From a virus, in the IMG/VR virus record IMGVR_UViG_3300036852_000461, positions 1 through 55,787 of that record: a stretch of 55,787 nucleotides of DNA; one strand, given 5' to 3'. The position numbers and the translations under genes were made by a program. Positions within the stretch are counted from its first letter, which is position 1; every line of letters begins with the position of its first letter. This document shows, piece after piece, positions 1 through 55,787 of the stretch. The notes under the pieces are model-generated. The model had not been told where the DNA came from. It saw only the letters and a list, made by a program, of their open reading frames with translations, and did not search any database.

Positions 1-261
1 TTTGACCAAACGCCGGGCGAGTCGCGAGACCTCCCACACGAACAGCACGTTGGCCTCGTGCAACCGGGCGAGCATCTCGTCGAAGACAGGCCGCTTCACT
101 GCTCGATAGGCGGAGCGGTCCCGCTCCTCGAACCACTCGGTGACGTTCAGACCCTTCGCCGCGGCGACGCGCTCGATCTCAGAGCGCTGGCGTTGCGGCG
201 AGAGCGATATGCGCCGCGGATCGTGGGAGATGCGCAGATAGGCGAAGGCGCGGGGTGTCAC
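1..261 (-). CDS. int: Large serine recombinase (integrase), N-terminal part; continues at 55787
   Basis: This is the catalytic start of the phage integrase, a site-specific recombinase that joins attP to the host attB. The 87 codons encode the resolvase fold start: FAYLRIS with Ser12 as the expected nucleophile, then SLSPQRQRSEIERVA and the helix with EVSRLARRLVK. The GTG start at 261 overlaps the stop of the membrane-protein gene as GTGA, which fixes the start. The reading frame runs off base 1 at a codon boundary and continues in the same frame from base 55787 (LLDRLEELGVRLVSVTEG), giving 468 residues in all, a normal length for this family. The split is therefore an artefact of where the circle was opened. 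It is the last gene of the minus-strand lysogeny operon. Confidence 0.95.
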   Translation of the reverse strand, partial: MTPRAFAYLRISHDPRRISLSPQRQRSEIERVAAAKGLNVTEWFEERDRSAYRAVKRPVFDEMLARLHEANVLFVWEVSRLARRLVK

Positions 262-485
262 TCTGGTTTGTTGTGGCCCTGACGATCACGAAGCTCTCTG
301 AGCTGCCGCTTGCGAAGCTCGGTCTTCTCGGAGGCTTCGACGTATCCGCCGAGGAATATCACTCCGCCTAGGACTGCACCCACGATGTTGACCCATGTGG
401 CGGTCGTTCCGAACAGCGCCACCATAAAGCCGACCACGAACCAGCCAGCGATCGCACCGAGCATGAAGACCAGGAGCTTGCCCAT
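258..485 (-). CDS. Small membrane protein of the lysogeny operon
   Basis: A 75-residue protein with two hydrophobic segments (about residues 4-27 and 31-47) and a charged tail rich in Arg, Glu and Lys, so probably a two-pass inner-membrane protein with a cytoplasmic tail. The start ATG at 485 has a strong Shine-Dalgarno run (GGAGGAGG on the minus strand). It lies between the lipoprotein gene and the integrase and overlaps the integrase start by 4 bp, so it is probably transcribed in the lysogen. Its position suggests superinfection exclusion or lysogenic conversion, but nothing in the sequence proves that. Family not recognised. Confidence 0.75.
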   Translation of the reverse strand: MGKLLVFMLGAIAGWFVVGFMVALFGTTATWVNIVGAVLGGVIFLGGYVEASEKTELRKRQLRELRDRQGHNKPE

Positions 486-528
486 TTCCTATTCCTCCTC
501 CGTCGCTCGCAAGGCGCTCACGCCGCGT

Positions 529-897
529 TCAACTGAACCCACACTCCGACTTCGTGAACGACTCGATCTTGTCGCGCGCTCTTCGGAAGCGCGCACCCTC
601 GGAGGGCTTGGTCAGCTGACCCCTCGGGCGTTGGTAGTAGGCGATCAGGTCGGCGTACGCATCGCGCACCTGCGTTGGTGCGACCGCTTCGCGCTTCCGG
701 TACTCCGCCACGAGGTCGGCGCTCCCCTTGTCACTGGTCGCATCGACGCCTGACATCACGGTGGCGATGTCGATGTCGTGCTGGGTGTCGTCGTAGACCG
801 CGCAATAGGCCTTGACTTCGGCGGCGTTCTTTCTTCCTCCGCCACATGCGACGGTGAGGATCAGGAGGACAGTAAGGACCGGCACGACGCGGTTCAT
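529..897 (-). CDS. Lipoprotein of the lysogeny operon
   Basis: A 122-residue protein with a classical lipoprotein signal peptide: MNR, a hydrophobic stretch of about 14 residues, then the lipobox LTVAC with the lipidated Cys near residue 18, followed by GGG. The mature part is charged and mostly helical, with two further cysteines (AYC and SEC) that could form a disulfide outside the cell. The ATG overlaps the stop of the XRE regulator (ATGA at 894-897), so it is translationally coupled to it and is expected in the lysogen. Prophage lipoproteins beside the repressor often block DNA entry of related phages (Ltp of phage TP-J34 is an example). That role is inferred here. Confidence 0.8.
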   Translation of the reverse strand: MNRVVPVLTVLLILTVACGGGRKNAAEVKAYCAVYDDTQHDIDIATVMSGVDATSDKGSADLVAEYRKREAVAPTQVRDAYADLIAYYQRPRGQLTKPSEGARFRRARDKIESFTKSECGFS

Positions 898-1322
898 CTG
901 ATGGCTTCCTCGCTTGCGCGGAGCATCCGCAGATAGTCGAGCGCCTTCGTCTTCGCCTCCTGCGTGAGGGTGGGATCGGCCGTGATCCCAAGTTCTGCGG
1001 TGCTTGGTATTCCTGGCACGCTGCTCCGACCGACATGAGCAAGATGGCTGAACATCGCGTCGTAGTCGGAGCGCTCAAAGAGTTCCTCAAGCTGCGACGC
1101 GGTCGCACCAAGCGCTCGGGCCATTTTCCAGAGCGTGTTCGCTGGCGGAACGTCCCCCGTCTCTACCTGGCGCCAACGACTATGGCTGATACCACTATCC
1201 CGTGACATCTGCCGTACCGAGCGGTCTCCTCGAAGTTCACGGATGTAGTTTCCCAGATCAGACGAACGCCTTTGCCTCGCGGTCACTCCGAAAACGTACC
1301 GCGCGCCCAGAAAATTCGCCAT
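894..1322 (-). CDS. XRE-family transcriptional regulator, candidate lysogeny repressor
   Basis: A 142-residue protein from the ATG at 1322. An N-terminal helix-turn-helix of the XRE type covers about residues 22-80: LGNYIRELRGDRSVRQMSRD, then SGISHSRWRQVETG and ALGATASQLEELF. The rest (about 60 residues) is helical and is not a LexA-type peptidase domain, so no self-cleavage is predicted. A GTG at 1286 is an alternative start closer to the DNA-binding domain. It heads the minus-strand operon lipoprotein, membrane protein, integrase and faces a second XRE gene at 1472, the classic arrangement of a repressor/Cro switch. Which of the two is the maintenance repressor is inferred from its operon partners. 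Confidence 0.75.
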   Translation of the reverse strand: MANFLGARYVFGVTARQRRSSDLGNYIRELRGDRSVRQMSRDSGISHSRWRQVETGDVPPANTLWKMARALGATASQLEELFERSDYDAMFSHLAHVGRSSVPGIPSTAELGITADPTLTQEAKTKALDYLRMLRASEEAIR

Positions 1323-1455
1323 AACTCGCCAGCGAACCCAGCGAATTAGCGCTGCTTGAACATGCTGACCAGGGGTTACATCCCTGTGTTTCGGCTGGCT
1401 AGGGGTCCTCTTGTTACTCATTGGGCGAACCTCTTGACTTTCGCTGCCATTCGCC
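1313..1455. promoter_or_regulatory. Divergent control region with repeated TTCGC half-sites (putative operators)
   Basis: The gap between the divergent XRE genes carries seven copies of a TTCGC-like half-site: 1315-1320, 1326-1330 (partial), 1332-1337, 1341-1347, 1424-1430, 1440-1445 and 1450-1455. AATTCGC at 1313-1319 and GCGAATT at 1341-1347 form a perfect inverted repeat. CCAGCGAA occurs twice in direct orientation at 1329-1336 and 1338-1345. GCGAA at 1425-1429 and TTCGC at 1440-1444 flank the -35 box of the rightward promoter. Clustering next to both start sites suggests operators for one or both regulators. No binding data exist. Confidence 0.55.
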
Positions 1456-1463
1456 AGTAAGCT
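1434..1463 (+). promoter_or_regulatory. Rightward early promoter, probably leaderless
   Basis: TTGACT (1434-1439) and TAAGCT (1458-1463) with an 18-bp spacer match a housekeeping-sigma promoter with an actinobacterial TAnnnT -10. Transcription would start at about 1470-1472, at the ATG of the XRE gene at 1472, which lacks a Shine-Dalgarno sequence. Two half-sites sit inside the spacer, so a bound repressor would block it. It is the only clear promoter I see for the long early operon. Confidence 0.6.
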
Positions 1464-1471
1464 TTCCACGC

Positions 1472-1711
1472 ATGGACAGAACAATCAACCACCAAGCTCT
1501 CCGCCACATGCGCAAGCTCGGCGGGATCAAGGCCAACCGGCTCGCTGCAGCGGCTGGCATCTCGACCTCGTATCTCTGCGAGATCGAGCAGGGAAAAAAG
1601 AATCCTTCCTTCGATGTGGTGAAGCGTCTGGCTACCGCGCTCGGCACCGACGTCACTTCTCTTTTTTGGGTGAAACCGCAGAAAACTGACAAGGTGCGGC
1701 ATGCTTCCTAA
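1472..1711 (+). CDS. Small XRE-family regulator (Cro-like)
   Basis: A 79-residue single-domain helix-turn-helix protein: LRHMRKLGGIKANRLAAAAG, then ISTSYLCEIEQGKKNPSF (recognition helix) and VKRLATALGTDVTSLF. It is almost only the DNA-binding domain, as in Cro or short repressor proteins. The ATG lies about 8 bp after a TAAGCT -10 box, so the mRNA is probably leaderless. It is the first gene of the rightward early operon and opposes the regulator at 894-1322. It could equally be a positive early regulator. Confidence 0.85.
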   Translation: MDRTINHQALRHMRKLGGIKANRLAAAAGISTSYLCEIEQGKKNPSFDVVKRLATALGTDVTSLFWVKPQKTDKVRHAS

Positions 1712-1892
1712 CCCCGCCGCGACCCTCGCACATTTGTGTGACATCGTTGAAAACCGTCTCCTTTCGTCCGAGGTCCCGAAGAACATTCCTCGTTCTTCGT
1801 CGGTTCAAAAGCGCCCATTTGAACCACGAACGTCTGTTCCTACCCAATCACTCTCCCGCGACAGGCGCAAAGCGGCTGGTGAGGTCGCATGA
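1701..1892 (+). CDS. Small hypothetical protein
   Basis: A 63-residue Arg/Ser/Pro-rich protein with no recognised domain. Its ATG lies inside the end of the XRE gene and its TGA overlaps the next start (ATGA at 1889-1892). This chained overlap, the norm in this genome, is the main support. Composition is basic and low in hydrophobics, so it may be a nucleic-acid binding or regulatory peptide. Confidence 0.5.
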   Translation: MLPNPAATLAHLCDIVENRLLSSEVPKNIPRSSSVQKRPFEPRTSVPTQSLSRDRRKAAGEVA

Positions 1893-2041
1893 AACGCACG
1901 GCCAATGCCTGTCGCGTATGCGGATCGGACAAGCCGCTCTCGTCTCGTCGCATGCCCGACGGCTTCTTCGCTCGGGTGTGTGACGACTGCGCCCCCCCCA
2001 GTCCGAACCCTCGGGACTGCGGGCACGGAGCCACCTCGTGA
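1889..2041 (+). CDS. 50-residue zinc-ribbon protein
   Basis: A short gene of 50 residues. It has two Cys pairs, CRVC near the N-terminus and CDDC about 25 residues later, followed by CGHG, a minimal zinc ribbon. It starts with ATG overlapping the previous stop. The first of many small zinc-binding proteins in the early region; function unknown. Confidence 0.6.
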   Translation: MKRTANACRVCGSDKPLSSRRMPDGFFARVCDDCAPPSPNPRDCGHGATS

Positions 2042-2090
2042 CGTTCAAAGAACGCGTCCAGGGCCGCATCAGCAGCCGGGCGGTGTCGGG

Positions 2091-2387
2091 ATGAATCTCG
2101 TCGTCGGACGTCGCTACCGGATCGCCTTCCGCGAGCCCGGCTTCGACGTCCTGATCGTCCGTGTGGGTGAGTACCTCGGCGACGAGCCCGGCCTGACCGT
2201 CGAGAGCGGTCACGCGTTCCGACTCGATGCGCACACGCACGCGTACCTGCTCATCACGCCGTCGCTGCTGATCGGCGCGGAAGAGATCGATGCGAACGAG
2301 AAGCAAACGCAGAGAGCGACCGCGCGAACGGTCGCTCTCAACGCGCGGCCAGCGGAGGTCGCGCGCGAACACAGTACCTCGGCTTAA
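2091..2387 (+). CDS. Hypothetical early protein
   Basis: A 98-residue protein. The first 70 residues look like a small beta-rich fold (RYRIAFREPGFDVLIVRVGE and FRLDAHTHAYLLITPSLLIG). The C-terminus is charged. The ATG follows a short 18-codon run that ends at 2093. Family not recognised. Confidence 0.6.
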   Translation: MNLVVGRRYRIAFREPGFDVLIVRVGEYLGDEPGLTVESGHAFRLDAHTHAYLLITPSLLIGAEEIDANEKQTQRATARTVALNARPAEVAREHSTSA

Positions 2388-2408
2388 GGCCGAGAGAAAG
2401 GCCAGCGG

Positions 2409-2657
2409 ATGAACTTGACCAAGGAACGCTTCCCAGCCGCGGTGGAGGTGGTGCGCGAGGTGTTCGGAGCCGATGCGACGGTCGTCGAGGATCCCGAGGT
2501 CTGCACGAAATGCGGTCTGAGATTCGACGAGCCGTTCCGACACCTGCCTGCCGAGTTGGGCGGTGGTTGCATCGATCTCGAAGACCCGACGTGCCCGATG
2601 TGCGGCGGCTTCCCGGGTTTCTGTTCGCAGTGGTGCGAGCTTGCGAGGCTGCGATGA
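2409..2657 (+). CDS. Zinc-finger early protein
   Basis: An 82-residue protein with a split zinc site, CTKC near residue 32 and CPMC near residue 63, plus two C-terminal cysteines (FCSQWCEL). The N-terminal part is helical and acidic. The stop overlaps the start of the HNH gene (ATGA at 2654-2657). Function unknown. Confidence 0.65.
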   Translation: MNLTKERFPAAVEVVREVFGADATVVEDPEVCTKCGLRFDEPFRHLPAELGGGCIDLEDPTCPMCGGFPGFCSQWCELARLR

Positions 2658-3232
2658 AGCGCGACCCAATGGAGCGGTTCCTTTCGTTCGTGCGGATCGA
2701 TGTCGATGGCTGCTGGATCTGGACGGGCTACATCACACCGGACGGGTATGGCCAGTTCTGGGCCGACGGAACGAACCACCGAGCGCACAAATGGATCTAC
2801 GAGCAAACACACGGCCCCGTGCCGTCCGGACGTGAACTCGACCACTTCAGATGCGATAAGCGCGCCTGTGCGCATCCCGACCACGTTCGCTCGGTCACAA
2901 CTCGCGAGAACGTCCTGCGCGGTCGGGGATCCGCAGCCAGGAAGCGCGCTCAGACGCATTGCGTCAACGGACATGAGTTCGACGAGGACAACACCTATAT
3001 CCGTTTGAACGGGGCGCGGAGCTGCATCGCATGCCAACGAGAACGCCAGCGTGCTCGTTACATCACACGCGCTCGTCGGGTTCCGACACATTGTCCCCAG
3101 GGCCACCCATACACGCCCGAGAACACCAGGGTCTACTGGACCAAACAGGGTCGGCGAAAGACCCGATGCCGGACTTGTCATCGCGAGAAGAGCAGAGCGC
3201 GACGTCGTGAATTGGCTCGGAGCGTGGCATGA
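2654..3232 (+). CDS. HNH homing-type endonuclease 1
   Basis: A 192-residue protein of the phage HNH family. CWIWTGYITPDGYGQF opens the domain, HRAHKWIYEQTHGPVPSG leads to the ELDHFRCDKRACAHPDHVR core that carries the nuclease His residues and the Cys ligands. The C-terminal half has two repeated zinc units of the form THCxxGH then CxxC. The same C-terminal unit recurs in the HNH proteins at 31565, 48361 and 50283, so these are probably paralogues. It sits in frame within the overlap-coupled operon, probably as a free-standing homing endonuclease. Confidence 0.85.
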   Translation: MKRDPMERFLSFVRIDVDGCWIWTGYITPDGYGQFWADGTNHRAHKWIYEQTHGPVPSGRELDHFRCDKRACAHPDHVRSVTTRENVLRGRGSAARKRAQTHCVNGHEFDEDNTYIRLNGARSCIACQRERQRARYITRARRVPTHCPQGHPYTPENTRVYWTKQGRRKTRCRTCHREKSRARRRELARSVA

Positions 3233-3441
3233 CGGCCTCGACGCGCTTTACGAAAGGCGATCTGGTCCAACTGCCACGTCGTCTCGGCAGCGGCGTGGGA
3301 GTCGTCGTTCAGTCATGGCGTCGACCGCTCGACGGCGCTGAGATTTGCACAGTCCAGCACGAGGTAGGCGATCACGCCCGGGCGACGGTCGTCTGTGAAG
3401 ACGAGCTTCTGCGCGTGGGGCGGATCGAGGTGCCCACATGA
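3229..3441 (+). CDS. Small hypothetical protein (KOW/SH3-like)
   Basis: A 70-residue basic protein that looks like one small beta-barrel: FTKGDLVQLPRRLGSGVGVVVQSW, then VQHEVGDHARATVVCEDELLRVG. The pattern is like a KOW or SH3-type RNA-binding barrel, which I give as a guess. Overlaps both neighbours by 4 bp. Confidence 0.6.
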   Translation: MTASTRFTKGDLVQLPRRLGSGVGVVVQSWRRPLDGAEICTVQHEVGDHARATVVCEDELLRVGRIEVPT

Positions 3442-3809
3442 GCGAACGCACACAGTCGGCTGCGGTGCAGATTCATGTGCTCTCACCCGATGTCGACAAC
3501 ATCCGCTCCAACAGTTGGTACAAGGACGACGTAAGGACGATCTTCGCAACTCTGGGGTTCGGGATGGACCATGACTCACCGGAGCTGACAGTCAGCGGGC
3601 GCGACGACGAGTTGGCGGGATTCGCGCGCAAGCTCCGTGTCTTCGCCTCGCAGATCGATGCGACGGTCGACTGTGCCGAAGCGGCCGTCTGCTGCCCGGT
3701 GTGTGGTGAAGCGCTTCCCGAAGGTGACGCTGGCTGGGGTAGTTGTCCCCAAGCTTCCAATCATGACTCGCTGACTGCGGCCACCGAGCCCGCCGAGGTG
3801 TTGTCGTGA
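3438..3809 (+). CDS. Hypothetical protein with C-terminal zinc site
   Basis: A 123-residue acidic protein with a CCPVC pair near residue 85 and a lone Cys near residue 103. The N-terminal 75 residues contain no recognised motif. ATG overlaps the previous stop and its own stop overlaps the GTG at 3806. Confidence 0.6.
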   Translation: MSERTQSAAVQIHVLSPDVDNIRSNSWYKDDVRTIFATLGFGMDHDSPELTVSGRDDELAGFARKLRVFASQIDATVDCAEAAVCCPVCGEALPEGDAGWGSCPQASNHDSLTAATEPAEVLS

Positions 3810-4105
3810 CCGCCTCTTGTGAGTTCGACGCCGCCGCGCATGTCCTCCGTGCGCCGTGCCTGATCCACGCGACCGAGGCGCACATCGACGACAGCCGGTG
3901 CGACATCCAGTGGGAGTCGATTCTCGAGCTGCCGTGGTCGGACGGACAGCAGGTGCTGATCGATCTCGCCTTCGAGCTCTGGACCGGGCACAGCCGCGGG
4001 GAGTCGAGCTTCTGCGACCTGTTCCGTTACGTCGACGAGGAGTCGTTCGATCGTGCGGTGGACGCACTGCTCATCCGGCGTGGGCGCACGCAGGCGGTGG
4101 CGTAG
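3806..4105 (+). CDS. Hypothetical early protein
   Basis: A 99-residue acidic, mostly helical protein from GTG at 3806 (GTGA overlap with the upstream stop). Contains ILELPWSDGQQVLIDLAFELW and a following helix pair (FDRAVDALLIRRG). No recognised domain. Confidence 0.6.
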   Translation: MTASCEFDAAAHVLRAPCLIHATEAHIDDSRCDIQWESILELPWSDGQQVLIDLAFELWTGHSRGESSFCDLFRYVDEESFDRAVDALLIRRGRTQAVA

Positions 4106-4255
4106 GTGGGTCGTCAGGCCGAGCGCAACCGGATGTCGGCGATGCTCGCCCACGAGCCGCAGTGCACAGATGGACGACGCGAATGTCGGTCGTGCAGGGC
4201 GATTCGGGACCGCCAGAAGTGGGAGCGGCAGAAGGAGGCACGTCGTGCCGCGTAA
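4106..4255 (+). CDS. 49-residue zinc-ribbon peptide
   Basis: A short gene from the GTG directly after the previous stop. It encodes a very basic peptide with Cys at about 20, 28 and 31 (CTDGRRECRSC) and an Arg/Lys-rich helix. The short Cys-rich plus basic-helix layout recurs in phages as DNA- or RNA-binding peptides. Its end overlaps the nuclease start. Confidence 0.5.
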   Translation: MGRQAERNRMSAMLAHEPQCTDGRRECRSCRAIRDRQKWERQKEARRAA

Positions 4256-5183
4256 CGCGACGACGGGATCCGGCGGCCGGTACTACACGTGGAGAAAGGA
4301 GAAGTTCTGGAGCGTGACTACCCTCATCAGCCAGGGCCTCCCGAAGGGCGAGGTCCTCGTCAACTGGGCGAAGAAGTTCACCGCCGAGTACGCGTGCGCG
4401 AACATCGAGCAACTCAACGCGTTGCTCAAGCCGAACGCCGACGGCAAGATCGACCGTCAGGGCGCGATCGACTGGTTGAAGGAAGCATCGTTCCGTTCGC
4501 GGGACCGAGCCGCCGATATCGGCTCGAAGTTCCATGAAGCCGCCGAATCCTACAAGCTCGGAAAACCGCGGCCTCCATGGCCAGAAGAGATCCGTGGTCG
4601 CATGGCCGCCTTCGACAAGTGGCTTGCCGACTTCAAACCCGAGTTCAAGGTCGTCGAGGCTTCGGTCTACAACCGCTCCGAGCATTACGCCGGGACGATG
4701 GATGCGATCGTCACGCTGAAGGTCGATCGCGACGCGCTCGAGACGGTCTTCGCTTTCGATGGCGGTGGGCTGTTCGCGCCGGACATCGATCTCGATGCAG
4801 ATGGCGGACTAACCCTGCTCGTTGACTACAAGACCTCGAAGACCGGCATCTATCCCGAGGTCGGGCTCCAGCTGTGCGCCTACCGCAACGCCGAGTTCAT
4901 CGCCATGCCCGACGGCACTGAGGTCGTGATGCCGAAGGTGCATGGCTGCGCAGCCCTGCACATCAAGGACATGGACGATCCGATGACCGACCCCGACAAG
5001 CCGTACGACTTCATCGGGGTGGTGAGCGACGACGAAGTCTTCCGTGCCTTCCAGTACTGCCGCGAGAACTTCCGCTGGCGCGAGCAGCTGTCCAAGCGTG
5101 TGCTCGGTGGACACATCCTGCCCGGCCTGCCGGCCTCAGCCGCAGAGCAGGCCCGCGTGCTCGATCTGGAGGCGGCGAAGTGA
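4245..5183 (+). CDS. PD-(D/E)XK nuclease, RecB/Cas4-like
   Basis: A 312-residue protein of the PD-(D/E)XK superfamily, probably an exonuclease used in phage recombination or end processing. Motifs in order: an N-terminal helix with FWSVTTLISQGLPKG, a helix with GSKFHEAAESYKLG (the conserved His), YAGTMDAIVTL near residue 150 (first acidic catalytic residue), LLVDYKTSKTG near 193 (D-x-K catalytic pair) and QLCAYRNAEF near 208 (Q-x-x-x-Y motif). There is no cysteine cluster of the Cas4 type. I chose GTG at 4245 because it follows the upstream peptide closely and gives a conventional N-terminus. The next gene starts within its stop codon. Confidence 0.8.
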   Translation: MPRNATTGSGGRYYTWRKEKFWSVTTLISQGLPKGEVLVNWAKKFTAEYACANIEQLNALLKPNADGKIDRQGAIDWLKEASFRSRDRAADIGSKFHEAAESYKLGKPRPPWPEEIRGRMAAFDKWLADFKPEFKVVEASVYNRSEHYAGTMDAIVTLKVDRDALETVFAFDGGGLFAPDIDLDADGGLTLLVDYKTSKTGIYPEVGLQLCAYRNAEFIAMPDGTEVVMPKVHGCAALHIKDMDDPMTDPDKPYDFIGVVSDDEVFRAFQYCRENFRWREQLSKRVLGGHILPGLPASAAEQARVLDLEAAK

Positions 5184-6271
5184 CCATCCAACCGATCGGC
5201 ATCCAGCAAGGCATGCGAGAACTCGGGCGGATCCGCCTGGGGAAGAAGGGCGACAAGGGCCAGCCGCAGAAGCTGACGAAGTTCCGGTTGACCTCGGCCT
5301 CGGAGTTCCTGATCGCCAAGGTCGCCGAGGTCTACGGCGGAACGTGCCAGCCGTGGCCAGACGCGCCCGACGAAGGCATGTTTCAGGTCTTCACCGACAG
5401 CAACGAACTTGAGGTGTTGCTCGTTCCGAAGGTTAACGACCACGGCGTTCTGTCCTTCGCGTACTCGCAGCACTACGAGATGTGGAGCGGCGGCGGGTGC
5501 AAGCGTCGGTGTGACGGCATCACCGAGATGCTGAGCGACAAGCCGTGCATGTGCGATCCCGATGATCGCAAGTGCGACATCACCACGAGGGCCTCTCTGA
5601 TGCTCCCGCGCATCCCGTCGCTCGGCGTATGGAGGCTGGACACCAAGGGATACTACGCGGCGACCGAGCTACCGGGGATCTTCAACCTCCTCGCGAGCTT
5701 CGCGCACTTGGGGCGGCCGTTGCCGGCGGTCCTTCGTCTCGAACAACGATCCGTGAAGCGACCCAAGCCCGACGGCAGCGGCGTGCAGACGCAGCGGTTC
5801 ATCGTTCCCGTCATCGACCTGCCCGGCGTGACGCTCGCAGATGCCGTGCCGCAGATGATGAGCTTCAACGCGCCGCTCCTTCCGCCGGCGGGCAAGCCCG
5901 AACTTCCGAGCGGCACTGGCCTGCCTGATGACGCGAGCTTCGATCGCTCGCCTCCGCTCGGTGACCAGCCGCCGCTTCCGCAGAACGGAGGCCAGAGGGC
6001 CGAGCCGTCGACCGGCGCCGTGGGCAACGGTGCCGGCGGCGAGCTCTTCGGTGACGCGAAGACTGTGGACGTCGACGCGCTGCGGAAGAAGATCTTTGCG
6101 CAGTTCAAGCACCTGCAGATCGGTACACCCGAGCGCAGAGCACTAGTCCAGAACCGCTACGCGCTCGACTCGTTCAGCGATCTGGACGCAAGCCAGATGT
6201 CCGACCTGAGCTCGTGGCTCGCCTCGGCGAGCGCCGACGAGCTGACCGCGGCCTTCAAGACAGGGTCGTAG
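5180..6271 (+). CDS. Recombination directionality factor-like protein (Gp3-like)
   Basis: A 363-residue protein resembling the phiC31 Gp3 family, which binds the serine integrase and switches it to excision. Matching features: LGRIRLGKKGDKGQPQKLTKFRLTS at the N-terminus (the Gp3 RIRxG...P..L..FR.T pattern), VYGGTCQPW near residue 50, a middle zinc-like cluster (CKRRC, CMC, CDI) between about 107 and 135, and LGVWRLDTKGYYAATELPG. The C-terminal 130 residues are low in order and then helical. It lies far from the integrase, as in other actinophages. Family assignment is from recalled patterns, not a search. Confidence 0.7.
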   Translation: MTIQPIGIQQGMRELGRIRLGKKGDKGQPQKLTKFRLTSASEFLIAKVAEVYGGTCQPWPDAPDEGMFQVFTDSNELEVLLVPKVNDHGVLSFAYSQHYEMWSGGGCKRRCDGITEMLSDKPCMCDPDDRKCDITTRASLMLPRIPSLGVWRLDTKGYYAATELPGIFNLLASFAHLGRPLPAVLRLEQRSVKRPKPDGSGVQTQRFIVPVIDLPGVTLADAVPQMMSFNAPLLPPAGKPELPSGTGLPDDASFDRSPPLGDQPPLPQNGGQRAEPSTGAVGNGAGGELFGDAKTVDVDALRKKIFAQFKHLQIGTPERRALVQNRYALDSFSDLDASQMSDLSSWLASASADELTAAFKTGS

Positions 6272-6283
6272 ACGGGAACTCCC

Positions 6284-6565
6284 ATGACAAACCCCCGACG
6301 GGACATTTGCGCAGGTCAGAATGCCAATTCTGTAATTCGTCCACGCTCCATCCACAACGACGTCGGCATTGTCGACAGCTTCTCAACAGCCCTACGCGTC
6401 GGTTCCCACTACGACGTGAGCACCGTCGAGCACCACATCTATCTCCACGTCGAGTACGCCGGCGAGTCGCACGGCCATCACGTCTTCCTCGGAGCGCTGC
6501 CCGTCTTCCTTCGCAACGACCAGATCGCCAAGGTCGATCCGAGCGACCGGAGCTCGGCCGCATGA
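6284..6565 (+). CDS. Hypothetical early protein
   Basis: A 93-residue protein with an apparent beta-rich middle (FSTALRVGSHYDVSTVEHHIYLHVEYA) containing several His residues. No domain recognised. The stop overlaps the ATG of the membrane protein at 6562. Confidence 0.55.
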   Translation: MTNPRRDICAGQNANSVIRPRSIHNDVGIVDSFSTALRVGSHYDVSTVEHHIYLHVEYAGESHGHHVFLGALPVFLRNDQIAKVDPSDRSSAA

Positions 6566-6894
6566 CGATGGCACCCCGCCTCGGCAGAAGCGATCGCGAG
6601 CTGCTCGCGAAATACGCCCATCCCGATCGACCGCCAATGGCTCCCAGCTTCCAGACGCATCGCCCGCCAGCGCGTAGTGCGTTGCAGGCACGCGCTCCTC
6701 TGCATCGAGAGAAGCGCTACCGGGCCTCGCGTCGCGGCATCATCTTGTTCGTCTCAGTGATCGTCCTGGCGATCCTCGTCGTCGTCCTTCCGCACTCCCG
6801 AGCGCTGTGGTCGGTGCTCTTGATGGTCGACCTGCTCGCGCTCGTGCTTCACGCCCTGTGGGTCAATCCACCGAAAGAGTGGCGAGAGCGTTGA
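6562..6894 (+). CDS. Membrane protein with two TM segments
   Basis: A 110-residue protein. The first 55 residues are basic and Pro-rich. Then come two hydrophobic segments at about 56-74 (IILFVSVIVLAILVVVL) and 81-98 (LWSVLLMVDLLALVLHALW). It precedes an exported lipoprotein gene and overlaps it, so both may act at the envelope. No family recognised. Confidence 0.6.
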   Translation: MTMAPRLGRSDRELLAKYAHPDRPPMAPSFQTHRPPARSALQARAPLHREKRYRASRRGIILFVSVIVLAILVVVLPHSRALWSVLLMVDLLALVLHALWVNPPKEWRER

Positions 6895-7361
6895 CCGCGA
6901 TCGTCCTCATTCTGTCCCTCGCGGGCTGCTCGCCGCGGAATCACGCGACAGACGACTTCACGATGCGTCGCATCGTCACCACGCCAGTCCCAACGGCATC
7001 CCTCCGCCCGCCGAAGCGTCACGTCCGGCCTACCCCGCCTGCCAAACCAGATCGGTCGGGCGTGGCGCCTCGGCATACCTGGGAAGCCGTGCGCATGTCG
7101 TGGTACACGATGGGCAGGAGGACCGCCAGCGGAGAGTCCGTCGCTCCGGCCAAGCACAACTGCGCCGGTGCCGCGCGCTTTCCCCTTCGTTCGCACGTGA
7201 TGGTGCGCAATCCGGCCAACGGTCGCGTCGTGCGCGTGTGGATCAACGATCGCGGGGCATTCGAGCCGATGGGCCGGTCGCTCGATTGCATGCCGTCGGT
7301 CTGGGAGGCGTTGGGCTTCTCGCTCGGGGCGGGAGTGGTGAGTGTGGAAGTCGCCGCATGA
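6879..7361 (+). CDS. RlpA-like double-psi beta-barrel lipoprotein
   Basis: A 160-residue secreted protein. The N-terminus has a lipoprotein signal (ALTAIVLILSLAGC, Cys near residue 18), then a Pro/Arg linker. From about 95 a double-psi beta-barrel is visible: MSWYTMGRRTASGES, GAARFPLRSHVMVRNP and VWINDRGAF, which are the hallmarks of the RlpA fold. RlpA binds or cleaves denuded peptidoglycan glycans in bacteria. The catalytic Asp of the INDRG motif is present. Start could also be GTG 6858 or TTG 6891. An RlpA-like gene in the early region of a phage is unusual; its stop overlaps the RusA start. Confidence 0.75.
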   Translation: MARALTAIVLILSLAGCSPRNHATDDFTMRRIVTTPVPTASLRPPKRHVRPTPPAKPDRSGVAPRHTWEAVRMSWYTMGRRTASGESVAPAKHNCAGAARFPLRSHVMVRNPANGRVVRVWINDRGAFEPMGRSLDCMPSVWEALGFSLGAGVVSVEVAA

Positions 7362-7828
7362 ACGACACCCTGCACAACGGGCTGATGATCGAGTTCTTCG
7401 TCCACGGCGTCCCCGTCGCGAAGGGCTCGACGCGCGCGTTCGTCCCGAAGGGCCACGAGCGGCCGATCATCACGAGTACAGCCAGGGGCCTCGCAGCCTG
7501 GTCGCGCCTCATCGCCGATGCCGCACAGTCGTACGCCCACATGTTCGAAGCCGGCGTCGGCGTGGAGTTGACGTTCCACATGCCGCGTCCCAAGTCGCTG
7601 CCCAAGTCCAAGCCCAAGCCGATGACTTCCCGACCGGACGCCGACAAGCTGCTGCGCGCCGCCCTCGATGCGCTCACCGGGATCTTCTACTCCGACGACT
7701 CCCGCGTCACCGACGTACATGTGTACAAGCGCTACGCGACGGTCGGAGGTCCGGTAGGCGTCGAGGTGAGGCTGTGGGAGCCGGATCTGCTGAAACTGCT
7801 CGCTGACAATCAGGAGGCGCGCGGGTGA
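7358..7828 (+). CDS. rusA: RusA-like Holliday junction resolvase
   Basis: A 156-residue protein of the RusA family, an endonuclease that resolves four-way junctions during phage replication and recombination. The family pattern is clear: MIEFFVHGVPVAKGSTRA at the N-terminus, RPDADKLLRAALDALTG near 93-109 (metal-binding Asp residues) and YSDDSRVTDVHVYKRY near 112-127 with the second acidic pair and the conserved Lys. Length is slightly above the usual 120-140. Overlaps both neighbours by 4 bp. Confidence 0.9.
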   Translation: MNDTLHNGLMIEFFVHGVPVAKGSTRAFVPKGHERPIITSTARGLAAWSRLIADAAQSYAHMFEAGVGVELTFHMPRPKSLPKSKPKPMTSRPDADKLLRAALDALTGIFYSDDSRVTDVHVYKRYATVGGPVGVEVRLWEPDLLKLLADNQEARG

Positions 7829-8022
7829 ACGAGTGCATGCACGGGCTCGACCGCACGAGTTGTGTCATCTGCTCGTCGCCGGGTTCACACATCGAGCCCC
7901 GGAGGCTGCCCCTCACCGTCGCGAAGTTCGACACGCGCTGTCCCGCCTGCGACGAGCCGATTCGTGAGGGTGACCTCATCGTCCTCGACGACACGTTCTG
8001 GGTGCATTCGAGGTGCGCGTGA
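7825..8022 (+). CDS. Small zinc-ribbon protein
   Basis: A 65-residue protein with GTG start, CxxC pairs CVIC (near 14) and CPAC (near 39), then a His and Cys at the C-terminus (WVHSRC). The layout suggests one or two zinc sites. Its last codons overlap the Gp37/Gp68 start. Confidence 0.6.
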   Translation: MNECMHGLDRTSCVICSSPGSHIEPRRLPLTVAKFDTRCPACDEPIREGDLIVLDDTFWVHSRCA

Positions 8023-8858
8023 TGCCGACGGCGATCGAGTGGACGCAGGAAACATGGAATCCGGTTACCGGGTGCGATCGCGTCTCCTCCGGATGCGACA
8101 ACTGTTACGCGCTCACGCTCGCCAAGCGTCTGAAGGCGATGGGCAACCCGCGCTATCAGAACGACGGACGCCCCGAGACGAGCGGCCCTGGGTTCAAGGT
8201 GACGATGCACCGCGACAAGCTCGACGATCCGCTGCGGTGGCGTTCGCCGAAGCACGTGTTCGTGGATTCGATGTCCGACCTCTTCCATCCGGCCGTCGAT
8301 GACGAGTTCGTCTTCCGCGTCTTCGAGACGATGGAGGCAACGCCGCAGCACACCTATCAGATCCTCACGAAGCGTCCCTCAAGGATGCGCGCGTTCGTCG
8401 GATGCCTCGGTGATGCGCACGGAGTCAGATACGGCAACCAGCCACCCGAGTTCCCGTGGCCGATCCCCAATGTGTGGCTCGGCGTGAGCGTCGAAGACCA
8501 GGAGCAGGCTGACAAGCGCATCCCGTTGCTGTTGGAGACGGATGCGGCGGTGCGGTTCCTGTCGTGCGAACCGCTACTCGGCCCGATCGACATCGAGGCC
8601 TACCTGGGCTATCACATCGGCGCGTCCGGCCGGTACTGGATGGGCGACAACGGAAGCGTCGGATGGGTGATCGTTGGCGGTGAGTCAGGGCCGCAAGCAC
8701 GGCCGATGGAGCCGGCCTGGGTGCTCGCACTCCGTGATCAGTGCATCGCCGCCGGTGTCCCGTTCTTTTTCAAGCAGCACGGCGGGCGCACACCGAAGGC
8801 GGGCGGCCGTGAACTCGATGGCCGCACGTGGGACGAGATGCCGGAGGTCGCTCAATGA
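8022..8858 (+). CDS. Phage Gp37/Gp68 (DUF5131) family protein
   Basis: A 278-residue protein matching the Gp37/Gp68 family: AIEWTQETWNPVTGC, then VSSGCDNCYALTLAKRL (the three-Cys motif), FVDSMSDLFH, YQILTKRPSRM, WLGVSVEDQEQADKRIPLL, FLSCEPLLGPI, WVIVGGESGPQARPM and GVPFFFKQHGG. The cysteine spacing and fold recall radical-SAM enzymes, and in bacteria the family is often beside a partner called TcmP. No such partner is next to it here. The biochemical role is not known to me. ATG at 8022 overlaps the previous stop. Confidence 0.85.
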   Translation: MPTAIEWTQETWNPVTGCDRVSSGCDNCYALTLAKRLKAMGNPRYQNDGRPETSGPGFKVTMHRDKLDDPLRWRSPKHVFVDSMSDLFHPAVDDEFVFRVFETMEATPQHTYQILTKRPSRMRAFVGCLGDAHGVRYGNQPPEFPWPIPNVWLGVSVEDQEQADKRIPLLLETDAAVRFLSCEPLLGPIDIEAYLGYHIGASGRYWMGDNGSVGWVIVGGESGPQARPMEPAWVLALRDQCIAAGVPFFFKQHGGRTPKAGGRELDGRTWDEMPEVAQ

Positions 8859-9040
8859 AGCGCGGCCTGCACAGCGAGTGCCGCCGGAAGAAACGGCACG
8901 CCACCTCAACCGAAGCCGACGATGCGCTTCGGAAGATGGTCGCGCGTGATGGCGACCGCAGTCTGCACGTCTATGCGTGTCTGTTCTGCGGCGGGTTCCA
9001 CGTTGGCCACAAGCCCGGATCGCGGAGGAAGGTCTCGTGA
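8855..9040 (+). CDS. Small zinc-ribbon protein (CxxCGxxHxG type)
   Basis: A 61-residue basic protein. It has one Cys near the N-terminus (SECRRKKRH), a helix, then LHVYACLFCGGFHVGHKPG, a common phage pattern with Cys/Cys/His ligands. ATG overlaps the previous stop. Function unknown. Confidence 0.65.
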   Translation: MKRGLHSECRRKKRHATSTEADDALRKMVARDGDRSLHVYACLFCGGFHVGHKPGSRRKVS

Positions 9041-9258
9041 GCGCCCCCCTCCCGAAGACAGTCGTGTGCTCGGCCTGCGGACATCCCAAGCCGACGATGC
9101 AGACGCGCCGTTACATCACCCTGTGGGCTCGTCCGGGCGGCGGCGGAAGCCTCAACGGCATCAAAGACCAGAAGGCCCACGACATCTTCAGATGTGACGA
9201 CTGCGTACGTGACGGGAAGTTCGCCGAATCGACCGCCGAACAGGAGGTGTTGCTTTGA
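9037..9258 (+). CDS. Small zinc-ribbon protein
   Basis: A 73-residue protein from GTG at 9037. CSACGHPKP near residue 11 and CDDC near 50 form a likely zinc ribbon around a GGGGSLNG loop. Coupled by overlap to both neighbours. Confidence 0.6.
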   Translation: MSAPLPKTVVCSACGHPKPTMQTRRYITLWARPGGGGSLNGIKDQKAHDIFRCDDCVRDGKFAESTAEQEVLL

Positions 9259-9521
9259 CGGATTTGGCTGTGGCCGCGGACAAGCTGCTCGAAGTTGAGC
9301 CCGACGTGGAGGAGTACGAGTTCAAGATCGTGGGCTGCACGGGTTTCGATGGCGGTAAGGACGTTCACATCGACGAGCAGGTGTCGATCTCGCTCGGCGG
9401 CATCGTGACCGGCATCGCCGTCGTGGTGAAGCAGCGCAAGAGCCAGGACGATGACGGCGAGCTCGAGGATTACCTCGTCCGCATCGTCACGGTCAAGGCG
9501 ACGGGAGCGCGGATCAAGTAG
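9255..9521 (+). CDS. Hypothetical acidic early protein
   Basis: An 88-residue acidic protein starting with TTG at 9255 (overlap with the previous stop). Beta-rich sequence such as YEFKIVGCTGFDGGKDVHID and GIVTGIAVVVKQRK suggests a small barrel. Family not recognised. Confidence 0.55.
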   Translation: MTDLAVAADKLLEVEPDVEEYEFKIVGCTGFDGGKDVHIDEQVSISLGGIVTGIAVVVKQRKSQDDDGELEDYLVRIVTVKATGARIK

Positions 9522-9761
9522 ATGGCCACACCCGCCCGCGTCCAGCGCCGCAACAGCTCGGAGGTCGGCTTCCGCGGGCCCGATTGGGTTGCGGCCGTGC
9601 CGAATCTTCGGCTGTTGCACACGTTCACGAAAACGCTCGTCGACTTCGGGATCGTGGACGTCGCGGGCGTCGACATCGCGGATTTGCACGAGTTGGTCCA
9701 CGACCTGGCGCGAGCATTGGGTGCGCCGGATGGATGGCTGCACGAAGGGATGATTGAGTGA
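9522..9761 (+). CDS. Hypothetical early protein
   Basis: A 79-residue mostly helical protein that starts with ATG immediately after the previous stop. No motif recognised. Its stop overlaps the GTG of the following HNH gene. Confidence 0.55.
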   Translation: MATPARVQRRNSSEVGFRGPDWVAAVPNLRLLHTFTKTLVDFGIVDVAGVDIADLHELVHDLARALGAPDGWLHEGMIE

Positions 9762-10444
9762 TCGGGATCGTCAAGCGGCTAGAGCGCTTTCAAACGAGCT
9801 ACGCCCTTAACGACAACGGCTGCTGGGAATGGCAGCGAGGCAGGCGGCCCAATGGCTATGGCGTGCTGATGATCAATAGGAGTCCTCAATACGCGCATCG
9901 CGTCTCGTTCATGCTCCATGTCGGTCCAATCCCCGACGGGCTATGTGTCTTGCACCGTTGCGACAACCGATGCTGCGTCAACCCGGACCACCTGTTCCTC
10001 GGCACAAAGGGTGACAACAATCGCGACCGAGCAGCGAAGGGTCGGAGTGCTCCACGTCACGGCGAGTTCTCAGCGAGCCGGAAGCTGACGTGGGAGGACG
10101 TTCGGTTCATTCGCGCGAACTACCGGCGCGGTAGCCACACCTGGGGCCAGACCGCCCTCGGCCGTCGCTTCGGCGTGTGCCACGAGACCATCCGCAAGAT
10201 CATCAACGGCGATCATTGGATCAACGATCCCGCGCTCTCAGTTGCCGTCGGCCCTCCCACCGACACGCCCAGGCCGGGGTCGGCGGCAACCAAAAGCGTC
10301 GTGACGAGACTGGCCCCCTGCCCGGTATGCAGCATGCCAATCGCTGAGCACACCAACGACGCCGCGCGCGTGTGCATGGTGCGCATGGGGCTGGCTGGTG
10401 AACGGACCCCTCGCTTACCTACCGGGGGTAAGGCAGATGTCTAA
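9758..10444 (+). CDS. HNH homing-type endonuclease 2 with C-terminal helix-turn-helix
   Basis: A 228-residue protein. HNH core: GCWEWQRGRRPNGYGVLM, YAHRVSFMLHVGPIPDG, VLHRCDNRCCVNPDHLFLGTKGDN. Next comes a DNA-binding helix-turn-helix (LTWEDVRFIRANY ... ALGRRFGVCHETIRKIINGDHW), as in many homing endonucleases. The C-terminal 45 residues hold CPVC and a later Cys (RVCMVRMG) and may be a separate zinc module carried in by fusion. GTG overlaps the upstream stop. Confidence 0.85.
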   Translation: MIGIVKRLERFQTSYALNDNGCWEWQRGRRPNGYGVLMINRSPQYAHRVSFMLHVGPIPDGLCVLHRCDNRCCVNPDHLFLGTKGDNNRDRAAKGRSAPRHGEFSASRKLTWEDVRFIRANYRRGSHTWGQTALGRRFGVCHETIRKIINGDHWINDPALSVAVGPPTDTPRPGSAATKSVVTRLAPCPVCSMPIAEHTNDAARVCMVRMGLAGERTPRLPTGGKADV

Positions 10445-10988
10445 CGCGCTCAAGGGCAAGGCGCCGACCAAGCGTGACTTCGAGCGGGCCTGGACCACGA
10501 CGCTCTCCGGCTGGTCTTGGTGGGGCGATTCATACATGGCGATCCGTGGGGTCCCGTTCTGGCCCGACCTTGAGGTCGAGGATCTCGAAGCGCGCCAGAA
10601 GAGATCCGATCGTCGCTTCTCGCCGACGAAGCTGCGAGCTGCGCTGCTGCGCGTCATCCGGCAGCACAACCGCGGGGAGACGTTGCCAATCCGAGTCTCG
10701 GATATCGCTACCTTCGAGTCCTTGGGCGGTCCGTACCCCGTTTGTGTCGCACGGTCGGCGCGAAACGGCCAGGCAATACGCGGCTCAGATGGTGGCCCAT
10801 GCGTCATCAATGCCGGGTTCGCTTCCCTGCTTGAGCGACGGATCAAGGACGGTCAGTGGTTCGTCTCCGCAGATCGGCAGATGTTCATCTACGACGTGGC
10901 CGGGCGCGCACGCGCGATCGTCATGGGCATCCGGACGGGCGGTAGGCCGGTCGTTCCTTCCCACTCCGCTACCGGGGACCAGGGGTGA
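10437..10988 (+). CDS. Hypothetical protein ending in a duplicated sequence
   Basis: A 183-residue basic protein from ATG at 10437. It contains FERAWTTTLSGWSWWGDSYM and a region with GGPYPVCVARSARNG. I recognise no family. The last 18 residues are encoded by a 39-bp segment that recurs exactly at 12189-12227 in the same reading frame, so the gene end looks like a breakpoint. Its stop overlaps the GTG of the methyltransferase. Confidence 0.6.
   Translation: MSNALKGKAPTKRDFERAWTTTLSGWSWWGDSYMAIRGVPFWPDLEVEDLEARQKRSDRRFSPTKLRAALLRVIRQHNRGETLPIRVSDIATFESLGGPYPVCVARSARNGQAIRGSDGGPCVINAGFASLLERRIKDGQWFVSADRQMFIYDVAGRARAIVMGIRTGGRPVVPSHSATGDQG
10931..10969 (+). repeat. 39-bp direct repeat, copy 1
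   Basis: Identical over 39 bp to 12189-12227. It encodes RTGGRPVVPSHSA in frame at the C-terminus of the gene ending at 10988. The two copies enclose the methyltransferase at 10985 and three small genes. Confidence 0.95.
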
Positions 10989-11536
10989 GCACGACGACCC
11001 TGTTCCCGGAGATCCCGCGCGTCGGCCGACGCTCGCAGTTCGTCGGCGGTGCCTCTGCTCGCCGCTCGCGCCAGCACGCCGCTGTCCGGATCGGCTCGGC
11101 GGAGAACGACACGCGCATCACGCCGGATGGCCTGTTCGCGTTGCTCGATGAGGAGTTCGGGTTCACCGTGGACGTGGCGGCTGCTCCCGACAACGCGAAG
11201 TGCGAGCGGTTCTACACCGAGGCCGACAACGGGCTGACGCAGGACTGGACGGGTGAGGTCGTCTGGATGAACCCGCCCTACTCGAACATCGAGCCGTGGA
11301 CGGCCAAGGCGGTCGCTGAGAGCCGCGCAGGGGCCGTTGTGGTGGGCCTGCTGCCCGTTCGCACCGATCTCCTGTGGTTCCACCGCGACGTGCTCGACGC
11401 GGGCGCTGAGGTCCGCTTCTGCCGGGGGCGGGTGAAGTTCGCGGGGATCGGTGCTCGAGCCAACGCGCCCTTCCCGTCGATGGTCGTCGTGTGGGGGCTG
11501 TATCCGTCCAAGACCCCGAGTCAGGCCGAGTCGTGA
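10985..11536 (+). CDS. Phage N6-adenine DNA methyltransferase 1
   Basis: A 183-residue protein of the phage adenine-methyltransferase family. After a basic N-terminus comes TPDGLFALLDEEFGFTVDVAAAPDNAKCERFY, then WMNPPYSNIEPW near residue 97 carrying the NPPY catalytic motif, and FCRGRVKFAG. Short enzymes of this family methylate phage DNA, usually against host restriction. GTG 10985 overlaps the preceding stop. A related gene, frameshifted, lies at 15463. Confidence 0.9.
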   Translation: MSTTTLFPEIPRVGRRSQFVGGASARRSRQHAAVRIGSAENDTRITPDGLFALLDEEFGFTVDVAAAPDNAKCERFYTEADNGLTQDWTGEVVWMNPPYSNIEPWTAKAVAESRAGAVVVGLLPVRTDLLWFHRDVLDAGAEVRFCRGRVKFAGIGARANAPFPSMVVVWGLYPSKTPSQAES

Positions 11537-11775
11537 GTCGCCACGGGTTTCCGCGCTCCCAGAAGGGTCCGAAGACGGCGCACCCGATCGCGAAGGGCAT
11601 CGCCCGTCGCATGAAGGACGCGGCGCGTGCGGAAGCGGAGGCCAGAAAGGCCGAGCGCAGCAACCGGACAGTAGAGGAGCAGCTTGCCCGCCTCGATGCT
11701 GGCGGGTTCGCCGCATGTCGTGAGCGCAAGCGACTCGCGGAGTCGCAGGGATACAGCCCCAAGGAGGAGAGATGA
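11533..11775 (+). CDS. Hypothetical basic protein
   Basis: An 80-residue Arg/Ala/Glu-rich helical protein from GTG at 11533. Its second half is an amphipathic helix (AARAEAEARKAERSNRTVEE). No family recognised. Followed by a good ribosome binding site (AAGGAGGAGAG) for the next gene. Confidence 0.55.
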   Translation: MSRHGFPRSQKGPKTAHPIAKGIARRMKDAARAEAEARKAERSNRTVEEQLARLDAGGFAACRERKRLAESQGYSPKEER

Positions 11776-11927
11776 ACGAACAGACCGTGAAGTGCCCGAT
11801 CTGCGGGGAGCCGTACGTCTTCTATGCCTTCAAGGCTGGGGACCAATCGGCCTGCCCGAAGTGCCAGAGCAAAGCCCGGGGCGGCTCGCTCCGGGACCGC
11901 ATCGCAAGAGCAAGAGGAGGTAAGTGA
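11772..11927 (+). CDS. 51-residue zinc-ribbon protein
   Basis: A short gene with ATG at 11772 after AAGGAGGAG. It encodes VKCPICGEPYVFYAF and SACPKCQSKARG, a textbook two-CxxC zinc ribbon with a basic tail. The stop overlaps the next ATG (TGATG). Confidence 0.65.
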   Translation: MNEQTVKCPICGEPYVFYAFKAGDQSACPKCQSKARGGSLRDRIARARGGK

Positions 11928-12148
11928 TGACCGTCACAGCAAAGTTCACCGTTCGCGCCGCGGAAACGAAGTACGAAGGCGGTCCCGTTCACGTTCGGCT
12001 GACGCCCGACTACGGAACAGCCGAAGCTCCGAAGAACGCCGAGTGGGCGAAGGCCACGCCGAGCGGTGAGATCACGATGGTGATCGACAACCCGGCTGCC
12101 GCGGAGCAGTTCACGCCGGGCCGCGAGTTCACGGTGACGTTCGAGTAG
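11927..12148 (+). CDS. Hypothetical beta-rich protein
   Basis: A 73-residue protein with alternating beta-like sequence (TVTAKFTVRAAETKYEGGPVH, EITMVIDNPAAAEQFTPGREF). A strong GAGGAGG site precedes the ATG. It resembles small single-stranded-DNA or nucleotide-binding-like phage beta proteins only in outline; unassigned. Confidence 0.6.
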   Translation: MTVTAKFTVRAAETKYEGGPVHVRLTPDYGTAEAPKNAEWAKATPSGEITMVIDNPAAAEQFTPGREFTVTFE

Positions 12149-12150
12149 GC

Positions 12151-12255
12151 GTGGGCGACTTCTACGACCTCCTGTCGGACGATGTCCGCCGGACGGGCGG
12201 TAGGCCGGTCGTTCCTTCCCACTCCGCGAGTCGACCCAACGGGGGCACGGTATGA
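12151..12255 (+). CDS. 34-codon ORF with the duplicated tail
   Basis: A GTG-initiated short frame whose last two thirds copy the C-terminus of the gene ending at 10988 (RTGGRPVVPSHSA). It ends in an ATGA overlap with the D12 methylase. It may be a real peptide, but more likely is the left-over 3' end of a gene after rearrangement. Confidence 0.35.
   Translation: MGDFYDLLSDDVRRTGGRPVVPSHSASRPNGGTV
12189..12227 (+). repeat. 39-bp direct repeat, copy 2
   Basis: Identical to 10931-10969, in the same coding frame as copy 1. Flanking bases differ immediately on both sides. The unit is 1258 bp from copy 1. Confidence 0.95.
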
Positions 12256-13163
12256 GGCCGCCGTTCACGTATTACGGCGGAAAGATCGGCATGGCCGATC
12301 GCATCATCGAGATCATGCCGGCGCACCGTGTCTACATCGAGCCCTTCCTTGGTTCCGGCGCGGTCTTCTTCGCGAAGCCTCCCGTCACACACGAGATTCT
12401 CAACGACATCGATGGGGCAGTCGTGGCGTTCTTTGCCGTGCTCCGCGAGCGGCCCGAGGACCTGGCTCGCGTCTGTCGCCTGACGCCCTACGCCCGCGAG
12501 GAGTACGCGGCCGCCGACTGTGGCGCACCGGGCCTCGATGATCTTGAGATCGCCCGTCGCTTCTGGGTTCGGGTCAATCAGTCATTCGCCAAGACAGCGG
12601 GCCCTCGGACGGGCTGGTCTATCACAACGGCCCGGACGCAGTCGGTCTCCGGCTCGGTAGCCGGCCGCTTAGATCGGTTCGCAGCGTGCGCCGAGAGGCT
12701 CTCGCAAGCCGCTATCGAGTGTTGTGACGGGGCGGACCTCGTAGCGCGTCTCGCGACCCCTGACAGCGTCGTGTACGTCGATCCGCCCTACCTCGGCACG
12801 ACTCGTTCAGGGATGACCAAGAGAGGCGACTACCGGCACGAGATGGGAAGCCGCGAGGATCACGAGCGGCTCGCGGAGGTCCTCCATCGGACCCCGGCGA
12901 CTGTGCTCCTGTCGGGCTATCCCTCGCCGCTCTACGAGGACCTCTACGCCGACTGGCCGAGGCTCGAGACGGCGGTTCTGGCGCATTCGTCGAACGCCGT
13001 CACGTCGGAGCGCGGCGACCGCATGGAGGTCCTCTGGATGAACCGAGAGCTCGACCGCGGACTGTTTGCGGTCTCTCATCCGCGGCGTGGTGGCTTCGGA
13101 GGTGAAAACGCTGGTCTCTTCCAGTCCGCTCGGCCAGCGGAGTCCAAGGAAGCTGGCGCCTGA
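12252..13163 (+). CDS. dam: D12-class DNA adenine methylase (Dam-like)
   Basis: A 303-residue protein with the class alpha N6-adenine methyltransferase layout: PPFTYYGGKIGMADRIIEIM, then EPFLGSGAVFFAKPP (S-adenosylmethionine-binding FxGxG, near 31-40) and, after the target-recognition region, VVYVDPPYLGTTR (catalytic DPPY near 177-180). Length matches Dam-type enzymes. It methylates adenine in a short site that cannot be told from sequence. The second of three adenine methyltransferases in the early region. ATG overlaps the upstream ORF. Confidence 0.92.
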   Translation: MRPPFTYYGGKIGMADRIIEIMPAHRVYIEPFLGSGAVFFAKPPVTHEILNDIDGAVVAFFAVLRERPEDLARVCRLTPYAREEYAAADCGAPGLDDLEIARRFWVRVNQSFAKTAGPRTGWSITTARTQSVSGSVAGRLDRFAACAERLSQAAIECCDGADLVARLATPDSVVYVDPPYLGTTRSGMTKRGDYRHEMGSREDHERLAEVLHRTPATVLLSGYPSPLYEDLYADWPRLETAVLAHSSNAVTSERGDRMEVLWMNRELDRGLFAVSHPRRGGFGGENAGLFQSARPAESKEAGA

Positions 13164-13738
13164 TGTCCCTCGAGGCGCGTACGGTGGAGATGTCTGGGGT
13201 TACCGCTCGAACGCCGGCGGACTCGGCGCTGACGAATGACGCCGGCGGCAGCGAGGGCGGTAACCCCAGGCGCTCCCCTCCGCTCCGCGCCAGGCCCGTC
13301 ACGCTCGAGGACGCGAACGTGTTCATCCGGGCGCTGCACCGGCATCACAAGCCGGTCCCCGGAGCCAAGTTCGCGATCGGGGCGACAACCGGGGAAGAGC
13401 TTGTCGGGGTCGCTGTCGTCTCGCGCCCCGTCGCCCGTCTGACCGATCAGTACGCCGTTGCTGAAGTCACCCGCCTCTGCACGAACGGCCACAAGAACGC
13501 CTGCTCGTTCCTGTACGGCGCCTGCGCCCGCGCAGCGAAGGCGATGGGGTACGACGCCATCCAGACATTCACGCTGCCGGAGGAGGGCGGTGCGTCGCTT
13601 CGCGCCGCCGGCTTCGAGAAGGTGCCCAACGACTCAGGTGGGAAGTGGGGGCGCCCGTCGCGAGTCCGCCTCAACGACGGGCAGCAACCGCTCGCGATCA
13701 AAGACAAGTGGGTCCGGATACTGCGGGAGGACGCGTGA
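13163..13738 (+). CDS. XF1762-like protein, GNAT-like fold
   Basis: A 191-residue protein matching the phage XF1762 family: ARPVTLEDANVFIRALHRHH, KFAIGATTGEELVGVAVVSRP, VTRLCTNGHKNACSFLYGACARAAKAMGY and LPEEGGASLRAAGFE. The pattern (VGVAVVSRP strand, then RLCT and the helix) looks like an acetyltransferase fold. The substrate is unknown. It follows the D12 methylase directly and may belong with it. The first 35 residues look disordered, so a later start is possible. Confidence 0.8.
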   Translation: MSLEARTVEMSGVTARTPADSALTNDAGGSEGGNPRRSPPLRARPVTLEDANVFIRALHRHHKPVPGAKFAIGATTGEELVGVAVVSRPVARLTDQYAVAEVTRLCTNGHKNACSFLYGACARAAKAMGYDAIQTFTLPEEGGASLRAAGFEKVPNDSGGKWGRPSRVRLNDGQQPLAIKDKWVRILREDA

Positions 13739-13929
13739 GCAAGTACGAGTGCGCCCGCTGCGGCCGATCTGGCACACACGGGTTCACGATTGAAGTCGAA
13801 TCCGGCGAGCGGAGGACGGTGTGCCAGTCGTGGGCCGCGTGTTACCGGCGACAGCGGTCCTACAAGCAGGCGACGGCCGACTACCAACTGCGGGAGAAGT
13901 CCGGTCCGTCGCAGGGAGACGGCGCATGA
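13735..13929 (+). CDS. Small zinc-ribbon protein
   Basis: A 64-residue protein from GTG at 13735 with CARCGRSGTHGF and later two Cys (VCQSWAACYRRQ), a likely zinc site. Chained to both neighbours by 4-bp overlap. Confidence 0.6.
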   Translation: MSKYECARCGRSGTHGFTIEVESGERRTVCQSWAACYRRQRSYKQATADYQLREKSGPSQGDGA

Positions 13930-14150
13930 CCGGCCGCATCGTGATTGACGAGCGCCCGCCCTGTAAGGCCGAGGGCATCTACGCAGGCGACCCGGTGCCG
14001 TGCGACCTGCACGAGGGACACGAGGGCAAGCACGAGTGGACGAAGCCTCTGATGGGGCCGACCTACGTCTGGACCGACTCGCGTCCGCAGGTGCGCGAAC
14101 CATCTGTCCGCAGGGAAACGCCCTCCGATCCGGCCGGGGGTGTCCGATGA
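13926..14150 (+). CDS. Small hypothetical protein
   Basis: A 74-residue protein with PPCKAEGIYAGDPVPCDLHEGHEGKHEW: two Cys and three His in a short span that may bind metal. The pattern CDLxxGHxGxHxW recurs in actinophage small proteins. No function known. Confidence 0.6.
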   Translation: MTGRIVIDERPPCKAEGIYAGDPVPCDLHEGHEGKHEWTKPLMGPTYVWTDSRPQVREPSVRRETPSDPAGGVR

Positions 14151-14791
14151 GAAAACGGAATCGGAATGGGGTCAAGCTGCCGCACACGTGCTGCGGCGAG
14201 GTCTTCACAACGTCGCAGCTCTGGTCGGCGCACAAGCGAAGGGTCCACGGTCCACCGGGCGGGTATCCGTGCCCACACTGTGATCTCGTCTCGACGGAGC
14301 CCGGCGCGCTCGGTCGTCACCTGGAGACGCACGATCCTGTCGCCCAGCACAACCGCTTCTGGTCTCGTGTGGACAAGGACGGCCCGGTTCCCGAGCACGC
14401 CCCCGAGCTTGGCCCGTGCTGGGTGTGGACGGCGTCCCGTAACCGCAACGGCTACGGCAACTTCAAGTGGCCCGGCACGGGCACCGGCCTCGGCGGCAAG
14501 TACGCGAGCGCCCACGTCTACGCCTACACGACGCTTGTCGGGTCCATCCCTGACGGCCTGACGCTCGATCACCTCTGCCGCAATCGACCGTGCGTGAACC
14601 CTGCACATCTTGAGCCCTGTACGCAGGAAGAGAACTTCGAGCGCTACCTGGTCACCCGCGAGCAGGTTCGATGTGGAGTCTGCGGGTTCATGGCCTTCGG
14701 CACCGTCGGTCTCTCCACGCACGCGAGGATGAAACACGAACTGACGCTGGCAGCGGTTTCGGAGACAGCTACCGGAGGCGACGATGCCTAA
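14147..14791 (+). CDS. HNH endonuclease 3 with C2H2-like zinc fingers
   Basis: A 214-residue protein. It begins with two zinc-finger-like units (CCGEVFTTSQLWSAHKRRVH and CPHCDLVSTEPGALGRHLETH), then an HNH domain: CWVWTASRNRNGYGNF, AHVYAYTTLVGSIPDGLTLDHL and CRNRPCVNPAHLEPCTQEEN. A further CGVCGFMAFGTVGLSTHARMKH finger closes it. Zinc fingers fused to HNH nucleases help target recognition. The stop overlaps the next gene by 8 bp. Confidence 0.85.
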   Translation: MRKRNRNGVKLPHTCCGEVFTTSQLWSAHKRRVHGPPGGYPCPHCDLVSTEPGALGRHLETHDPVAQHNRFWSRVDKDGPVPEHAPELGPCWVWTASRNRNGYGNFKWPGTGTGLGGKYASAHVYAYTTLVGSIPDGLTLDHLCRNRPCVNPAHLEPCTQEENFERYLVTREQVRCGVCGFMAFGTVGLSTHARMKHELTLAAVSETATGGDDA

Positions 14792-15023
14792 GCGCTCGTT
14801 CTTCTGCGGTCTCTGTGATGCGACGGTCGAGCACGACGCGCCTGAGGACAGCGTGTACGAGGGCATCGCTGCGGCGGCCGGGCACTTTCGCCTTATACAC
14901 CCCGAGGCGTACGAGGAGTTGCAGCGGTGGCCGGACGGCTCGCCCGTCGTGGTGGACGAGTCGATCGACCCGGACGACTTCAAGTCCGATGGTTCTTCGA
15001 CAACGGACACGGAGGCAGAGTGA
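14784..15023 (+). CDS. C2H2-like zinc-finger early protein
   Basis: A 79-residue acidic protein with FFCGLCDATVEHDAP and a later HFRLIHPEAYEELQ, one Cys2His2-like finger. The C-terminal tail is Asp/Ser/Glu-rich. Overlaps the next gene by GTGA. Confidence 0.6.
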   Translation: MPKRSFFCGLCDATVEHDAPEDSVYEGIAAAAGHFRLIHPEAYEELQRWPDGSPVVVDESIDPDDFKSDGSSTTDTEAE

Positions 15024-15463
15024 ACGAGCAGGAGATGCGGGAAGCCCAAGCTCCGACCCCCGAGACGGTCGAAGAGCTGGCTGAGTACGTCCGGTCCCTC
15101 GTGGATCGCGAGCACGACTACGGAACCTGCGTCTACGCGATGAGCCTCGCTGCGGTGGCTGCCTTCAACCACGTCGCCCACAAGCTCGGCGTGACGGGCT
15201 TCCAGGCGTCCTGCGCCGATCTCGACATCATCAAGCGGACGCGACGGATGAAGGGGCCGTTCATCGTTCTGGACGGAGCCGATCTGCTCTACCCACAGTA
15301 CGACCTGCGAGCGCGCCTCGACGAGTTCATAACCGAGGTCGAGCAGGAGTGGGCGCCGGACGAGGCGCGGAAGCTGCTCGCTGAGGAACGCGGTGTCGAG
15401 GCCGTGCGTGCCCACTGGGAGCGGCTGGCGTCCGTTCCTTCAAGCGGAACGGACGCCGAGTGA
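15020..15463 (+). CDS. Hypothetical early protein
   Basis: A 147-residue acidic protein from GTG at 15020. It contains VEELAEYVRSLVDREHDYG, a helix pair and FIVLDGADLLYPQYDL. Similar proteins are common in actinophage early regions, but I cannot name a family or role. Confidence 0.65.
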   Translation: MNEQEMREAQAPTPETVEELAEYVRSLVDREHDYGTCVYAMSLAAVAAFNHVAHKLGVTGFQASCADLDIIKRTRRMKGPFIVLDGADLLYPQYDLRARLDEFITEVEQEWAPDEARKLLAEERGVEAVRAHWERLASVPSSGTDAE

Positions 15464-16030
15464 TGAATCTGAGGACGGCCAACACGCCGAAGATCGGGCG
15501 ATCGGACGACTGGTTCACGCCCGCGCGCATCATCGAAGCTCTCGGGCCGTTCGACCTCGATCCGGCGACTAGCGAGGCTCGTCCGTTTCGATACGGCGCG
15601 AGAGCACTACTGGCTCGCCAACGGCCAGGACGGGCTTGCGCTTCCTTGGCATGGTCGCGTATGGCTGAACCCGCCGTATTCCGATCCGAAGCCCTGGATG
15701 GAACGGCTGGCGGATCATGGCGACGGCATCGCGCTGATCTTCGCTCGCACGGATACGGGCTGGTTCCGCTCACAGATATGGGCTCGCGCTGATTGCTTGC
15801 TGTTCCTCGACAAGCGCGTTGCCTTCATGCGAGCAGGCGGGGATTCGCGCAACCCCGGAGGCGGCGCGGGTGGAGGGTCTCCGTCGGTGCTAGTTGGATA
15901 CGGGAAATGGGCGACGTACAAGCTTGGCGTGAGCGGGCTCCACGGCTGGTTCACAACGGGATGGAAGCGCGTCGAGAGCCCGGGCCTGCTCGGCAAACCG
16001 TCCCGAAACCCACACCCGGACGACTGCTGA
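15463..16030 (+). pseudogene. Phage N6-adenine DNA methyltransferase 2, frameshifted
   Basis: One gene in two frames. The first frame (15463 to about 15588) gives MNLRTANTPKIGRSDDWFTP and ALGPFDLDPATSEARPF, the family N-terminus. From there the frame must move by +1: reading on from TTC GAT gives DTAREHYWLANGQDGLALPW, then HGRVWLNPPYSDPKPWMERL with the catalytic NPPY, ending at 16030. The product would be 188 residues, like methyltransferase 1. The surplus base lies in TTT at 15586-15588. It may be a mutation, an assembly error or a +1 slip at UUU-CGA. Confidence 0.8.
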
Positions 16031-16245
16031 TGGATCACAGCGAGTTCATAGACGCTGTGCGGACGCTCTGTGAGCGTCTTCGGATGCACGGTATAGGAGG
16101 AAGCCGTACCGAAGCATTGGAACGTGTGGAGGCGATGTTGGCCGAGTTCGACGCAGGCGACGAGGACGAATACGGCGACCGTCCCATCCCACCGAATGCG
16201 GTGGTTATCGCTGAGACCGTGCTGTCTGAACGAGAGGAAACATGA
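16030..16245 (+). CDS. Small acidic early protein
   Basis: A 71-residue acidic helical protein (FIDAVRTLCERLRMHGIGGS, then EALERVEAMLAEFDAG). ATG overlaps the end of the methyltransferase frame (TGATG). Unassigned. Confidence 0.6.
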   Translation: MDHSEFIDAVRTLCERLRMHGIGGSRTEALERVEAMLAEFDAGDEDEYGDRPIPPNAVVIAETVLSEREET

Positions 16246-17690
16246 GCGAGCCGCTACGCGAAGCGATGAAGGCACTAGAGCGCGCAGAGGCGATCGTGCG
16301 TGACCTCCTGGCCGATGGTTCAGCATCATCGGACTCCGACCGTCAAGCCAACGATGTCGCGGCTATCGCGTACGAGCAGGGTCGCGAGGACGAGCGCGCC
16401 AACATCGGGAAGACGTGGGTTTACTATCGCTGTTCGCGGTGTGGGAAGGTTTCGCCACCCTACCAGCGTGAACCGGGCGACGATGCTCCCCCCAAGATCG
16501 AATGCCGTTGCTTCATAGGCGCGAAATGGGAGCGGGTCATCGTCGGTCAGTCGCTTCCTCAAACGGAAGTTCCCACAGAAACAGACGGCGGTAACGTCGA
16601 GCTCACAAGCAATCAGGGAGGCGACGGTGGACGAGGACGGACCGAGGAAGCGCGACCCGATAAGGATCACGCTCACGACGGCCGAGTTCCTGTACGTGAG
16701 GAACGGCCTGGCCGCGCTGATGAACAGCGGCTACCCGGAGGACGCGGTAGCGGAGATCCAAGCGCTGGACGCCCGGCTCAAAGAAGCGGCCGGCTACAGG
16801 AGCTAGGTGCGAGGACCGACGAGGGGGGTGGAGTCGCCGGGCGTGAGTGGCGATCCTCCACCACAGACCCCTCGTCAGTTGGCAGCAGCACGGTAGCACC
16901 GGCCAAGGACGGTCCCGAGGCAGAGCTGGGCGTGGCTCCCTCGGGGCCGTCTGAGTCCGGTCGCGAGGCAACCACCAGCGAAGTACCAGGAACGACCGGG
17001 TTGGTATCTGCGATCGCAGCCATCCTTGGGGAGCGCAAGACGCTGAACGCGAGCGGTGTCGAAGCGATCCGTAAGGTCCTTGGCGCTGCCGGTGTCCAGT
17101 CGGATGCCCCCTCAGCCAGCACGCTGACCAGGCCGGATACGTCCCTGAGTTCCGCTGATGTCTTCGTTAGTGTCCAATCAGACCTCCGTGAGTACGCTGA
17201 CCTCGCTGAACCGACGGGACCCGAGTGTGATCCGCCCCGAGCAGCGGAGGACCAATCCCCTGCCGTCTGGTTCTGCAAGATTGGTGAGGTCGAACGTGAG
17301 GCGCTTCCGAACGGTGCTGACCTTCCTTTGCGCCTCGCCGTGGAGCGGGCGTACCGCGAGCTGACAGGGCACGGCCCGACGTTCTGTTTCAGTGGTTGGA
17401 ACGGGACGCTAACAGAGCCAGAGCGGGCGGTAGTCGAGGACCGGGAGCCACACCGACCGGCTGACGGTCCATCAGCGGACGCCTACACGCAGAACATCGT
17501 GACGGCGGCGAGGGCGATGGTCGCTCACAAGAAGCTGACATGGGATTCGTGGGAGTACGAGTGCGCGAACTGCAACATGGGGCAATGCGATGTGTTCGGA
17601 GCGCTGTGGCGTGACCTACGAGAAGCGGTCGCTGACCACGCTCAAGCGACGGCGGTTACCTCGAACTCCGTGAGTCGGGAGAACACATGA
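16242..17690 (+). CDS. Mosaic 482-residue early protein
   Basis: One uninterrupted frame made of unlike parts. Residues 1-110 look like a normal small protein with helices and a zinc ribbon (YYRCSRCGKVSPP and ECRCF). Residues about 125-200 are Gly/Arg/Glu/Pro-rich and coincide with a convincing gene in another frame (16627-16806). Residues 200-330 are Ser/Thr/Pro/Glu-rich. Near 345-405 is a module familiar from small actinophage proteins: LRLAVERAYRELTGHGPTFC, then FSGWNGTLTEPERAVVEDRE. Near 415-470 is another (NIVTAARAMVAHKKLTWDSW, CANCNMGQC). It may be a true fusion protein or several old small genes left open in one frame. Confidence 0.55.
   Translation: MSEPLREAMKALERAEAIVRDLLADGSASSDSDRQANDVAAIAYEQGREDERANIGKTWVYYRCSRCGKVSPPYQREPGDDAPPKIECRCFIGAKWERVIVGQSLPQTEVPTETDGGNVELTSNQGGDGGRGRTEEARPDKDHAHDGRVPVREERPGRADEQRLPGGRGSGDPSAGRPAQRSGRLQELGARTDEGGGVAGREWRSSTTDPSSVGSSTVAPAKDGPEAELGVAPSGPSESGREATTSEVPGTTGLVSAIAAILGERKTLNASGVEAIRKVLGAAGVQSDAPSASTLTRPDTSLSSADVFVSVQSDLREYADLAEPTGPECDPPRAAEDQSPAVWFCKIGEVEREALPNGADLPLRLAVERAYRELTGHGPTFCFSGWNGTLTEPERAVVEDREPHRPADGPSADAYTQNIVTAARAMVAHKKLTWDSWEYECANCNMGQCDVFGALWRDLREAVADHAQATAVTSNSVSRENT
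16627..16806 (+). CDS. Nested 59-residue ORF in another frame
   Basis: A GTG start preceded at 5 bp by AGGGAGG (16615-16621), the best ribosome site in the neighbourhood. It encodes an amphipathic, well-mixed protein (RDPIRITLTTAEFLYVRNGL, then EDAVAEIQALDARLKEAAGY) that looks far more protein-like than the overlapping long frame here. It probably is a real gene, which casts doubt on this part of the long frame. Confidence 0.55.
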   Translation: MDEDGPRKRDPIRITLTTAEFLYVRNGLAALMNSGYPEDAVAEIQALDARLKEAAGYRS

Positions 17691-18004
17691 GCGAGACGGT
17701 GTATCTCCGAGGCGGGCCGCTCGATGGTATGACCATCCCAAAGGCGAACTTCTGCGGGAACGAGTCTCTGATGCTCGGCGGGATGCGGCTCGGTCGCTAC
17801 CGCAGCCTTCGTCCGATGGCGAGCGGCCAACGACAGGCTGAGTGGAGCGGGTTGGGGGACGCGTCCACGTCCTGCCCTGAGTGCGGCGGGAAACCGTGTT
17901 ACATGGGCCACACGGGCACCAAGCCGCCGGACGACGAAGGTCACATCGAGTCCGAGTTCGCTGACTATCGGGCGTCCGTTGTCGATGCAGGAGCGGAATC
18001 GTGA
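17687..18004 (+). CDS. Hypothetical early protein with zinc site
   Basis: A 105-residue protein. Starts VYLRGGPLDGMTIPKANFCG, a motif seen in small phage proteins, and carries CPECGGKPC near residue 63. Tail acidic. Coupled to both neighbours by overlap. Confidence 0.6.
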   Translation: MSETVYLRGGPLDGMTIPKANFCGNESLMLGGMRLGRYRSLRPMASGQRQAEWSGLGDASTSCPECGGKPCYMGHTGTKPPDDEGHIESEFADYRASVVDAGAES

Positions 18005-18192
18005 GCGGCCCCTTGACGGTCTGCCGCGTCGATGACTTCCACCCCTACGAGTGCGACGGACCGGGGCTCTGCCCAAGGTGCCCGAAACCGAGGACCGATC
18101 TCGATGCTGGTTACGTTGCTCTCAAGTTGGCGCTCTTGGCCGACCGGAGGAAACGACCAGGGGACGACGTATCAGATGGCGGTGCGAAGTGA
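18001..18192 (+). CDS. Small Cys-rich early protein
   Basis: A 63-residue protein from GTG at 18001 with cysteines at about 8, 18, 24 and 27 (VCRVDD, ECDGPGLCPRCPKPR), a likely zinc site, then a short helix. Unassigned. Confidence 0.5.
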   Translation: MSGPLTVCRVDDFHPYECDGPGLCPRCPKPRTDLDAGYVALKLALLADRRKRPGDDVSDGGAK

Positions 18193-18404
18193 GGCTCCGC
18201 GACCATCTTCGCGGCACGAAGGAGGTCCAGTGGCGCGGCAAGGCCATTGCCGTCATTGAAGAAGGGCGTCGTGTCCACGCATTCAAGTTGCTGCACGATG
18301 TTCATGTAGGCGTCTGTCGGAGCTTCGAGAGCTACTACGCCTATGCGATGGCCGACCGACAGGGCGACGCACTCGCGGATAGCGCAGGAGACGGCGATGC
18401 CTGA
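18189..18404 (+). CDS. Small hypothetical protein
   Basis: A 71-residue protein from GTG at 18189. Contains beta-like VQWRGKAIAVIEEGRRVHAFKL followed by a helix. Overlaps the previous stop by GTGA and the next gene by 8 bp. Confidence 0.5.
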   Translation: MRLRDHLRGTKEVQWRGKAIAVIEEGRRVHAFKLLHDVHVGVCRSFESYYAYAMADRQGDALADSAGDGDA

Positions 18405-18633
18405 CCGGCTCTATGAGCTTGTGCGACGTGCCTGCGACGAGCAGGACAGCACGGTGGAGATCATCATCGAACGCTCGCTGGACGTGCCGGCGGCCTCGCG
18501 GGTGAACGTCGAGGGCGACATGCTCTCGCTGACAATCGATGTGACCGACGCGCTGGCGGCGAGCATCGACGAGGAGGCGTTCGTGGAGTGGTTCCGGGAG
18601 AAGCTCGCGGACAGGGCAGGAGACGGCTCGTGA
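18397..18633 (+). CDS. Small acidic early protein
   Basis: A 78-residue acidic protein after the site GCAGGAGACGGCG. Mixed alpha/beta sequence (ELVRRACDEQDSTVEIIIER, LSLTIDVTDALAASIDEE). No family known. Confidence 0.6.
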   Translation: MPDRLYELVRRACDEQDSTVEIIIERSLDVPAASRVNVEGDMLSLTIDVTDALAASIDEEAFVEWFREKLADRAGDGS

Positions 18634-18914
18634 AGGTCGCCTACCGGGTTGAGCGCGTCTGTCCGAACGGATGGGAGGCGACCGGCGATCAGGACTGCGC
18701 GAACGGCGGCCATTTCTGCGACCGCAAGGCCGGACACGCCGGACGTTGTCGCTGTCCCTGCGGGACGACATCGACGACGAGGCCGCCGCCTGGATGGGTT
18801 GGGAGCGGACTCGCGGACCGAGGCGACAGTTTCGAGCTGGTCGGCGACCTCATCGACCATCCGGAGCCACGCCTGCCGTCATATCCCAGCAACGTAGACA
18901 GCCGGGAGGACTAG
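18630..18914 (+). CDS. Cys-rich early protein
   Basis: A 94-residue protein from GTG at 18630. Six cysteines lie in the first 45 residues (CPNG, CANGGHFC, RCRCPC), probably a zinc-binding module. The rest is polar. Unassigned. Confidence 0.5.
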   Translation: MKVAYRVERVCPNGWEATGDQDCANGGHFCDRKAGHAGRCRCPCGTTSTTRPPPGWVGSGLADRGDSFELVGDLIDHPEPRLPSYPSNVDSRED

Positions 18915-19411
18915 TGGCGACGTACGCGAAGACGACGACCGTCAGCCCCGAGAAGTCGCGCATGGAGATCGAGCAGATTCTCACGCGCTATGGGGCCGAG
19001 AAGTTCATGTACGCCACCGAGCCGGGTCGAGCGATGGTCATGTTCGAGATCAAGGACCGAACCGTTCGCTTCGTCATCCCGATCCCCGCCGCGTCCGACT
19101 TCGCTCGCTTCAAGACCTCCGACGGGTACACGAGAACCCGCACGGCCAAGCAGCGGGACGATGCCTGGGCGCAGGAGCTTCGCCGCCGCTGGCGTGCGCT
19201 CTGCCTGTGCATCAAGGCTCGCCTTGAGGGCGTCGAGAGCGGCATAGAAACGCTCGAAGAGGCGTTCCTGGCCCACATGGTGCTCACGGATGGCAGGAGC
19301 TTCGCAGAGTGGGCTACACCGCAGCTCGCGGCGCTTGGAACGACCATGCCGCCGATGCTTCCTGGTGAGGTGGAGGCCGAGATCATCGACATCGAGGAGG
19401 CGCGGAGTTGA
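18914..19411 (+). CDS. Hypothetical protein near the replication genes
   Basis: A 165-residue protein from GTG at 18914, which follows GGGAGG. It resembles a widely distributed phage protein of unknown function: SRMEIEQILTRYGAEKFMYA, MVMFEIKDRTVRFVIPIP, RDDAWAQELRRRWRALCLCI, then ESGIETLEEAFLAHMVL and a tail with PPMLPGE. Such proteins commonly sit beside replication genes in siphoviruses of high-GC hosts. Function not established. Confidence 0.7.
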   Translation: MATYAKTTTVSPEKSRMEIEQILTRYGAEKFMYATEPGRAMVMFEIKDRTVRFVIPIPAASDFARFKTSDGYTRTRTAKQRDDAWAQELRRRWRALCLCIKARLEGVESGIETLEEAFLAHMVLTDGRSFAEWATPQLAALGTTMPPMLPGEVEAEIIDIEEARS

Positions 19412-19454
19412 GCGTCATGCACTCAAGGCGAGCCGTCTCTCAGGAAACGGACGC

Positions 19455-19748
19455 ATGACTGAGGCGCTCTTGACCATGAAGGTTTGGTGGCACGATTTGA
19501 GCAAGGACCAGCGCCAGCAGGTTTTGGATTGGGCTACCAGTGAGGGAGTGCCTACGAGACGAACGTTCGCCCTTCTGTTCGGAGAAGGGCGTTGCACGGT
19601 CTTCGCCTACGACGAGCCGCTGAGGATGAATCTGATTCGCACCGGGGCTGTCGAGGCGGAGCCGAAAGTCTTTCGCACGAAAACCCCGCCACCTCTCGAC
19701 GCCCTTCGAGTGGTCATCGCCAACATGCAGGGGGAGGCGCACATCTGA
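19455..19748 (+). CDS. Hypothetical protein
   Basis: A 97-residue protein (LTMKVWWHDLSKDQRQQVLD, RTFALLFGEGRCTVFAYDEP). The 43 bp upstream of it hold only a 16-codon frame. Stop overlaps the ATG of the initiator (TGATG). Unassigned. Confidence 0.6.
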   Translation: MTEALLTMKVWWHDLSKDQRQQVLDWATSEGVPTRRTFALLFGEGRCTVFAYDEPLRMNLIRTGAVEAEPKVFRTKTPPPLDALRVVIANMQGEAHI

Positions 19749-20446
19749 TGGCGCGTATCCGCTCGGTCAAACCGGACTTCTTTCGGTCGCGCAAGATTCG
19801 GTCGCTCCCGTACGAGGCGCGCTGGCTGTTCGAAGCGATGTGGACGGAGTCCGACGATCCAAATGGGGTGATGCCGTGCACCGCGGCGATGCTGCGAGGG
19901 ATGTTCTTCGACACCGACCCGAAGGCCACTGAGAGAAAGGTCGAGGGCTGGATCAAGATGCTCGAGGCGAAGAAACTCCTGATCCTCTACGAGGTGGATG
20001 GACAGCGGTACTCGAAGATCACGGGATGGCACCACCAGCGCATAAACAAGCCGCAGGAGGCGAAGTATCCCCCGCCCCCGCCGGACACCCTGTTCCCACT
20101 GGATTCCGTGAACGGTTCCGGGACCGGTTCCGGGAGTCATTCCGGGACCGATTCCGGGAATAGGTCCAGGACCCATTCATCGCGTGGATTAAGGAAGGGA
20201 TTAAGGAAGGGAGAAAAGCAAGATCAAGATCTTGACTCTGGACTCATCGACCAAGAGCACGAACTACAGTCCGCGCCTCCCGACTGCTCGGATCCACCGG
20301 TCCAACCGCTGAAGATCGAACCCGGCTCGATCGAGGAACGAGCGGTATCTGTGCTGGTCAGCCACGGAAAGACACACGACGGAGCCGTGGAGACGGTCGC
20401 GGCCATCGGTGCCGAAGCCGTGCTGCAGAGCCTGGAGGCGTCGTGA
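19748..20446 (+). CDS. Phage replication initiator (replisome organizer)
   Basis: A 232-residue protein. The N-terminal 110 residues are the winged-helix type seen in phage replication proteins: RIRSVKPDFFRSRKIRSLPY, FEAMWTESDDPNGVMPCTAA, ERKVEGWIKMLEAKKLLILY and YSKITGWHHQRINKPQ. Then comes a short Gly/Ser/Thr linker whose DNA is made of 12-bp repeats (20102-20173), like the iterons in lambda gene O. The C-terminal part (GSIEERAVSVLVSHGKTHDG) is probably the helicase/loader contact. It should bind the iterons and start theta replication. Next gene is a G39P-like loader. No phage helicase or polymerase is present, so the host replisome must be used. Confidence 0.8.
   Translation: MARIRSVKPDFFRSRKIRSLPYEARWLFEAMWTESDDPNGVMPCTAAMLRGMFFDTDPKATERKVEGWIKMLEAKKLLILYEVDGQRYSKITGWHHQRINKPQEAKYPPPPPDTLFPLDSVNGSGTGSGSHSGTDSGNRSRTHSSRGLRKGLRKGEKQDQDLDSGLIDQEHELQSAPPDCSDPPVQPLKIEPGSIEERAVSVLVSHGKTHDGAVETVAAIGAEAVLQSLEAS
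20102..20173 (+). repeat. Six 12-bp iterons, putative replication origin
   Basis: Six tandem 12-bp units inside the initiator gene: GATTCCGTGAAC, GGTTCCGGGACC, GGTTCCGGGAGT, CATTCCGGGACC, GATTCCGGGAAT and AGGTCCAGGACC. The shared core is TTCCGGGA. Directly downstream at about 20186-20213 is a purine-rich stretch with GATTAAGGAAGG twice, AT-richer than its surroundings, and then CAAGATCTTG, a 10-bp palindrome. The layout of iterons, then unwinding-prone DNA, within the initiator gene matches lambdoid origins. Confidence 0.7.
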
Positions 20447-20814
20447 CGCGCGACGAAGCGACGGCGCTGGTCAGACGGCTGAGCGCGTTCTTCCCGCCGG
20501 CGGTCCCGGACGTTACGATCTCCGCGTACTCGGAGCGTCTCGTGCGGTTCAGGCACAGCACCGTGGTCGATATCGTCGAGCGCTGGATCGACAACGAGAA
20601 CCACTTCCCGGCGTGGTCAGAGCTGCGCAAACTGGTGATGCGGATGCCGAGATCGCTGTCCGAACAGGCGAGCCAGACGTCGAGCATCGTGCGTGAGATC
20701 GAGTCGGCAGATTCACCAGAGAAGGCTCGTGCGGTGCTCGACCGTCACGAGAAAACGAGCGGTTCTTCGAAGGAAAATCGCGAAACAGTGAGAACTTCTG
20801 TGTCGGAGTCGTAG
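20443..20814 (+). CDS. Helicase loader, G39P-like
   Basis: A 123-residue protein from GTG at 20443. The N-terminal 65 residues show the G39P/loader pattern: TRDEATALVRRLSAFFPPAV, YSERLVRFRHSTVVDIVERW and NENHFPAWSELRKLV. The C-terminal half is charged and probably unfolded until it contacts the helicase, as in G39P of SPP1. It would deliver host DnaB to the origin. Overlaps the initiator by 4 bp. Confidence 0.65.
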   Translation: MTRDEATALVRRLSAFFPPAVPDVTISAYSERLVRFRHSTVVDIVERWIDNENHFPAWSELRKLVMRMPRSLSEQASQTSSIVREIESADSPEKARAVLDRHEKTSGSSKENRETVRTSVSES

Positions 20815-20901
20815 GGCTGTTCGTGAGGGAAGTCGAGAAGAAAGTTTCCAGGAAATGCGAATATTCCGAGGATACCCAGACGACGGTCGTAGGCTGAGGT
20901 C
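20815..20901 (+). promoter_or_regulatory. Gap before terminase with possible leaderless promoter
   Basis: An 87-bp gap at the early/late boundary. TAGGCT at 20890-20895 fits a TAnnnT -10 and would start RNA at about the ATG at 20902, which has no clear ribosome site. No convincing -35 is found at 16-18 bp. No hairpin terminator seen. Confidence 0.35.
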
Positions 20902-21402
20902 ATGGCGCGGCGCGAGTACAGCGACGAGGAGAAGGCCAAGGCGCTCGAGTTGCTGCGCGATGTATCGCTCTCGTACTATGAGGTCAGGGACAAGACGGGC
21001 GTTCCGGTGGGGACGCTGCACTCCTGGGCGAGGGCGAACGACATCGAGAGACGTTCGGACCCGAAACAAACGCGCGCAGCGACTGAGCGGCGCATCGAGC
21101 GCCTGGCCGCCAAACGGGAGGCGCTCACCGAGAAGATGTTCGACGTTGCGGACCTATTCGTGGATAAGGCCTCCGACTTGGCCGAGGGCGTCGTCGAGGT
21201 GAGGGAAGGCGTGTTCATCTCCGGCGGACGCGACGCGCGAGAGTTGATGACGGCGGCTGCGATCGCCATCGACAAGGGCCGGTTGGAGCTAGGGGAGGCG
21301 ACGTCGGTCAACGAGACCCGTGGCGACGCCGGCCGGGCCCGGACCACCGTCGAGCAAGCACTGGATGAGTTGGCTGCCAAGCGCAAGGCGAAGGCGTCGT
21401 GA
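20902..21402 (+). CDS. terS: Terminase small subunit
   Basis: A 166-residue protein. An N-terminal helix-turn-helix (YSDEEKAKALELLRDVSLSY, VRDKTGVPVGTLHSWARAND) is followed by long helices (ERLAAKREALTEKMFDVADL and ELMTAAAIAIDKGRLELGEA), as in ring-forming small terminases that recognise the packaging site. It precedes TerL with one small gene between. Confidence 0.8.
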   Translation: MARREYSDEEKAKALELLRDVSLSYYEVRDKTGVPVGTLHSWARANDIERRSDPKQTRAATERRIERLAAKREALTEKMFDVADLFVDKASDLAEGVVEVREGVFISGGRDARELMTAAAIAIDKGRLELGEATSVNETRGDAGRARTTVEQALDELAAKRKAKAS

Positions 21403-21668
21403 TCCGCCCCATGGCGCTGCTGTGCGAGCAACTCGGCGAGTCCGCTGATCGAGTCGATATCGAGGCGTATCACATGGCTGTGTCGGTCGAGGACTCAAGT
21501 GGCCCGACACCACTGTTCGGAGACCTCAATGCCTTCGTCGTGATGGCACGCAAGGGCCTCGTGATGTTCATGCGTGTCGTCCCGCCGAGCGTCATCGACG
21601 ACGAGGGTGTGTTGGTCGCGTTCGGGCAGATGCTGCACGGGGACCTCGTCCGTGCCGTCGCTGGCTGA
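21399..21668 (+). CDS. Small protein between terminase genes
   Basis: An 89-residue protein from GTG at 21399 (GTGA overlap). Mixed alpha/beta sequence such as LNAFVVMARKGLVMFMRVVP. Its 3' end overlaps the TerL start by 17 bp. Not recognised. Confidence 0.6.
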   Translation: MIRPMALLCEQLGESADRVDIEAYHMAVSVEDSSGPTPLFGDLNAFVVMARKGLVMFMRVVPPSVIDDEGVLVAFGQMLHGDLVRAVAG

Positions 21669-22989
21669 ACGTCTCGCGGATCTCGACACCGACGACCGTC
21701 ACGCCGTCCTAGAGTTGCTCGACCCCGACGACCGGGAGGCGCTCTTGCGCGACTGGTCGTTCTGGGCGCGCCCCGAACAGCTCCTGCCGGATGACTTCGA
21801 GACGATCTGGCTCGGGGGCGGCCGCGGCTCAGGCAAGACGCGAGCCGGGGCAGAGGGCGCGGCCCAGCTTGCGCGCCAACACCCAGACGTCGACGGTGCC
21901 GTCGTCGCTCCGACGTTCCAGGCGGATGCGCTGCGCAAGTGCGTGGAGGGCGAGAGCGGCTTGCTGCGCGCGCTCGGTGGTGTAGGTGGTCCGCATGTCC
22001 GTGCGTTCAACCGTTCCGAGGGCGTTATCTACCTCCGCAGCGGTGCGTCGATCTTCGCGACGGGTTCGGACAATGGTGCCGTCCGGGTGCAAGGCGAGAA
22101 CCTCGGCTGGTGTTGGGTGGACGAGCCCGGCTTGTGGAAACGCACCACTTGGAAGCTCGCTTGGGAGGAATCGATCCAGTTCGCGGTGCGTCGGGCGCCG
22201 GCGAAGAAGATCGTGACGGGCACCCCGAAGGCTGGCCATCCGCTCGTGAAGCTACTCGACGAGGATCCGACCGTGGTGAAGGTCCGGATGCGTACAGCCG
22301 ACAACTTCGCGAACCTCGACACCGATTGGGTGACCAAGATCATCGCGAAGTACGACGGCACGCGTCTGGGCGCGCAGGAACTTGACGGCGTCCTGATCCC
22401 CGAAGTCGAGGGCGCGCTATGGCTGTGGGTGTGGATCGAGCGCAACCGCTGGAAGCTCGCCGCTCCCCCGCCCCTGCTGCGTGTCGTGGTTGGGTGCGAC
22501 CCCTCTGGTGGTGCCAACGAGATCGGCATCGTGGGAGCCGGGCGCATCATCTCGCCGTGTCCGTGTGGGGGCGAGGATGAGCACGGCGCGCACTTCGCGG
22601 TGCTGGACGACCGCTCGCTCGTGGCTTCGCCGGAACGCTGGGGGCGCACGACGATCGACCTCTACGACGAGCTCGAGGGAGACCGCGTCATCGCGGAGCG
22701 CAACTTCGGTGGGGACATGGTCGAGTCCACGATCAGGGTGGCCGACCCGACTGTTCCGGTGAAGGTCATCACCGCTTCGAGGGGCAAGACCCAACGCGCC
22801 GAGCCCATCTCGGCCCTGTACGAACAGAACCGGGTTCACCACGTCGGCGTCTTCGCCGAGCTTGAGACGGAGTACACCTCGTGGGTGCCGGGCGACGACT
22901 GGTCGCCCAACAGACTCGACGCCGGCGTCTGGGCCCTGACCGAGCTGCTCGGCCCGCAGAGCAAGATGCCCCGCTACCGCGTGCGCTGA
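21652..22989 (+). CDS. terL: Terminase large subunit
   Basis: A 445-residue packaging motor. The ATPase domain has Walker A GGGRGSGKT near 54-62, the adjacent VVAPTFQADALR strand, Walker B WCWVDEPG near 152-159 and the coupling region VTGTPKAG. The nuclease domain has VGCDPSGG near 280 and the closing acidic residue in RLDAGVWAL near 422. An insert CPCGGEDEHG (two Cys) lies in the nuclease domain. GTG at 21652 gives the normal N-terminus (SLAERLADLDTDDRHAVLEL). Family length is normal. Confidence 0.95.
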   Translation: MPSLAERLADLDTDDRHAVLELLDPDDREALLRDWSFWARPEQLLPDDFETIWLGGGRGSGKTRAGAEGAAQLARQHPDVDGAVVAPTFQADALRKCVEGESGLLRALGGVGGPHVRAFNRSEGVIYLRSGASIFATGSDNGAVRVQGENLGWCWVDEPGLWKRTTWKLAWEESIQFAVRRAPAKKIVTGTPKAGHPLVKLLDEDPTVVKVRMRTADNFANLDTDWVTKIIAKYDGTRLGAQELDGVLIPEVEGALWLWVWIERNRWKLAAPPPLLRVVVGCDPSGGANEIGIVGAGRIISPCPCGGEDEHGAHFAVLDDRSLVASPERWGRTTIDLYDELEGDRVIAERNFGGDMVESTIRVADPTVPVKVITASRGKTQRAEPISALYEQNRVHHVGVFAELETEYTSWVPGDDWSPNRLDAGVWALTELLGPQSKMPRYRVR

Positions 22990-23062
22990 TTCGTTCCCAC
23001 CGTCCCGGCGCGGGGGTACGCTCGTCGCGACCGGATGTCAACGAACTGCGAGGCGGTAGCAG

Positions 23063-23230
23063 GTGGCTGAGCGCTACGCGCGCGTCATCACGTGGGTGCA
23101 GATCGTCTGCGCTGCGGCGACTGTCGTCTCGTCGGCGCTGGCTGGTTTCCTCATCTCGCCGGCGGGCGGCTTCCTCGGCATCGCCACATCGAGCTTCGCG
23201 CTGTTCCTCGTGGCGGTCGTCTACGCGTGA
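23063..23230 (+). CDS. 55-residue membrane protein before portal
   Basis: A short gene, GTG at 23063. Two hydrophobic segments (about 12-31 and 36-54), separated by SPAGG, give a small two-pass membrane protein. Its TGA overlaps the portal GTG. The 73-bp gap upstream (22990-23062) contains TACGCT at 23027-23032 but no matching -35. Confidence 0.55.
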   Translation: MAERYARVITWVQIVCAAATVVSSALAGFLISPAGGFLGIATSSFALFLVAVVYA

Positions 23231-25416
23231 GCCTGCTGCCGGCGCTGCGCTCTGCAGCTGAGCCTGAGACCAAGGCGGCGACGTCGAGCACGCCGTTTCT
23301 TCCCCAGAGCCGCCAGGGCCGTCCTTACCGCGACGACTGGGACATCGAGCGAGCGATCCGCGACGGCTACAAGCGCATCACGTGGGTGTTCCGGGCCGTG
23401 CACATCCGAGCGACCAAGAGCGCGGGGCTGCCCCTGGTCATGCGCAAGGATGATCCCGAGACCGGCGACGAGGTCCCGCACAACTTGCTGCCGCTGCTCA
23501 ACGCCTATCCGAACGACGAGGAGTCGGCCTACGTCTTCCGCTACCGTCTGTCGGCACAGGTCGACCTCAACCGCCGCGGAGCGTTCGTGGAGATCCAGCG
23601 CGCGCGTCTGGGAAGCGACGCTGTGGCGCTGCGGCTGCTGCCGTCCACGACCGTGCCCGTCCCGGGAACCGGCGGTGCGTTCCTCGATCGCTTCGAGGTG
23701 ATGCTCGAGGGTCGCAAGGTCAAAGAGCTGGCACCCTCCGATGTCGTGTGGGTCCGCCATCCGCATCCGACCGACCCGTACGGCGGGATGACGCCGCTCG
23801 AGGCCGCCGGCATCGCCGTGGACAGCGAGTGGCTGGCCAAGCTCTTTCAGCGGTCGTTCATGCAGAACAACGCTGCGCTCGGAAAGCTCGTGCTCGTCGC
23901 CGGCGCCGAGAACATCCAGGAGTTGCAGGCGCGCTTCGACGCGCGCAGCGGCCCCGCTCAGTCCGGACGAACGGTCGTGCTCGAAGCCTCGGCCATGGAC
24001 GACGACGGTCCGACCGGGAAACTCGGTGGCGTGAACGTCATCGACATGTCGGCCTCCCCGAGGGAAGCCTCGTTCATCGAGATGCGCAAGTACACCAAGG
24101 AAGAGATCTTCGGTGCCTACGGCGTGGCCATCTCGATCGGTGTAGCCAACGCGGCAGATAGAACGTTCGACAACGCCGGGGTTGAAGAACTCGGCTTCTG
24201 GCGACACACGATGATCGACCACTGTCGCCTGCTCGACCGGCCGTGGGACCGCATCGACGGCGACCCGTCCACGTTCCTCGCCCACGACTTCTCCTCGGTG
24301 TGGGTGCTGCAGCGCGACGAGGTCGAGCGTGAGAACCATTTGCTCGAACAGGTCAAGGAACGAGTGCTTGTGCCCGATGAGTTCCGTAAGGAGGTTGGTC
24401 GCGAGCCGTTCGCGCAAGGCGGCGACGTCGCCCTCGCCTCTATCACCCTCTACCCCGTCGCCTCCATCACCCCGGACGCCATCGGCGCGTCGACGTCGGG
24501 TGCGAAGTCGGCCTCAGCGGACAGCGACCTGGTGACGTGGGGTCCGTTCCGCGTCGATGCCAAGCGGCTGTCGTCACGTCGCGCGGAGCGCCTGCGGCAG
24601 ATCACCTCGTGGGAGAAGCAGGCCAAGCGCATCACCGTGCGCTTCTTCGATCGCCAGGAGCGCACGGTCGTCGAGAAGCTTCGTGGCCGCAAGGCGCGCG
24701 AGGGCACACGGCATTGGCGCATCGACGGAGCCGAGCCCAAGGTGCCCGCGATCGTCGGCGGTGACGGCACGAAGGTCATCGCGGTCGATGACATCTTCGA
24801 CATCGACCGTTGGAACGAGCAGCTCGTGGCCGATCTCGGCGGCGTGGTGCAGTCGGTCGTCGAGCACTTCGGCGAGGACGCCTACGACGCCATCACCTCG
24901 GCCAAGACGGCCGTGGCCACCGAGACCAAGGCGGAGGGCGGGTTCGATCCGTCTTCGCGCGCCGTCACGCAGTTCATCCTGAACCGGCAGAACAAGATCA
25001 CCGGTGTGAACGACACCACCTACGCCGCCATCGTCGACGCGCTGGCCGAAGGGGAAGCGGCGGGCGCGACGATCGACGGACTGGCCGATCTCGTCACGGC
25101 GGTGTTCGACCAGGCCCGCGGGTATCGGGCCGAGACGATCGCGCGCACGGAGGTCGTGAGCGCAGCCAATGCGGGTGCGAAGGAAGGCGCCGTGCAGTCG
25201 GGAGTCGTCGAGACGCAGTCGTGGCTTGCGACCGAGGACGAGCGCACGCGCGAGACACACGCCGAGGCCGACGGGCAGACGGTCGGCTTGGACGAGACGT
25301 TCACGGTGGGCGATGCGGAACTCGCCTACCCCGGTGATCCGGACGGGCCGCCCGAGGAGACCATCGCATGTAGGTGCTCAATCACTTTTGGAACAGACGA
25401 AGGGCCGATTCTCTAA
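23227..25416 (+). CDS. Portal protein fused to MuF-like head morphogenesis domain
   Basis: A 729-residue protein. Residues about 30-400 are an HK97-type portal: RAIRDGYKRITWVFRAVHIR, VWVRHPHPTDPYGGMTPLEA, EWLAKLFQRSFMQNNAALGK, FGAYGVAISIGVANAADRTF. Residues about 430-725 are a MuF/SPP1-gp7-like domain: FRVDAKRLSSRRAERLRQIT, YRAETIARTEVVSAANAGAK, and the closing AELAYPGDPDGPPEETIACRC. Portals form the dodecameric DNA gate; MuF proteins sit beside them inside the head. After the CRC motif the present end (SITFGTDEGPIL) seems to have been supplied by the nuclease insertion; a better original end lies at 25947-25985. Confidence 0.9.
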   Translation: MSLLPALRSAAEPETKAATSSTPFLPQSRQGRPYRDDWDIERAIRDGYKRITWVFRAVHIRATKSAGLPLVMRKDDPETGDEVPHNLLPLLNAYPNDEESAYVFRYRLSAQVDLNRRGAFVEIQRARLGSDAVALRLLPSTTVPVPGTGGAFLDRFEVMLEGRKVKELAPSDVVWVRHPHPTDPYGGMTPLEAAGIAVDSEWLAKLFQRSFMQNNAALGKLVLVAGAENIQELQARFDARSGPAQSGRTVVLEASAMDDDGPTGKLGGVNVIDMSASPREASFIEMRKYTKEEIFGAYGVAISIGVANAADRTFDNAGVEELGFWRHTMIDHCRLLDRPWDRIDGDPSTFLAHDFSSVWVLQRDEVERENHLLEQVKERVLVPDEFRKEVGREPFAQGGDVALASITLYPVASITPDAIGASTSGAKSASADSDLVTWGPFRVDAKRLSSRRAERLRQITSWEKQAKRITVRFFDRQERTVVEKLRGRKAREGTRHWRIDGAEPKVPAIVGGDGTKVIAVDDIFDIDRWNEQLVADLGGVVQSVVEHFGEDAYDAITSAKTAVATETKAEGGFDPSSRAVTQFILNRQNKITGVNDTTYAAIVDALAEGEAAGATIDGLADLVTAVFDQARGYRAETIARTEVVSAANAGAKEGAVQSGVVETQSWLATEDERTRETHAEADGQTVGLDETFTVGDAELAYPGDPDGPPEETIACRCSITFGTDEGPIL

Positions 25417-25910
25417 TGACCGCGCGCAGGGTGGTCGAGAGGGAAGGCTTCGAACGACTGTGGTTTGGTTCCCTGCCCACGACGGTTCAGCACTCTGGTC
25501 TGAGCCCAGCGCCGCAGTTGCTCTTCGTAGATGACGTCATCGATTGCAAGTTTTCCCCCCTTCGATTGACGAGGAAAGCTCACAACTATTTCGGCGAGTT
25601 CTCGCTTGAGCACGAGGTATGGGATAAGAGGCTCAAGCAGCCGCCGAGCTTGATCTCCGACCACTTGCCATCGGTGCACCAGCGACCACTCAGGCTTTCC
25701 TGCACTCTTGGCGCGGTAAGTAATACCGAGGCCGGTCACGTCGCGGAGGAACCCGATCAGACCCGCGTGGCTGTTCGTGACCATCACGAGTCCACGCATG
25801 CCCCACTCGCGGCCCTGGCCCTTTGTTCCTCGACCCTTCGTGCGCTGAATCGTGATGACGCCTTCACCATCAATCATCGCTGCTACGTAAGCGCAAGTGA
25901 CGGGCTTCAT
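25413..25910 (-). CDS. LAGLIDADG homing endonuclease, antisense
   Basis: A 165-residue protein on the minus strand inside the head operon. The LAGLIDADG helix is TCAYVAAMIDGEGVITIQR near residues 5-22, followed by a typical single-motif layout: MVTNSHAGLIGFLRDVTG, RWQVVGDQARRLLEPLIPY and LVLKRELAEIVVSF. One-motif enzymes work as homodimers. The ATG at 25910 is preferred over 25970 because the motif then lies at the usual distance from the start. Its stop overlaps the portal stop tail to tail. It has separated the portal gene from its probable original 3' end. Confidence 0.85.
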   Translation of the reverse strand: MKPVTCAYVAAMIDGEGVITIQRTKGRGTKGQGREWGMRGLVMVTNSHAGLIGFLRDVTGLGITYRAKSAGKPEWSLVHRWQVVGDQARRLLEPLIPYLVLKRELAEIVVSFPRQSKGGKLAIDDVIYEEQLRRWAQTRVLNRRGQGTKPQSFEAFPLDHPARGH

Positions 25911-25946
25911 TGCAACAACGTACTGCTTGCCAGAGACACGCTTATC

Positions 25947-25985
25947 GTGTCGTTCTGGATGCTGATGCACGGAGCCATGCCGTGA
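25947..25985 (+). other. Displaced original 3' end of the portal-MuF gene
   Basis: An orphan reading segment (VSFWMLMHGAMP, stop) whose TGA overlaps the GTG of the next gene in the usual GTGA way. Such an overlap is expected only if an upstream gene once ended here. It would join directly to the CRC motif of the portal-MuF protein if the antisense LAGLIDADG insert were removed. Confidence 0.5.
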
Positions 25986-26167
25986 GCCCGCAACCGATGG
26001 TCGTCAAGGTCGGGACGCGTGTGGTCGGCTCGCAGTGGATGAAGCCGTCGCTGCTCGTGCTCCGCCTGGGCGCGTGGATGCTCTCGCGCGTGAACGTCGA
26101 GATCACCTGCGACGGCAAGGTCGTGCGTATAGCGCGTCCGCACGTGGCGGTCGAGCTCAAGCTTTAA
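25982..26167 (+). CDS. Small hypothetical protein
   Basis: A 61-residue basic, beta-rich protein (MVVKVGTRVVGSQWMKPSLL, VNVEITCDGKVVRIARP). GTG start overlaps the orphan portal end. Lies before the protease gene. Unassigned. Confidence 0.6.
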   Translation: MSPQPMVVKVGTRVVGSQWMKPSLLVLRLGAWMLSRVNVEITCDGKVVRIARPHVAVELKL

Positions 26168-26192
26168 GCTTTAGAAAGCGAGGAGGGTGAAC

Positions 26193-28772
26193 ATGGGCGG
26201 CACGAAGACGGCGGTCAAGGACGGGGACTACACCGCGCTCGAGGGCTTCGAGCGCAAGGTCGTATCGGTGACCGGCGTCAAGGTCCTGGACGACGCCAAG
26301 GGCATCGTCCAGGCCTACGTCGCGGGCATCGGCAACGTGGACGCGGGTGACGACATCATCGAGCCCGGCTTCTTCGAGTCCTCGCTCAACAAGCACCTGA
26401 AGAAGAACCCCAAGGGCGTCTATGCCCACATCTGGGAGCGGCCGGTCTCGAAGATGCTGGAGACGCGCACCGTTGCGGCCGGCTCGCCCGAGCTCCCGGA
26501 CCGGATCAAGGCGGCGGGCGCCGGCGGCCAGTACGTGAAGATGCAGTACATCCTCACCACCCAGGGCGGACGCGACGCGTTCGAAGAGGTCAAGTTCTTC
26601 GGCGATGAGCAGGAGTGGTGCGTCGACGAGGACACCGAAATCCTCACGACGCGCGGGTGGTTGCGATACGATGAGCTGACGACCGAGGACGAGGCGTACG
26701 TCCTGGACCCGCAGACCTTGACCGGTCGGTTCGAACCGGTTCAGGCCGTCAACGTATGGCCACGGAAGCGCCGGACCATGCGTCTGATCGAGACGGGTGG
26801 GCACTCATCGTTGACCACGCTCAATCACCGCTGGCTCGCTTGGCGGCGGGAGAAGAATCGCTACGCCGTCGCGTGGCGCACTACCGAGCAGTTGAACGCT
26901 GCGGCGGGTATCTTCCGCACGGCCCCGCGAGCCGATGTCGTGGACACGCCGAAGTGGTCGGATGCGTTCGTGGAGATCGTCGCGTGGTTCTTCACCGAGG
27001 GATGGCTGTCACGGGGCGCCGTCTACATTGGCCAATCGGAGAGGAAGAACCCGGCTCACGTGGCGGCGATCCGCGCGGCACTGACGTCTGAGTTCCCCGG
27101 CGGGTTCACCGAGCACGCTCGCAAGGACGATATGTCGCGGTTCTACCTGCGTGCCGATGCGTCCGAAGCGATCCGTGCTGTCACATCAAAGAACAAGGCC
27201 CCGAGCGCGGCGTTCCTGTGTTCGCTCACCCAAGCCCAACTCGTGCTCTTCATTGCTCGATGCATCGATGGCGACGGTCACCGTGGACACGGAGGTGTGT
27301 GCTTCTACCAGTCCGACGAGAACGCCTCAAAGATGTTCGAGATGGCCTGCGCCCTCGCTGGCGCGCCGACGAACAGCTACCCCGGCAAGGACTACGGCAA
27401 TCGGTTCGGTCGGGCACCATTCGTGACGCGATTGCTGAAATCCTCGGTCGCCAAGCCGCTGGACGCGATCCGGGTGAAGACGTACAACGACAAGCCGCGC
27501 CGGACGCCCGCGACGGACGAGCTTGTGGAGCACGTCGGCATTGTCTGGTGCCCGACTACGCCGTCAGGTACATGGCTCGCACGACGTCGCGGAACCGTCT
27601 ACTTCACGGGCAACTCTGTCGGGTACGTGCCCATCGGCGCCTACCGCGACAAAGAAGGCAAGCGTCACCTGCCCGAGAGCGAGTGGTACGAGTGGTCGCA
27701 GGTACTGTTCGGGATGAACCCGATCACCGCGACCATCGGCGTCAAGGCCCTGGCCGAGCAGGCCAACCTCTCGTTCGAAGCGGCTCTGGAGCGCCTGCGC
27801 AAGATGGCCGCCGACGAGACCAACGGCGAGAAGGTCCGCGCGATGATCGCCGAGCTCGGCTCGGTCGACTCCAAGGCGGCCATCGCCCGGCACAAGACGG
27901 CGACCTCCGATGACGCGTGGGACGGTCCGGCCAACGAGGCGCGCCTGTCCAACGACGCCGGGGCCGCCACCTTCCGCAAGGCGTTCGCCTGGGTTGATTC
28001 GGACAAGGATGCCGACACCAAGGCGGCGTATCGATTCGTCCATCATGAAGTCGACTCCGATGGCAAGGTGGGAGCGGCCAACGTGAAGGCGTGTACGACG
28101 GGCGTCGGCGTGCTGAACGGTGGCCGCGGCGGTACGACCATCCCCGACGACGACGTCGAGGGCGTCTACCGCCATCTGGCCGGCCACATCACCGACTCGG
28201 GCGCAGAGCCTCCGGAGCTGAAGACCTCGGGCGACGGCGAAACGAAGACGAACGAGACGGAGACCAAGCAACTCGCCGGCTCCATTGAGGAGCGCCTCGT
28301 GGCGATCTCCGATGCGATCGACGCGTGGGTGAACGACACCTACCCGGCCGAGGCAGAGACGAACGAGCGCTCGGTCTACGGGTGGTCGGTCGCCACGTGG
28401 GACGCTCACGTCGTGGCGTGCGTCGTCGACTACGGAGCCGAGACGGCCGCCGAGCGCCGCCGGTTCTTCGACTTCCCCTATGTCGTTCAGACCGACGGGA
28501 CGGTCGTCCTCGGTGCGCCGACTGAGGTGCAGCTCGAAACCGTCGTGACACCGAAGTCGTTGGTGGCCGCGCTCGAATGCAAGGAAGGCCGGCGCCATTC
28601 GGCCAAGGACACCGAGGCGCTACAGAGCATCCACGACGCCGCGGTGGTGCTCGGTGCTGCATGCGGTGCCGAGGACGAGAAGGTCGTCACGGCCGATGAG
28701 TTGACCGGCAAGTCGTTCATCCCGGTGAGCGCGTTCATGGAGCTGGAGTTGGCCCGCGCGCGCTTGCAGTGA
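26193..28772 (+). CDS. Prohead protease with an intein
   Basis: An 859-residue precursor; 527 residues after splicing. AGGAGG at 26181-26186 fixes the ATG. Extein N-part: VAGIGNVDAGDDIIEPGFFE, then GVYAHIWERP with the probable catalytic His near 79, and YILTTQGGRDAFEEVKFFGD. The intein covers residues 143-474. Rejoined, the sequence reads DEQEW-SVGYVPIG, the conserved serine motif of phage (S78-like) prohead proteases. The C-terminal extein is long (about 385 residues), with a helical region and a separate domain with AFAWVDSDKDADTKAAYRFV and GRGGTTIPDDDVEGVYRHLA. The enzyme trims the capsid scaffold during maturation; capsid gene follows. Confidence 0.9.
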   Translation: MGGTKTAVKDGDYTALEGFERKVVSVTGVKVLDDAKGIVQAYVAGIGNVDAGDDIIEPGFFESSLNKHLKKNPKGVYAHIWERPVSKMLETRTVAAGSPELPDRIKAAGAGGQYVKMQYILTTQGGRDAFEEVKFFGDEQEWCVDEDTEILTTRGWLRYDELTTEDEAYVLDPQTLTGRFEPVQAVNVWPRKRRTMRLIETGGHSSLTTLNHRWLAWRREKNRYAVAWRTTEQLNAAAGIFRTAPRADVVDTPKWSDAFVEIVAWFFTEGWLSRGAVYIGQSERKNPAHVAAIRAALTSEFPGGFTEHARKDDMSRFYLRADASEAIRAVTSKNKAPSAAFLCSLTQAQLVLFIARCIDGDGHRGHGGVCFYQSDENASKMFEMACALAGAPTNSYPGKDYGNRFGRAPFVTRLLKSSVAKPLDAIRVKTYNDKPRRTPATDELVEHVGIVWCPTTPSGTWLARRRGTVYFTGNSVGYVPIGAYRDKEGKRHLPESEWYEWSQVLFGMNPITATIGVKALAEQANLSFEAALERLRKMAADETNGEKVRAMIAELGSVDSKAAIARHKTATSDDAWDGPANEARLSNDAGAATFRKAFAWVDSDKDADTKAAYRFVHHEVDSDGKVGAANVKACTTGVGVLNGGRGGTTIPDDDVEGVYRHLAGHITDSGAEPPELKTSGDGETKTNETETKQLAGSIEERLVAISDAIDAWVNDTYPAEAETNERSVYGWSVATWDAHVVACVVDYGAETAAERRRFFDFPYVVQTDGTVVLGAPTEVQLETVVTPKSLVAALECKEGRRHSAKDTEALQSIHDAAVVLGAACGAEDEKVVTADELTGKSFIPVSAFMELELARARLQ
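26619..27614 (+). mobile_element. Intein with LAGLIDADG endonuclease domain (332 residues)
   Basis: Starts with Cys (CVDEDTEILTTRGWLRYDEL, block A), has block B with TTLNH, LAGLIDADG-type helices at FVEIVAWFFTEGWL and LFIARCIDGDGHRG, block F-like IVWCPTTPSGTWLARRRG and ends TVYFTGN before extein Ser. The penultimate residue is Gly rather than the common His. All parts for splicing and homing are present, so it is a full-length class 1 type intein. Confidence 0.9.
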
Positions 28773-28784
28773 GCGGGCGAACCG

Positions 28785-28813
28785 TTGACCGTTCCAGCCA
28801 GCGCTGTTAGCGT
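28785..28813 (+). promoter_or_regulatory. Late promoter A (capsid)
   Basis: TTGACC at 28785-28790, 17-bp spacer, TAGCGT at 28808-28813. Same geometry as promoters B, C and D, each followed by the same leader. Confidence 0.7.
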
Positions 28814-28836
28814 CGGCACGTAACGCACGAGCCCGC

Positions 28837-28898
28837 CCGCGGGTGCTGACCCGTGGAGGCGACGTGATCCACGTCGTTTCCTCAGGAGGTCAGCAACG
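28837..28898 (+). ncRNA. Structured 5' leader, copy A (capsid)
   Basis: First hairpin: CCGCGGGT (28837-28844), loop GCTG, ACCCGTGG (28849-28856). Conserved joiner GGAGGCGACG. Second hairpin CGACGTG (28860-28866), loop ATC, CACGTCG (28870-28876). Shine-Dalgarno AGGAGGT at 28884-28890. GCTGACC (28845-28851) is complementary to GGTCAGC (28888-28894), which overlaps that site, so the two folds compete. RNA structure is inferred from sequence. Confidence 0.65.
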
Positions 28899-30398
28899 AT
28901 GCGCATCCTCTCCAAGCTCTGGGAGCTGTGGCTGTGGCTCCGACTCCTCACCGGCGCGGCCGTCGCTCCCCCGGCTGGCGGTCTCGCCGCAAGCTTCCGT
29001 CCGATCGGCGGCGGTGAATCCGATGCCGCGATCAAGGAACGCCTCAAGGAACTGAAGGTCGCCGCCAAGACGGCCCTGGACGCAGCCACCGAGGCGGGAC
29101 TCAACGCATCGGCGAAAACGATCGAGGTCGAAGCTCCCGACGGTTCAAAGGTCGCGGCCATGGTCGTCGAGCCCGAGCACAAGGCGGCCTACGACACTGC
29201 GATGGGGCAGTTCAACGAGCTGCAGCCGGAGATCGAGAAGCTCGAGGCACTGCTGAAGGGCCACGAGTGGGGCAACCAGCCCGGCGCGCCGTCGGTCGCG
29301 CTGGACGCAGCCGCCATCGCGGAGATCATGAAGAACGCCGGCGGGCATTCGCGCGAACGCAAGACGCTCGGGCGGATGTTCGTCGAGTCCGAGGAGTACC
29401 AGGCGGCCAAGGCCGCCAACGTTCCGCACATGCAGAAGGCGTTCGAGTTCAAGGGGACGCTTCCCGATCCAATCCTGCGCAAGGACGTGTACTCGACGCT
29501 TCCCGGCGGAGATGCGCCGTGGCAGAGCTTCGGCTCGATCCAGACGGACCCGTTCGTCGAGTCGCCGCACCGCACCCAGCGCATCCGCGATCTGTTCGGC
29601 GTGCGCAATACCAGCTCGCCGCTCCTGCGGTACTTCCGGGTGCTCGGCTACCTGGCCGAGGGCGGGGCGACCAATGCCGCCTCGACGGTCGGCCAGCGCA
29701 ACGAGGCCAACGACGGCTTCCAGAGCAAGCCGCACACCAGCCTCAAGTTCGAGCCCAAGATCGCCAACGCGGCGCGCATCGCGCACTACGAGCTTGCGCA
29801 CCGCGACGCCCTGACCGACGAGCCGCAGCTGCGCGGCATCATCGACTCCGAGCTGCTGTACGGGCTGCAGATCGTCGAGGATGCGCAGATCCTGTACGGC
29901 ACGGGGACGGGCGACGACCTCGAGGGCATCCTCACCGTCGGCGGCGTGCAGGGCTTCGTGCTCGGCACCGACGGTCCGGCACCGTCGACCGACAACATCG
30001 CCGATGCCCTGCGGCGTTCGATGACGCTGGTGACGCTCGCGGAGTTCGAAGCCACGGGCGTCGTGATGCATCCGAGCGACCTCGAGAACCTCGAGCTGTT
30101 GCGCTCGGATGGTGATGAGCGGTTCTACCTGTTCGCCGCCACTATCCAGGCCGGAGGCGAGCCGCGCGTGTGGCGCGTGCCCGTCGTGCAGTCCCAGGCC
30201 ATCGTGGCCGGGACGGCCCTGGTCGGTGCGTTCGGGCTCGGGGCGCAACTGTACGACCTCGAGCAAGCGAACATCCGCATCTCCGACCAGCACGACAAGC
30301 TGTTCGTGGAAAACGGGATCGCCATCCTGGCTGAGGAAAGGCTGCTTGTAGCCACCAAGCGTCCGGAGGCCTTCGTCCTTTGCAGCAACCTCGCGTAG
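28899..30398 (+). CDS. HK97-type major capsid protein
   Basis: A 499-residue protein. Residues 40-160 are charged and helical (AIKERLKELKVAAKTALDAA, FNELQPEIEKLEALLKG), the scaffold-like delta region removed by the protease. The HK97 fold follows: FRVLGYLAEGGATNAASTVG, PKIANAARIAHYELAHRDAL, LRGIIDSELLYGLQIVEDAQ, ILYGTGTGDDLEGILTVGGV, VVMHPSDLENLELLR, VWRVPVVQSQAIVAGTALVG and LFVENGIAILAEERLLVATK. The first 30 residues are oddly hydrophobic (LWELWLWLRLLTGAAVAPP). It is the first gene after promoter and leader A, as expected for the most abundant virion protein. Confidence 0.93.
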   Translation: MRILSKLWELWLWLRLLTGAAVAPPAGGLAASFRPIGGGESDAAIKERLKELKVAAKTALDAATEAGLNASAKTIEVEAPDGSKVAAMVVEPEHKAAYDTAMGQFNELQPEIEKLEALLKGHEWGNQPGAPSVALDAAAIAEIMKNAGGHSRERKTLGRMFVESEEYQAAKAANVPHMQKAFEFKGTLPDPILRKDVYSTLPGGDAPWQSFGSIQTDPFVESPHRTQRIRDLFGVRNTSSPLLRYFRVLGYLAEGGATNAASTVGQRNEANDGFQSKPHTSLKFEPKIANAARIAHYELAHRDALTDEPQLRGIIDSELLYGLQIVEDAQILYGTGTGDDLEGILTVGGVQGFVLGTDGPAPSTDNIADALRRSMTLVTLAEFEATGVVMHPSDLENLELLRSDGDERFYLFAATIQAGGEPRVWRVPVVQSQAIVAGTALVGAFGLGAQLYDLEQANIRISDQHDKLFVENGIAILAEERLLVATKRPEAFVLCSNLA

Positions 30399-30443
30399 TT
30401 ACCTTGCGCGAGTAGCACTGCACCGTTCTACGAGATACACTGG

Positions 30444-30462
30444 CCCCCTCCAAGTGAGGGGG
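30444..30462 (+). terminator. GC hairpin after capsid gene
   Basis: CCCCCTC (30444-30450), loop CAAGT, GAGGGGG (30456-30462): a perfect 7-bp stem 45 bp after the capsid stop. There is no T-run, so it may be a transcription attenuator or mRNA-stabilising hairpin rather than a full terminator. Confidence 0.45.
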
Positions 30463-30486
30463 TCAGTCGTGTCCAGGGATAGATCG

Positions 30487-31158
30487 ATGGTTGAGCGAGT
30501 CACCGTTACCTGCGTGAGATGCGGCAAATCGGTGCAACGGTATGCGAGCGACGTCGCTCGTCGGAAGACCCCGCGATCGTTCTGCTCGCATGAGTGCAGG
30601 AACTTGTTGGGCGCCAAACCGCGCCGAGGTGCTGAGGTGACGTGCGCGCTGCCGGGGTGCTCCAACACGTTCTACGTTGGACCGAGCAAGAAGCGGAAGT
30701 TCTGTTCAACGAGGTGCCTCAACGACTCGAACAAACGACCCCGGGACGATCGAACATGCGAGCACTGCGGCAAGGGCTTCGCAATCCTCAAATCGCAGCT
30801 CCGTTGGAACGCCGGGCGGTTCTGCTCATCGAAATGTTCAAGCGCATTCCGCTATGCAGCCACCATCGGGGTGCGTAAGAAGCGCTCCGATGGTTATGTG
30901 GACGTGCGCCAGCCCGACCATCCAGACGCGCAGGCGACGGGTTGGATCTCCGAGCATCGGCTGGTCATGGAGAAGAAGGTCGGGCGACGACTGCTCCCCG
31001 ACGAGACAGTCCATCACATAAACGGTGCGCGTGACGACAACCGGCCCGCGAACCTTGAGCTTTGGGTGAGCAGACATCCTCCCGGTCAGCGTGTCAAAGA
31101 CATCGTCGCCTGGTCGGTCGAGATGCTTTCCCGCTACGCCCCCGAACGCCTAGCCTGA
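30487..31158 (+). CDS. HNH endonuclease 4 with multiple zinc ribbons
   Basis: A 223-residue protein from ATG at 30487. Three Cys modules come first (VTCVRCGKSV with CSHEC; CALPGC with CSTRC; CEHCGKGF with CSSKC). Then an HNH domain: SDGYVDVRQPDHP, WISEHRLVMEKKVGRRLLPD and ETVHHINGARDDNRPANLEL, with the HH pair. Free-standing, sense strand, between the capsid gene and a strong terminator. Typical of a homing endonuclease placed behind a late gene. Confidence 0.85.
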   Translation: MVERVTVTCVRCGKSVQRYASDVARRKTPRSFCSHECRNLLGAKPRRGAEVTCALPGCSNTFYVGPSKKRKFCSTRCLNDSNKRPRDDRTCEHCGKGFAILKSQLRWNAGRFCSSKCSSAFRYAATIGVRKKRSDGYVDVRQPDHPDAQATGWISEHRLVMEKKVGRRLLPDETVHHINGARDDNRPANLELWVSRHPPGQRVKDIVAWSVEMLSRYAPERLA

Positions 31159-31175
31159 CTCCGCGCACCTCACGC

Positions 31176-31222
31176 GCGACGAGCCCCCGACGGACCTCTT
31201 CATCCCGCCGGGGGCTCGTCGC
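31176..31222 (+). terminator. Strong hairpin terminator
   Basis: A perfect 14-bp stem, 31176-31189 with 31209-31222 (GCGACGAGCCCCCG and its complement), loop of 19 nt, followed by AGCTTCTT. It ends the capsid transcription unit. A new promoter follows within 35 bp. Confidence 0.8.
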
Positions 31223-31253
31223 AGCTTCTTAACGTCTCGTCGCAGCGCGCTGC

Positions 31254-31259
31254 TATCCT
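31254..31259 (+). promoter_or_regulatory. -10 box for a leaderless transcript
   Basis: TATCCT ends 6 bp before the GTG at 31266, which has no ribosome binding site. The nearest -35-like sequence (TTAACG at 31229-31234) is 19 bp away, so only the -10 is convincing. It would serve the glycosyltransferase region. Confidence 0.4.
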
Positions 31260-31265
31260 CGCGGC

Positions 31266-31568
31266 GTGAGTGAAGCGCACGAGCGGCCGCGGCCCCTGCT
31301 GTTCTCGGGCTGGAAGGATGACCCGCGCAAGCCGGGGCCACCGATGGTCACCTTGACCGAGGACGTCTGGGAGATGGTTCGTCACATCAACGCCCCACGA
31401 CAGCACAGACGCCTGGTTGGGAGAGCGGGCTCGAAGATCCCGATGAGCGAAGCCGTCCGCCTCGGTTTGGTCGAACCGCAGGCCGAGCAGGCCGCGATAG
31501 AGACACAGGACATCAAGAACATTGAAACCCAAGATGTTCGCCCTCCCCGAAGGGGGCGACGCCGATGA
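31266..31568 (+). CDS. Hypothetical protein before glycosyltransferases
   Basis: A 100-residue basic protein. Contains PPMVTLTEDVWEMVRHINAP and KIPMSEAVRLGLVEPQAEQA, resembling a small ribbon-helix-helix-like or helical DNA-binding protein; not certain. Ends in an Arg-rich tail. Stop overlaps the next ATG. Confidence 0.6.
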   Translation: MSEAHERPRPLLFSGWKDDPRKPGPPMVTLTEDVWEMVRHINAPRQHRRLVGRAGSKIPMSEAVRLGLVEPQAEQAAIETQDIKNIETQDVRPPRRGRRR

Positions 31569-32071
31569 GCAGGATACGTTCGGTGTCCGCCTATCCAGAT
31601 TTTATGCAGCGGGCAATCGCTCAGCTCGCTAGTAAATCGATCGTGGTCGGAGACTGTCGATTCTGGACCGGCGCACTGAATGAACACGGTTATGGGGTTA
31701 TGTCTGGGCCAGGGGGACGAGATCGAGCGCGCCCTCTCTTGGTTCATCGAGTTGCCTACGAGATTGCGCACGGCGGAATCGATGAGGAACAGATGGTCCT
31801 GCATTCGTGCGACCAGCGGCAGTGCTTTGAGGTATCACACCTGAGACAAGGGGTAGCGGCAGACAACACCCACGACATGGTCGTACGCGGCCGAGGCCGC
31901 GGCATGAATTCCGGCAAGACTCATTGCAAACGTGGACACCTGCTAGCGCTCGACAACGTTCACATCGATAAGAACGGTCGTCGCCATTGCCGCGAGTGCG
32001 GACGAATTCGTGATCACGTGCGTGTTCGTGAAAGCGGATGGGCGCGTCAGCGCGCTCGTCAGGGATCATGA
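31565..32071 (+). CDS. HNH endonuclease 5
   Basis: A 168-residue HNH protein: CRFWTGALNEHGYGVMS, LVHRVAYEIAHGGIDEEQ, VLHSCDQRQCFEVSHLRQG, and a C-terminal THCKRGHLLALDNVH plus CRECG zinc unit as in HNH 1. ATG overlaps the previous stop. A free-standing nuclease at the head of the glycosyltransferase cassette. Confidence 0.85.
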   Translation: MSRIRSVSAYPDFMQRAIAQLASKSIVVGDCRFWTGALNEHGYGVMSGPGGRDRARPLLVHRVAYEIAHGGIDEEQMVLHSCDQRQCFEVSHLRQGVAADNTHDMVVRGRGRGMNSGKTHCKRGHLLALDNVHIDKNGRRHCRECGRIRDHVRVRESGWARQRARQGS

Positions 32072-32111
32072 AGGGTGCTGTCCCGCATCGAGTCGGTCTC
32101 GGAGGGAACGG

Positions 32112-32693
32112 ATGAGCGTGACGGTCGTCACACCCTCCATCCCGTCGCGGCGCGAGATGCTGCTTGAGGCCATGGCCTCGGTCGACGAGCAGACGCTTGC
32201 GCCCGCAGCTCACATCGTCGTGATCGATCACGCCGGGATTGGCGGCGAAACGACCCGCAATCAGGGTCTGGACGCGGTGCGCACGGAATGGGTCGCCTTC
32301 CTCGATGATGACGACAGGTTCCTGCCGCAGCATCTCGAACGTCTGGTCGCTCATCAGCAGGCCACCGGAGCCGACCTCGTCTACCCCTGGTTCGAGATGG
32401 ACGGGATCACAGACGAGCTAGGCTGGTTCGGCTGGTTCGGCAAGGAGTTCGACGGCGACGTCCTGCGCACGTCCAACTACATCCCGAGCACGACCCTGGT
32501 CCGGACCAGCCTCGCGCGCGAGGTCGACGGCTTTCCGACGCTCGAATCGAAGGCGTGGCCGTTCGACCACTCGGCCGACTGGGGCTTCCTGCTCCGCCTG
32601 CTCGATGCCGGTGCGATCTTCTCCCACCTACCCGAGAAGACTTGGATCTGGCGGCGCTGGCGCGGCAACCTCGGCGGAAGGAACTGGCGGTGA
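32112..32693 (+). CDS. Glycosyltransferase family 2-like (1 of 4)
   Basis: A 193-residue GT-A enzyme. VTVVTPSIPSRREMLLEAMA at the start, HIVVIDHAGIGGETTRNQGL and VAFLDDDDRFLPQHLERLV near 63-80 with the DxD nucleotide-sugar site. AD-rich end ADWGFLLRLLDAGAIFSHLP. Good ribosome site (GGAGGGAACGG). It starts a run of four overlapping transferase genes. Confidence 0.85.
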   Translation: MSVTVVTPSIPSRREMLLEAMASVDEQTLAPAAHIVVIDHAGIGGETTRNQGLDAVRTEWVAFLDDDDRFLPQHLERLVAHQQATGADLVYPWFEMDGITDELGWFGWFGKEFDGDVLRTSNYIPSTTLVRTSLAREVDGFPTLESKAWPFDHSADWGFLLRLLDAGAIFSHLPEKTWIWRRWRGNLGGRNWR

Positions 32694-33499
32694 CGGTTCT
32701 CGTCGCCACAACAATCGCCGGCTGGTGCTGCGATGGCATGAAGGAGTTGTCGTGGCTTCGGTCGGCCGAGTTGATGCGCGAGCACTCGCCGGTCGACCTG
32801 GAGTTCTTCTGCGCCATTCAGCACGACGATGCCCATCCCGGCATCCCCTCGGAGTGTGCATCCCTCGTTGGGCGACTCAGCGATGTGGTTCCGAGCGTCG
32901 TGGATCGTGAGCGCCTGTCATGGTGGCTGTTTTCGATCGACTCCGAGGCGTGGAGGCCGACGACTCGCGACCGTCTCATCGGCATCACCACCGGTCGCAA
33001 TCTCATCCGTGAGTACGCGCTGCGCGACACCGACGCCACGCACGTCCTGTTCCTCGATGCCGATGTCGAACCCGACCCGATGTGCATCCCGAAGCTGCTC
33101 GAACTCGAGCATCCCGTCGTCGGTGGTGACGTGCCGTCGTATTGCTTGGCAGGTCCACGTGTGCTCTGTCGCAACGGCCACACACGCCAGAAGTTGCCGC
33201 GAGGGAAGGCAGCGTACGTCGATGGGGAGGAGACCGAGTACTGCTCATATGTTCGGAGCTACGGGGTCGTGTGTGATCCCCTCGCCGTTCACGTCCAGGA
33301 ACACTGGAACACCGCAGGTTTCCTCCTCGTCCGACGCGATGTCCTCCGTCAGGTCGCATGGCGATGGGACCCCGACGAGACGATCACCGACGACCCGTGC
33401 TTCGCGCAGGACGTCGAGCGCGCAGGGTTCGGCAAGACGTGGGTGCGCAAGGATTGCATCGGCAAACACGCGCGGCTCATCCCCGTCGAAGCGCGATGA
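32690..33499 (+). CDS. Glycosyltransferase, GT-A fold (2 of 4)
   Basis: A 269-residue protein from GTG at 32690. TTGRNLIREYALRDTDATHV, then LFLDADVEPDPMCIPKLLE near 120 with the DAD metal site, and a Cys-containing acceptor part (YCSYVRSYGVVCDPLAVHV). GFLLVRRDVLRQ and DDPCFAQDVERAGF near the end match the GT-A acceptor/base region. Overlaps both neighbours. Confidence 0.8.
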   Translation: MTVLVATTIAGWCCDGMKELSWLRSAELMREHSPVDLEFFCAIQHDDAHPGIPSECASLVGRLSDVVPSVVDRERLSWWLFSIDSEAWRPTTRDRLIGITTGRNLIREYALRDTDATHVLFLDADVEPDPMCIPKLLELEHPVVGGDVPSYCLAGPRVLCRNGHTRQKLPRGKAAYVDGEETEYCSYVRSYGVVCDPLAVHVQEHWNTAGFLLVRRDVLRQVAWRWDPDETITDDPCFAQDVERAGFGKTWVRKDCIGKHARLIPVEAR

Positions 33500-34194
33500 T
33501 CTACGCGGTCATTCCCGTCAAGGATGAAGCCGCACTCGCGTGCAACGTGGTCGCGCTCGCCATCCGTGAACGTGATGTCTACGTGCGGGTCTGTGACAAC
33601 GACTCGACCGAATCCACCCGCAGCGCTCTGAAAGAGTTCGGCAGCGAGCGGTGCGAGGTCATCGACGCGGCAGGCAAGGGTCTGTACCAGATGTGGGACG
33701 AAGCATGGTCGGCTGCCCACCAGCAGAGCGCCGGCGAGCCATACGAGATCGCCTTCCTCAATTCGGACATCGACTTCCTGCCCTGCACGCTGGCCGCGAT
33801 GCGCTACCTGCTCCGGCGCGAGGGCTTCGATGCGGTCTGTCCCAACTACCAGCGGCGCGTCAGCGAAGGCACCGGCGTCTTTCCCGAGCACACCGTGGCT
33901 GTCGGCGTCCACACGGTGCATGGTTCCTACCGTCACGGGGGTCTCGCTGGCTGGTGCTTCATGGTGCGCGGCGAACTGCGCGATCGAGGAATCAAGGTCG
34001 ATACGTCCTTCCGCTGGTGGGCGGGCGACGATGATCTCTTCTTCCAGATCGAGGAGGCAGGCGGGAAGCTCGGCATCATCGAGGCGCTTCCGCTCGACCA
34101 CATCGGCGAAGCGACAGCGCGGCATTACCCCTGGACCGAAACTGCGAAGGCTCGCGACATGGCGCGCCTGCGTACCAAGTGGGGCACGCGGTGA
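33496..34194 (+). CDS. Glycosyltransferase, GT-A fold (3 of 4)
   Basis: A 232-residue protein. IYAVIPVKDEAALACNVVAL, VRVCDNDSTESTRSALKEF, IAFLNSDIDFLPCTLAAMRY (donor site near 86-95), GLAGWCFMVRGELRD and WWAGDDDLFFQIEEAGGKLG. This order of motifs is that of family 2-like transferases. Sugar donor and acceptor unknown. Confidence 0.85.
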   Translation: MIYAVIPVKDEAALACNVVALAIRERDVYVRVCDNDSTESTRSALKEFGSERCEVIDAAGKGLYQMWDEAWSAAHQQSAGEPYEIAFLNSDIDFLPCTLAAMRYLLRREGFDAVCPNYQRRVSEGTGVFPEHTVAVGVHTVHGSYRHGGLAGWCFMVRGELRDRGIKVDTSFRWWAGDDDLFFQIEEAGGKLGIIEALPLDHIGEATARHYPWTETAKARDMARLRTKWGTR

Positions 34195-35342
34195 GGATCC
34201 TGTTCGTCTCGTCCGATCAGGGCGGCTGCCGCTATTACCGCTGTCTGCTCCCCGCCCAGGAGCTCAGTCGTCAAGGCGGCCACGAGGTGCTCGTCGCCGG
34301 CTCCCTCGCCCAACTTCGGTCCGGCGAGATCGTCGCGCCGTCGGCAGACGACCCCCGAACCTTCACACGCGGGTTCGAACTCGTCGTCCTGCAACGCTGG
34401 ATGCATCAGGATGCAGCCGAGGTCACACGCATGGCGCGAGCGTACGGTCAGATCGTCATCAACGACGTGGACGACTGGTTCTTCGGCATTCCGACCTCGA
34501 ATGCAGCCTTCCGCGGGTCGCACAAGTCGAACGACCCGACGTGGAACATCGAGCATTACCGACGCGTCCTCGCAGCGTCGTCCGCACTCACCGTCTCCAC
34601 GCCCTATCTCGCTGAGCGCCTGACGTCCCTGGGACGTCCGGTCTACACCATCCGCAACCACATCGACATCGAGCGCTGGACGCCGGCGACGGTCGCTCCG
34701 AGGTCACTCGTCCTGGGATGGGTCGGACACATGGCGCATCGCGCGGCAGGAGACTTGGGGCAACTCGCCGGGGTGCTCGGCCCGTGGATGAGCAGATATC
34801 AGCATGCACGGTTCCTGCACGCCGGATCAGATGGTGAAGCGGATCACGAAGCGATGCTGAAGCTGCTCGCGGTCACACCCGATCGACTGATGACCCGCGG
34901 GCTTCGCAACATCCGGTTTCTGCCCCAACTCATTCACGGTATGGACATCGGCCTGGCACCACTCGAGGAATGCCCCTTCAACTTCGCCAAATCAAACGTG
35001 AAGGTGCTCGAGTACGGGGCAGCGGGCGTACCCGCGATCGCGTCGGATCGGCCGGAGTATCGGCAGTTCGGTGCCGTGGCGCTCTGCAAGACCGCCTCCG
35101 ACTGGACGGCTGCGCTGGACCGCCTGGCCGATCCCGGCGAGCGTCTAGCGGCTGCTGTGGCCGCCCGCGCGCGCGCCAGGGAGTTCGACATCCGCGCCGG
35201 CTGGTCACAGTGGGAGTCGGTCTACGAGCGTGTGATCGCCGATGCAAAGGGCGAGAGCCTCGGTTCACCATCACGCCCATCCCTGATCGTCCCCGCCTCA
35301 TCGTTCCGGCGTCGCAAGCCCAAGAGGCGCGCGAGGACCTGA
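34191..35342 (+). CDS. Glycosyltransferase, GT-B fold (4 of 4)
   Basis: A 383-residue protein from GTG at 34191. N-domain RILFVSSDQGGCRYYRCLLP; C-domain LGWVGHMAHRAAGDLGQLAG, LPQLIHGMDIGLAPLEECPF and VLEYGAAGVPAIASDRPEYR near 272, the E-x7-E-like donor motif of GT4-type enzymes. The tail is Arg/Lys-rich. With its three GT-A partners it could build a short glycan on a virion protein or on DNA. Confidence 0.85.
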   Translation: MRILFVSSDQGGCRYYRCLLPAQELSRQGGHEVLVAGSLAQLRSGEIVAPSADDPRTFTRGFELVVLQRWMHQDAAEVTRMARAYGQIVINDVDDWFFGIPTSNAAFRGSHKSNDPTWNIEHYRRVLAASSALTVSTPYLAERLTSLGRPVYTIRNHIDIERWTPATVAPRSLVLGWVGHMAHRAAGDLGQLAGVLGPWMSRYQHARFLHAGSDGEADHEAMLKLLAVTPDRLMTRGLRNIRFLPQLIHGMDIGLAPLEECPFNFAKSNVKVLEYGAAGVPAIASDRPEYRQFGAVALCKTASDWTAALDRLADPGERLAAAVAARARAREFDIRAGWSQWESVYERVIADAKGESLGSPSRPSLIVPASSFRRRKPKRRART

Positions 35343-35346
35343 GTCG

Positions 35347-35375
35347 TTGACCGGGTCGGCATGCGCTCCTACGCT
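35347..35375 (+). promoter_or_regulatory. Late promoter B (fibre)
   Basis: TTGACC at 35347-35352, 17-bp spacer, TACGCT at 35370-35375; begins right after the glycosyltransferase stop. Confidence 0.75.
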
Positions 35376-35394
35376 TGGACCGTCTGACGCGAGG

Positions 35395-35457
35395 CCCCGG
35401 GTGCTGACCGCGGGGAAGCGACGGGCGACGACCTGGTCGTCTGCGAAAGGTCAGCGC
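35395..35457 (+). ncRNA. Structured 5' leader, copy B (fibre)
   Basis: First hairpin CCCCGGGT (35395-35402), loop GCTG, ACCGCGGGG (35407-35415, one bulged G). Joiner GGGGAAGCGACGG. Second hairpin GACGAC (35427-35432), loop CTG, GTCGTC (35436-35441). GCTGACC (35403-35409) pairs with GGTCAGC (35449-35455). The ribosome site is weaker than in copies A, C and D (GAAAGGT). Confidence 0.65.
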
Positions 35458-35493
35458 GTGTTGCCTTCCCCCGTCCGTCTGGTCGCTATCTGA
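35458..35493 (+). CDS. 11-residue leader peptide coupled to fibre gene
   Basis: At the position where the other copies have their gene start, copy B has GTG and an 11-codon frame (LPSPVRLVAI after the start) whose TGA overlaps the fibre ATG as TGATG. Translation of the fibre gene is probably by coupling to this peptide. Confidence 0.4.
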   Translation: MLPSPVRLVAI

Positions 35494-38474
35494 TGCGCGC
35501 CAAGTTCCGTGACGCTGTCCTGGATCGCCGCGGGCATGGCATCGAGGCGACGATCGAGGTGCGCGAGCCCGGAACGACAACGCCCGTCGCGGCTGCGCTG
35601 TACGACGAGGCTGGCAACGTCCTCGCCAATCCGATCACCGCGAATACCGCCGGCGAGTTCGAGTTCTATATGGACGACGCCCAGCGGGTCGACCTCTTCG
35701 TCTCGAAGGACACCTTCACCGCAGAGACGCAACAGGTGGACGTTCTTGGCCCCGACCCCGCGCCCGTTCAGTCCGTCTTCGGCCGAACGGGCGACGTCGT
35801 TCCCCAACTGGCCGACTACAACGGCTTCTTCCTCACTCCGGCAGAAGGCGATGCCGCCTACGATCCCTTCGGTGCGGCTGCGTCAGCACTGTCGACCGCC
35901 GAGTCCTACATCGACACATCAGTTGCGAACTACGTCCCGCTCTCGCAGAAGGGCGCCGCGAGCGGAGTCGCAACACTCGACTCGGGCTCGAAGATCCCCA
36001 TCACGCAGCTTCCCGCCCTCGCCATCACCAGTACGTCGGTCGTCGCGTCGCAGGCCGCGATGCTTGCCCTGACGGCCCAGGAGGGTGACGTCGCGATCCG
36101 CAGCGACGAGAAGAAGACGTACATCCTCTCGACGAGCGACCCGACGCAGCTCGCGAACTGGCTGTGGTTGCAGACGCCCGACGACGCGGTGTCGAGCTTC
36201 AACGGCCGCGTCGGCGCCGTGATGCCTCTCCAAGCCGACTATGACGGGTTTTTCTTGACTCCGGCCGAGGGTGATGCTGCTTATCTCGCCAAGGGTGCGT
36301 TGACGGACGGTTCCGTGCTCTTCGCGGCTAGCGGTCAGGTGCAGCAGAATAACGCGCATCTGTTCTGGGACGACGCGAAGAATCGTCTTGGGATCGGGAC
36401 AGCCGCGCCCCTCGTACGACTGCACGTATCGGATGGAGCTTCCGTCGCATCGGCGCTTCTCACGACGGACGCCATCTCGCTCACCGACCAGTCCGGCAAT
36501 CTCACAACGGCATCGCTCATCTCCGTGACGGATGTGGCCGGGACGCGCGGCGTCGTCAAGGGCGTCCGGGCGCGAGGAACGCTCTCCGCCCCAACCGTCC
36601 CGAATACCGACGACGAGGTGTTCGCTTTCCTGGGCTCCATCTACGACGGAGCCACGACGCAAGGTACGGCTGGCGTGTTCTTCCGCGTGGACGGGGCCGT
36701 TTCGGCGGGCGTGGCTCCCCAACGTATCTCGTTCGTCACGAGCGCGACGACAGCCGCCGCGCGCACCGAGAAGGTCACGATCAAGTCCGACGGCAAGGTC
36801 GGCATCGGGATCACCGAACCGACCTCCATGCTGCACGTCGCCGACTCGTCGAGTTCGTCTCCTCGCGGGATCACCAGCGGGCAGTACAACACGGGCCCGG
36901 ACGGCGCGCGCCTGCACACGCGGAAGGCACGAGGGACCTATACGACACCTCTGAGCGTTGCGGCGGGAGACACACTCGGTCGCTGGGTCGCCGACGGATA
37001 CGACGGCACGAACTACCTCGATATGGGTGCCATCGCCTTCGAGTCAGAAGGGACGGTCGCCTCGACACGCATCCCGACGCGCCTCGTGTTCCTCACGGCT
37101 ACCAACGCGGCGCCGTCCGTTCTCACGGAAGCCATGCGGATCACTTCCGACCAGTGGGTTGGTATCGGGACGACGGCCCCGCTCCGGCGGTTGGCCGTTG
37201 CCGATGCGAGCGCGAACACGATGGTCGTCCTGCGTTCCGTGGCGAGCGGCGCGGCCACCAACGGGCTGACGATCGGCCGCATCTACTTCGGAACGAACAG
37301 CACCAGCGCTCCGGGAGCGGTACTGGAGACGGCGAGCATCCTCGGCGTCGCGACCGAAGCGTGGACCGTCGGTACGGCGCAAGGATCAGGCGTCCGCATC
37401 CAAGGAACCCAGAACGGCACCACATCGACCATCAGCGTCCTCGAGAGCAGTGGGCGTCAATACCTGTGGATCGACCCAGACGCGAATAGCACGAGTTCTG
37501 CGCAGGGAATCGCATTCGGAACCTCACGAGACACGCAGATATACCGATCGGGGGTCGGCATCGTTCTGCTCAACAACAGCCTCGGGATCGGCCAAAGTCG
37601 ACAGCGGCTCGCCGCCCTGAGCGTGCTGCCTCTCGCTACCCCCAACGGCGGTTCGACCGCGCTGGCTTCCGGTGGCGTCATCACCGCCCAGACCGTGACG
37701 TACGGGACCACGGCCCAGACGGGCGACGTCTCCGCCTTCCTCATCGAGCAGCAGACCTACGCTTCCACCCCCGCCTCAACCGTCATCCCCGATCTCTCCG
37801 GACTGCGCATCAAGGGTCCTGTCACTTCCGGCGCTAACGCTTCTGCCACGAGGACGCAGGCGTTGCTCATCGAGACGGGGGCGGATGCCAACAACGGCGT
37901 GGTGATCAGGCAGAACTCGGGCACGCAGTCCGCTCCATTGATCTTGTTCCAGAATTCCTCGGCCGGGACCATCGCGACCATCGGTGGAGACGGGAAGTTC
38001 ACCAGCAAAGATGGAACCGCAACGACTCCGGGCCACGCCTTCATCAGCGAGACCACCCTCGGCACCTACCGCATCTCCGCTGGCATCCTCGGATTCACCG
38101 CCAACGCCGAACTCGCCCGCATGTCCGCCTCTCTGTTTCAGCTCGCCGCAGGCGTCATGCTCACGCTCAATCAGGACACCTCGGCTGCCCAGACCATCGT
38201 GGCGGGCACAACGAACGGTCTCAAGATCGGAACGGCAACAAACCAGAAGCTCGGCTTCTTCAACGCAGCGCCTGTTATTCAGCCAGTGCGCGCCGCGACA
38301 CTGACCAACAACGTGACGGTCGGGGGAACCGACGACAGGATCGACGACATCACGGCTGCATCCGTGGACACGACGGCCGCCAAGCTGACCGACACGCGCA
38401 ATGCGATCTACCAGTTGGCGCGAGCTATCCGCGCTCATGATGTTGGACTTCGCGCACTTGGGCTGCTGAGCTGA
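35493..38474 (+). CDS. Tail fibre-like virion protein
   Basis: A 993-residue protein. Residues 10-80 look like a beta-sandwich attachment domain (GIEATIEVREPGTTTPVAAA, TAGEFEFYMDDAQRVDLFVS). Two copies of FGR/NGR...ADYxGFFLTPAEGDAAY occur near 95-127 and 233-266, linkers common in tail fibres. Four GIGT-type beta-repeats (GIGTAAPLVRLHV near 299, then near 435, 555 and 696) typify phage receptor-binding fibres. The C-terminus is a short coiled helix (TAAKLTDTRNAIYQLARAIR), probably trimerising. It lies upstream of the connector genes, an unusual position for a fibre. Confidence 0.8.
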   Translation: MRAKFRDAVLDRRGHGIEATIEVREPGTTTPVAAALYDEAGNVLANPITANTAGEFEFYMDDAQRVDLFVSKDTFTAETQQVDVLGPDPAPVQSVFGRTGDVVPQLADYNGFFLTPAEGDAAYDPFGAAASALSTAESYIDTSVANYVPLSQKGAASGVATLDSGSKIPITQLPALAITSTSVVASQAAMLALTAQEGDVAIRSDEKKTYILSTSDPTQLANWLWLQTPDDAVSSFNGRVGAVMPLQADYDGFFLTPAEGDAAYLAKGALTDGSVLFAASGQVQQNNAHLFWDDAKNRLGIGTAAPLVRLHVSDGASVASALLTTDAISLTDQSGNLTTASLISVTDVAGTRGVVKGVRARGTLSAPTVPNTDDEVFAFLGSIYDGATTQGTAGVFFRVDGAVSAGVAPQRISFVTSATTAAARTEKVTIKSDGKVGIGITEPTSMLHVADSSSSSPRGITSGQYNTGPDGARLHTRKARGTYTTPLSVAAGDTLGRWVADGYDGTNYLDMGAIAFESEGTVASTRIPTRLVFLTATNAAPSVLTEAMRITSDQWVGIGTTAPLRRLAVADASANTMVVLRSVASGAATNGLTIGRIYFGTNSTSAPGAVLETASILGVATEAWTVGTAQGSGVRIQGTQNGTTSTISVLESSGRQYLWIDPDANSTSSAQGIAFGTSRDTQIYRSGVGIVLLNNSLGIGQSRQRLAALSVLPLATPNGGSTALASGGVITAQTVTYGTTAQTGDVSAFLIEQQTYASTPASTVIPDLSGLRIKGPVTSGANASATRTQALLIETGADANNGVVIRQNSGTQSAPLILFQNSSAGTIATIGGDGKFTSKDGTATTPGHAFISETTLGTYRISAGILGFTANAELARMSASLFQLAAGVMLTLNQDTSAAQTIVAGTTNGLKIGTATNQKLGFFNAAPVIQPVRAATLTNNVTVGGTDDRIDDITAASVDTTAAKLTDTRNAIYQLARAIRAHDVGLRALGLLS

Positions 38475-38974
38475 TGAAAAGAGCCTGGGTCCTCATCCCG
38501 CTAATCTTCTTCCTCGCCTCCCCAGTCGTGGCGCGCGTCAAGCCTCAGGCAGCCTCCGGGTTCGCCCATGCCCGTCAGTCGCCGCGTACTCCGATTACCA
38601 TCCAGCGTTCCGAGGAGCCGCGCGTGCTCGCAGCGATGGACTACTGGAACCTCGCGGCACGTTGGCAACTCTTTGTAGTGGCTGATGCGCCCGAGATCAC
38701 CATGGAGGAGACGGACTGCTGCTGGGCTCGGTGGGGTTCGGAGCCTCCATACGAGTCATGTCACATCGCCATCGGCTCAGATCAGAGCTTCGGCGAATGG
38801 CAACTCATCGCGCACGAGCTTGGTCACTGCCTGGGCTGGGGACAAGACGCCGATACATTCGGCAAGGGAGTCCTGGGAGGGGAAGACCTCGACATGGTTT
38901 ACGATCGCCGACAGCTCAAGCATGCTGGTTACATGGCTGAGCGTATCTGCGATCCGGAGTGTCACGATGAATGA
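38474..38974 (+). CDS. Secreted zinc metalloprotease-like protein
   Basis: A 166-residue protein with a signal peptide (KRAWVLIPLIFFLASPVVA) and a zinc-binding WQLIAHELGHCLGWG near 108-122, the HExxHxxG start of a metzincin-like site. The third ligand would be an Asp or His just after (GQDADT). Six cysteines (CCW, SCHI, HCLG, RICD, ECHD) fit an exported, disulfide-bonded enzyme. ATG overlaps the fibre stop (TGATG). Close to the fibre gene, it may act on surface proteins or virion proteins; that is inference. Confidence 0.7.
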   Translation: MKRAWVLIPLIFFLASPVVARVKPQAASGFAHARQSPRTPITIQRSEEPRVLAAMDYWNLAARWQLFVVADAPEITMEETDCCWARWGSEPPYESCHIAIGSDQSFGEWQLIAHELGHCLGWGQDADTFGKGVLGGEDLDMVYDRRQLKHAGYMAERICDPECHDE

Positions 38975-39010
38975 AGGGGTCCTCGGTAACGTCAAGAAAA
39001 GAGGAAGCGA

Positions 39011-39337
39011 ATGACCACTCGCAAGCTCGCCTTCGTGATCGTGCGTCCCGGGTTTATCGATGTGGATGAGGACGGAGAGGTTGAGAATGGTCCCTATCAT
39101 CTCGCACATCCTCAGACGCAACAGCCGATCGAGTTCACCGTCTCCGCGAAGCAATGGAAGGCGGGCTGGTCACTGGATGATGCCGTCAAGAATGTTGACG
39201 CCCAACTCGCCGCGATGGGCGTCGCGTCCGGAGACGTCAAGCCCAACCGGGCAGCACGGCGCAAGGCCATCCAACTGAAGAAGACGGTTGGCAAGCCCAC
39301 AACTCGTAAGGCGGCCAAGCCGAAGGCGAAGAGGTAG
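39011..39337 (+). CDS. Hypothetical protein with basic tail
   Basis: A 108-residue protein after AAGAGGAAGCG. Acidic-beta N-part (AFVIVRPGFIDVDEDGEVEN) and a very Lys/Arg/Ala-rich C-part (KKTVGKPTTRKAAKPKAKR). The tail suggests DNA binding or head decoration. A 15-codon frame (38967-39014) fills the gap in overlap with both genes and may be chance. Confidence 0.6.
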   Translation: MTTRKLAFVIVRPGFIDVDEDGEVENGPYHLAHPQTQQPIEFTVSAKQWKAGWSLDDAVKNVDAQLAAMGVASGDVKPNRAARRKAIQLKKTVGKPTTRKAAKPKAKR

Positions 39338-39344
39338 CCAAGCG

Positions 39345-39980
39345 ATGAGCCCGATCATCCTCGACAGCACGCTGGAGGTCATCGACACCGACGACCTCAT
39401 CGTCGAGTACTACGAGCTTGCCAGCTACATGAAGGCGGACTGCGACGACGCGGCCAGCGTGGAAGCCTTGGAGATCATCTCGGGCGCACAGTCAGAACTC
39501 GAATCCCATCTCGGCCGGCCGATCACGCCACGTGATTTCGTGGACACCATCGATGTGCCGTCAGCGGATGCAGCCTGGGTCGATGGCAATCTCTACCGCC
39601 CCGCCAACCTTTACTTCCCCCGCACTCCCGTTCACGCGATCGACTACCTCAAGGCCGATGGGGTGACACAGGACCTCACCGATCAGCAGATCACCACGTG
39701 GGGCATCCGCGGATACTCGGGGTCGGTCGGAAAGCTCGGCACCGTGCTCGTGAGCTACCGCGCGGGAATCGACGGCCGAGCACCCGAGCACACCGTCCTC
39801 AAGACCCTCGTCAAACGACGTGCGGCGCGCGAGATGATCGCGCGCGCCGACAATGCCCAGGGTGCCGAGAGCATCAACGATGAGGGCTATTCGGTGAAGT
39901 ACGTGGCGGCCGACGGCGGCTACACCGCGGCGGAGCTTCGCTCGGTCAGGTCCTACCATCGCCGGGTTGTGTCTGTCTGA
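39345..39980 (+). CDS. Head-tail connector-like protein (Gp6/gp15 type)
   Basis: A 211-residue protein. DDAASVEALEIISGAQSELE SHLGRP-type helix, then beta sequence (NLYFPRTPVHAIDYLKADG, LGTVLVSYRAGIDG) and C-terminal helices (VLKTLVKRRAAREMIARAD). This is the usual pattern of the first head-completion protein. Position right before three more connector-type genes supports it. Confidence 0.75.
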   Translation: MSPIILDSTLEVIDTDDLIVEYYELASYMKADCDDAASVEALEIISGAQSELESHLGRPITPRDFVDTIDVPSADAAWVDGNLYRPANLYFPRTPVHAIDYLKADGVTQDLTDQQITTWGIRGYSGSVGKLGTVLVSYRAGIDGRAPEHTVLKTLVKRRAAREMIARADNAQGAESINDEGYSVKYVAADGGYTAAELRSVRSYHRRVVSV

Positions 39981-40327
39981 TGCGCGGGCGTCTGTTCACA
40001 TTGAAGATCGAGCGCGATCCGGCCTCGGATACCTCCGACGCCGAGGGTCGAGCGACCGTCGCCGCACCGAGCGTCACGCAGTATTGCGGCACGTTCGCCT
40101 ACCTGTCCACGAATGAAGCCTTCCGCGCGCAGCACTACGGTCAGCACATCGAGGCCGTGTCGGGCGCACCCCATGGAACCGATGTTCGCCACACTGATCG
40201 CATCGTGGTCGACGAGGCGCTGAATCCATGCGTACCACCCGAGTTCGTCGGGACGTGGATTGTGGAGGCCGTCAAGTATCGGCGCACGCGATTGCGCGTC
40301 CTAGTTCGTCGCGAGGACCATCCCTGA
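39980..40327 (+). CDS. Head-tail adaptor-like protein
   Basis: A 115-residue beta-rich protein (RGRLFTLKIERDPASDTSDA, GQHIEAVSGAPHGTDVRHTD, FVGTWIVEAVKYRRTRLRVL). Size, composition and position match SPP1 gp16-like head-closure proteins. TGATG overlap with the connector. Confidence 0.65.
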   Translation: MRGRLFTLKIERDPASDTSDAEGRATVAAPSVTQYCGTFAYLSTNEAFRAQHYGQHIEAVSGAPHGTDVRHTDRIVVDEALNPCVPPEFVGTWIVEAVKYRRTRLRVLVRREDHP

Positions 40328-40785
40328 TGGCAGCCGATGTCTTCACCCAGGCCGGGCACAACCTCGCCGTGGTTATCCGGGCCGGGCCGCAGGCAGGTGA
40401 GCCCGCCTTGCAACGGGTGGGCGCGCTGCTCGATGCACAGATCAAGCGCAAGCTCTCAGAGCCGGGTCGCGGTCGAATCTACGTGCGCCGCAGTCGTGTG
40501 CATCAGGCGTCGGCTCCTGGTGATCCGCCGGCCGTCGATACAGGCAAGTACCGCGCGTCATGGTCGTGGGTCGTGCACAAGGTTGGCGAGGCCCTCGAGC
40601 TGATCGTCGGCACGCCCGACATCCGCGGACCGTCGCTCGAATACGGGACCTCGCGCATGGACAAGCGTCCCCATCTACGCCCAGTCGTCGAAGCCGCGCG
40701 CGCCGCCGGGACGATCTCCAAGACGATCGCCGGCTTCATCAGTGAGTTCCAGCGTCGAAGGGTCGGAGGCCTGCGTGGTCGATAA
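40327..40785 (+). CDS. HK97 gp10-like tail completion protein
   Basis: A 152-residue protein. VGALLDAQIKRKLSEPGRGR, SAPGDPPAVDTGKYRASWSW, IVGTPDIRGPSLEYGTSRMD and KRPHLRPVVEAARAAG are the order of features of gp10-family proteins (SAPG-P, Y-GT, RP-L-PA). Tail-tube to head joining protein. Confidence 0.85.
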   Translation: MAADVFTQAGHNLAVVIRAGPQAGEPALQRVGALLDAQIKRKLSEPGRGRIYVRRSRVHQASAPGDPPAVDTGKYRASWSWVVHKVGEALELIVGTPDIRGPSLEYGTSRMDKRPHLRPVVEAARAAGTISKTIAGFISEFQRRRVGGLRGR

Positions 40786-41179
40786 GCCGTCGATCGCAGG
40801 AGCGGTCAAGGCCGCCGTCGTCACCTCGAATCTGGTGGCCGGACGCATCTGGCGTTCCGACAAGGTGCCCGAGAGCCCGACCTTCCCGTACGTGACCCTC
40901 GACGACATGATCAGCGACACGGTGGCGCTCGATGGCGACTGCGACGTGCTAGCCCTGGTCATGCTGCTCCAGATCGATCTGTGGCAGAAGGCGAAGGACG
41001 AGTCCTTCACGTTGCCCGTCGCGCTGCGCAACGCGGTCAGCGGCGCGGTGCTGGTGGCCAACCAGAAGGTCTACAAATGCAAGGTCATCGACTCGCAGCG
41101 CCTGCCCGATCCCGACGTATCGCTCGTGCATCACGCTCTGACGGTCCGGGCGGTCCATGCGGCCGCACTGACCCCATGA
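40775..41179 (+). CDS. Tail terminator-like protein
   Basis: A 134-residue protein from GTG at 40775, preceded by GGAGG at 5 bp; GTG 40742 is a longer alternative. Contains VAGRIWRSDKVPESPTFPYV and VLALVMLLQIDLWQKAKDES, as in tail-terminator proteins of siphoviruses. Next in the usual order before the major tail gene. Confidence 0.7.
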   Translation: MVDKPSIAGAVKAAVVTSNLVAGRIWRSDKVPESPTFPYVTLDDMISDTVALDGDCDVLALVMLLQIDLWQKAKDESFTLPVALRNAVSGAVLVANQKVYKCKVIDSQRLPDPDVSLVHHALTVRAVHAAALTP

Positions 41180-41406
41180 AACTGCGACGTCGGCGCCAGC
41201 GGGCTGCTACAAGCCCACCACAGCCCCAGGAGCGGCCCCAGGCCGCTTCCTGCCCCCGGGGGCACGTCCTGACGCCCAAGATCGTCTTCCGTACCCGCAA
41301 CGACGATTACCAGTGCCGCGCCTGCTGGGCCGAGGGGATCGTCCCGGCCGAGATCCCGGCCGAGTCGTTGACCGGGCTGAACATCACCTCACAGAACAAA
41401 GCTTAA
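41176..41406 (+). CDS. Small zinc-ribbon protein
   Basis: A 76-residue protein with an Arg-rich start and CPRGHVLTPKIVF...YQCRACWAEG, a two-Cys-pair unit like the C-terminal zinc modules of the HNH enzymes in this genome. It lies just before the major tail protein. Function unknown. Confidence 0.6.
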   Translation: MKLRRRRQRAATSPPQPQERPQAASCPRGHVLTPKIVFRTRNDDYQCRACWAEGIVPAEIPAESLTGLNITSQNKA

Positions 41407-41418
41407 GCGAATGCGATG

Positions 41419-41440
41419 GAGTGACAGAATCTTGTCACTC
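41419..41440. promoter_or_regulatory. Perfect 8-bp inverted repeat over the -35 of promoter C
   Basis: GAGTGACA (41419-41426), GAATCT, TGTCACTC (41433-41440). The right arm covers the -35 box TTGTCA. No T-run, so either an operator or a terminator hairpin of the preceding unit. Confidence 0.6.
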
Positions 41441-41460
41441 ACACGGAAACGTCGTACGCT
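41432..41460 (+). promoter_or_regulatory. Late promoter C (major tail protein)
   Basis: TTGTCA at 41432-41437, 17-bp spacer, TACGCT at 41455-41460. The longest distance to its leader among the four copies. Confidence 0.75.
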
Positions 41461-41516
41461 TCACCCGTCCGGGGCTGAGCAGAACCGGATGTGAGCACGA
41501 CCCCGAAGCATGGTCC

Positions 41517-41583
41517 CCGGGTGCTGACCCGGTGGAAGCGAAGGGCGCCAGTCCAACGCATCCGCTAGCAGGAGGTCAGCAAG
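41517..41583 (+). ncRNA. Structured 5' leader, copy C (major tail protein)
   Basis: First hairpin CCGGGT (41517-41522), loop GCTG, ACCCGG (41527-41532). Joiner GGAAGCGAAGGG. The second hairpin is weak here; AGCG and CGCT could close it. Shine-Dalgarno AGGAGG at 41570-41575. GCTGACC (41523-41529) pairs with GGTCAGC (41574-41580). Confidence 0.6.
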
Positions 41584-42165
41584 GTGGTCAACGCACAAGA
41601 GACCGTCGTCTTCGACATCTGCGACGGCAAGGTCTACGAGATGTACGCCGATACGGCTGGAGCTTCGGCAGGCCCGTCATACGGAGAGGCCATCGATCTG
41701 CCTGGCATCGGGGCTCTCTCGGGCTTCGACCCGCAGATCGTCTCGGCCGAGCTGAAGGGCGATTGCCGTGTCATCGCCCGTCAGGGGCGCATCGACAGCG
41801 TGAACGCGTCGATCACCTACGGCAAGATTGCGATCCCCGTCCTCACGGCCCTGCACGACATGCAAGCGTTCTCGAGCGGGCTGATCGAGGGCGCGCGCAT
41901 CAAGGGTGGTGCGGAGATCAAGTACTTCAAGTTCACGGGCACCATCACCGGCACCGATGCTGGCGTGGACGACGTACAGGTCATCTTCTACAAGGCCCAG
42001 CTCACCTCCGAAACGCTGTTCGATCAGGCGAGCGATCAGTTCGGCCAGCCGAAGTTCGACATGAGCGCGATCGGCATCGATAGCGGCGCGGCCGAAGGCG
42101 TGGGGCCCTATCCCGGGCTCGAGGTCGCAACGCTCGCGGACATCCTCATCACCTCGGAGGCCTAG
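41584..42165 (+). CDS. Major tail protein
   Basis: A 193-residue protein from GTG at 41584. TVVFDICDGKVYEMYADTAG, LSGFDPQIVSAELKGDCRVI, INASITYGKIAIPVLTALHD-like core, IKYFKFTGTITGTDAGVDDV and DMSAIGIDSGAAEGVGPYPG. Beta-rich with the order seen in tail-tube proteins. Lies between the tail terminator and the G/T chaperone genes and has its own promoter and leader. Confidence 0.85.
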   Translation: MVNAQETVVFDICDGKVYEMYADTAGASAGPSYGEAIDLPGIGALSGFDPQIVSAELKGDCRVIARQGRIDSVNASITYGKIAIPVLTALHDMQAFSSGLIEGARIKGGAEIKYFKFTGTITGTDAGVDDVQVIFYKAQLTSETLFDQASDQFGQPKFDMSAIGIDSGAAEGVGPYPGLEVATLADILITSEA

Positions 42166-42167
42166 CC

Positions 42168-42698
42168 GTGGCTGGAGCCGAGGCGGTAGAAGATCGCTTT
42201 CCGGCGAGCGCGTATCTGCGTGGCCGGGAGGTGGCCGTGCGTTTGGTGCCATCGGGAGGCGGCGACCCCGAGCCCGTCTGGTTCAGGTTCAGCCAGAACC
42301 ACGTGGCAGCCATCGAGGAGGAGTTCGGCGGCGTCATCGCCTTCGATGAATCCTTCGTAGTGCGGGGCGCGACCACGATCCGGAAGGTTCTCGCGATCGT
42401 TCTCGGCGAGCCGCTCGATACCGAGGGTCTTGCCCGTATCGGCGATCGGATGTTGGCCGAGGAGTTCCCGGCCTATCTGGCTGCGATCGAGTCGGCGTGG
42501 CTGCTTGCGCACGGGTCCTCGGAGGAAGAGGCGGGAAAAGCGTGGGCGGGCCGGTTGGAGCTCGCGGCCAACGGGACGGCCAGCGTCGCCGCGGCGTTCC
42601 AGAAAATCCTGGATCGGAGCGTAACCGCTTCGACTGGGAACAACGGCTCGCGCGCTGGGAGGCGACAGGGCACGGCACCGAAGAGTTCTGGCGGCTGA
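42168..42698 (+). CDS. Tail assembly chaperone (G-like)
   Basis: A 176-residue protein from GTG just after the major tail stop. Contains GREVAVRLVPSGGGDPEPVW, NHVAAIEEEFGGVIAFDESF, IRKVLAIVLGEPLDTEGLA and EEFPAYLAAIESAWLLAHGS. This is the typical G protein before tape measure. The last ~25 residues become low in order where the -1 frame opens. Confidence 0.8.
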   Translation: MAGAEAVEDRFPASAYLRGREVAVRLVPSGGGDPEPVWFRFSQNHVAAIEEEFGGVIAFDESFVVRGATTIRKVLAIVLGEPLDTEGLARIGDRMLAEEFPAYLAAIESAWLLAHGSSEEEAGKAWAGRLELAANGTASVAAAFQKILDRSVTASTGNNGSRAGRRQGTAPKSSGG

Positions 42699-42871
42699 CC
42701 CCGGCGCAGGCCGACGTGATCATGCGCCTGCATGAGGGACGCCCCAGAAGATCGGAGCCGGTCGATCCGAGCCGACCGATGCTGCCTGCGGGCGCGCGCC
42801 GTGGTTCGCCGGCAGAGTTCGTAGCCCGAGCCAGGGCCGCCGGTCTGCGCGTGATCGAGGGCGGAGGCTGA
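42602..42871 (+). CDS. Tail assembly chaperone T part, -1 frame
   Basis: The -1 frame from about 42602 reads NRFDWEQRLARWEATGHGTE, FWRLTPAQADVIMRLHEGRP and ARAAGLRVIEGGG, a normal T protein. In lambda-like phages it is made by ribosomal slip from G to give GT. No classical X-XXY-YYZ site is seen in 42590-42690; the nearest homopolymer is AAAA at 42603-42606. The exact fusion point is unknown. It ends 1 bp before the tape-measure ATG. Confidence 0.65.
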   Translation, partial: ENPGSERNRFDWEQRLARWEATGHGTEEFWRLTPAQADVIMRLHEGRPRRSEPVDPSRPMLPAGARRGSPAEFVARARAAGLRVIEGGG

Positions 42872-42872
42872 C

Positions 42873-45791
42873 ATGGCCGGAACGCTGAGCCTGCCGACAT
42901 TGCTCCAGCGTGTACGCCTCGACACAAGCGATGTCCAGAAGAATGCGCGGTCAGCAGAAGGATCACTCACGCGCGCAGGCCGAGCATCACGCGCGTTGGC
43001 CACCGAGACCGAGCGCGCAGGGCGGGGCTTCCGGGGTTCCTCGCTCGCCATCGCCGCCGGCGCGACACTGGTTCTCGCGGGCATCCGCAAGGCAATCCAC
43101 GTCGCCGAAGACTACGCGGGCACAATCCGCAAGCTGTCGTCCTTCACCGGCGAATCGGCCGAGAACTCATCGAAGCTCGCCTTCGTGCTCGGGCGCTTCG
43201 GAATCGACGCCAATGCCGCTCTTCGCCCGATCGCGATCCTGTCCAAGACGATCCAACAGGGCGGCGGTCACCTCAAGGACTTCTTCGACGAGACCACGCT
43301 CGCGCGGTTCAAGACCCAGCCACTGATCGAGACGCTGCTCGACATCAACGACAAGTACCACTCGTTGAACACCGCCCAGGAGAAGAACGCGCTCCTGCAG
43401 GTCGCGGTCGGGCGCGGGGCGATCTCGCTCCGGCGCTTCTTCTCGGCCACGCGCGAGGAGATCACGCGCACGGCCAACGAGGCGCAGCGCTTCGGTCTGG
43501 TCCTCACCCAGGACAACCTCGACGCCTTCAAGCGGTTCAGCGACGGCGAGCGAGAGCTCGGACAGGCCGTCAAGGGGCTGCAAGTCCAGATCGGGCTCGC
43601 GCTGATCCCGCTGTTCGAGAAGGCGGCGGAGGGGACGACGGTCCTGCTCACGGAATTCCAGAAGCTCTCCCCGGGGATCAAGACCGCTGCCGTCGGCATC
43701 CTGACCGGTGTCGCCGCTATCGGTCTGCTCTCCCAAGCGCTCAGCTTCCTGAAGGTCGGGGCTACGATCGCGGCCCTGAGGACTGCAGGTGCCGCTGCTA
43801 TCGCCTTCGCTGGCGATCTGTTCCTCACCGAGACCTCGCTCGTCAACATGGACCTGCAGATCGGGGTCACCGAGGCCGAACTCGCCGGGTTGACCGCGTC
43901 GATGGAGGGTGGAACGATCGCCGCAGCCGGGATGACGGCGGCCCTGGCTGGTGTGGCCGGTGCCTTGGTGGCGGGACTTGCCATCGGCACCGAGATCAAC
44001 AAGCACTTCGTCGCGCCGATGATTGCGGCGAAGGAGGCCGAGCACGATCTGCACGCGCAGACGGCAGCGAACATCGCGGTGTTCAAGGAGCTGAATACCA
44101 CCGGAAGGATCACCGACGGTGCTTACCGCACGATCACCAAGACGCTGGAAGATATGCGCCGAGCCGGCCAGCTCACCGACGAAGCGCAGGAGCACTTGTT
44201 CAGCGCTTCGGCCATCACGCTGATCCGGCGCACCGCAGCTGCGCACGGCGACGTCGTGACGGTGATGCATCTACTGGCTGAGGGTCACGAGGATGCGGCC
44301 CGTAAGGCTGCGGCTCATGCCGGCGCAGAAGCGAACGTATCGACGGCGCTTGAAGGCGAGACAGCCCAAGTGCTTGCCTCGATCGATGCCACGCGCGCGG
44401 ACATCGTGGCAAAGGATGCCTTCACCGCCACCCTCGACAAGGTCGGCGCACGATCGACAGCCGGACAGCGCGTGATCGAGGCATATACACGCGAACTTCT
44501 GGCACAGCACCAAGCCGAGATCGACGGTGCGAAGGACGGCACCGAGAAGCAGAAGATCATCGATGGGATCACGAAGTCGGTAACCGATCTCGTTTCCGCA
44601 GAAGAGGAACAGCGTAAGAAGGCGATCGAGGCGAACACCGCCACCATCGCCTCCTTCGACAAGCTCTCGGAGAGCGTGAAGGGCAGCGCTGAAGACTTCC
44701 GCATCGCCACGGCTGCGAACACGCAGCGCATCTTGGACTTCGTCGACGACCTCAAGACCATCGCTGCCCGCGGTGCGCCGGCTCTCGCGAGCGAACTATC
44801 GAAGATGGGCCCAGCTGCGTCCAAGGCGGCGCGCCAAGCCGCTCAGGCGGGCGGCAAGGGTCTGGCGACGCTCGAGGACGTCGCGCGTGATGCCGTGGTC
44901 GCCGCGAAGAAGCAAGCCGATGCGAAGTTCGACGAGTGGGACCCGAACTTCCGAACCAAGGGCGCTGCGGCCGGGACGGCGGCGGTGCAAGGCACGAAGG
45001 TCGCGCTCTCGAAGATCGGCGACATGCTCAACAACGACATCGGCCCCATCGTCGACCGGGGCGCACAGGAGATCGCCGACAACGTGAAGACTCCGATCAT
45101 CAAGGCGGGCGGCGAGGTCGTCGAGCAGCTCCAGAAGTCGACGGGCGAGGTCGTGACGGTCTTCGCCGATGCGCGCGGTCGCCTGAACGTCCAAACACAG
45201 GGGATCAAGGGCGATCTGCTCTCGATCGCCACCGTCGACTTCAGCACGACACGCATCGGTGCCAAAGAGCTCGCCACCGCCCTCGGCATCCCGCTTACGC
45301 AAGCTCAGAAGCTGCTCGACAAGCTGAACGCTATCGACGGTCTGCACGTGAGCGCGGAGGTCGGTCTCAAGATCGACAAGACATCTGACAAGGTCGTCCT
45401 CACGGGCCCAATGGCACCGGCTGGTCATTCAGGCGAGATCGTCGGCATCACCACCGAACATCGCGGCGGCTGGATCATGCACGCAGGCGGGCGGGTCCCG
45501 CGCATGCACGACGGTGGCCTGCGCAACGACGAGCGCATGACGATCCTGCAGACTCGGGAGTTCGTCGTGCGCCGTTCGGTGGCTGAGCGCAATCGTGGGA
45601 ATCTCGAGGCGCTGAATGCGACCGGTCAGTGGCCCACCAAGGACCTGCTCGCGATGATCCGAGTCATGGCCCGCGAGATCGCGAGCCTTTTGGCCTCGCG
45701 CCAACCACCGATCTTCAACGTCTCGCACAGCGATCCGTGGGCGCTGAGCAAAGACGTCGCTTATCTGATGGGCGTGGAGGCGACCCGGTGA
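42873..45791 (+). CDS. Tape measure protein
   Basis: A 972-residue helical protein. N-part LSLPTLLQRVRLDTSDVQKN and RGSSLAIAAGATLVLAGIRK; hydrophobic patches near 275-330 and 345-370; long coiled regions (EEEQRKKAIEANTATIASFD); C-part HAGGRVPRMHDGGLRNDERM, TILQTREFVVRRSVAERNRG. At about 0.15 nm per residue the tail would be near 145 nm. It is the longest tail gene after the fibre. Confidence 0.92.
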   Translation: MAGTLSLPTLLQRVRLDTSDVQKNARSAEGSLTRAGRASRALATETERAGRGFRGSSLAIAAGATLVLAGIRKAIHVAEDYAGTIRKLSSFTGESAENSSKLAFVLGRFGIDANAALRPIAILSKTIQQGGGHLKDFFDETTLARFKTQPLIETLLDINDKYHSLNTAQEKNALLQVAVGRGAISLRRFFSATREEITRTANEAQRFGLVLTQDNLDAFKRFSDGERELGQAVKGLQVQIGLALIPLFEKAAEGTTVLLTEFQKLSPGIKTAAVGILTGVAAIGLLSQALSFLKVGATIAALRTAGAAAIAFAGDLFLTETSLVNMDLQIGVTEAELAGLTASMEGGTIAAAGMTAALAGVAGALVAGLAIGTEINKHFVAPMIAAKEAEHDLHAQTAANIAVFKELNTTGRITDGAYRTITKTLEDMRRAGQLTDEAQEHLFSASAITLIRRTAAAHGDVVTVMHLLAEGHEDAARKAAAHAGAEANVSTALEGETAQVLASIDATRADIVAKDAFTATLDKVGARSTAGQRVIEAYTRELLAQHQAEIDGAKDGTEKQKIIDGITKSVTDLVSAEEEQRKKAIEANTATIASFDKLSESVKGSAEDFRIATAANTQRILDFVDDLKTIAARGAPALASELSKMGPAASKAARQAAQAGGKGLATLEDVARDAVVAAKKQADAKFDEWDPNFRTKGAAAGTAAVQGTKVALSKIGDMLNNDIGPIVDRGAQEIADNVKTPIIKAGGEVVEQLQKSTGEVVTVFADARGRLNVQTQGIKGDLLSIATVDFSTTRIGAKELATALGIPLTQAQKLLDKLNAIDGLHVSAEVGLKIDKTSDKVVLTGPMAPAGHSGEIVGITTEHRGGWIMHAGGRVPRMHDGGLRNDERMTILQTREFVVRRSVAERNRGNLEALNATGQWPTKDLLAMIRVMAREIASLLASRQPPIFNVSHSDPWALSKDVAYLMGVEATR

Positions 45792-46834
45792 AGCTGCCGG
45801 CCTATGCATGCCTGGACGGCACCGAGATCATGAACGAGGTCCGCACCCAGACCTATCTGAATGCCGGCCTGGTCAAGACCGTGCGGGGCTTCGGGCGAGT
45901 GTGTCCGGCCCTGAACGACGGATTCGTGTCCCCGACCGACGATCCGGCGCCCTGGTACGACTCGGACCATCCTGAGTCGGCTGGGTTCATGGGCATCCTC
46001 GCCGACGGTGTGGAATTGTCGCCGGTCCTATCGGCTTCGAGCACGCCTCGTCTGGACGAGGGTGCCGTGATCGGAGCAGAAGTACATGGTGCACGGGGCG
46101 TGCTCGTGCAGGGCTGGATGGTCGCCACCGATCAGCGCGCGATGTATTGGGGCGAGCGCTGGCTGAATGAGGCACTCCGTGGGACGAACTGCGGCTGCGG
46201 TGGCAGCGATCTCGAGCTTCTCTCGTCGTGCTCGCTTGGCGGCGCACCCTACGACGACGATTTCCGCTTGCTGCCGGGAGCGAAGCTCATCTCGCCTCCC
46301 ATCCCTTCGCCCATAGAGATCCTCTCGGACTGCAAGACGCAGAACGTCCAGTTCCAGATGCAGGCTCCTTCGCCGTGGCTGTTCTCGCTGCCGACGGTGG
46401 CTGTCGACGACGTGACGGTCGTGGATGGGTCGGGCGATGGCGTGGTGTTCGCCACCGAGGACTGGCGCAGCGAGGCGCTGGTCATCACGGTCTCGACCGA
46501 TGCGGGTTTCGATGACGGGGCGATGATCACCATCACCGAGTCGCTGGATGGCGCGACGTGTCCCGAAGATCGCGTGGCCGCCTCGGCCATCTACGAGCTT
46601 CTCGACCTGGCACCTGAATCCTCACTTGAGATCGACGCGATGCGCACGGCGGTGACCTACGCCAATCCCACGAGCCATCTCAACGTCCCAGGCTTCGACA
46701 AGCTCTCACGAGAGACGCGCGTGCCTTTCTGCTGGCCGACGATCCCGCGCTGCAACACCGTTTGCGTCTATCTCACCAACGAGACCGGCGATGACGTGGT
46801 GTGGAGGGTCGAGCGCCGCAAGCGGGAGCTATAA
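45788..46834 (+). CDS. Minor tail protein (distal tail-like)
   Basis: A 348-residue protein from GTG at 45788. Mixed beta (WMVATDQRAMYWGERWLNEA, NVQFQMQAPSPWLFSLPTVA, VVFATEDWRSEALVITVSTD, HLNVPGFDKLSRETRVPFCW). First gene after tape measure, the distal-tail slot. A Cys cluster NCGCGG near 140 is odd and may bind metal. Confidence 0.75.
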   Translation: MKLPAYACLDGTEIMNEVRTQTYLNAGLVKTVRGFGRVCPALNDGFVSPTDDPAPWYDSDHPESAGFMGILADGVELSPVLSASSTPRLDEGAVIGAEVHGARGVLVQGWMVATDQRAMYWGERWLNEALRGTNCGCGGSDLELLSSCSLGGAPYDDDFRLLPGAKLISPPIPSPIEILSDCKTQNVQFQMQAPSPWLFSLPTVAVDDVTVVDGSGDGVVFATEDWRSEALVITVSTDAGFDDGAMITITESLDGATCPEDRVAASAIYELLDLAPESSLEIDAMRTAVTYANPTSHLNVPGFDKLSRETRVPFCWPTIPRCNTVCVYLTNETGDDVVWRVERRKREL

Positions 46835-47887
46835 ATGTCGTACTCAGCCGGCGGCACCCTCGGTTGCGGCTCCTGGAGGGCGCGCCTGCTTGAGCGCGGC
46901 GGAAGTCGGACGATCCTCGAATTGCCTGCGACCTCGGCTCGGCACACGCGGGCGCGGTCAACGTTCTCGACAGGGTCGTGCTTCGTGGCCCTGTCCGAGG
47001 TGCCGGACTACTGCTACGGGCCACTGGCAAAGATCAGACCGTGGGAGCACGAGCTTGAGCTGGTGCGGGACGGTGAGACGAAGTGGCTCGGCCCGATCTC
47101 GGAGGGTCTGGGATTCTCACGCGCCGGCGTGGCCATCCGTGCGCGGGACTGCTCGCACTGGGGCGAGCGACGCGTGCATCCGGTCGACCGCAACATCACC
47201 GACGATCTCGCCCGCATCTTCGAGCTGTTCGTGGCCGACGCCATGCTCGAGGACCCCTCACCAGGTCTGAGCGTGGATCTCGTCGAACTCGGCACAATCG
47301 GTAACCGGACGGTGCTGCGCAGCGAGGCCAAGTACGTGGCCGATTCGCTTCGCGAACTCGCCGACAGCGGCCTCTATTACACGACGCTGCTGCGGCAGAT
47401 CCGCGTGCGCCCGGACGGGGTAGGCGAGACGGTCGGGACCCTGCTCGATGCCCATGTGCAGATCGAGTCCGAAGCGACCCTGGACGGACTGTCGTTTGCC
47501 TCGGAGTTCATCGTGGTCGGTGAGCAGCCTGCGGACGCCACGAGCAGCACGCCAATCGTAGGACGCGCCGGCGGTTTCGACGAGCGCACGGGTCTGGTGC
47601 AGATCACCGATCGCCAGACGGGCTCGAACAACACCCTCGATGCCACCCATGCCGCGCAGGCGGGTCTGGCCGAGGCGAGCACCGAGCCGGTGGCCCTACC
47701 GGTGAAGCTGCAGCAGACGACCCCTCTCGATTACGACGATCTCGTACCCGGCAACCACGTCCCGGTATTGCTGACGCTCGGTGTCTATGTCCTGAACGAA
47801 ACTCTGACCATCGACTCGATGTCGATGGATGCCGCACTGAGCGAGCAGATCACGCTGAACCTCGTGCGCAAGGTAGAGGCGGCCTGA
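46835..47887 (+). CDS. Minor tail protein (Gp37-like)
   Basis: A 350-residue protein starting right after the upstream stop. WRARLLERGGSRTILELPAT, RIRPWEHELELVRDGETKW-like core, ISEGLGFSRAGVAIRARDCS, and VGTLLDAHVQIESEATLDGL then LPVKLQQTTPLDYDDLVPGN. Resembles ReqiPepy6 Gp37-type tail-tip proteins. Probably the tail hub. Confidence 0.75.
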   Translation: MSYSAGGTLGCGSWRARLLERGGSRTILELPATSARHTRARSTFSTGSCFVALSEVPDYCYGPLAKIRPWEHELELVRDGETKWLGPISEGLGFSRAGVAIRARDCSHWGERRVHPVDRNITDDLARIFELFVADAMLEDPSPGLSVDLVELGTIGNRTVLRSEAKYVADSLRELADSGLYYTTLLRQIRVRPDGVGETVGTLLDAHVQIESEATLDGLSFASEFIVVGEQPADATSSTPIVGRAGGFDERTGLVQITDRQTGSNNTLDATHAAQAGLAEASTEPVALPVKLQQTTPLDYDDLVPGNHVPVLLTLGVYVLNETLTIDSMSMDAALSEQITLNLVRKVEAA

Positions 47888-48354
47888 TGCCCCGTCGCCC
47901 GCGAGCGCTGCCCGATCGTGTCGCACATCTGGAGCAGCTGTTTCGCAACCTGCGCACGGGTGCTGGTGTACCCGGTGAGACGGGAGCGACCGGATCCCCA
48001 GGCGCAGACGGTGTGGGCAAGGCGGCCTACGACTGGACGAACAATGCCACTCTCGTTCGCGTCGGCTTCGGGCAGCGCAAGTATGCCGATCGCGACGGAA
48101 CGATCCTCTACGTGCGAGCCGAGCGCAGCGCAGGCGATGGCAGCGGCGCGGCAACCTTCGATGTCACGAAGAACGGGGTGTCGATCTTCCCGTCCGCGAC
48201 CAAGCCGACCATCCCCGCATCCTCATTCCTCGGTACGGAGCGCGTGCCCGATGACGTCGACTTCGTCAAGGGCGATTACTTCCAGATTCACACTGAGACG
48301 ACGGGCAACGGCACCGGACCGGTGGTCGTGACCATATTTTTCCAGGAGGTCTAG
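47887..48354 (+). CDS. Structural protein with collagen-like segment
   Basis: A 155-residue protein. Residues 10-24 form a short helix (RVAHLEQLFRNLRTG), then collagen-like GVPGETGATGSPGADGVG, then a beta domain (RVGFGQRKYADRDGTILYVR, AATFDVTKNGVSIFP, YFQIHTETTGNGTGPVVVTI). Helix, collagen rod and beta head suit a trimeric tail-tip or fibre piece. Confidence 0.7.
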   Translation: MPRRPRALPDRVAHLEQLFRNLRTGAGVPGETGATGSPGADGVGKAAYDWTNNATLVRVGFGQRKYADRDGTILYVRAERSAGDGSGAATFDVTKNGVSIFPSATKPTIPASSFLGTERVPDDVDFVKGDYFQIHTETTGNGTGPVVVTIFFQEV

Positions 48355-48360
48355 ATGGCG
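48344..48360 (+). other. First copy of a ribosome site and start, cut off by HNH insertion
   Basis: AGGAGGTCTAG then ATGGCG: a perfect start for the next structural gene, but the frame runs only into antisense HNH sequence. A second, imperfect copy (AGGAGGTAAACGCCATTAGC) at 48831-48850 precedes the real coding region. Confidence 0.6.
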
Positions 48361-48813
48361 TTATCGAAGACCGCGCGCGCGACGCCGTCGCTGAGCGAGT
48401 TTGGTCCTCTCGCGATGGCAGATCGAACAGACTCGGTGATTCGGGCGCGAGGGGAAGAATGTGTCATATGGATGCCCCTTCGGGCAATGCGTCTTGCGTG
48501 TTTCCTTGCTCCGTCGCTTCCGCGCGGAGTCGCGCATGTTGTCGCTCCGCGTTCCGAGGAACAGGTGCGCCGGGTTGCAGCACGCCCGGTTGTCGCATCG
48601 GTGACAGACGTGCAGGCCGTTTGGGATCGGACCATAGACCAATTCGTACGAGACGCGATGCGCGCCTACGGCTCCGCCGTATTTCCCCCCTCTCCCAATA
48701 GCTCCATAACCATTCGCGTACCTTGCGCCAGTCCACTCCCAGCATTGCGTCCAATGGCGCTTATCGACCTTGGGCCAGAACCGTTCCTCGATAGGTCGAG
48801 CGGGACAGGACAT
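48361..48813 (-). CDS. HNH endonuclease 6, antisense
   Basis: A 150-residue HNH protein on the minus strand: [60 protein letters not shown], and the C-terminal [13 protein letters not shown] plus [11 protein letters not shown] zinc unit. Inserted precisely between a ribosome site/start and the gene it once served. Stop at 48361-48363 lies in the third codon of the orphan start. Confidence 0.9.
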
Positions 48814-48844
48814 CGGCAGTTGTTATCACGAGGAGGTAAACGCC

Positions 48845-49831
48845 ATTAGCTTCGATTCAGGAGTGATCACCAGCGCCACCCCGCACGCGGCGCTCGCGAC
48901 GAAGATCAAGGCGCTTTTCGGTGGGTCGGGCGTCGCCAACTGGTCGTTCGTCGAGAACATCCCGGCCGGGACGGGGGCAGGTCAGTCGGGCTCGGCGTCC
49001 TACTCGATCGACGTCTACAAGTGCGCGGGAAGCGGGACCGACGCGAACGACGCGGCGACGGACTGGTACGTAGCGTGGCGGCTGCCGGTGACGGACGGTG
49101 CTGTGAGTTCCAATTTCAATGTGTTCGAAGACTACGAGGGTGGTACGAACAAGCGGTTCAAGCGTCCAGTTGCAGGGCCCGCTGTTCAAGCCCCAACGGG
49201 TACGGGGTTCTGGCGTTCTGACACTTATGCCGCCGCTGCAAGCGTGGTCGGTGTCCAGCAGGAGACCATTTTCACGCTCAACACGACTGGCTTCTCGTAT
49301 TGGATCAAACTGACAAAGAATGGCATCTGGGTAACGTGCCAAGTCGGTAGCACTCTCGGAACCCACATCGCTCTGCTCGGTGACACGATGGTCGCCTCAG
49401 GTGTCGCGACGGACTCGTGTCCACTCTTTGCGCACGGAGCCGGAGGCGGTTCGGGTATCGAAGCGTCCAGAGAACCTGGTGTGACTGACGGTACGAAAAC
49501 AAAATGGAACTATGGAGAATGTGCTCCTTGGACTCTGTTAGCAGGAAGCAACGCACCAAACAACAACGATCTCTTCCAAGGGAATAAGGTTGCCCTTTCA
49601 CGCATCTGCGTCCTGAGGACAGGGGGAGCAGGAGTGATCAACCTCATTGGTGCCTTCCGGGCATTGCTGAAACCAGAATTGATCCTCTGTTTCCAGACGG
49701 GTGGGACGGTGAACATCGGCGACACGATAGTCATCAACGGCGTCACTTACGTTGTGATGTGGCCCGGTACGGGAACGTTCGGAGCCTTCATAGTCACGAA
49801 CGCCTTCGTGTTGGTGACCCCTCAAACCTGA
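48845..49831 (+). CDS. Structural protein with displaced start
   Basis: About 328 residues (ISFDSGVITSATPHAALATK, LFGGSGVANWSFVENIPAGT, YKCAGSGTDANDAATDWYVA, VTYVVMWPGTGTFGAFIVT). Beta-rich tail or baseplate-type protein. Start is unclear: AGGAGG (48831-48836) is followed 8 bp later by ATT (48845) where comparison with the orphan start (ATG GCG TTA) puts codon 3. GTG 48863 and the upstream ATG 48770 (inside antisense HNH) are alternatives. Confidence 0.7.
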   Translation: MSFDSGVITSATPHAALATKIKALFGGSGVANWSFVENIPAGTGAGQSGSASYSIDVYKCAGSGTDANDAATDWYVAWRLPVTDGAVSSNFNVFEDYEGGTNKRFKRPVAGPAVQAPTGTGFWRSDTYAAAASVVGVQQETIFTLNTTGFSYWIKLTKNGIWVTCQVGSTLGTHIALLGDTMVASGVATDSCPLFAHGAGGGSGIEASREPGVTDGTKTKWNYGECAPWTLLAGSNAPNNNDLFQGNKVALSRICVLRTGGAGVINLIGAFRALLKPELILCFQTGGTVNIGDTIVINGVTYVVMWPGTGTFGAFIVTNAFVLVTPQT

Positions 49832-50139
49832 TGGCCGTCCTCACGCCGGGCGAGAGCGTCTTCGTGGGTGACTACGCCGATGCGGGCGATGCGACCGTGC
49901 AGGCGGGAAGCGCCAGCTCGGGCTGGCAGGTCTGGGACAGCTACACCTTCGTCCCGTCCGCGACGTTCGCACTCACACCAGGCGAGGCCGTCTTCGTCGG
50001 GGACTACGCGGACAAGGACGACGAGACCGTCAAGGCTCACGAGGCCGACTCAGGATGGAAGATCTGGGGCGACTACGTCTTCATGGGCGAGTTCCCGACC
50101 AACAAGCCGTGTCCGGACGTGTGGGCGGTCATCGGATGA
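49831..50139 (+). CDS. Structural protein of two repeats
   Basis: A 102-residue protein made of two like halves: LTPGESVFVGDYADAGDATV ... GWQVWDSYTF and LTPGEAVFVGDYADKDDETV ... GWKIWGDYVF. Probably two small beta domains from an internal duplication. TGATG overlap with the preceding gene; its stop ends the tail operon before promoter D. Confidence 0.7.
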   Translation: MAVLTPGESVFVGDYADAGDATVQAGSASSGWQVWDSYTFVPSATFALTPGEAVFVGDYADKDDETVKAHEADSGWKIWGDYVFMGEFPTNKPCPDVWAVIG

Positions 50140-50146
50140 AGGACGG

Positions 50147-50175
50147 TTGAGTCCAGCACCCGTCTGACGTAGCCT
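50147..50175 (+). promoter_or_regulatory. Late promoter D
   Basis: TTGAGT at 50147-50152, 17-bp spacer, TAGCCT at 50170-50175; followed by leader D. Confidence 0.7.
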
Positions 50176-50192
50176 GACCTGGTAGCCACGGC

Positions 50193-50258
50193 CCGTGGGT
50201 GCTGACCTGCGGAGGCGACGAGGCCGTTTCGTCGTGTTCCGAAGGAGGACCCACCCGG
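50193..50258 (+). ncRNA. Structured 5' leader, copy D
   Basis: First hairpin CCGTGGGT (50193-50200), loop GCTG, ACCTGCGG (50205-50212) with two G-U pairs. Joiner GGAGGCGACG. Second hairpin CGACGA (50216-50221), 7-nt loop, TCGTCG (50229-50234). Shine-Dalgarno AGGAGG at 50243-50248. Here ACCCAC (50249-50254), just after that site, matches the 5' arm GTGGGT (50195-50200) instead of the loop. Confidence 0.65.
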
Positions 50259-50280
50259 ATGCCCTGTGGATGCGTGGAAC
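50241..50280 (+). other. First copy of ribosome site and gene start, cut off by HNH insertion
   Basis: GAAGGAGG, then at 50259 ATG for MPCGCVE. The same start recurs at 50928-50968 (GAAGGAG, then ATG 50948, MPCGCVE) with synonymous differences. The first copy has no native continuation; its frame stays open through antisense HNH to 50939, probably without meaning. Confidence 0.7.
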
Positions 50281-50282
50281 CA

Positions 50283-50924
50283 CTACGAACTCTGTTCTCG
50301 CAAACGCGCACGCCGCTCGCGCGTCTTCTCGCGAAGGCACGCAAGGCAGTATGGGATGCCTCGATAGGTTCGCCGTTGATGCTCCGAACGCAGATGGCCG
50401 CGCGGACAGTAGAGGTCGGGTTCCTTCGGTGGCTGAGCGGCTCGTCGGGCGGCGCGGTACTTCTCTGCGCGCATCCTCGAGCAGGTCTTGCAGAGTCGGT
50501 TTCCATTGGAGAGCCGCGTGGTGTTGGCCTCGTCGAACGGATGCCCGCGCAGGCAATGCGTGAGGCCGCGCCACTTCGCGGCTCCACCTTGTCGTCCAGC
50601 GAGCCAGTTCTCGCGCTGCGTTGTGATCCGGAGGTGGTCGAGTTCGTAGCACCGGCGATGCGGACAGAGCCCTTCGGCCACGACGCAGAGGCCGAGTGCC
50701 GCCGCTTCGTTGTGGCAGGTGTGGTCGAGCGTCATCCCATCTGGGATCGGCCCGCGCATCTTCGTCCAAACGTAGCGGTGGACGACCCAGACCCTTCCTT
50801 CGACCTTCACTCGTCCATATCCGAGTCCGTTCATGTAGCCCTTCCAGAGCAGACAGCCCTCGGGCGTCCGCTCGCCGTTGGCGAGGACTTCGTCGAGCGT
50901 CCAGGGCTTGTTGCGTCGAGCCAT
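50283..50924 (-). CDS. HNH endonuclease 7, antisense
   Basis: A 213-residue HNH protein from ATG at 50924 (50954 possible but would cover the second start copy). GCLLWKGYMNGLGYGRVKV, VVHRYVWTKMRGPIPDGMTL, DHTCHNEAAALGLCVVAEGL with the DH core, HRRCYELDHLRITTQREN, then two zinc units THCLRGHPFDEAN / CKTC and YCPRGHLRSEHQ / CLAC. The sequence sits exactly between the two start copies. Confidence 0.9.
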   Translation of the reverse strand: MARRNKPWTLDEVLANGERTPEGCLLWKGYMNGLGYGRVKVEGRVWVVHRYVWTKMRGPIPDGMTLDHTCHNEAAALGLCVVAEGLCPHRRCYELDHLRITTQRENWLAGRQGGAAKWRGLTHCLRGHPFDEANTTRLSNGNRLCKTCSRMRAEKYRAARRAAQPPKEPDLYCPRGHLRSEHQRRTYRGIPYCLACLREKTRERRARLREQSS

Positions 50925-50947
50925 CGGGAAGGAGCATAACACACCCC

Positions 50948-51613
50948 ATGCCATGCGGATGCGTCGAGGCTTCTATACTTGGGTGCCAGTGCGTGACCGA
51001 AGACTCGGACACGATCAAGTGGTCGGGCGCGGGAAGCTCAAGCTCCAAGTGGAAGGTCGATGCCATCATCGACCCTCTCGCGCGCAACCTGCTCTCGAAG
51101 AGTTCATCGGGCCTGCTGGTCGATCCGAACGATATCCCCGACTTCATGCGCATCCTCGGTGGCAACTACGGCGACGGCCCGTCGCCCGGATGGGTGCTCA
51201 GCGGCGATACATACGAGGACTGGGGTGGGACGGACTTCACGCGCAAGAGCTTCACCAAGGTCGGCAGCGACAGTGAGACCGATCTGCTGATCCTGTTCGC
51301 GGTCTCAGGCTTTCTCATCGACACCGGCCAGACCGGATCATGCGTGGTGGATGTCGGCGTGGAGGTCGGAGCGGGCAACGACGTCGGGACCCGGCCGTTC
51401 GGTCTGAGTTGGCCCACCGCAGTGAACGCCGACGGCTCGCAGATGTACGAGCACTACACGAACTTCGTGGCGGAGAGCGATGTCCCTGCCGGCGCGCTCA
51501 ACATCCAGCTCCGGGGAAAGATCCGCGAGAGCGACCACCAGTTCAAAGCCGACCTCAACTCCGGTTTCGCGTTCCTGGTCATCGAGGTTCCCGCATCGGT
51601 GACGTTCTCGTGA
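50948..51613 (+). CDS. Structural protein under leader D
   Basis: A 221-residue protein. MPCGCVEASILGCQCVTEDS, SGAGSSSSKWKVDAIIDPLA, TDLLILFAVSGFLIDTGQTG, CVVDVGVEVGAGNDVGTRPF and SGFAFLVIEVPASVTFS: beta-rich, four Cys at the N-terminus. Having its own late promoter and leader suggests an abundant virion protein. The start comes from the second RBS/ATG copy. Confidence 0.75.
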   Translation: MPCGCVEASILGCQCVTEDSDTIKWSGAGSSSSKWKVDAIIDPLARNLLSKSSSGLLVDPNDIPDFMRILGGNYGDGPSPGWVLSGDTYEDWGGTDFTRKSFTKVGSDSETDLLILFAVSGFLIDTGQTGSCVVDVGVEVGAGNDVGTRPFGLSWPTAVNADGSQMYEHYTNFVAESDVPAGALNIQLRGKIRESDHQFKADLNSGFAFLVIEVPASVTFS

Positions 51614-51987
51614 TCACTCACCCCGCGGGATACGCCGTACTCCTTGCTTTCATTGGTCTCGCCTCTTACGGCATGCAACGAGTGGTGACCGCAGACGATT
51701 GGCCGCCCTCGGTGCGACTACGTGCGTGGCTGCGAGACCACAAGACGATCGAGCAGCGTGCGCACCCAGGTCCGGGGCGTTGGCTCTACGCCTACGCGTT
51801 GATGACCTGCGCCTGGTGCTTCGGCTCGTGGACTACGTTCATCATCGTCGCCAGTGTCTGGCATTACGTGCCGCTGCCGCTTCCCGGCCTGTGGTTTCCG
51901 GCCGCGCGAGTGATCGTCGGCGTTCTCGGCGATTGGGAAGACCGTGGTTCCACACATGTCCACGCCGTTGGTGTCGAGGAGTCATGA
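51610..51987 (+). CDS. DUF1360-like membrane protein
   Basis: A 125-residue protein from GTG at 51610 with TM segments near 7-22, 59-80 (YAYALMTCAWCFGSWTTFII) and 90-110. The CAWCFGSW motif matches DUF1360 phage membrane proteins. Overlaps the structural gene; before the endolysin, so possibly part of lysis. Confidence 0.7.
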   Translation: MITHPAGYAVLLAFIGLASYGMQRVVTADDWPPSVRLRAWLRDHKTIEQRAHPGPGRWLYAYALMTCAWCFGSWTTFIIVASVWHYVPLPLPGLWFPAARVIVGVLGDWEDRGSTHVHAVGVEES

Positions 51988-51990
51988 ACG

Positions 51991-53274
51991 GTGTCCACGC
52001 CCATCCTGCATGCTCCGCGCGCCACCGAATCGCAGGCCGCCGTGTGGGCCTCATCCAAGGGCGCACCGAGCTACTGGCTCACGCTCATCCCCACGTTCTG
52101 GCGGGTAGCGCAGAGCGTCGGCGTCGACCCGGCCGTCGCCTTCGCGCAGAGCTGCAAAGAGACGGCCTTCGGTCTGTTCGGCGGTGTCATCGACGCGACC
52201 TACCACAACCCGGCCGGGATCAAGCGAGCCGTCGGCGGTGGCAACTACGACCCGAACGCTCATATGCGCTTCGCGTCGTGGGCCGAGGGGATCGCCGCCT
52301 TCGTCCATCACCTCGCGTTGTACGCCGGCGCGTCCGGCTTCCCGCTCGCCGTCACACCGGACCCGCGCCACTTCGCCTCGCTGCTCGGCACCGCGCCGAG
52401 CGTCGAGGACCTGGGCGGCAAGTGGGCGCCGAACAGTGCCTACGGACACGAGGTCGTCGCGATGGTGCGCGAGATGTCAGGCGAGCAGGAGTCGGCGATG
52501 GTCGGTGATTCCCCGCTGGTGACCTCGTTCCTCCAAGCGCGGTTCTTCGGCGGGGACAACGGCACCGTCACGCGAATCGTCGTTCATGACGAGGAATACG
52601 CCGAAGGTCCGAACAGCGCCGAGCAAATCGCGCAGTACTTCCACACGATGCCGGACGGACGCAAGGCGAGCGCGACCTACGTCGTCGATCGCGACAGCAT
52701 CGTGCAGTGCGTTCGTGAGAGCCGTATCGCCTACCACGCGCCACCGAATGCGGGTTCGATCGGGATCGAGCACGACGGCTACATGCACCAGACCCGGGCC
52801 GAATGGCTCGATGCCGAGAACGGGGTCCTGACGCTCAAGCGCTCGGCCGCGCTGGTCGCCGATATCTGCAAGCGCCACGCCATCCCGGTCGTCCGTCTGT
52901 CGGTCGCCGATCTCAAGGCGGGCAAGCGCGGACTGTGTGGGCACGTCGACGTCAGCAACGCATGGCACCAGACCGACCACGGCGACCCGGGCCCGAACTT
53001 TCCGTGGGATGTGTATCTCGGATGGGTCACGCAGGCCGCGAACGGAGAGGAGCTACCGGTGGACCAGGACAAGTTCAACGCTTTGATGGACGCCTACTAC
53101 ACCGACGCCAAGACCAAGGGCGGGCAGGTCTGGAAGGCGCTGTTCTCCAAGCTCGCCGTCGGGCCGAACGGCGAGAAGCAGGACGTCGAGCTCGACACGA
53201 TCGTCAAGGCCGTCGCCAAGCAACAGGGCATCGACGTGACGGCCGCCGTGAAGGCATACCTAGGGGGTTCGTGA
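51991..53274 (+). CDS. Endolysin: glucosaminidase-like plus amidase
   Basis: A 427-residue protein from GTG at 51991 (GAGGAG upstream). Residues 18-160 resemble a glucosaminidase-type muramidase domain: YWLTLIPTFWRVAQSVGVDP, AVAFAQSCKETAFGLFGGVI, YHNPAGIKRAVGGGNYDPNA, FASWAEGIAAFVHHLALYAG. Residues 180-345 are an N-acetylmuramoyl-L-alanine amidase: TRIVVHDEEYAEGPNSAEQI, SATYVVDRDSIVQCVRESRI, GSIGIEHDGYMHQ, LCGHVDVSNAWHQTDHGDPG with the zinc His residues. The C-terminal 80 residues are helical. It digests peptidoglycan at two bond types. Confidence 0.9.
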   Translation: MSTPILHAPRATESQAAVWASSKGAPSYWLTLIPTFWRVAQSVGVDPAVAFAQSCKETAFGLFGGVIDATYHNPAGIKRAVGGGNYDPNAHMRFASWAEGIAAFVHHLALYAGASGFPLAVTPDPRHFASLLGTAPSVEDLGGKWAPNSAYGHEVVAMVREMSGEQESAMVGDSPLVTSFLQARFFGGDNGTVTRIVVHDEEYAEGPNSAEQIAQYFHTMPDGRKASATYVVDRDSIVQCVRESRIAYHAPPNAGSIGIEHDGYMHQTRAEWLDAENGVLTLKRSAALVADICKRHAIPVVRLSVADLKAGKRGLCGHVDVSNAWHQTDHGDPGPNFPWDVYLGWVTQAANGEELPVDQDKFNALMDAYYTDAKTKGGQVWKALFSKLAVGPNGEKQDVELDTIVKAVAKQQGIDVTAAVKAYLGGS

Positions 53275-53744
53275 GCGGCCAGCCGGTCAATTTCCGCCTC
53301 TCTTACCTCATCCGCCGGGGTGGGTTCTTCGTCCTGCTCTTCACCGTCTTCCTGACCTTCGGCTGGGCGGTTCTGTTCGCGACGGCGGTGGGAGAGCTGA
53401 ACACCACCCCTACGACCTATCTCATCGCACTCGTCGGGCAACGGCCGTGGGGAGTGGTCGTCCTACTCGTAACGGCTGCGCTCGGAGCGTACGGTCTTCG
53501 CCATCCAGGGATGAGCTTGAAGGGCATCGGCACGATGGTCCCTCAGATCGCGCTGCTCTTCATGAGCGCGTTCTCGGCCCTCTTCTCCGCGTGGGCGGGG
53601 CACTACCCGGACGGGACTATCCCCGCCTCGCCTCACCAGTTCATCGGCGCCGACCACCTGCTCACGGTCCTGTACGCGTTCCTCTACGCGTGCTGCGCAG
53701 CGGTCTACAACGGAGGCGGCGCGTGGTCTATCTCTCGGCGCTGA
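53271..53744 (+). CDS. Polytopic membrane protein, lysis-linked
   Basis: A 157-residue protein from GTG at 53271 with about four TM segments (near 16-38, 56-73, 82-101 and 124-142). Directly after the endolysin with overlap, the usual place of a holin. Confidence 0.7.
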   Translation: MSGQPVNFRLSYLIRRGGFFVLLFTVFLTFGWAVLFATAVGELNTTPTTYLIALVGQRPWGVVVLLVTAALGAYGLRHPGMSLKGIGTMVPQIALLFMSAFSALFSAWAGHYPDGTIPASPHQFIGADHLLTVLYAFLYACCAAVYNGGGAWSISRR

Positions 53745-54199
53745 CACAAGGTTCGATCGATCCCGGTTCGGGTCTGGGCGCGGTCATCGCCGTTACTGCG
53801 GCCATCTCCACCGTTGTGACCGTCGTCGCAGGAGGAATCCTCAATCGACGCAAGGGCAAGGGCGACTTCACCGGTGAGGTCATGAAGGAGATGGAGTACT
53901 ACCGGGCCAAGACGCACGAGCAATCCAGAGCTCTTGCCGAACGAGACACAGAGATCGTCAAGCTCAACGAGCAGAACCGGCAGCTCGGCCAGGAGAACGC
54001 CCGGCTCGTTCGCGAAGAGCACAAGGAAGTCCTCGAACGTCTCGAAGCTCTCATCACCAAGGCCGAGGTGACCCGGGTCGGCACCAGTGGGACGAACACC
54101 AAGCTGGATGAGATTCATGCTCTGGTCAACGACCGGCTGGACAGGGCGCTCAACAAGATCGAAGCCCTCGAGCAAGCGCTCTCGAAGAAGGACGAATGA
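53723..54199 (+). CDS. Membrane-anchored coiled-coil protein
   Basis: A 158-residue protein from GTG at 53723 (GGAGG upstream). One TM segment near 18-38, then a long charged coiled coil (MEYYRAKTHEQSRALAERDT, VREEHKEVLERLEALITKAE). Overlaps the previous gene by 22 bp. Topology recalls spanin-like or holin-partner proteins of lysis cassettes. Confidence 0.7.
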   Translation: MVYLSALTQGSIDPGSGLGAVIAVTAAISTVVTVVAGGILNRRKGKGDFTGEVMKEMEYYRAKTHEQSRALAERDTEIVKLNEQNRQLGQENARLVREEHKEVLERLEALITKAEVTRVGTSGTNTKLDEIHALVNDRLDRALNKIEALEQALSKKDE

Positions 54200-54537
54200 C
54201 AACCCAGCCCGAGTCGACGACGAGCATCTGGGACCGCGTCGGCGGACGGTCGTTCGTCGCCTTCCTGGCTGCGGTGCTTGCGTGGGCCGTCGCGACGGGT
54301 GGCGTGTTCCTCAAGGCGACGAAGCTGCCCTCGCTCGACACCGGTGCGCTCCTCGCTGCCTCGGGCATCCTGACCGGCGGCGCGTCGGTCTACGCTCTGC
54401 GCAGCGCTGCGAGCGACCTGTCGGCGCGTCCGCAGATCGTCCAGCCGCCGGCGCCGACCACGACCATTGTCCAGGCGAGCCCGTCTGCGGGCAACGGCGA
54501 TCCGGCAGGTGCGGTCGCGGCCGACCCTGACGGCTGA
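54196..54537 (+). CDS. Holin-like membrane protein
   Basis: A 113-residue protein with two hydrophobic segments (about 22-38 and 47-65) and a Pro/Ala/Thr-rich tail. Last gene of the late operon, with ATGA overlap. One of three membrane proteins behind the endolysin; which one is the holin cannot be told. Confidence 0.7.
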   Translation: MTTQPESTTSIWDRVGGRSFVAFLAAVLAWAVATGGVFLKATKLPSLDTGALLAASGILTGGASVYALRSAASDLSARPQIVQPPAPTTTIVQASPSAGNGDPAGAVAADPDG

Positions 54538-54641
54538 GCGCCGTTAGGGGCTCGTCTGAGAGCCGCTGTGGTGGCCCAGGAGGCCGCATAGCTCCCGAGG
54601 GGTGCCGGGACCTATCCATACGACATTAGGAAGTCGTGGCG
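54538..54641. other. Gap holding probable attP and terminator
   Basis: A 104-bp non-coding gap between the convergent late and integrase genes. GGCTC-6-GAGCC (54549-54564) can form a small hairpin. Large serine integrases usually have attP next to their own gene, so this gap, or less likely the short 486-528 gap, is the candidate. No clear symmetric core can be identified by eye. Confidence 0.4.
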
Positions 54642-55787
54642 CTACGTCAGGCGCTCTGTGAGGGACACCCAGTCGTCGCTCGGTCCGACCCCCCGCGGCC
54701 GTCGGCGCACCTCGATCCGGTCGATGTACGCGCCCAGCGCGGTTCGCTTCTCCGGGATCGTGAAGTAAGGCCAGAGGGCATCGACCGAGCGTGGAGGGAT
54801 CGCCGCCTTGAGGACCCGGCCCTCTTCGCTGGCCCGGATCTTCTCCTGCACGATCTCGAGGTGTCCCTCGATCTCATCGACACCCTGCCGGTAGATGTCG
54901 AGGCTGACCTCCGAGTGGACGGCGTAGGCGTCCCGGAGGCGCGTCATCGCAGCCTCAAGCCGTGCTTTCTCTGAACGAAGCGCCTGATTGGGCGAGTCTT
55001 GCTCGTCAGCCGATCGCCGTCTGGCGGCCACGTCTTCGCGGTCGATGTGGTCGAAGAACCACTTCTGCGCGTAGTCGTCCAGCCACGCCCGGCTCATGGT
55101 GGCGCGCTCCTCGCAGGGCAGACCAGAGTCATAGCCTCGTGTGCATCGATACGATCCCCATCGGCCGGGGTCGTTCACCGACATGGGGCCACCACATCCG
55201 GCACACCGCACGATCCCGTAGAGCAGGTGCCCCTCGCTTCTGCTCGGTCGCCGCTGGGCCCTCCGGCGTATCGAGCGCGTGGCCTGCACCGCATCCCACA
55301 TCTGCTGGTCGACGATCGCCGGGATGCCGTCGCCGACGACGCGGCTCTTGTAGGTCACCAGGCCCGCGCGGATTGGTGAGGTCAAGAGGCGCGCCACGCT
55401 CGACGTCCCCCACGCTTGGCCGCGCAGCGGCGGAACGGGCGCGCCGGCGAGCCGCCCGTCATTGAGCTCCCGAGCTATCTGCGCGTCGCCGGCGCCCGTG
55501 AGATAGCGCTCGAAGATGAGCCTGACGACGCGTGCCTCCTCGGCGTGGATCTCGAGCGACTTGGACGCCGGGTCGTAGTTGTATCCGTACATCCGGTGGG
55601 CGCTGACCGGTTGACCGAGCTTGAGCGCGGTGTACTGGTGTGCCAGGGAGACGCGCCTGCTCTTCTCCCGGCTCTCCTGAGCCGCCAGGCTGAACATCAC
55701 CTCCAGGACGAACCGAGGGACCTCTTCGGAGTCGCCCTCCGTCACGGACACGAGCCGCACGCCGAGCTCTTCGAGCCGGTCGAGCAG
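54642..55787 (-). CDS. int: Large serine recombinase (integrase), main and C-terminal part; begins at 261
   Basis: Residues 88-468 of the integrase whose start is at 1-261. After LLDRLEELGVRLVSVTEG and FSLAAQESREKSRRVSLAHQ (end of catalytic domain) comes the recombinase domain (RMYGYNYDPASKSLEIHAEE, VRLIFERYLTGAGDAQIARE). The zinc ribbon follows (YGIVRCAGCGGPMSVN ... YRCTRGYDSGLPC). The tail has a coiled coil (SEKARLEAAMTRLRDAYAVH, EIEGHLEIVQEKIRASEEGR). This is the full domain order of phiC31-like integrases. The stop faces the end of the late operon. Confidence 0.95.
   Translation of the reverse strand: MLDRLEELGVRLVSVTEGDSEEVPRFVLEVMFSLAAQESREKSRRVSLAHQYTALKLGQPVSAHRMYGYNYDPASKSLEIHAEEARVVRLIFERYLTGAGDAQIARELNDGRLAGAPVPPLRGQAWGTSSVARLLTSPIRAGLVTYKSRVVGDGIPAIVDQQMWDAVQATRSIRRRAQRRPSRSEGHLLYGIVRCAGCGGPMSVNDPGRWGSYRCTRGYDSGLPCEERATMSRAWLDDYAQKWFFDHIDREDVAARRRSADEQDSPNQALRSEKARLEAAMTRLRDAYAVHSEVSLDIYRQGVDEIEGHLEIVQEKIRASEEGRVLKAAIPPRSVDALWPYFTIPEKRTALGAYIDRIEVRRRPRGVGPSDDWVSLTERLT

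Follow-up and report, generated by a model that had tools for sequence, protein, structure and literature searches.

A hairpin-bearing leader conserved at the major capsid gene of actinobacterial tailed phages and repeated four times in one phage genome

Does a promoter with an RNA leader that recurs four times in a single phage genome belong to that phage alone, or is it the local form of something conserved more widely, and what might it do for the genes behind it? The window analysed here is the whole 55,787-nt stretch of IMG/VR record IMGVR_UViG_3300036852_000461, and its leader copies are named A, B, C and D. A preliminary description held that each copy carries a -35 of the TTGA/TTGT type, a 17-bp spacer, a -10, the core GGTGCTGACC, the joiner GG(A/G)(A/G)GCGA, a second hairpin and a ribosome site, and that the leader contains a switch acting on that site. 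All four copies were found in the sequence where it had placed them, with the -35, spacer, -10, core and joiner as it gave them. The features are as follows:

28785-28813, plus strand: copy A promoter, -35 TTGACC (28785-28790), 17-bp spacer, -10 TAGCGT (28808-28813); from the sequence
28837-28856, plus strand: copy A hairpin 1, CCGCGGGU-GCUG-ACCCGUGG, core GGTGCTGACC at 28842-28851; model R1 19.4 bits, z -2.9
28855-28881, plus strand: copy A joiner GGAGGCGA and hairpin 2; -18.8 kcal/mol, z -5.6
28884-28894, plus strand: copy A ribosome site AGGAGGTCAGC; GGTCAGC (28888-28894) is complementary to the hairpin 1 loop and 3' arm
28899-30398, plus strand: major capsid protein gene; phrog_10, 4e-50, and tblastn to Gordonia phage capsids
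35347-35375, plus strand: copy B promoter, TTGACC, 17-bp spacer, TACGCT; sequence and pattern scan
35395-35415, plus strand: copy B hairpin 1, one G bulged, core at 35400-35409; 24.4 bits, z -2.1
35422-35443, plus strand: copy B hairpin 2, weakly supported; z -1.6
35449-35455, plus strand: copy B GGTCAGC at the ribosome site; sequence and complementarity
35493-38474, plus strand: tail fibre gene; phrog_26941 and tail fibre families
41432-41460, plus strand: copy C promoter, TTGTCA, 17-bp spacer, TACGCT; sequence and pattern scan
41514-41536, plus strand: copy C hairpin 1, one U bulged, core at 41520-41529; 21.5 bits, z -4.2
41570-41580, plus strand: copy C ribosome site AGGAGGTCAGC; sequence and complementarity
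41584-42165, plus strand: major tail protein gene, GTG start; phrog_4971, 9e-13
50147-50175, plus strand: copy D promoter, TTGAGT, 17-bp spacer, TAGCCT; sequence and pattern scan
50193-50212, plus strand: copy D hairpin 1, core at 50198-50207; 22.4 bits, z -2.3
50211-50240, plus strand: copy D joiner and hairpin 2, moderately supported; z -2.1
50242-50255, plus strand: copy D ribosome site AAGGAGG, then ACCCACC, without GGTCAGC; from the sequence
50283-50954, minus strand: HNH endonuclease gene, antisense to the ORF behind leader D; PF13392, 1.7e-8

When both window strands are scanned, the exact promoter pattern TTGA/TTGT–17 bp–TAnnnT occurs only at the four leaders, three of which have TTGA and one (copy C) TTGTCA; copy C also has an additional stretch between promoter and core, which lie 60 nt apart. 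The core has five exact matches in the window, and the leaders account for four of them. The apex of hairpin 1 in the leader copies is GGU-GCUG-ACC. Stem 1, which was said to keep pairing through different bases and G-U pairs, does fold in all four copies (z -2.1 to -4.2), given a one-base bulge that pairing requires in B and C. Stem 2, which was said to pair in A, B and D, is clearly non-random in A alone (z -5.6), the values of D (-2.1) and B (-1.6) not being clearly so and that of copy C being -0.7.

Which genes stand behind these leaders? The capsid, fibre and major tail protein genes were recognized by family match, as expected, but the further structural protein that had been placed behind copy D was a misreading. 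The plus-strand ORF there (50259-50939) has no family match and poor codon usage, and the HNH endonuclease gene opposite it has homologues in other phages. The ribosome site of copy B serves an 11-codon ORF that begins at GTG 35458, and not the fibre gene directly; the TGA stop of this ORF overlaps the fibre ATG at 35493 (TGATG). A leader peptide was considered and rejected: the copy A frame continues without a nearby stop, and a short ORF before the gene is present only in B.

Model R1, which describes the capsid-leader hairpin, gives the four window copies 19.4-24.4 bits and the next best place in the window, within the tape-measure gene, 14 bits, but the four copies are part of the seed of R1, so their scores are not independent; the evidence from R1 that is independent of the seed is position at the capsid gene in other phages. 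All four copies have the GGU-GCUN-ACC apex on a paired lower stem that R1 calls for. Copy A lies 57 nt from its ATG, inside the R1 interval of 50-120 nt upstream of a major capsid gene start on the same strand, and copies B-D precede genes other than capsid.

The same hairpin is found at the capsid genes of many other phages. In 87 non-redundant actinophage leaders a GGU-GCUN-ACC apex carried by a covarying lower stem precedes the major capsid gene by about 50–75 nt, and the core hairpin lies 5' of the capsid gene at 186 loci (same-contig repeats included), which reduce to 88 non-redundant entries with the window as one. A blind hairpin-pattern scan of IMG/VR returned 107 stretches with 106 readable loci, and this capsid gene is directly downstream on the same strand in 105 of the 106; the sequence of the remaining locus ends ~150 nt after the pattern. 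The hairpin is also present in Gordonia phages Chidiebere, GMA6, DalanDe and ScarletRaider, whose capsid proteins are 41–44% identical to the window's; Cantare has the same capsid family and lacks the element. The distance from core to capsid start is tight (median 64 nt). Only one copy is present in most phages; it belongs to an internal capsid promoter, and no copy stands where the late region begins. Actinobacterial hosts are indicated by WhiB, which is present in 17 of 26 records. Capsid proteins within the main group resemble one another fairly closely (in the part of the group that was compared, the median pair is 73% identical and four clusters fall below 70%), so the leaders are not all independent.

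Second copies outside the window fared less well. Those in the L055 contig (L208) and the L072 contig (L209) were rejected as coding sequence, the former encoding pentapeptide repeats, and the one in GMA6, 41 nt before the portal start (L210), is possible but unproven. In the distant capsid families of OneDirection, JanetJ and Raymond7 the gap to the upstream gene is only 21-58 nt, and at prophage capsids L250-L258 the core is absent from its expected place. The window's joiner pattern has four matches in IMG/VR, all within coding sequence, and neither a capsid search by single protein nor a DNA megablast of the window against known phages gave matches.

Covariation among homologues, which the preliminary description had set as its own test, is present in this hairpin. 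With G-U pairs accepted, two-sided changes number 19 against 6.5 ± 2.2 in shuffled data and are seen at six of eight pairs. The apex is nearly invariant, below it there is usually a G-U pair and a bulged purine, and the lower stem varies yet pairs. When whole leaders are folded as single sequences, alternative pairings win in many phages, and in only 29 of 87 does the upper stem have a probability above 0.5.

The clade leaders share more than the hairpin. An AGTTSCACTA box lies upstream in 59 of 87 leaders (4.2 expected), and is thus not universal; of 19 exact copies in 1.65 Mb, 17 are just upstream of the hairpin, and TANNNT mostly lies 28-29 nt from the start of the box. In the window this box was not found at one mismatch or fewer, and the TTGA/TTGT -35 elements stand there instead. 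Judged from the -10, the hairpin would lie close to the predicted 5' end of the RNA. Between hairpin and ribosome site the clade linker contains 7% G, as against 24% ahead of other genes, whereas the window linkers contain 23-41% G; because they are GC-rich, what is said below of an open linker does not apply to the window phage. The two-hairpin architecture first proposed is a feature of the window phage, its second hairpin's place being occupied elsewhere by the G-poor linker. We think it very probable that the module is a leader conserved at the capsid gene in a large group of tailed phages of actinobacteria.

Is it a known element? The SAS/ESAS repeats of cluster K mycobacteriophages are alike in recurring in actinophages close to start codons and in having an upstream part made of inverted repeats (PMC3203893). 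SAS is a 13-bp sequence, GGGATAGGAGCCC, found at the start site in 11-19 copies per genome and in the non-structural half only, and ESAS consists of 17-bp inverted repeats (PMC3203893). Here, in contrast, a GGTGCTNACC hairpin lies ~60 nt upstream, usually in one copy, at the capsid gene; GGGATAGGAGCCC was not found at the translation starts of the four window leaders, which, far from being restricted to non-structural genes, precede capsid, fibre and major tail genes. The earlier view of a promoter-plus-hairpin leader before virion genes that differs from SAS/ESAS is supported, and such leaders are widespread at capsid genes. Rfam 15 gave no match at the gathering threshold for the window and four relatives (only chance-level matches, with E up to 10), literature searches found no description of the hairpin, and Weinberg 2010 (PMC2864571) does not mention capsid; the capsid-leader hairpin appears to be undescribed.

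What might the leader do? We propose that transcription from a dedicated promoter begins slightly 5' of the small RNA hairpin, so that the hairpin would lie near the start of the capsid mRNA. In most phages a G-poor linker of ~35 nt, probably unstructured, would then lead to a strong ribosome site. The hairpin may protect or mark the mRNA 5' end, its apex may be read by a putative phage or host factor, and the outcome would be a capsid mRNA whose late expression is high or timed, much as with the T7 gene 10 leader. The mRNA of T7 gene 10 (capsid) has a hairpin at its 5' end, then open sequence and a strong ribosome site, which is the order of parts here, where the 5' position is predicted from the -10; however, the two have no sequence relation, T7 uses a promoter for a single-subunit polymerase, and here the apex hardly varies within a clade of phages. 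The window phage has the module in four copies, three of them before the capsid, fibre and major tail genes, the fourth at a site now followed by the antisense HNH gene, and in place of the linker it has GC-rich sequence able to form a second hairpin. We give this whole statement, a conserved promoter-plus-leader of the capsid gene including its mechanism, a probability of about 0.5. The trans-acting factor that reads the apex is a guess. A repressor would leave sequence traces much like those of an activating or timing factor. More tentatively, and with the odds somewhat against it, the hairpins could form a family, so far undescribed, of RNA hairpins that bind protein at the 5' ends of capsid mRNAs across actinobacterial tailed phages; a dedicated putative factor encoded by phage or host would set capsid output through them, and the window phage would reuse them as a portable module that co-regulates fibre and tail genes.

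Could the apex instead act as a translational feedback operator? Some protein of the phage, capsid or scaffold or another, would bind it and lower translation when capsid is plentiful, and the operator would have spread to fibre and tail genes here, coupling their levels. The coat proteins of MS2 and Q-beta bind an operator hairpin that overlaps the replicase start, and the likeness extends to small size, a loop that is conserved, a purine bulge close to a stem that varies, and a tie to coat-protein synthesis; by contrast, the present hairpin belongs to dsDNA phages and stands well away from the ribosome site, and any binder of it is putative. Such an operator would suit the invariant apex, variable paired lower stem and common bulge, which are typical of protein-bound RNA hairpins, and the uniqueness of the hairpin to the capsid gene in nearly all phages, but we regard it as unlikely given that the hairpin lies ~50-60 nt before the start codon and not over the ribosome site, that the linker is G-poor and probably open, that the hairpin here also precedes fibre and tail genes, and that Cantare has the capsid family without it.

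In the ribosome-site switch of the preliminary description, hairpin 1 and a fold that pairs with the site would be mutually exclusive and so set translation. The complementarity of GCTGACC to GGTCAGC in A, B and C and the ACCCAC match in D are indeed present, and exclusion is energetically possible but uneven among the copies: the blocked form is favoured by ~4 kcal/mol in A, the two forms are near equal in B and C, and the best fold of D disfavours hairpin 1 by ~6 kcal/mol. Similar complementarity is present in the Gordonia phages (ATGACCAGCACC), in L127, L134, L178, L179 and L184 (AGCACCCATG), and in L029, L069/L084/L099 and L101. When both arms were compared with the ribosome site and linker, using shuffles and a control segment, the apex-to-site complementarity of 91 leaders averaged the shuffled level (mean p ~0.5-0.6), with an excess (p<=0.05) in 14 of 91 as against 8 of 91 for the control segment, and its register differed between lineages. 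GGTCAGC is also absent from copy D and from the L032 contig, the nearest relative. As a conserved function the switch is not supported, and as an account of the leader it is quite improbable, though it may operate in the window phage and a few other lineages.

As an antitermination site, the hairpin would be read by RNA polymerase or by a factor of the phage and be loaded at every late promoter, in the manner of HK022 put or lambda nut-boxB. The put and nut sites are RNA hairpins just after phage promoters, and here too the hairpin directly follows each promoter in the RNA sense, one per promoter in the window. Against this, most phages have one copy, at the internal capsid promoter and none at the late-region start, the clade has no second conserved hairpin, no boxA-like partner was seen and Rfam gives no known family, all of which makes this reading very improbable. 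An element read as double-stranded DNA, whether a downstream promoter sequence or an operator, would account for the fixed place by a dedicated promoter and the GGT/ACC inverted repeat, but is hardly credible given the asymmetry of the conserved GCT loop, the G-U pairs and bulges tolerated in the lower stem, and the compensatory base changes.

Tailed phages make more capsid protein than any other late product, and to our knowledge little is known of how actinophages set its level. The loop letters of this hairpin are nearly fixed over capsid proteins that are 41-48% identical, and it stands before the capsid gene in essentially every phage that carries it. It offers a defined RNA target for finding the putative factor that reads the apex and a recognition tag for this phage group, and the leader may serve as a strong late leader in expression tools for actinobacteria.

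The four promoter and leader copies in the window are:

28785-28898 (+), leader A
35347-35457 (+), leader B
41432-41583 (+), leader C
50147-50258 (+), leader D

They agree with the preliminary description: in each, a -35 of the TTGA or TTGT type is separated by a 17-bp spacer from a TAnnnT -10, and a search of both strands of the whole window found matches to TTGA-N19-TA[CG][CG]NT and its TTGTCA variant only at these leaders. The hairpin sequence GGTGCTGACC has exactly five matches in the 55.8 kb, four of which lie at leaders A-D. When folded, the first hairpin gave z values of -2.1 to -4.2 relative to shuffled sequence in all four copies (those of B and C carry a one-base bulge). The second hairpin, described as part of the same leader, is convincing in A only (z -5.6) and moderate in D (-2.1), but it is weak in B (-1.6), and in C (-0.7) it cannot be told from shuffled sequence.

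The window, a whole virus record (64.6% GC), encodes a large terminase, portal/head-morphogenesis protein, maturation protease, major capsid protein, glycosyltransferases, fibre, connector proteins, major tail protein, tape measure, endolysin and serine integrase. Leaders A, B and C precede the capsid, fibre and major tail genes, respectively. The capsid protein has a ~40-residue N-terminal extension relative to its relatives, with a Trp/Leu-rich start (28899-29034). The ribosome site of B serves an 11-codon ORF with a GTG start (35458-35493) whose TGA overlaps the fibre ATG (TGATG), and translational coupling of the two is possible. The late region also contains these HNH endonuclease genes, two of them on the opposite strand:

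30454-31158, HNH endonuclease
31565-32071, HNH endonuclease
48361-48813 (-), HNH endonuclease
50283-50954 (-), HNH endonuclease, lying after leader D and before the next forward gene

The same homologues in other phages are matched by an ORF at 14000-14791. The gene after D had been taken to encode a structural protein, a view we abandon: the ORF there matches no family, its codon usage is poor and an HNH endonuclease gene occupies the opposite strand, so D may be a leader severed from its own gene by a homing endonuclease.

Among named phages, Gordonia phages Chidiebere, GMA6 and DalanDe and Brevibacterium phage Cantare have the capsid proteins closest to the window's (39-45% identity). In the gap upstream of the capsid gene, GGTGCTGACC is present in Chidiebere, GMA6, DalanDe and ScarletRaider and absent in Cantare. 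An IMG/VR alignment search gave 80 capsid loci, and in nearly all of them GGTGCTNACC or a near variant of it stands immediately before the gene. A blind IMG/VR scan with GGYTGGGTGCTNACCTRAGCC found 107 stretches, compared with ~1 by chance as estimated from collection size; a capsid gene of the window's family lies downstream in 80 of the 80 matches listed and in 105 of 106 readable loci, the remaining locus ending too early to tell. Removal of near-duplicates left 87 leaders, window excluded, with core-to-start distances of 50-118 nt (median 64). Actinobacterial hosts are indicated by WhiB genes, which 17 of 26 records carry.

In the hairpin apex, core positions G1, T2, C4, T5, A7 and C8 are invariant, G0, G3 and C9 nearly so, and at the fourth position of the loop T, C and G occur. 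In an ungapped alignment of 54 distinct hairpins, 88.2% of cells pair (82.0±0.8 when shuffled) and there are 19 two-sided changes (6.5±2.2 when shuffled; similar on 32 seeds), although these shuffle counts overstate independence because the seeds are related and main-group capsids have a high median identity of 73%, with four clusters under 70% among those compared. Two-sided change is seen at six of the eight pairs, one in the upper stem having swapped G-C for C-G, and the pairing is lost once the partner strand is slid by one to three columns. Independently of seed kinship, the core persists between groups at 41-48% capsid protein identity. Full leaders folded as single sequences often favour other pairings (upper-stem probability above 0.5 in 29/87), which calls for caution: the hairpin may depend on a partner or on co-transcriptional folding, or the structure may be weak.

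An AGTTSCACTA box lies upstream in 59 of the 87 leaders (4.2 expected), ~48-61 nt before the core in L018-L207 and related loci, and is almost exclusive to the capsid promoter: the loci, 1.65 Mb in all, hold 19 exact copies, of which 17 fall in the stretch upstream of the hairpin. In 58 cases TANNNT follows the box, their starts being 28-29 nt apart. The two make a candidate phage-specific late promoter of freshwater and marine actinophages, and from their positions the transcript should begin close to the hairpin. The linker from hairpin to ribosome site has 7% G, versus 24% in comparable gaps that precede other genes. The window departs from its clade in its TTGA/TTGT -35 and its GC-rich, foldable linker. 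With four copies it is also exceptional in copy number, since strong hairpins number essentially one per genome among 38 whole records searched. The closest relative found, contig L032, shares terminase, portal, capsid, a glycosyltransferase, neck and major tail proteins, and has a single copy, GGTACTGACC, with none at its major tail gene. In GMA6, 41 nt ahead of the portal start, lies a hairpin with GGTGCTGACC (L210 position 484), which may be a second copy and another example of the element's spread.

Pairing of the loop and 3' arm with the ribosome-site region, which would exclude the first hairpin, had been proposed as a switch. This complementarity is strong in A-C (7 bp); across 92 leaders its mean shuffle p is 0.62, and a test of both arms against dinucleotide shuffles gave p≤0.05 in 14/91 leaders versus 8/91 for an unrelated control segment. 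Matches are concentrated in few lineages, in differing registers. The two states have near-equal folding energies in B and C; in A the blocked one is ahead by ~4 kcal/mol, and in D the energies favour pairing of the 5' arm with ACCCACC. These tests and energies indicate that the hairpin, not the switch, is conserved; the window's phage may have a lineage-specific switch. At the leader end of locus L101 there is a 10-bp match between the hairpin 3' arm plus next bases (TTACCTCGTG) and CACGAGGTAA, which lies over the ribosome site; this is the clearest natural case of the proposed pairing. AGCACCC directly before ATG, or ATGACCAGCACC, complementary to hairpin GGGTGCT or GGTGCTG, occurs in L127, L134, L178, L179, L184 and Gordonia capsid genes, with a loop ending in G in all.

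Rfam had no matching family, and a literature search, mostly without subscription papers, found no description of the leader; sequence and gene context exclude identity with the start-associated repeats SAS/ESAS. We regard the leader as an RNA family not described before, of a general kind already known. Sequence shows where it lies, its promoter, the conserved apex and the pairing, the specificity for capsid genes, the G-poor linker and the fourfold reuse in the window. The hairpin would stand at the 5' terminus of the transcript, where a factor would recognise its apex. The strongest competing explanation is feedback from a virion protein; simple repression is argued against by the open linker and strong ribosome site. 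That the leader recurs before fibre and tail genes favours an expression module, which would raise late expression or set its timing.
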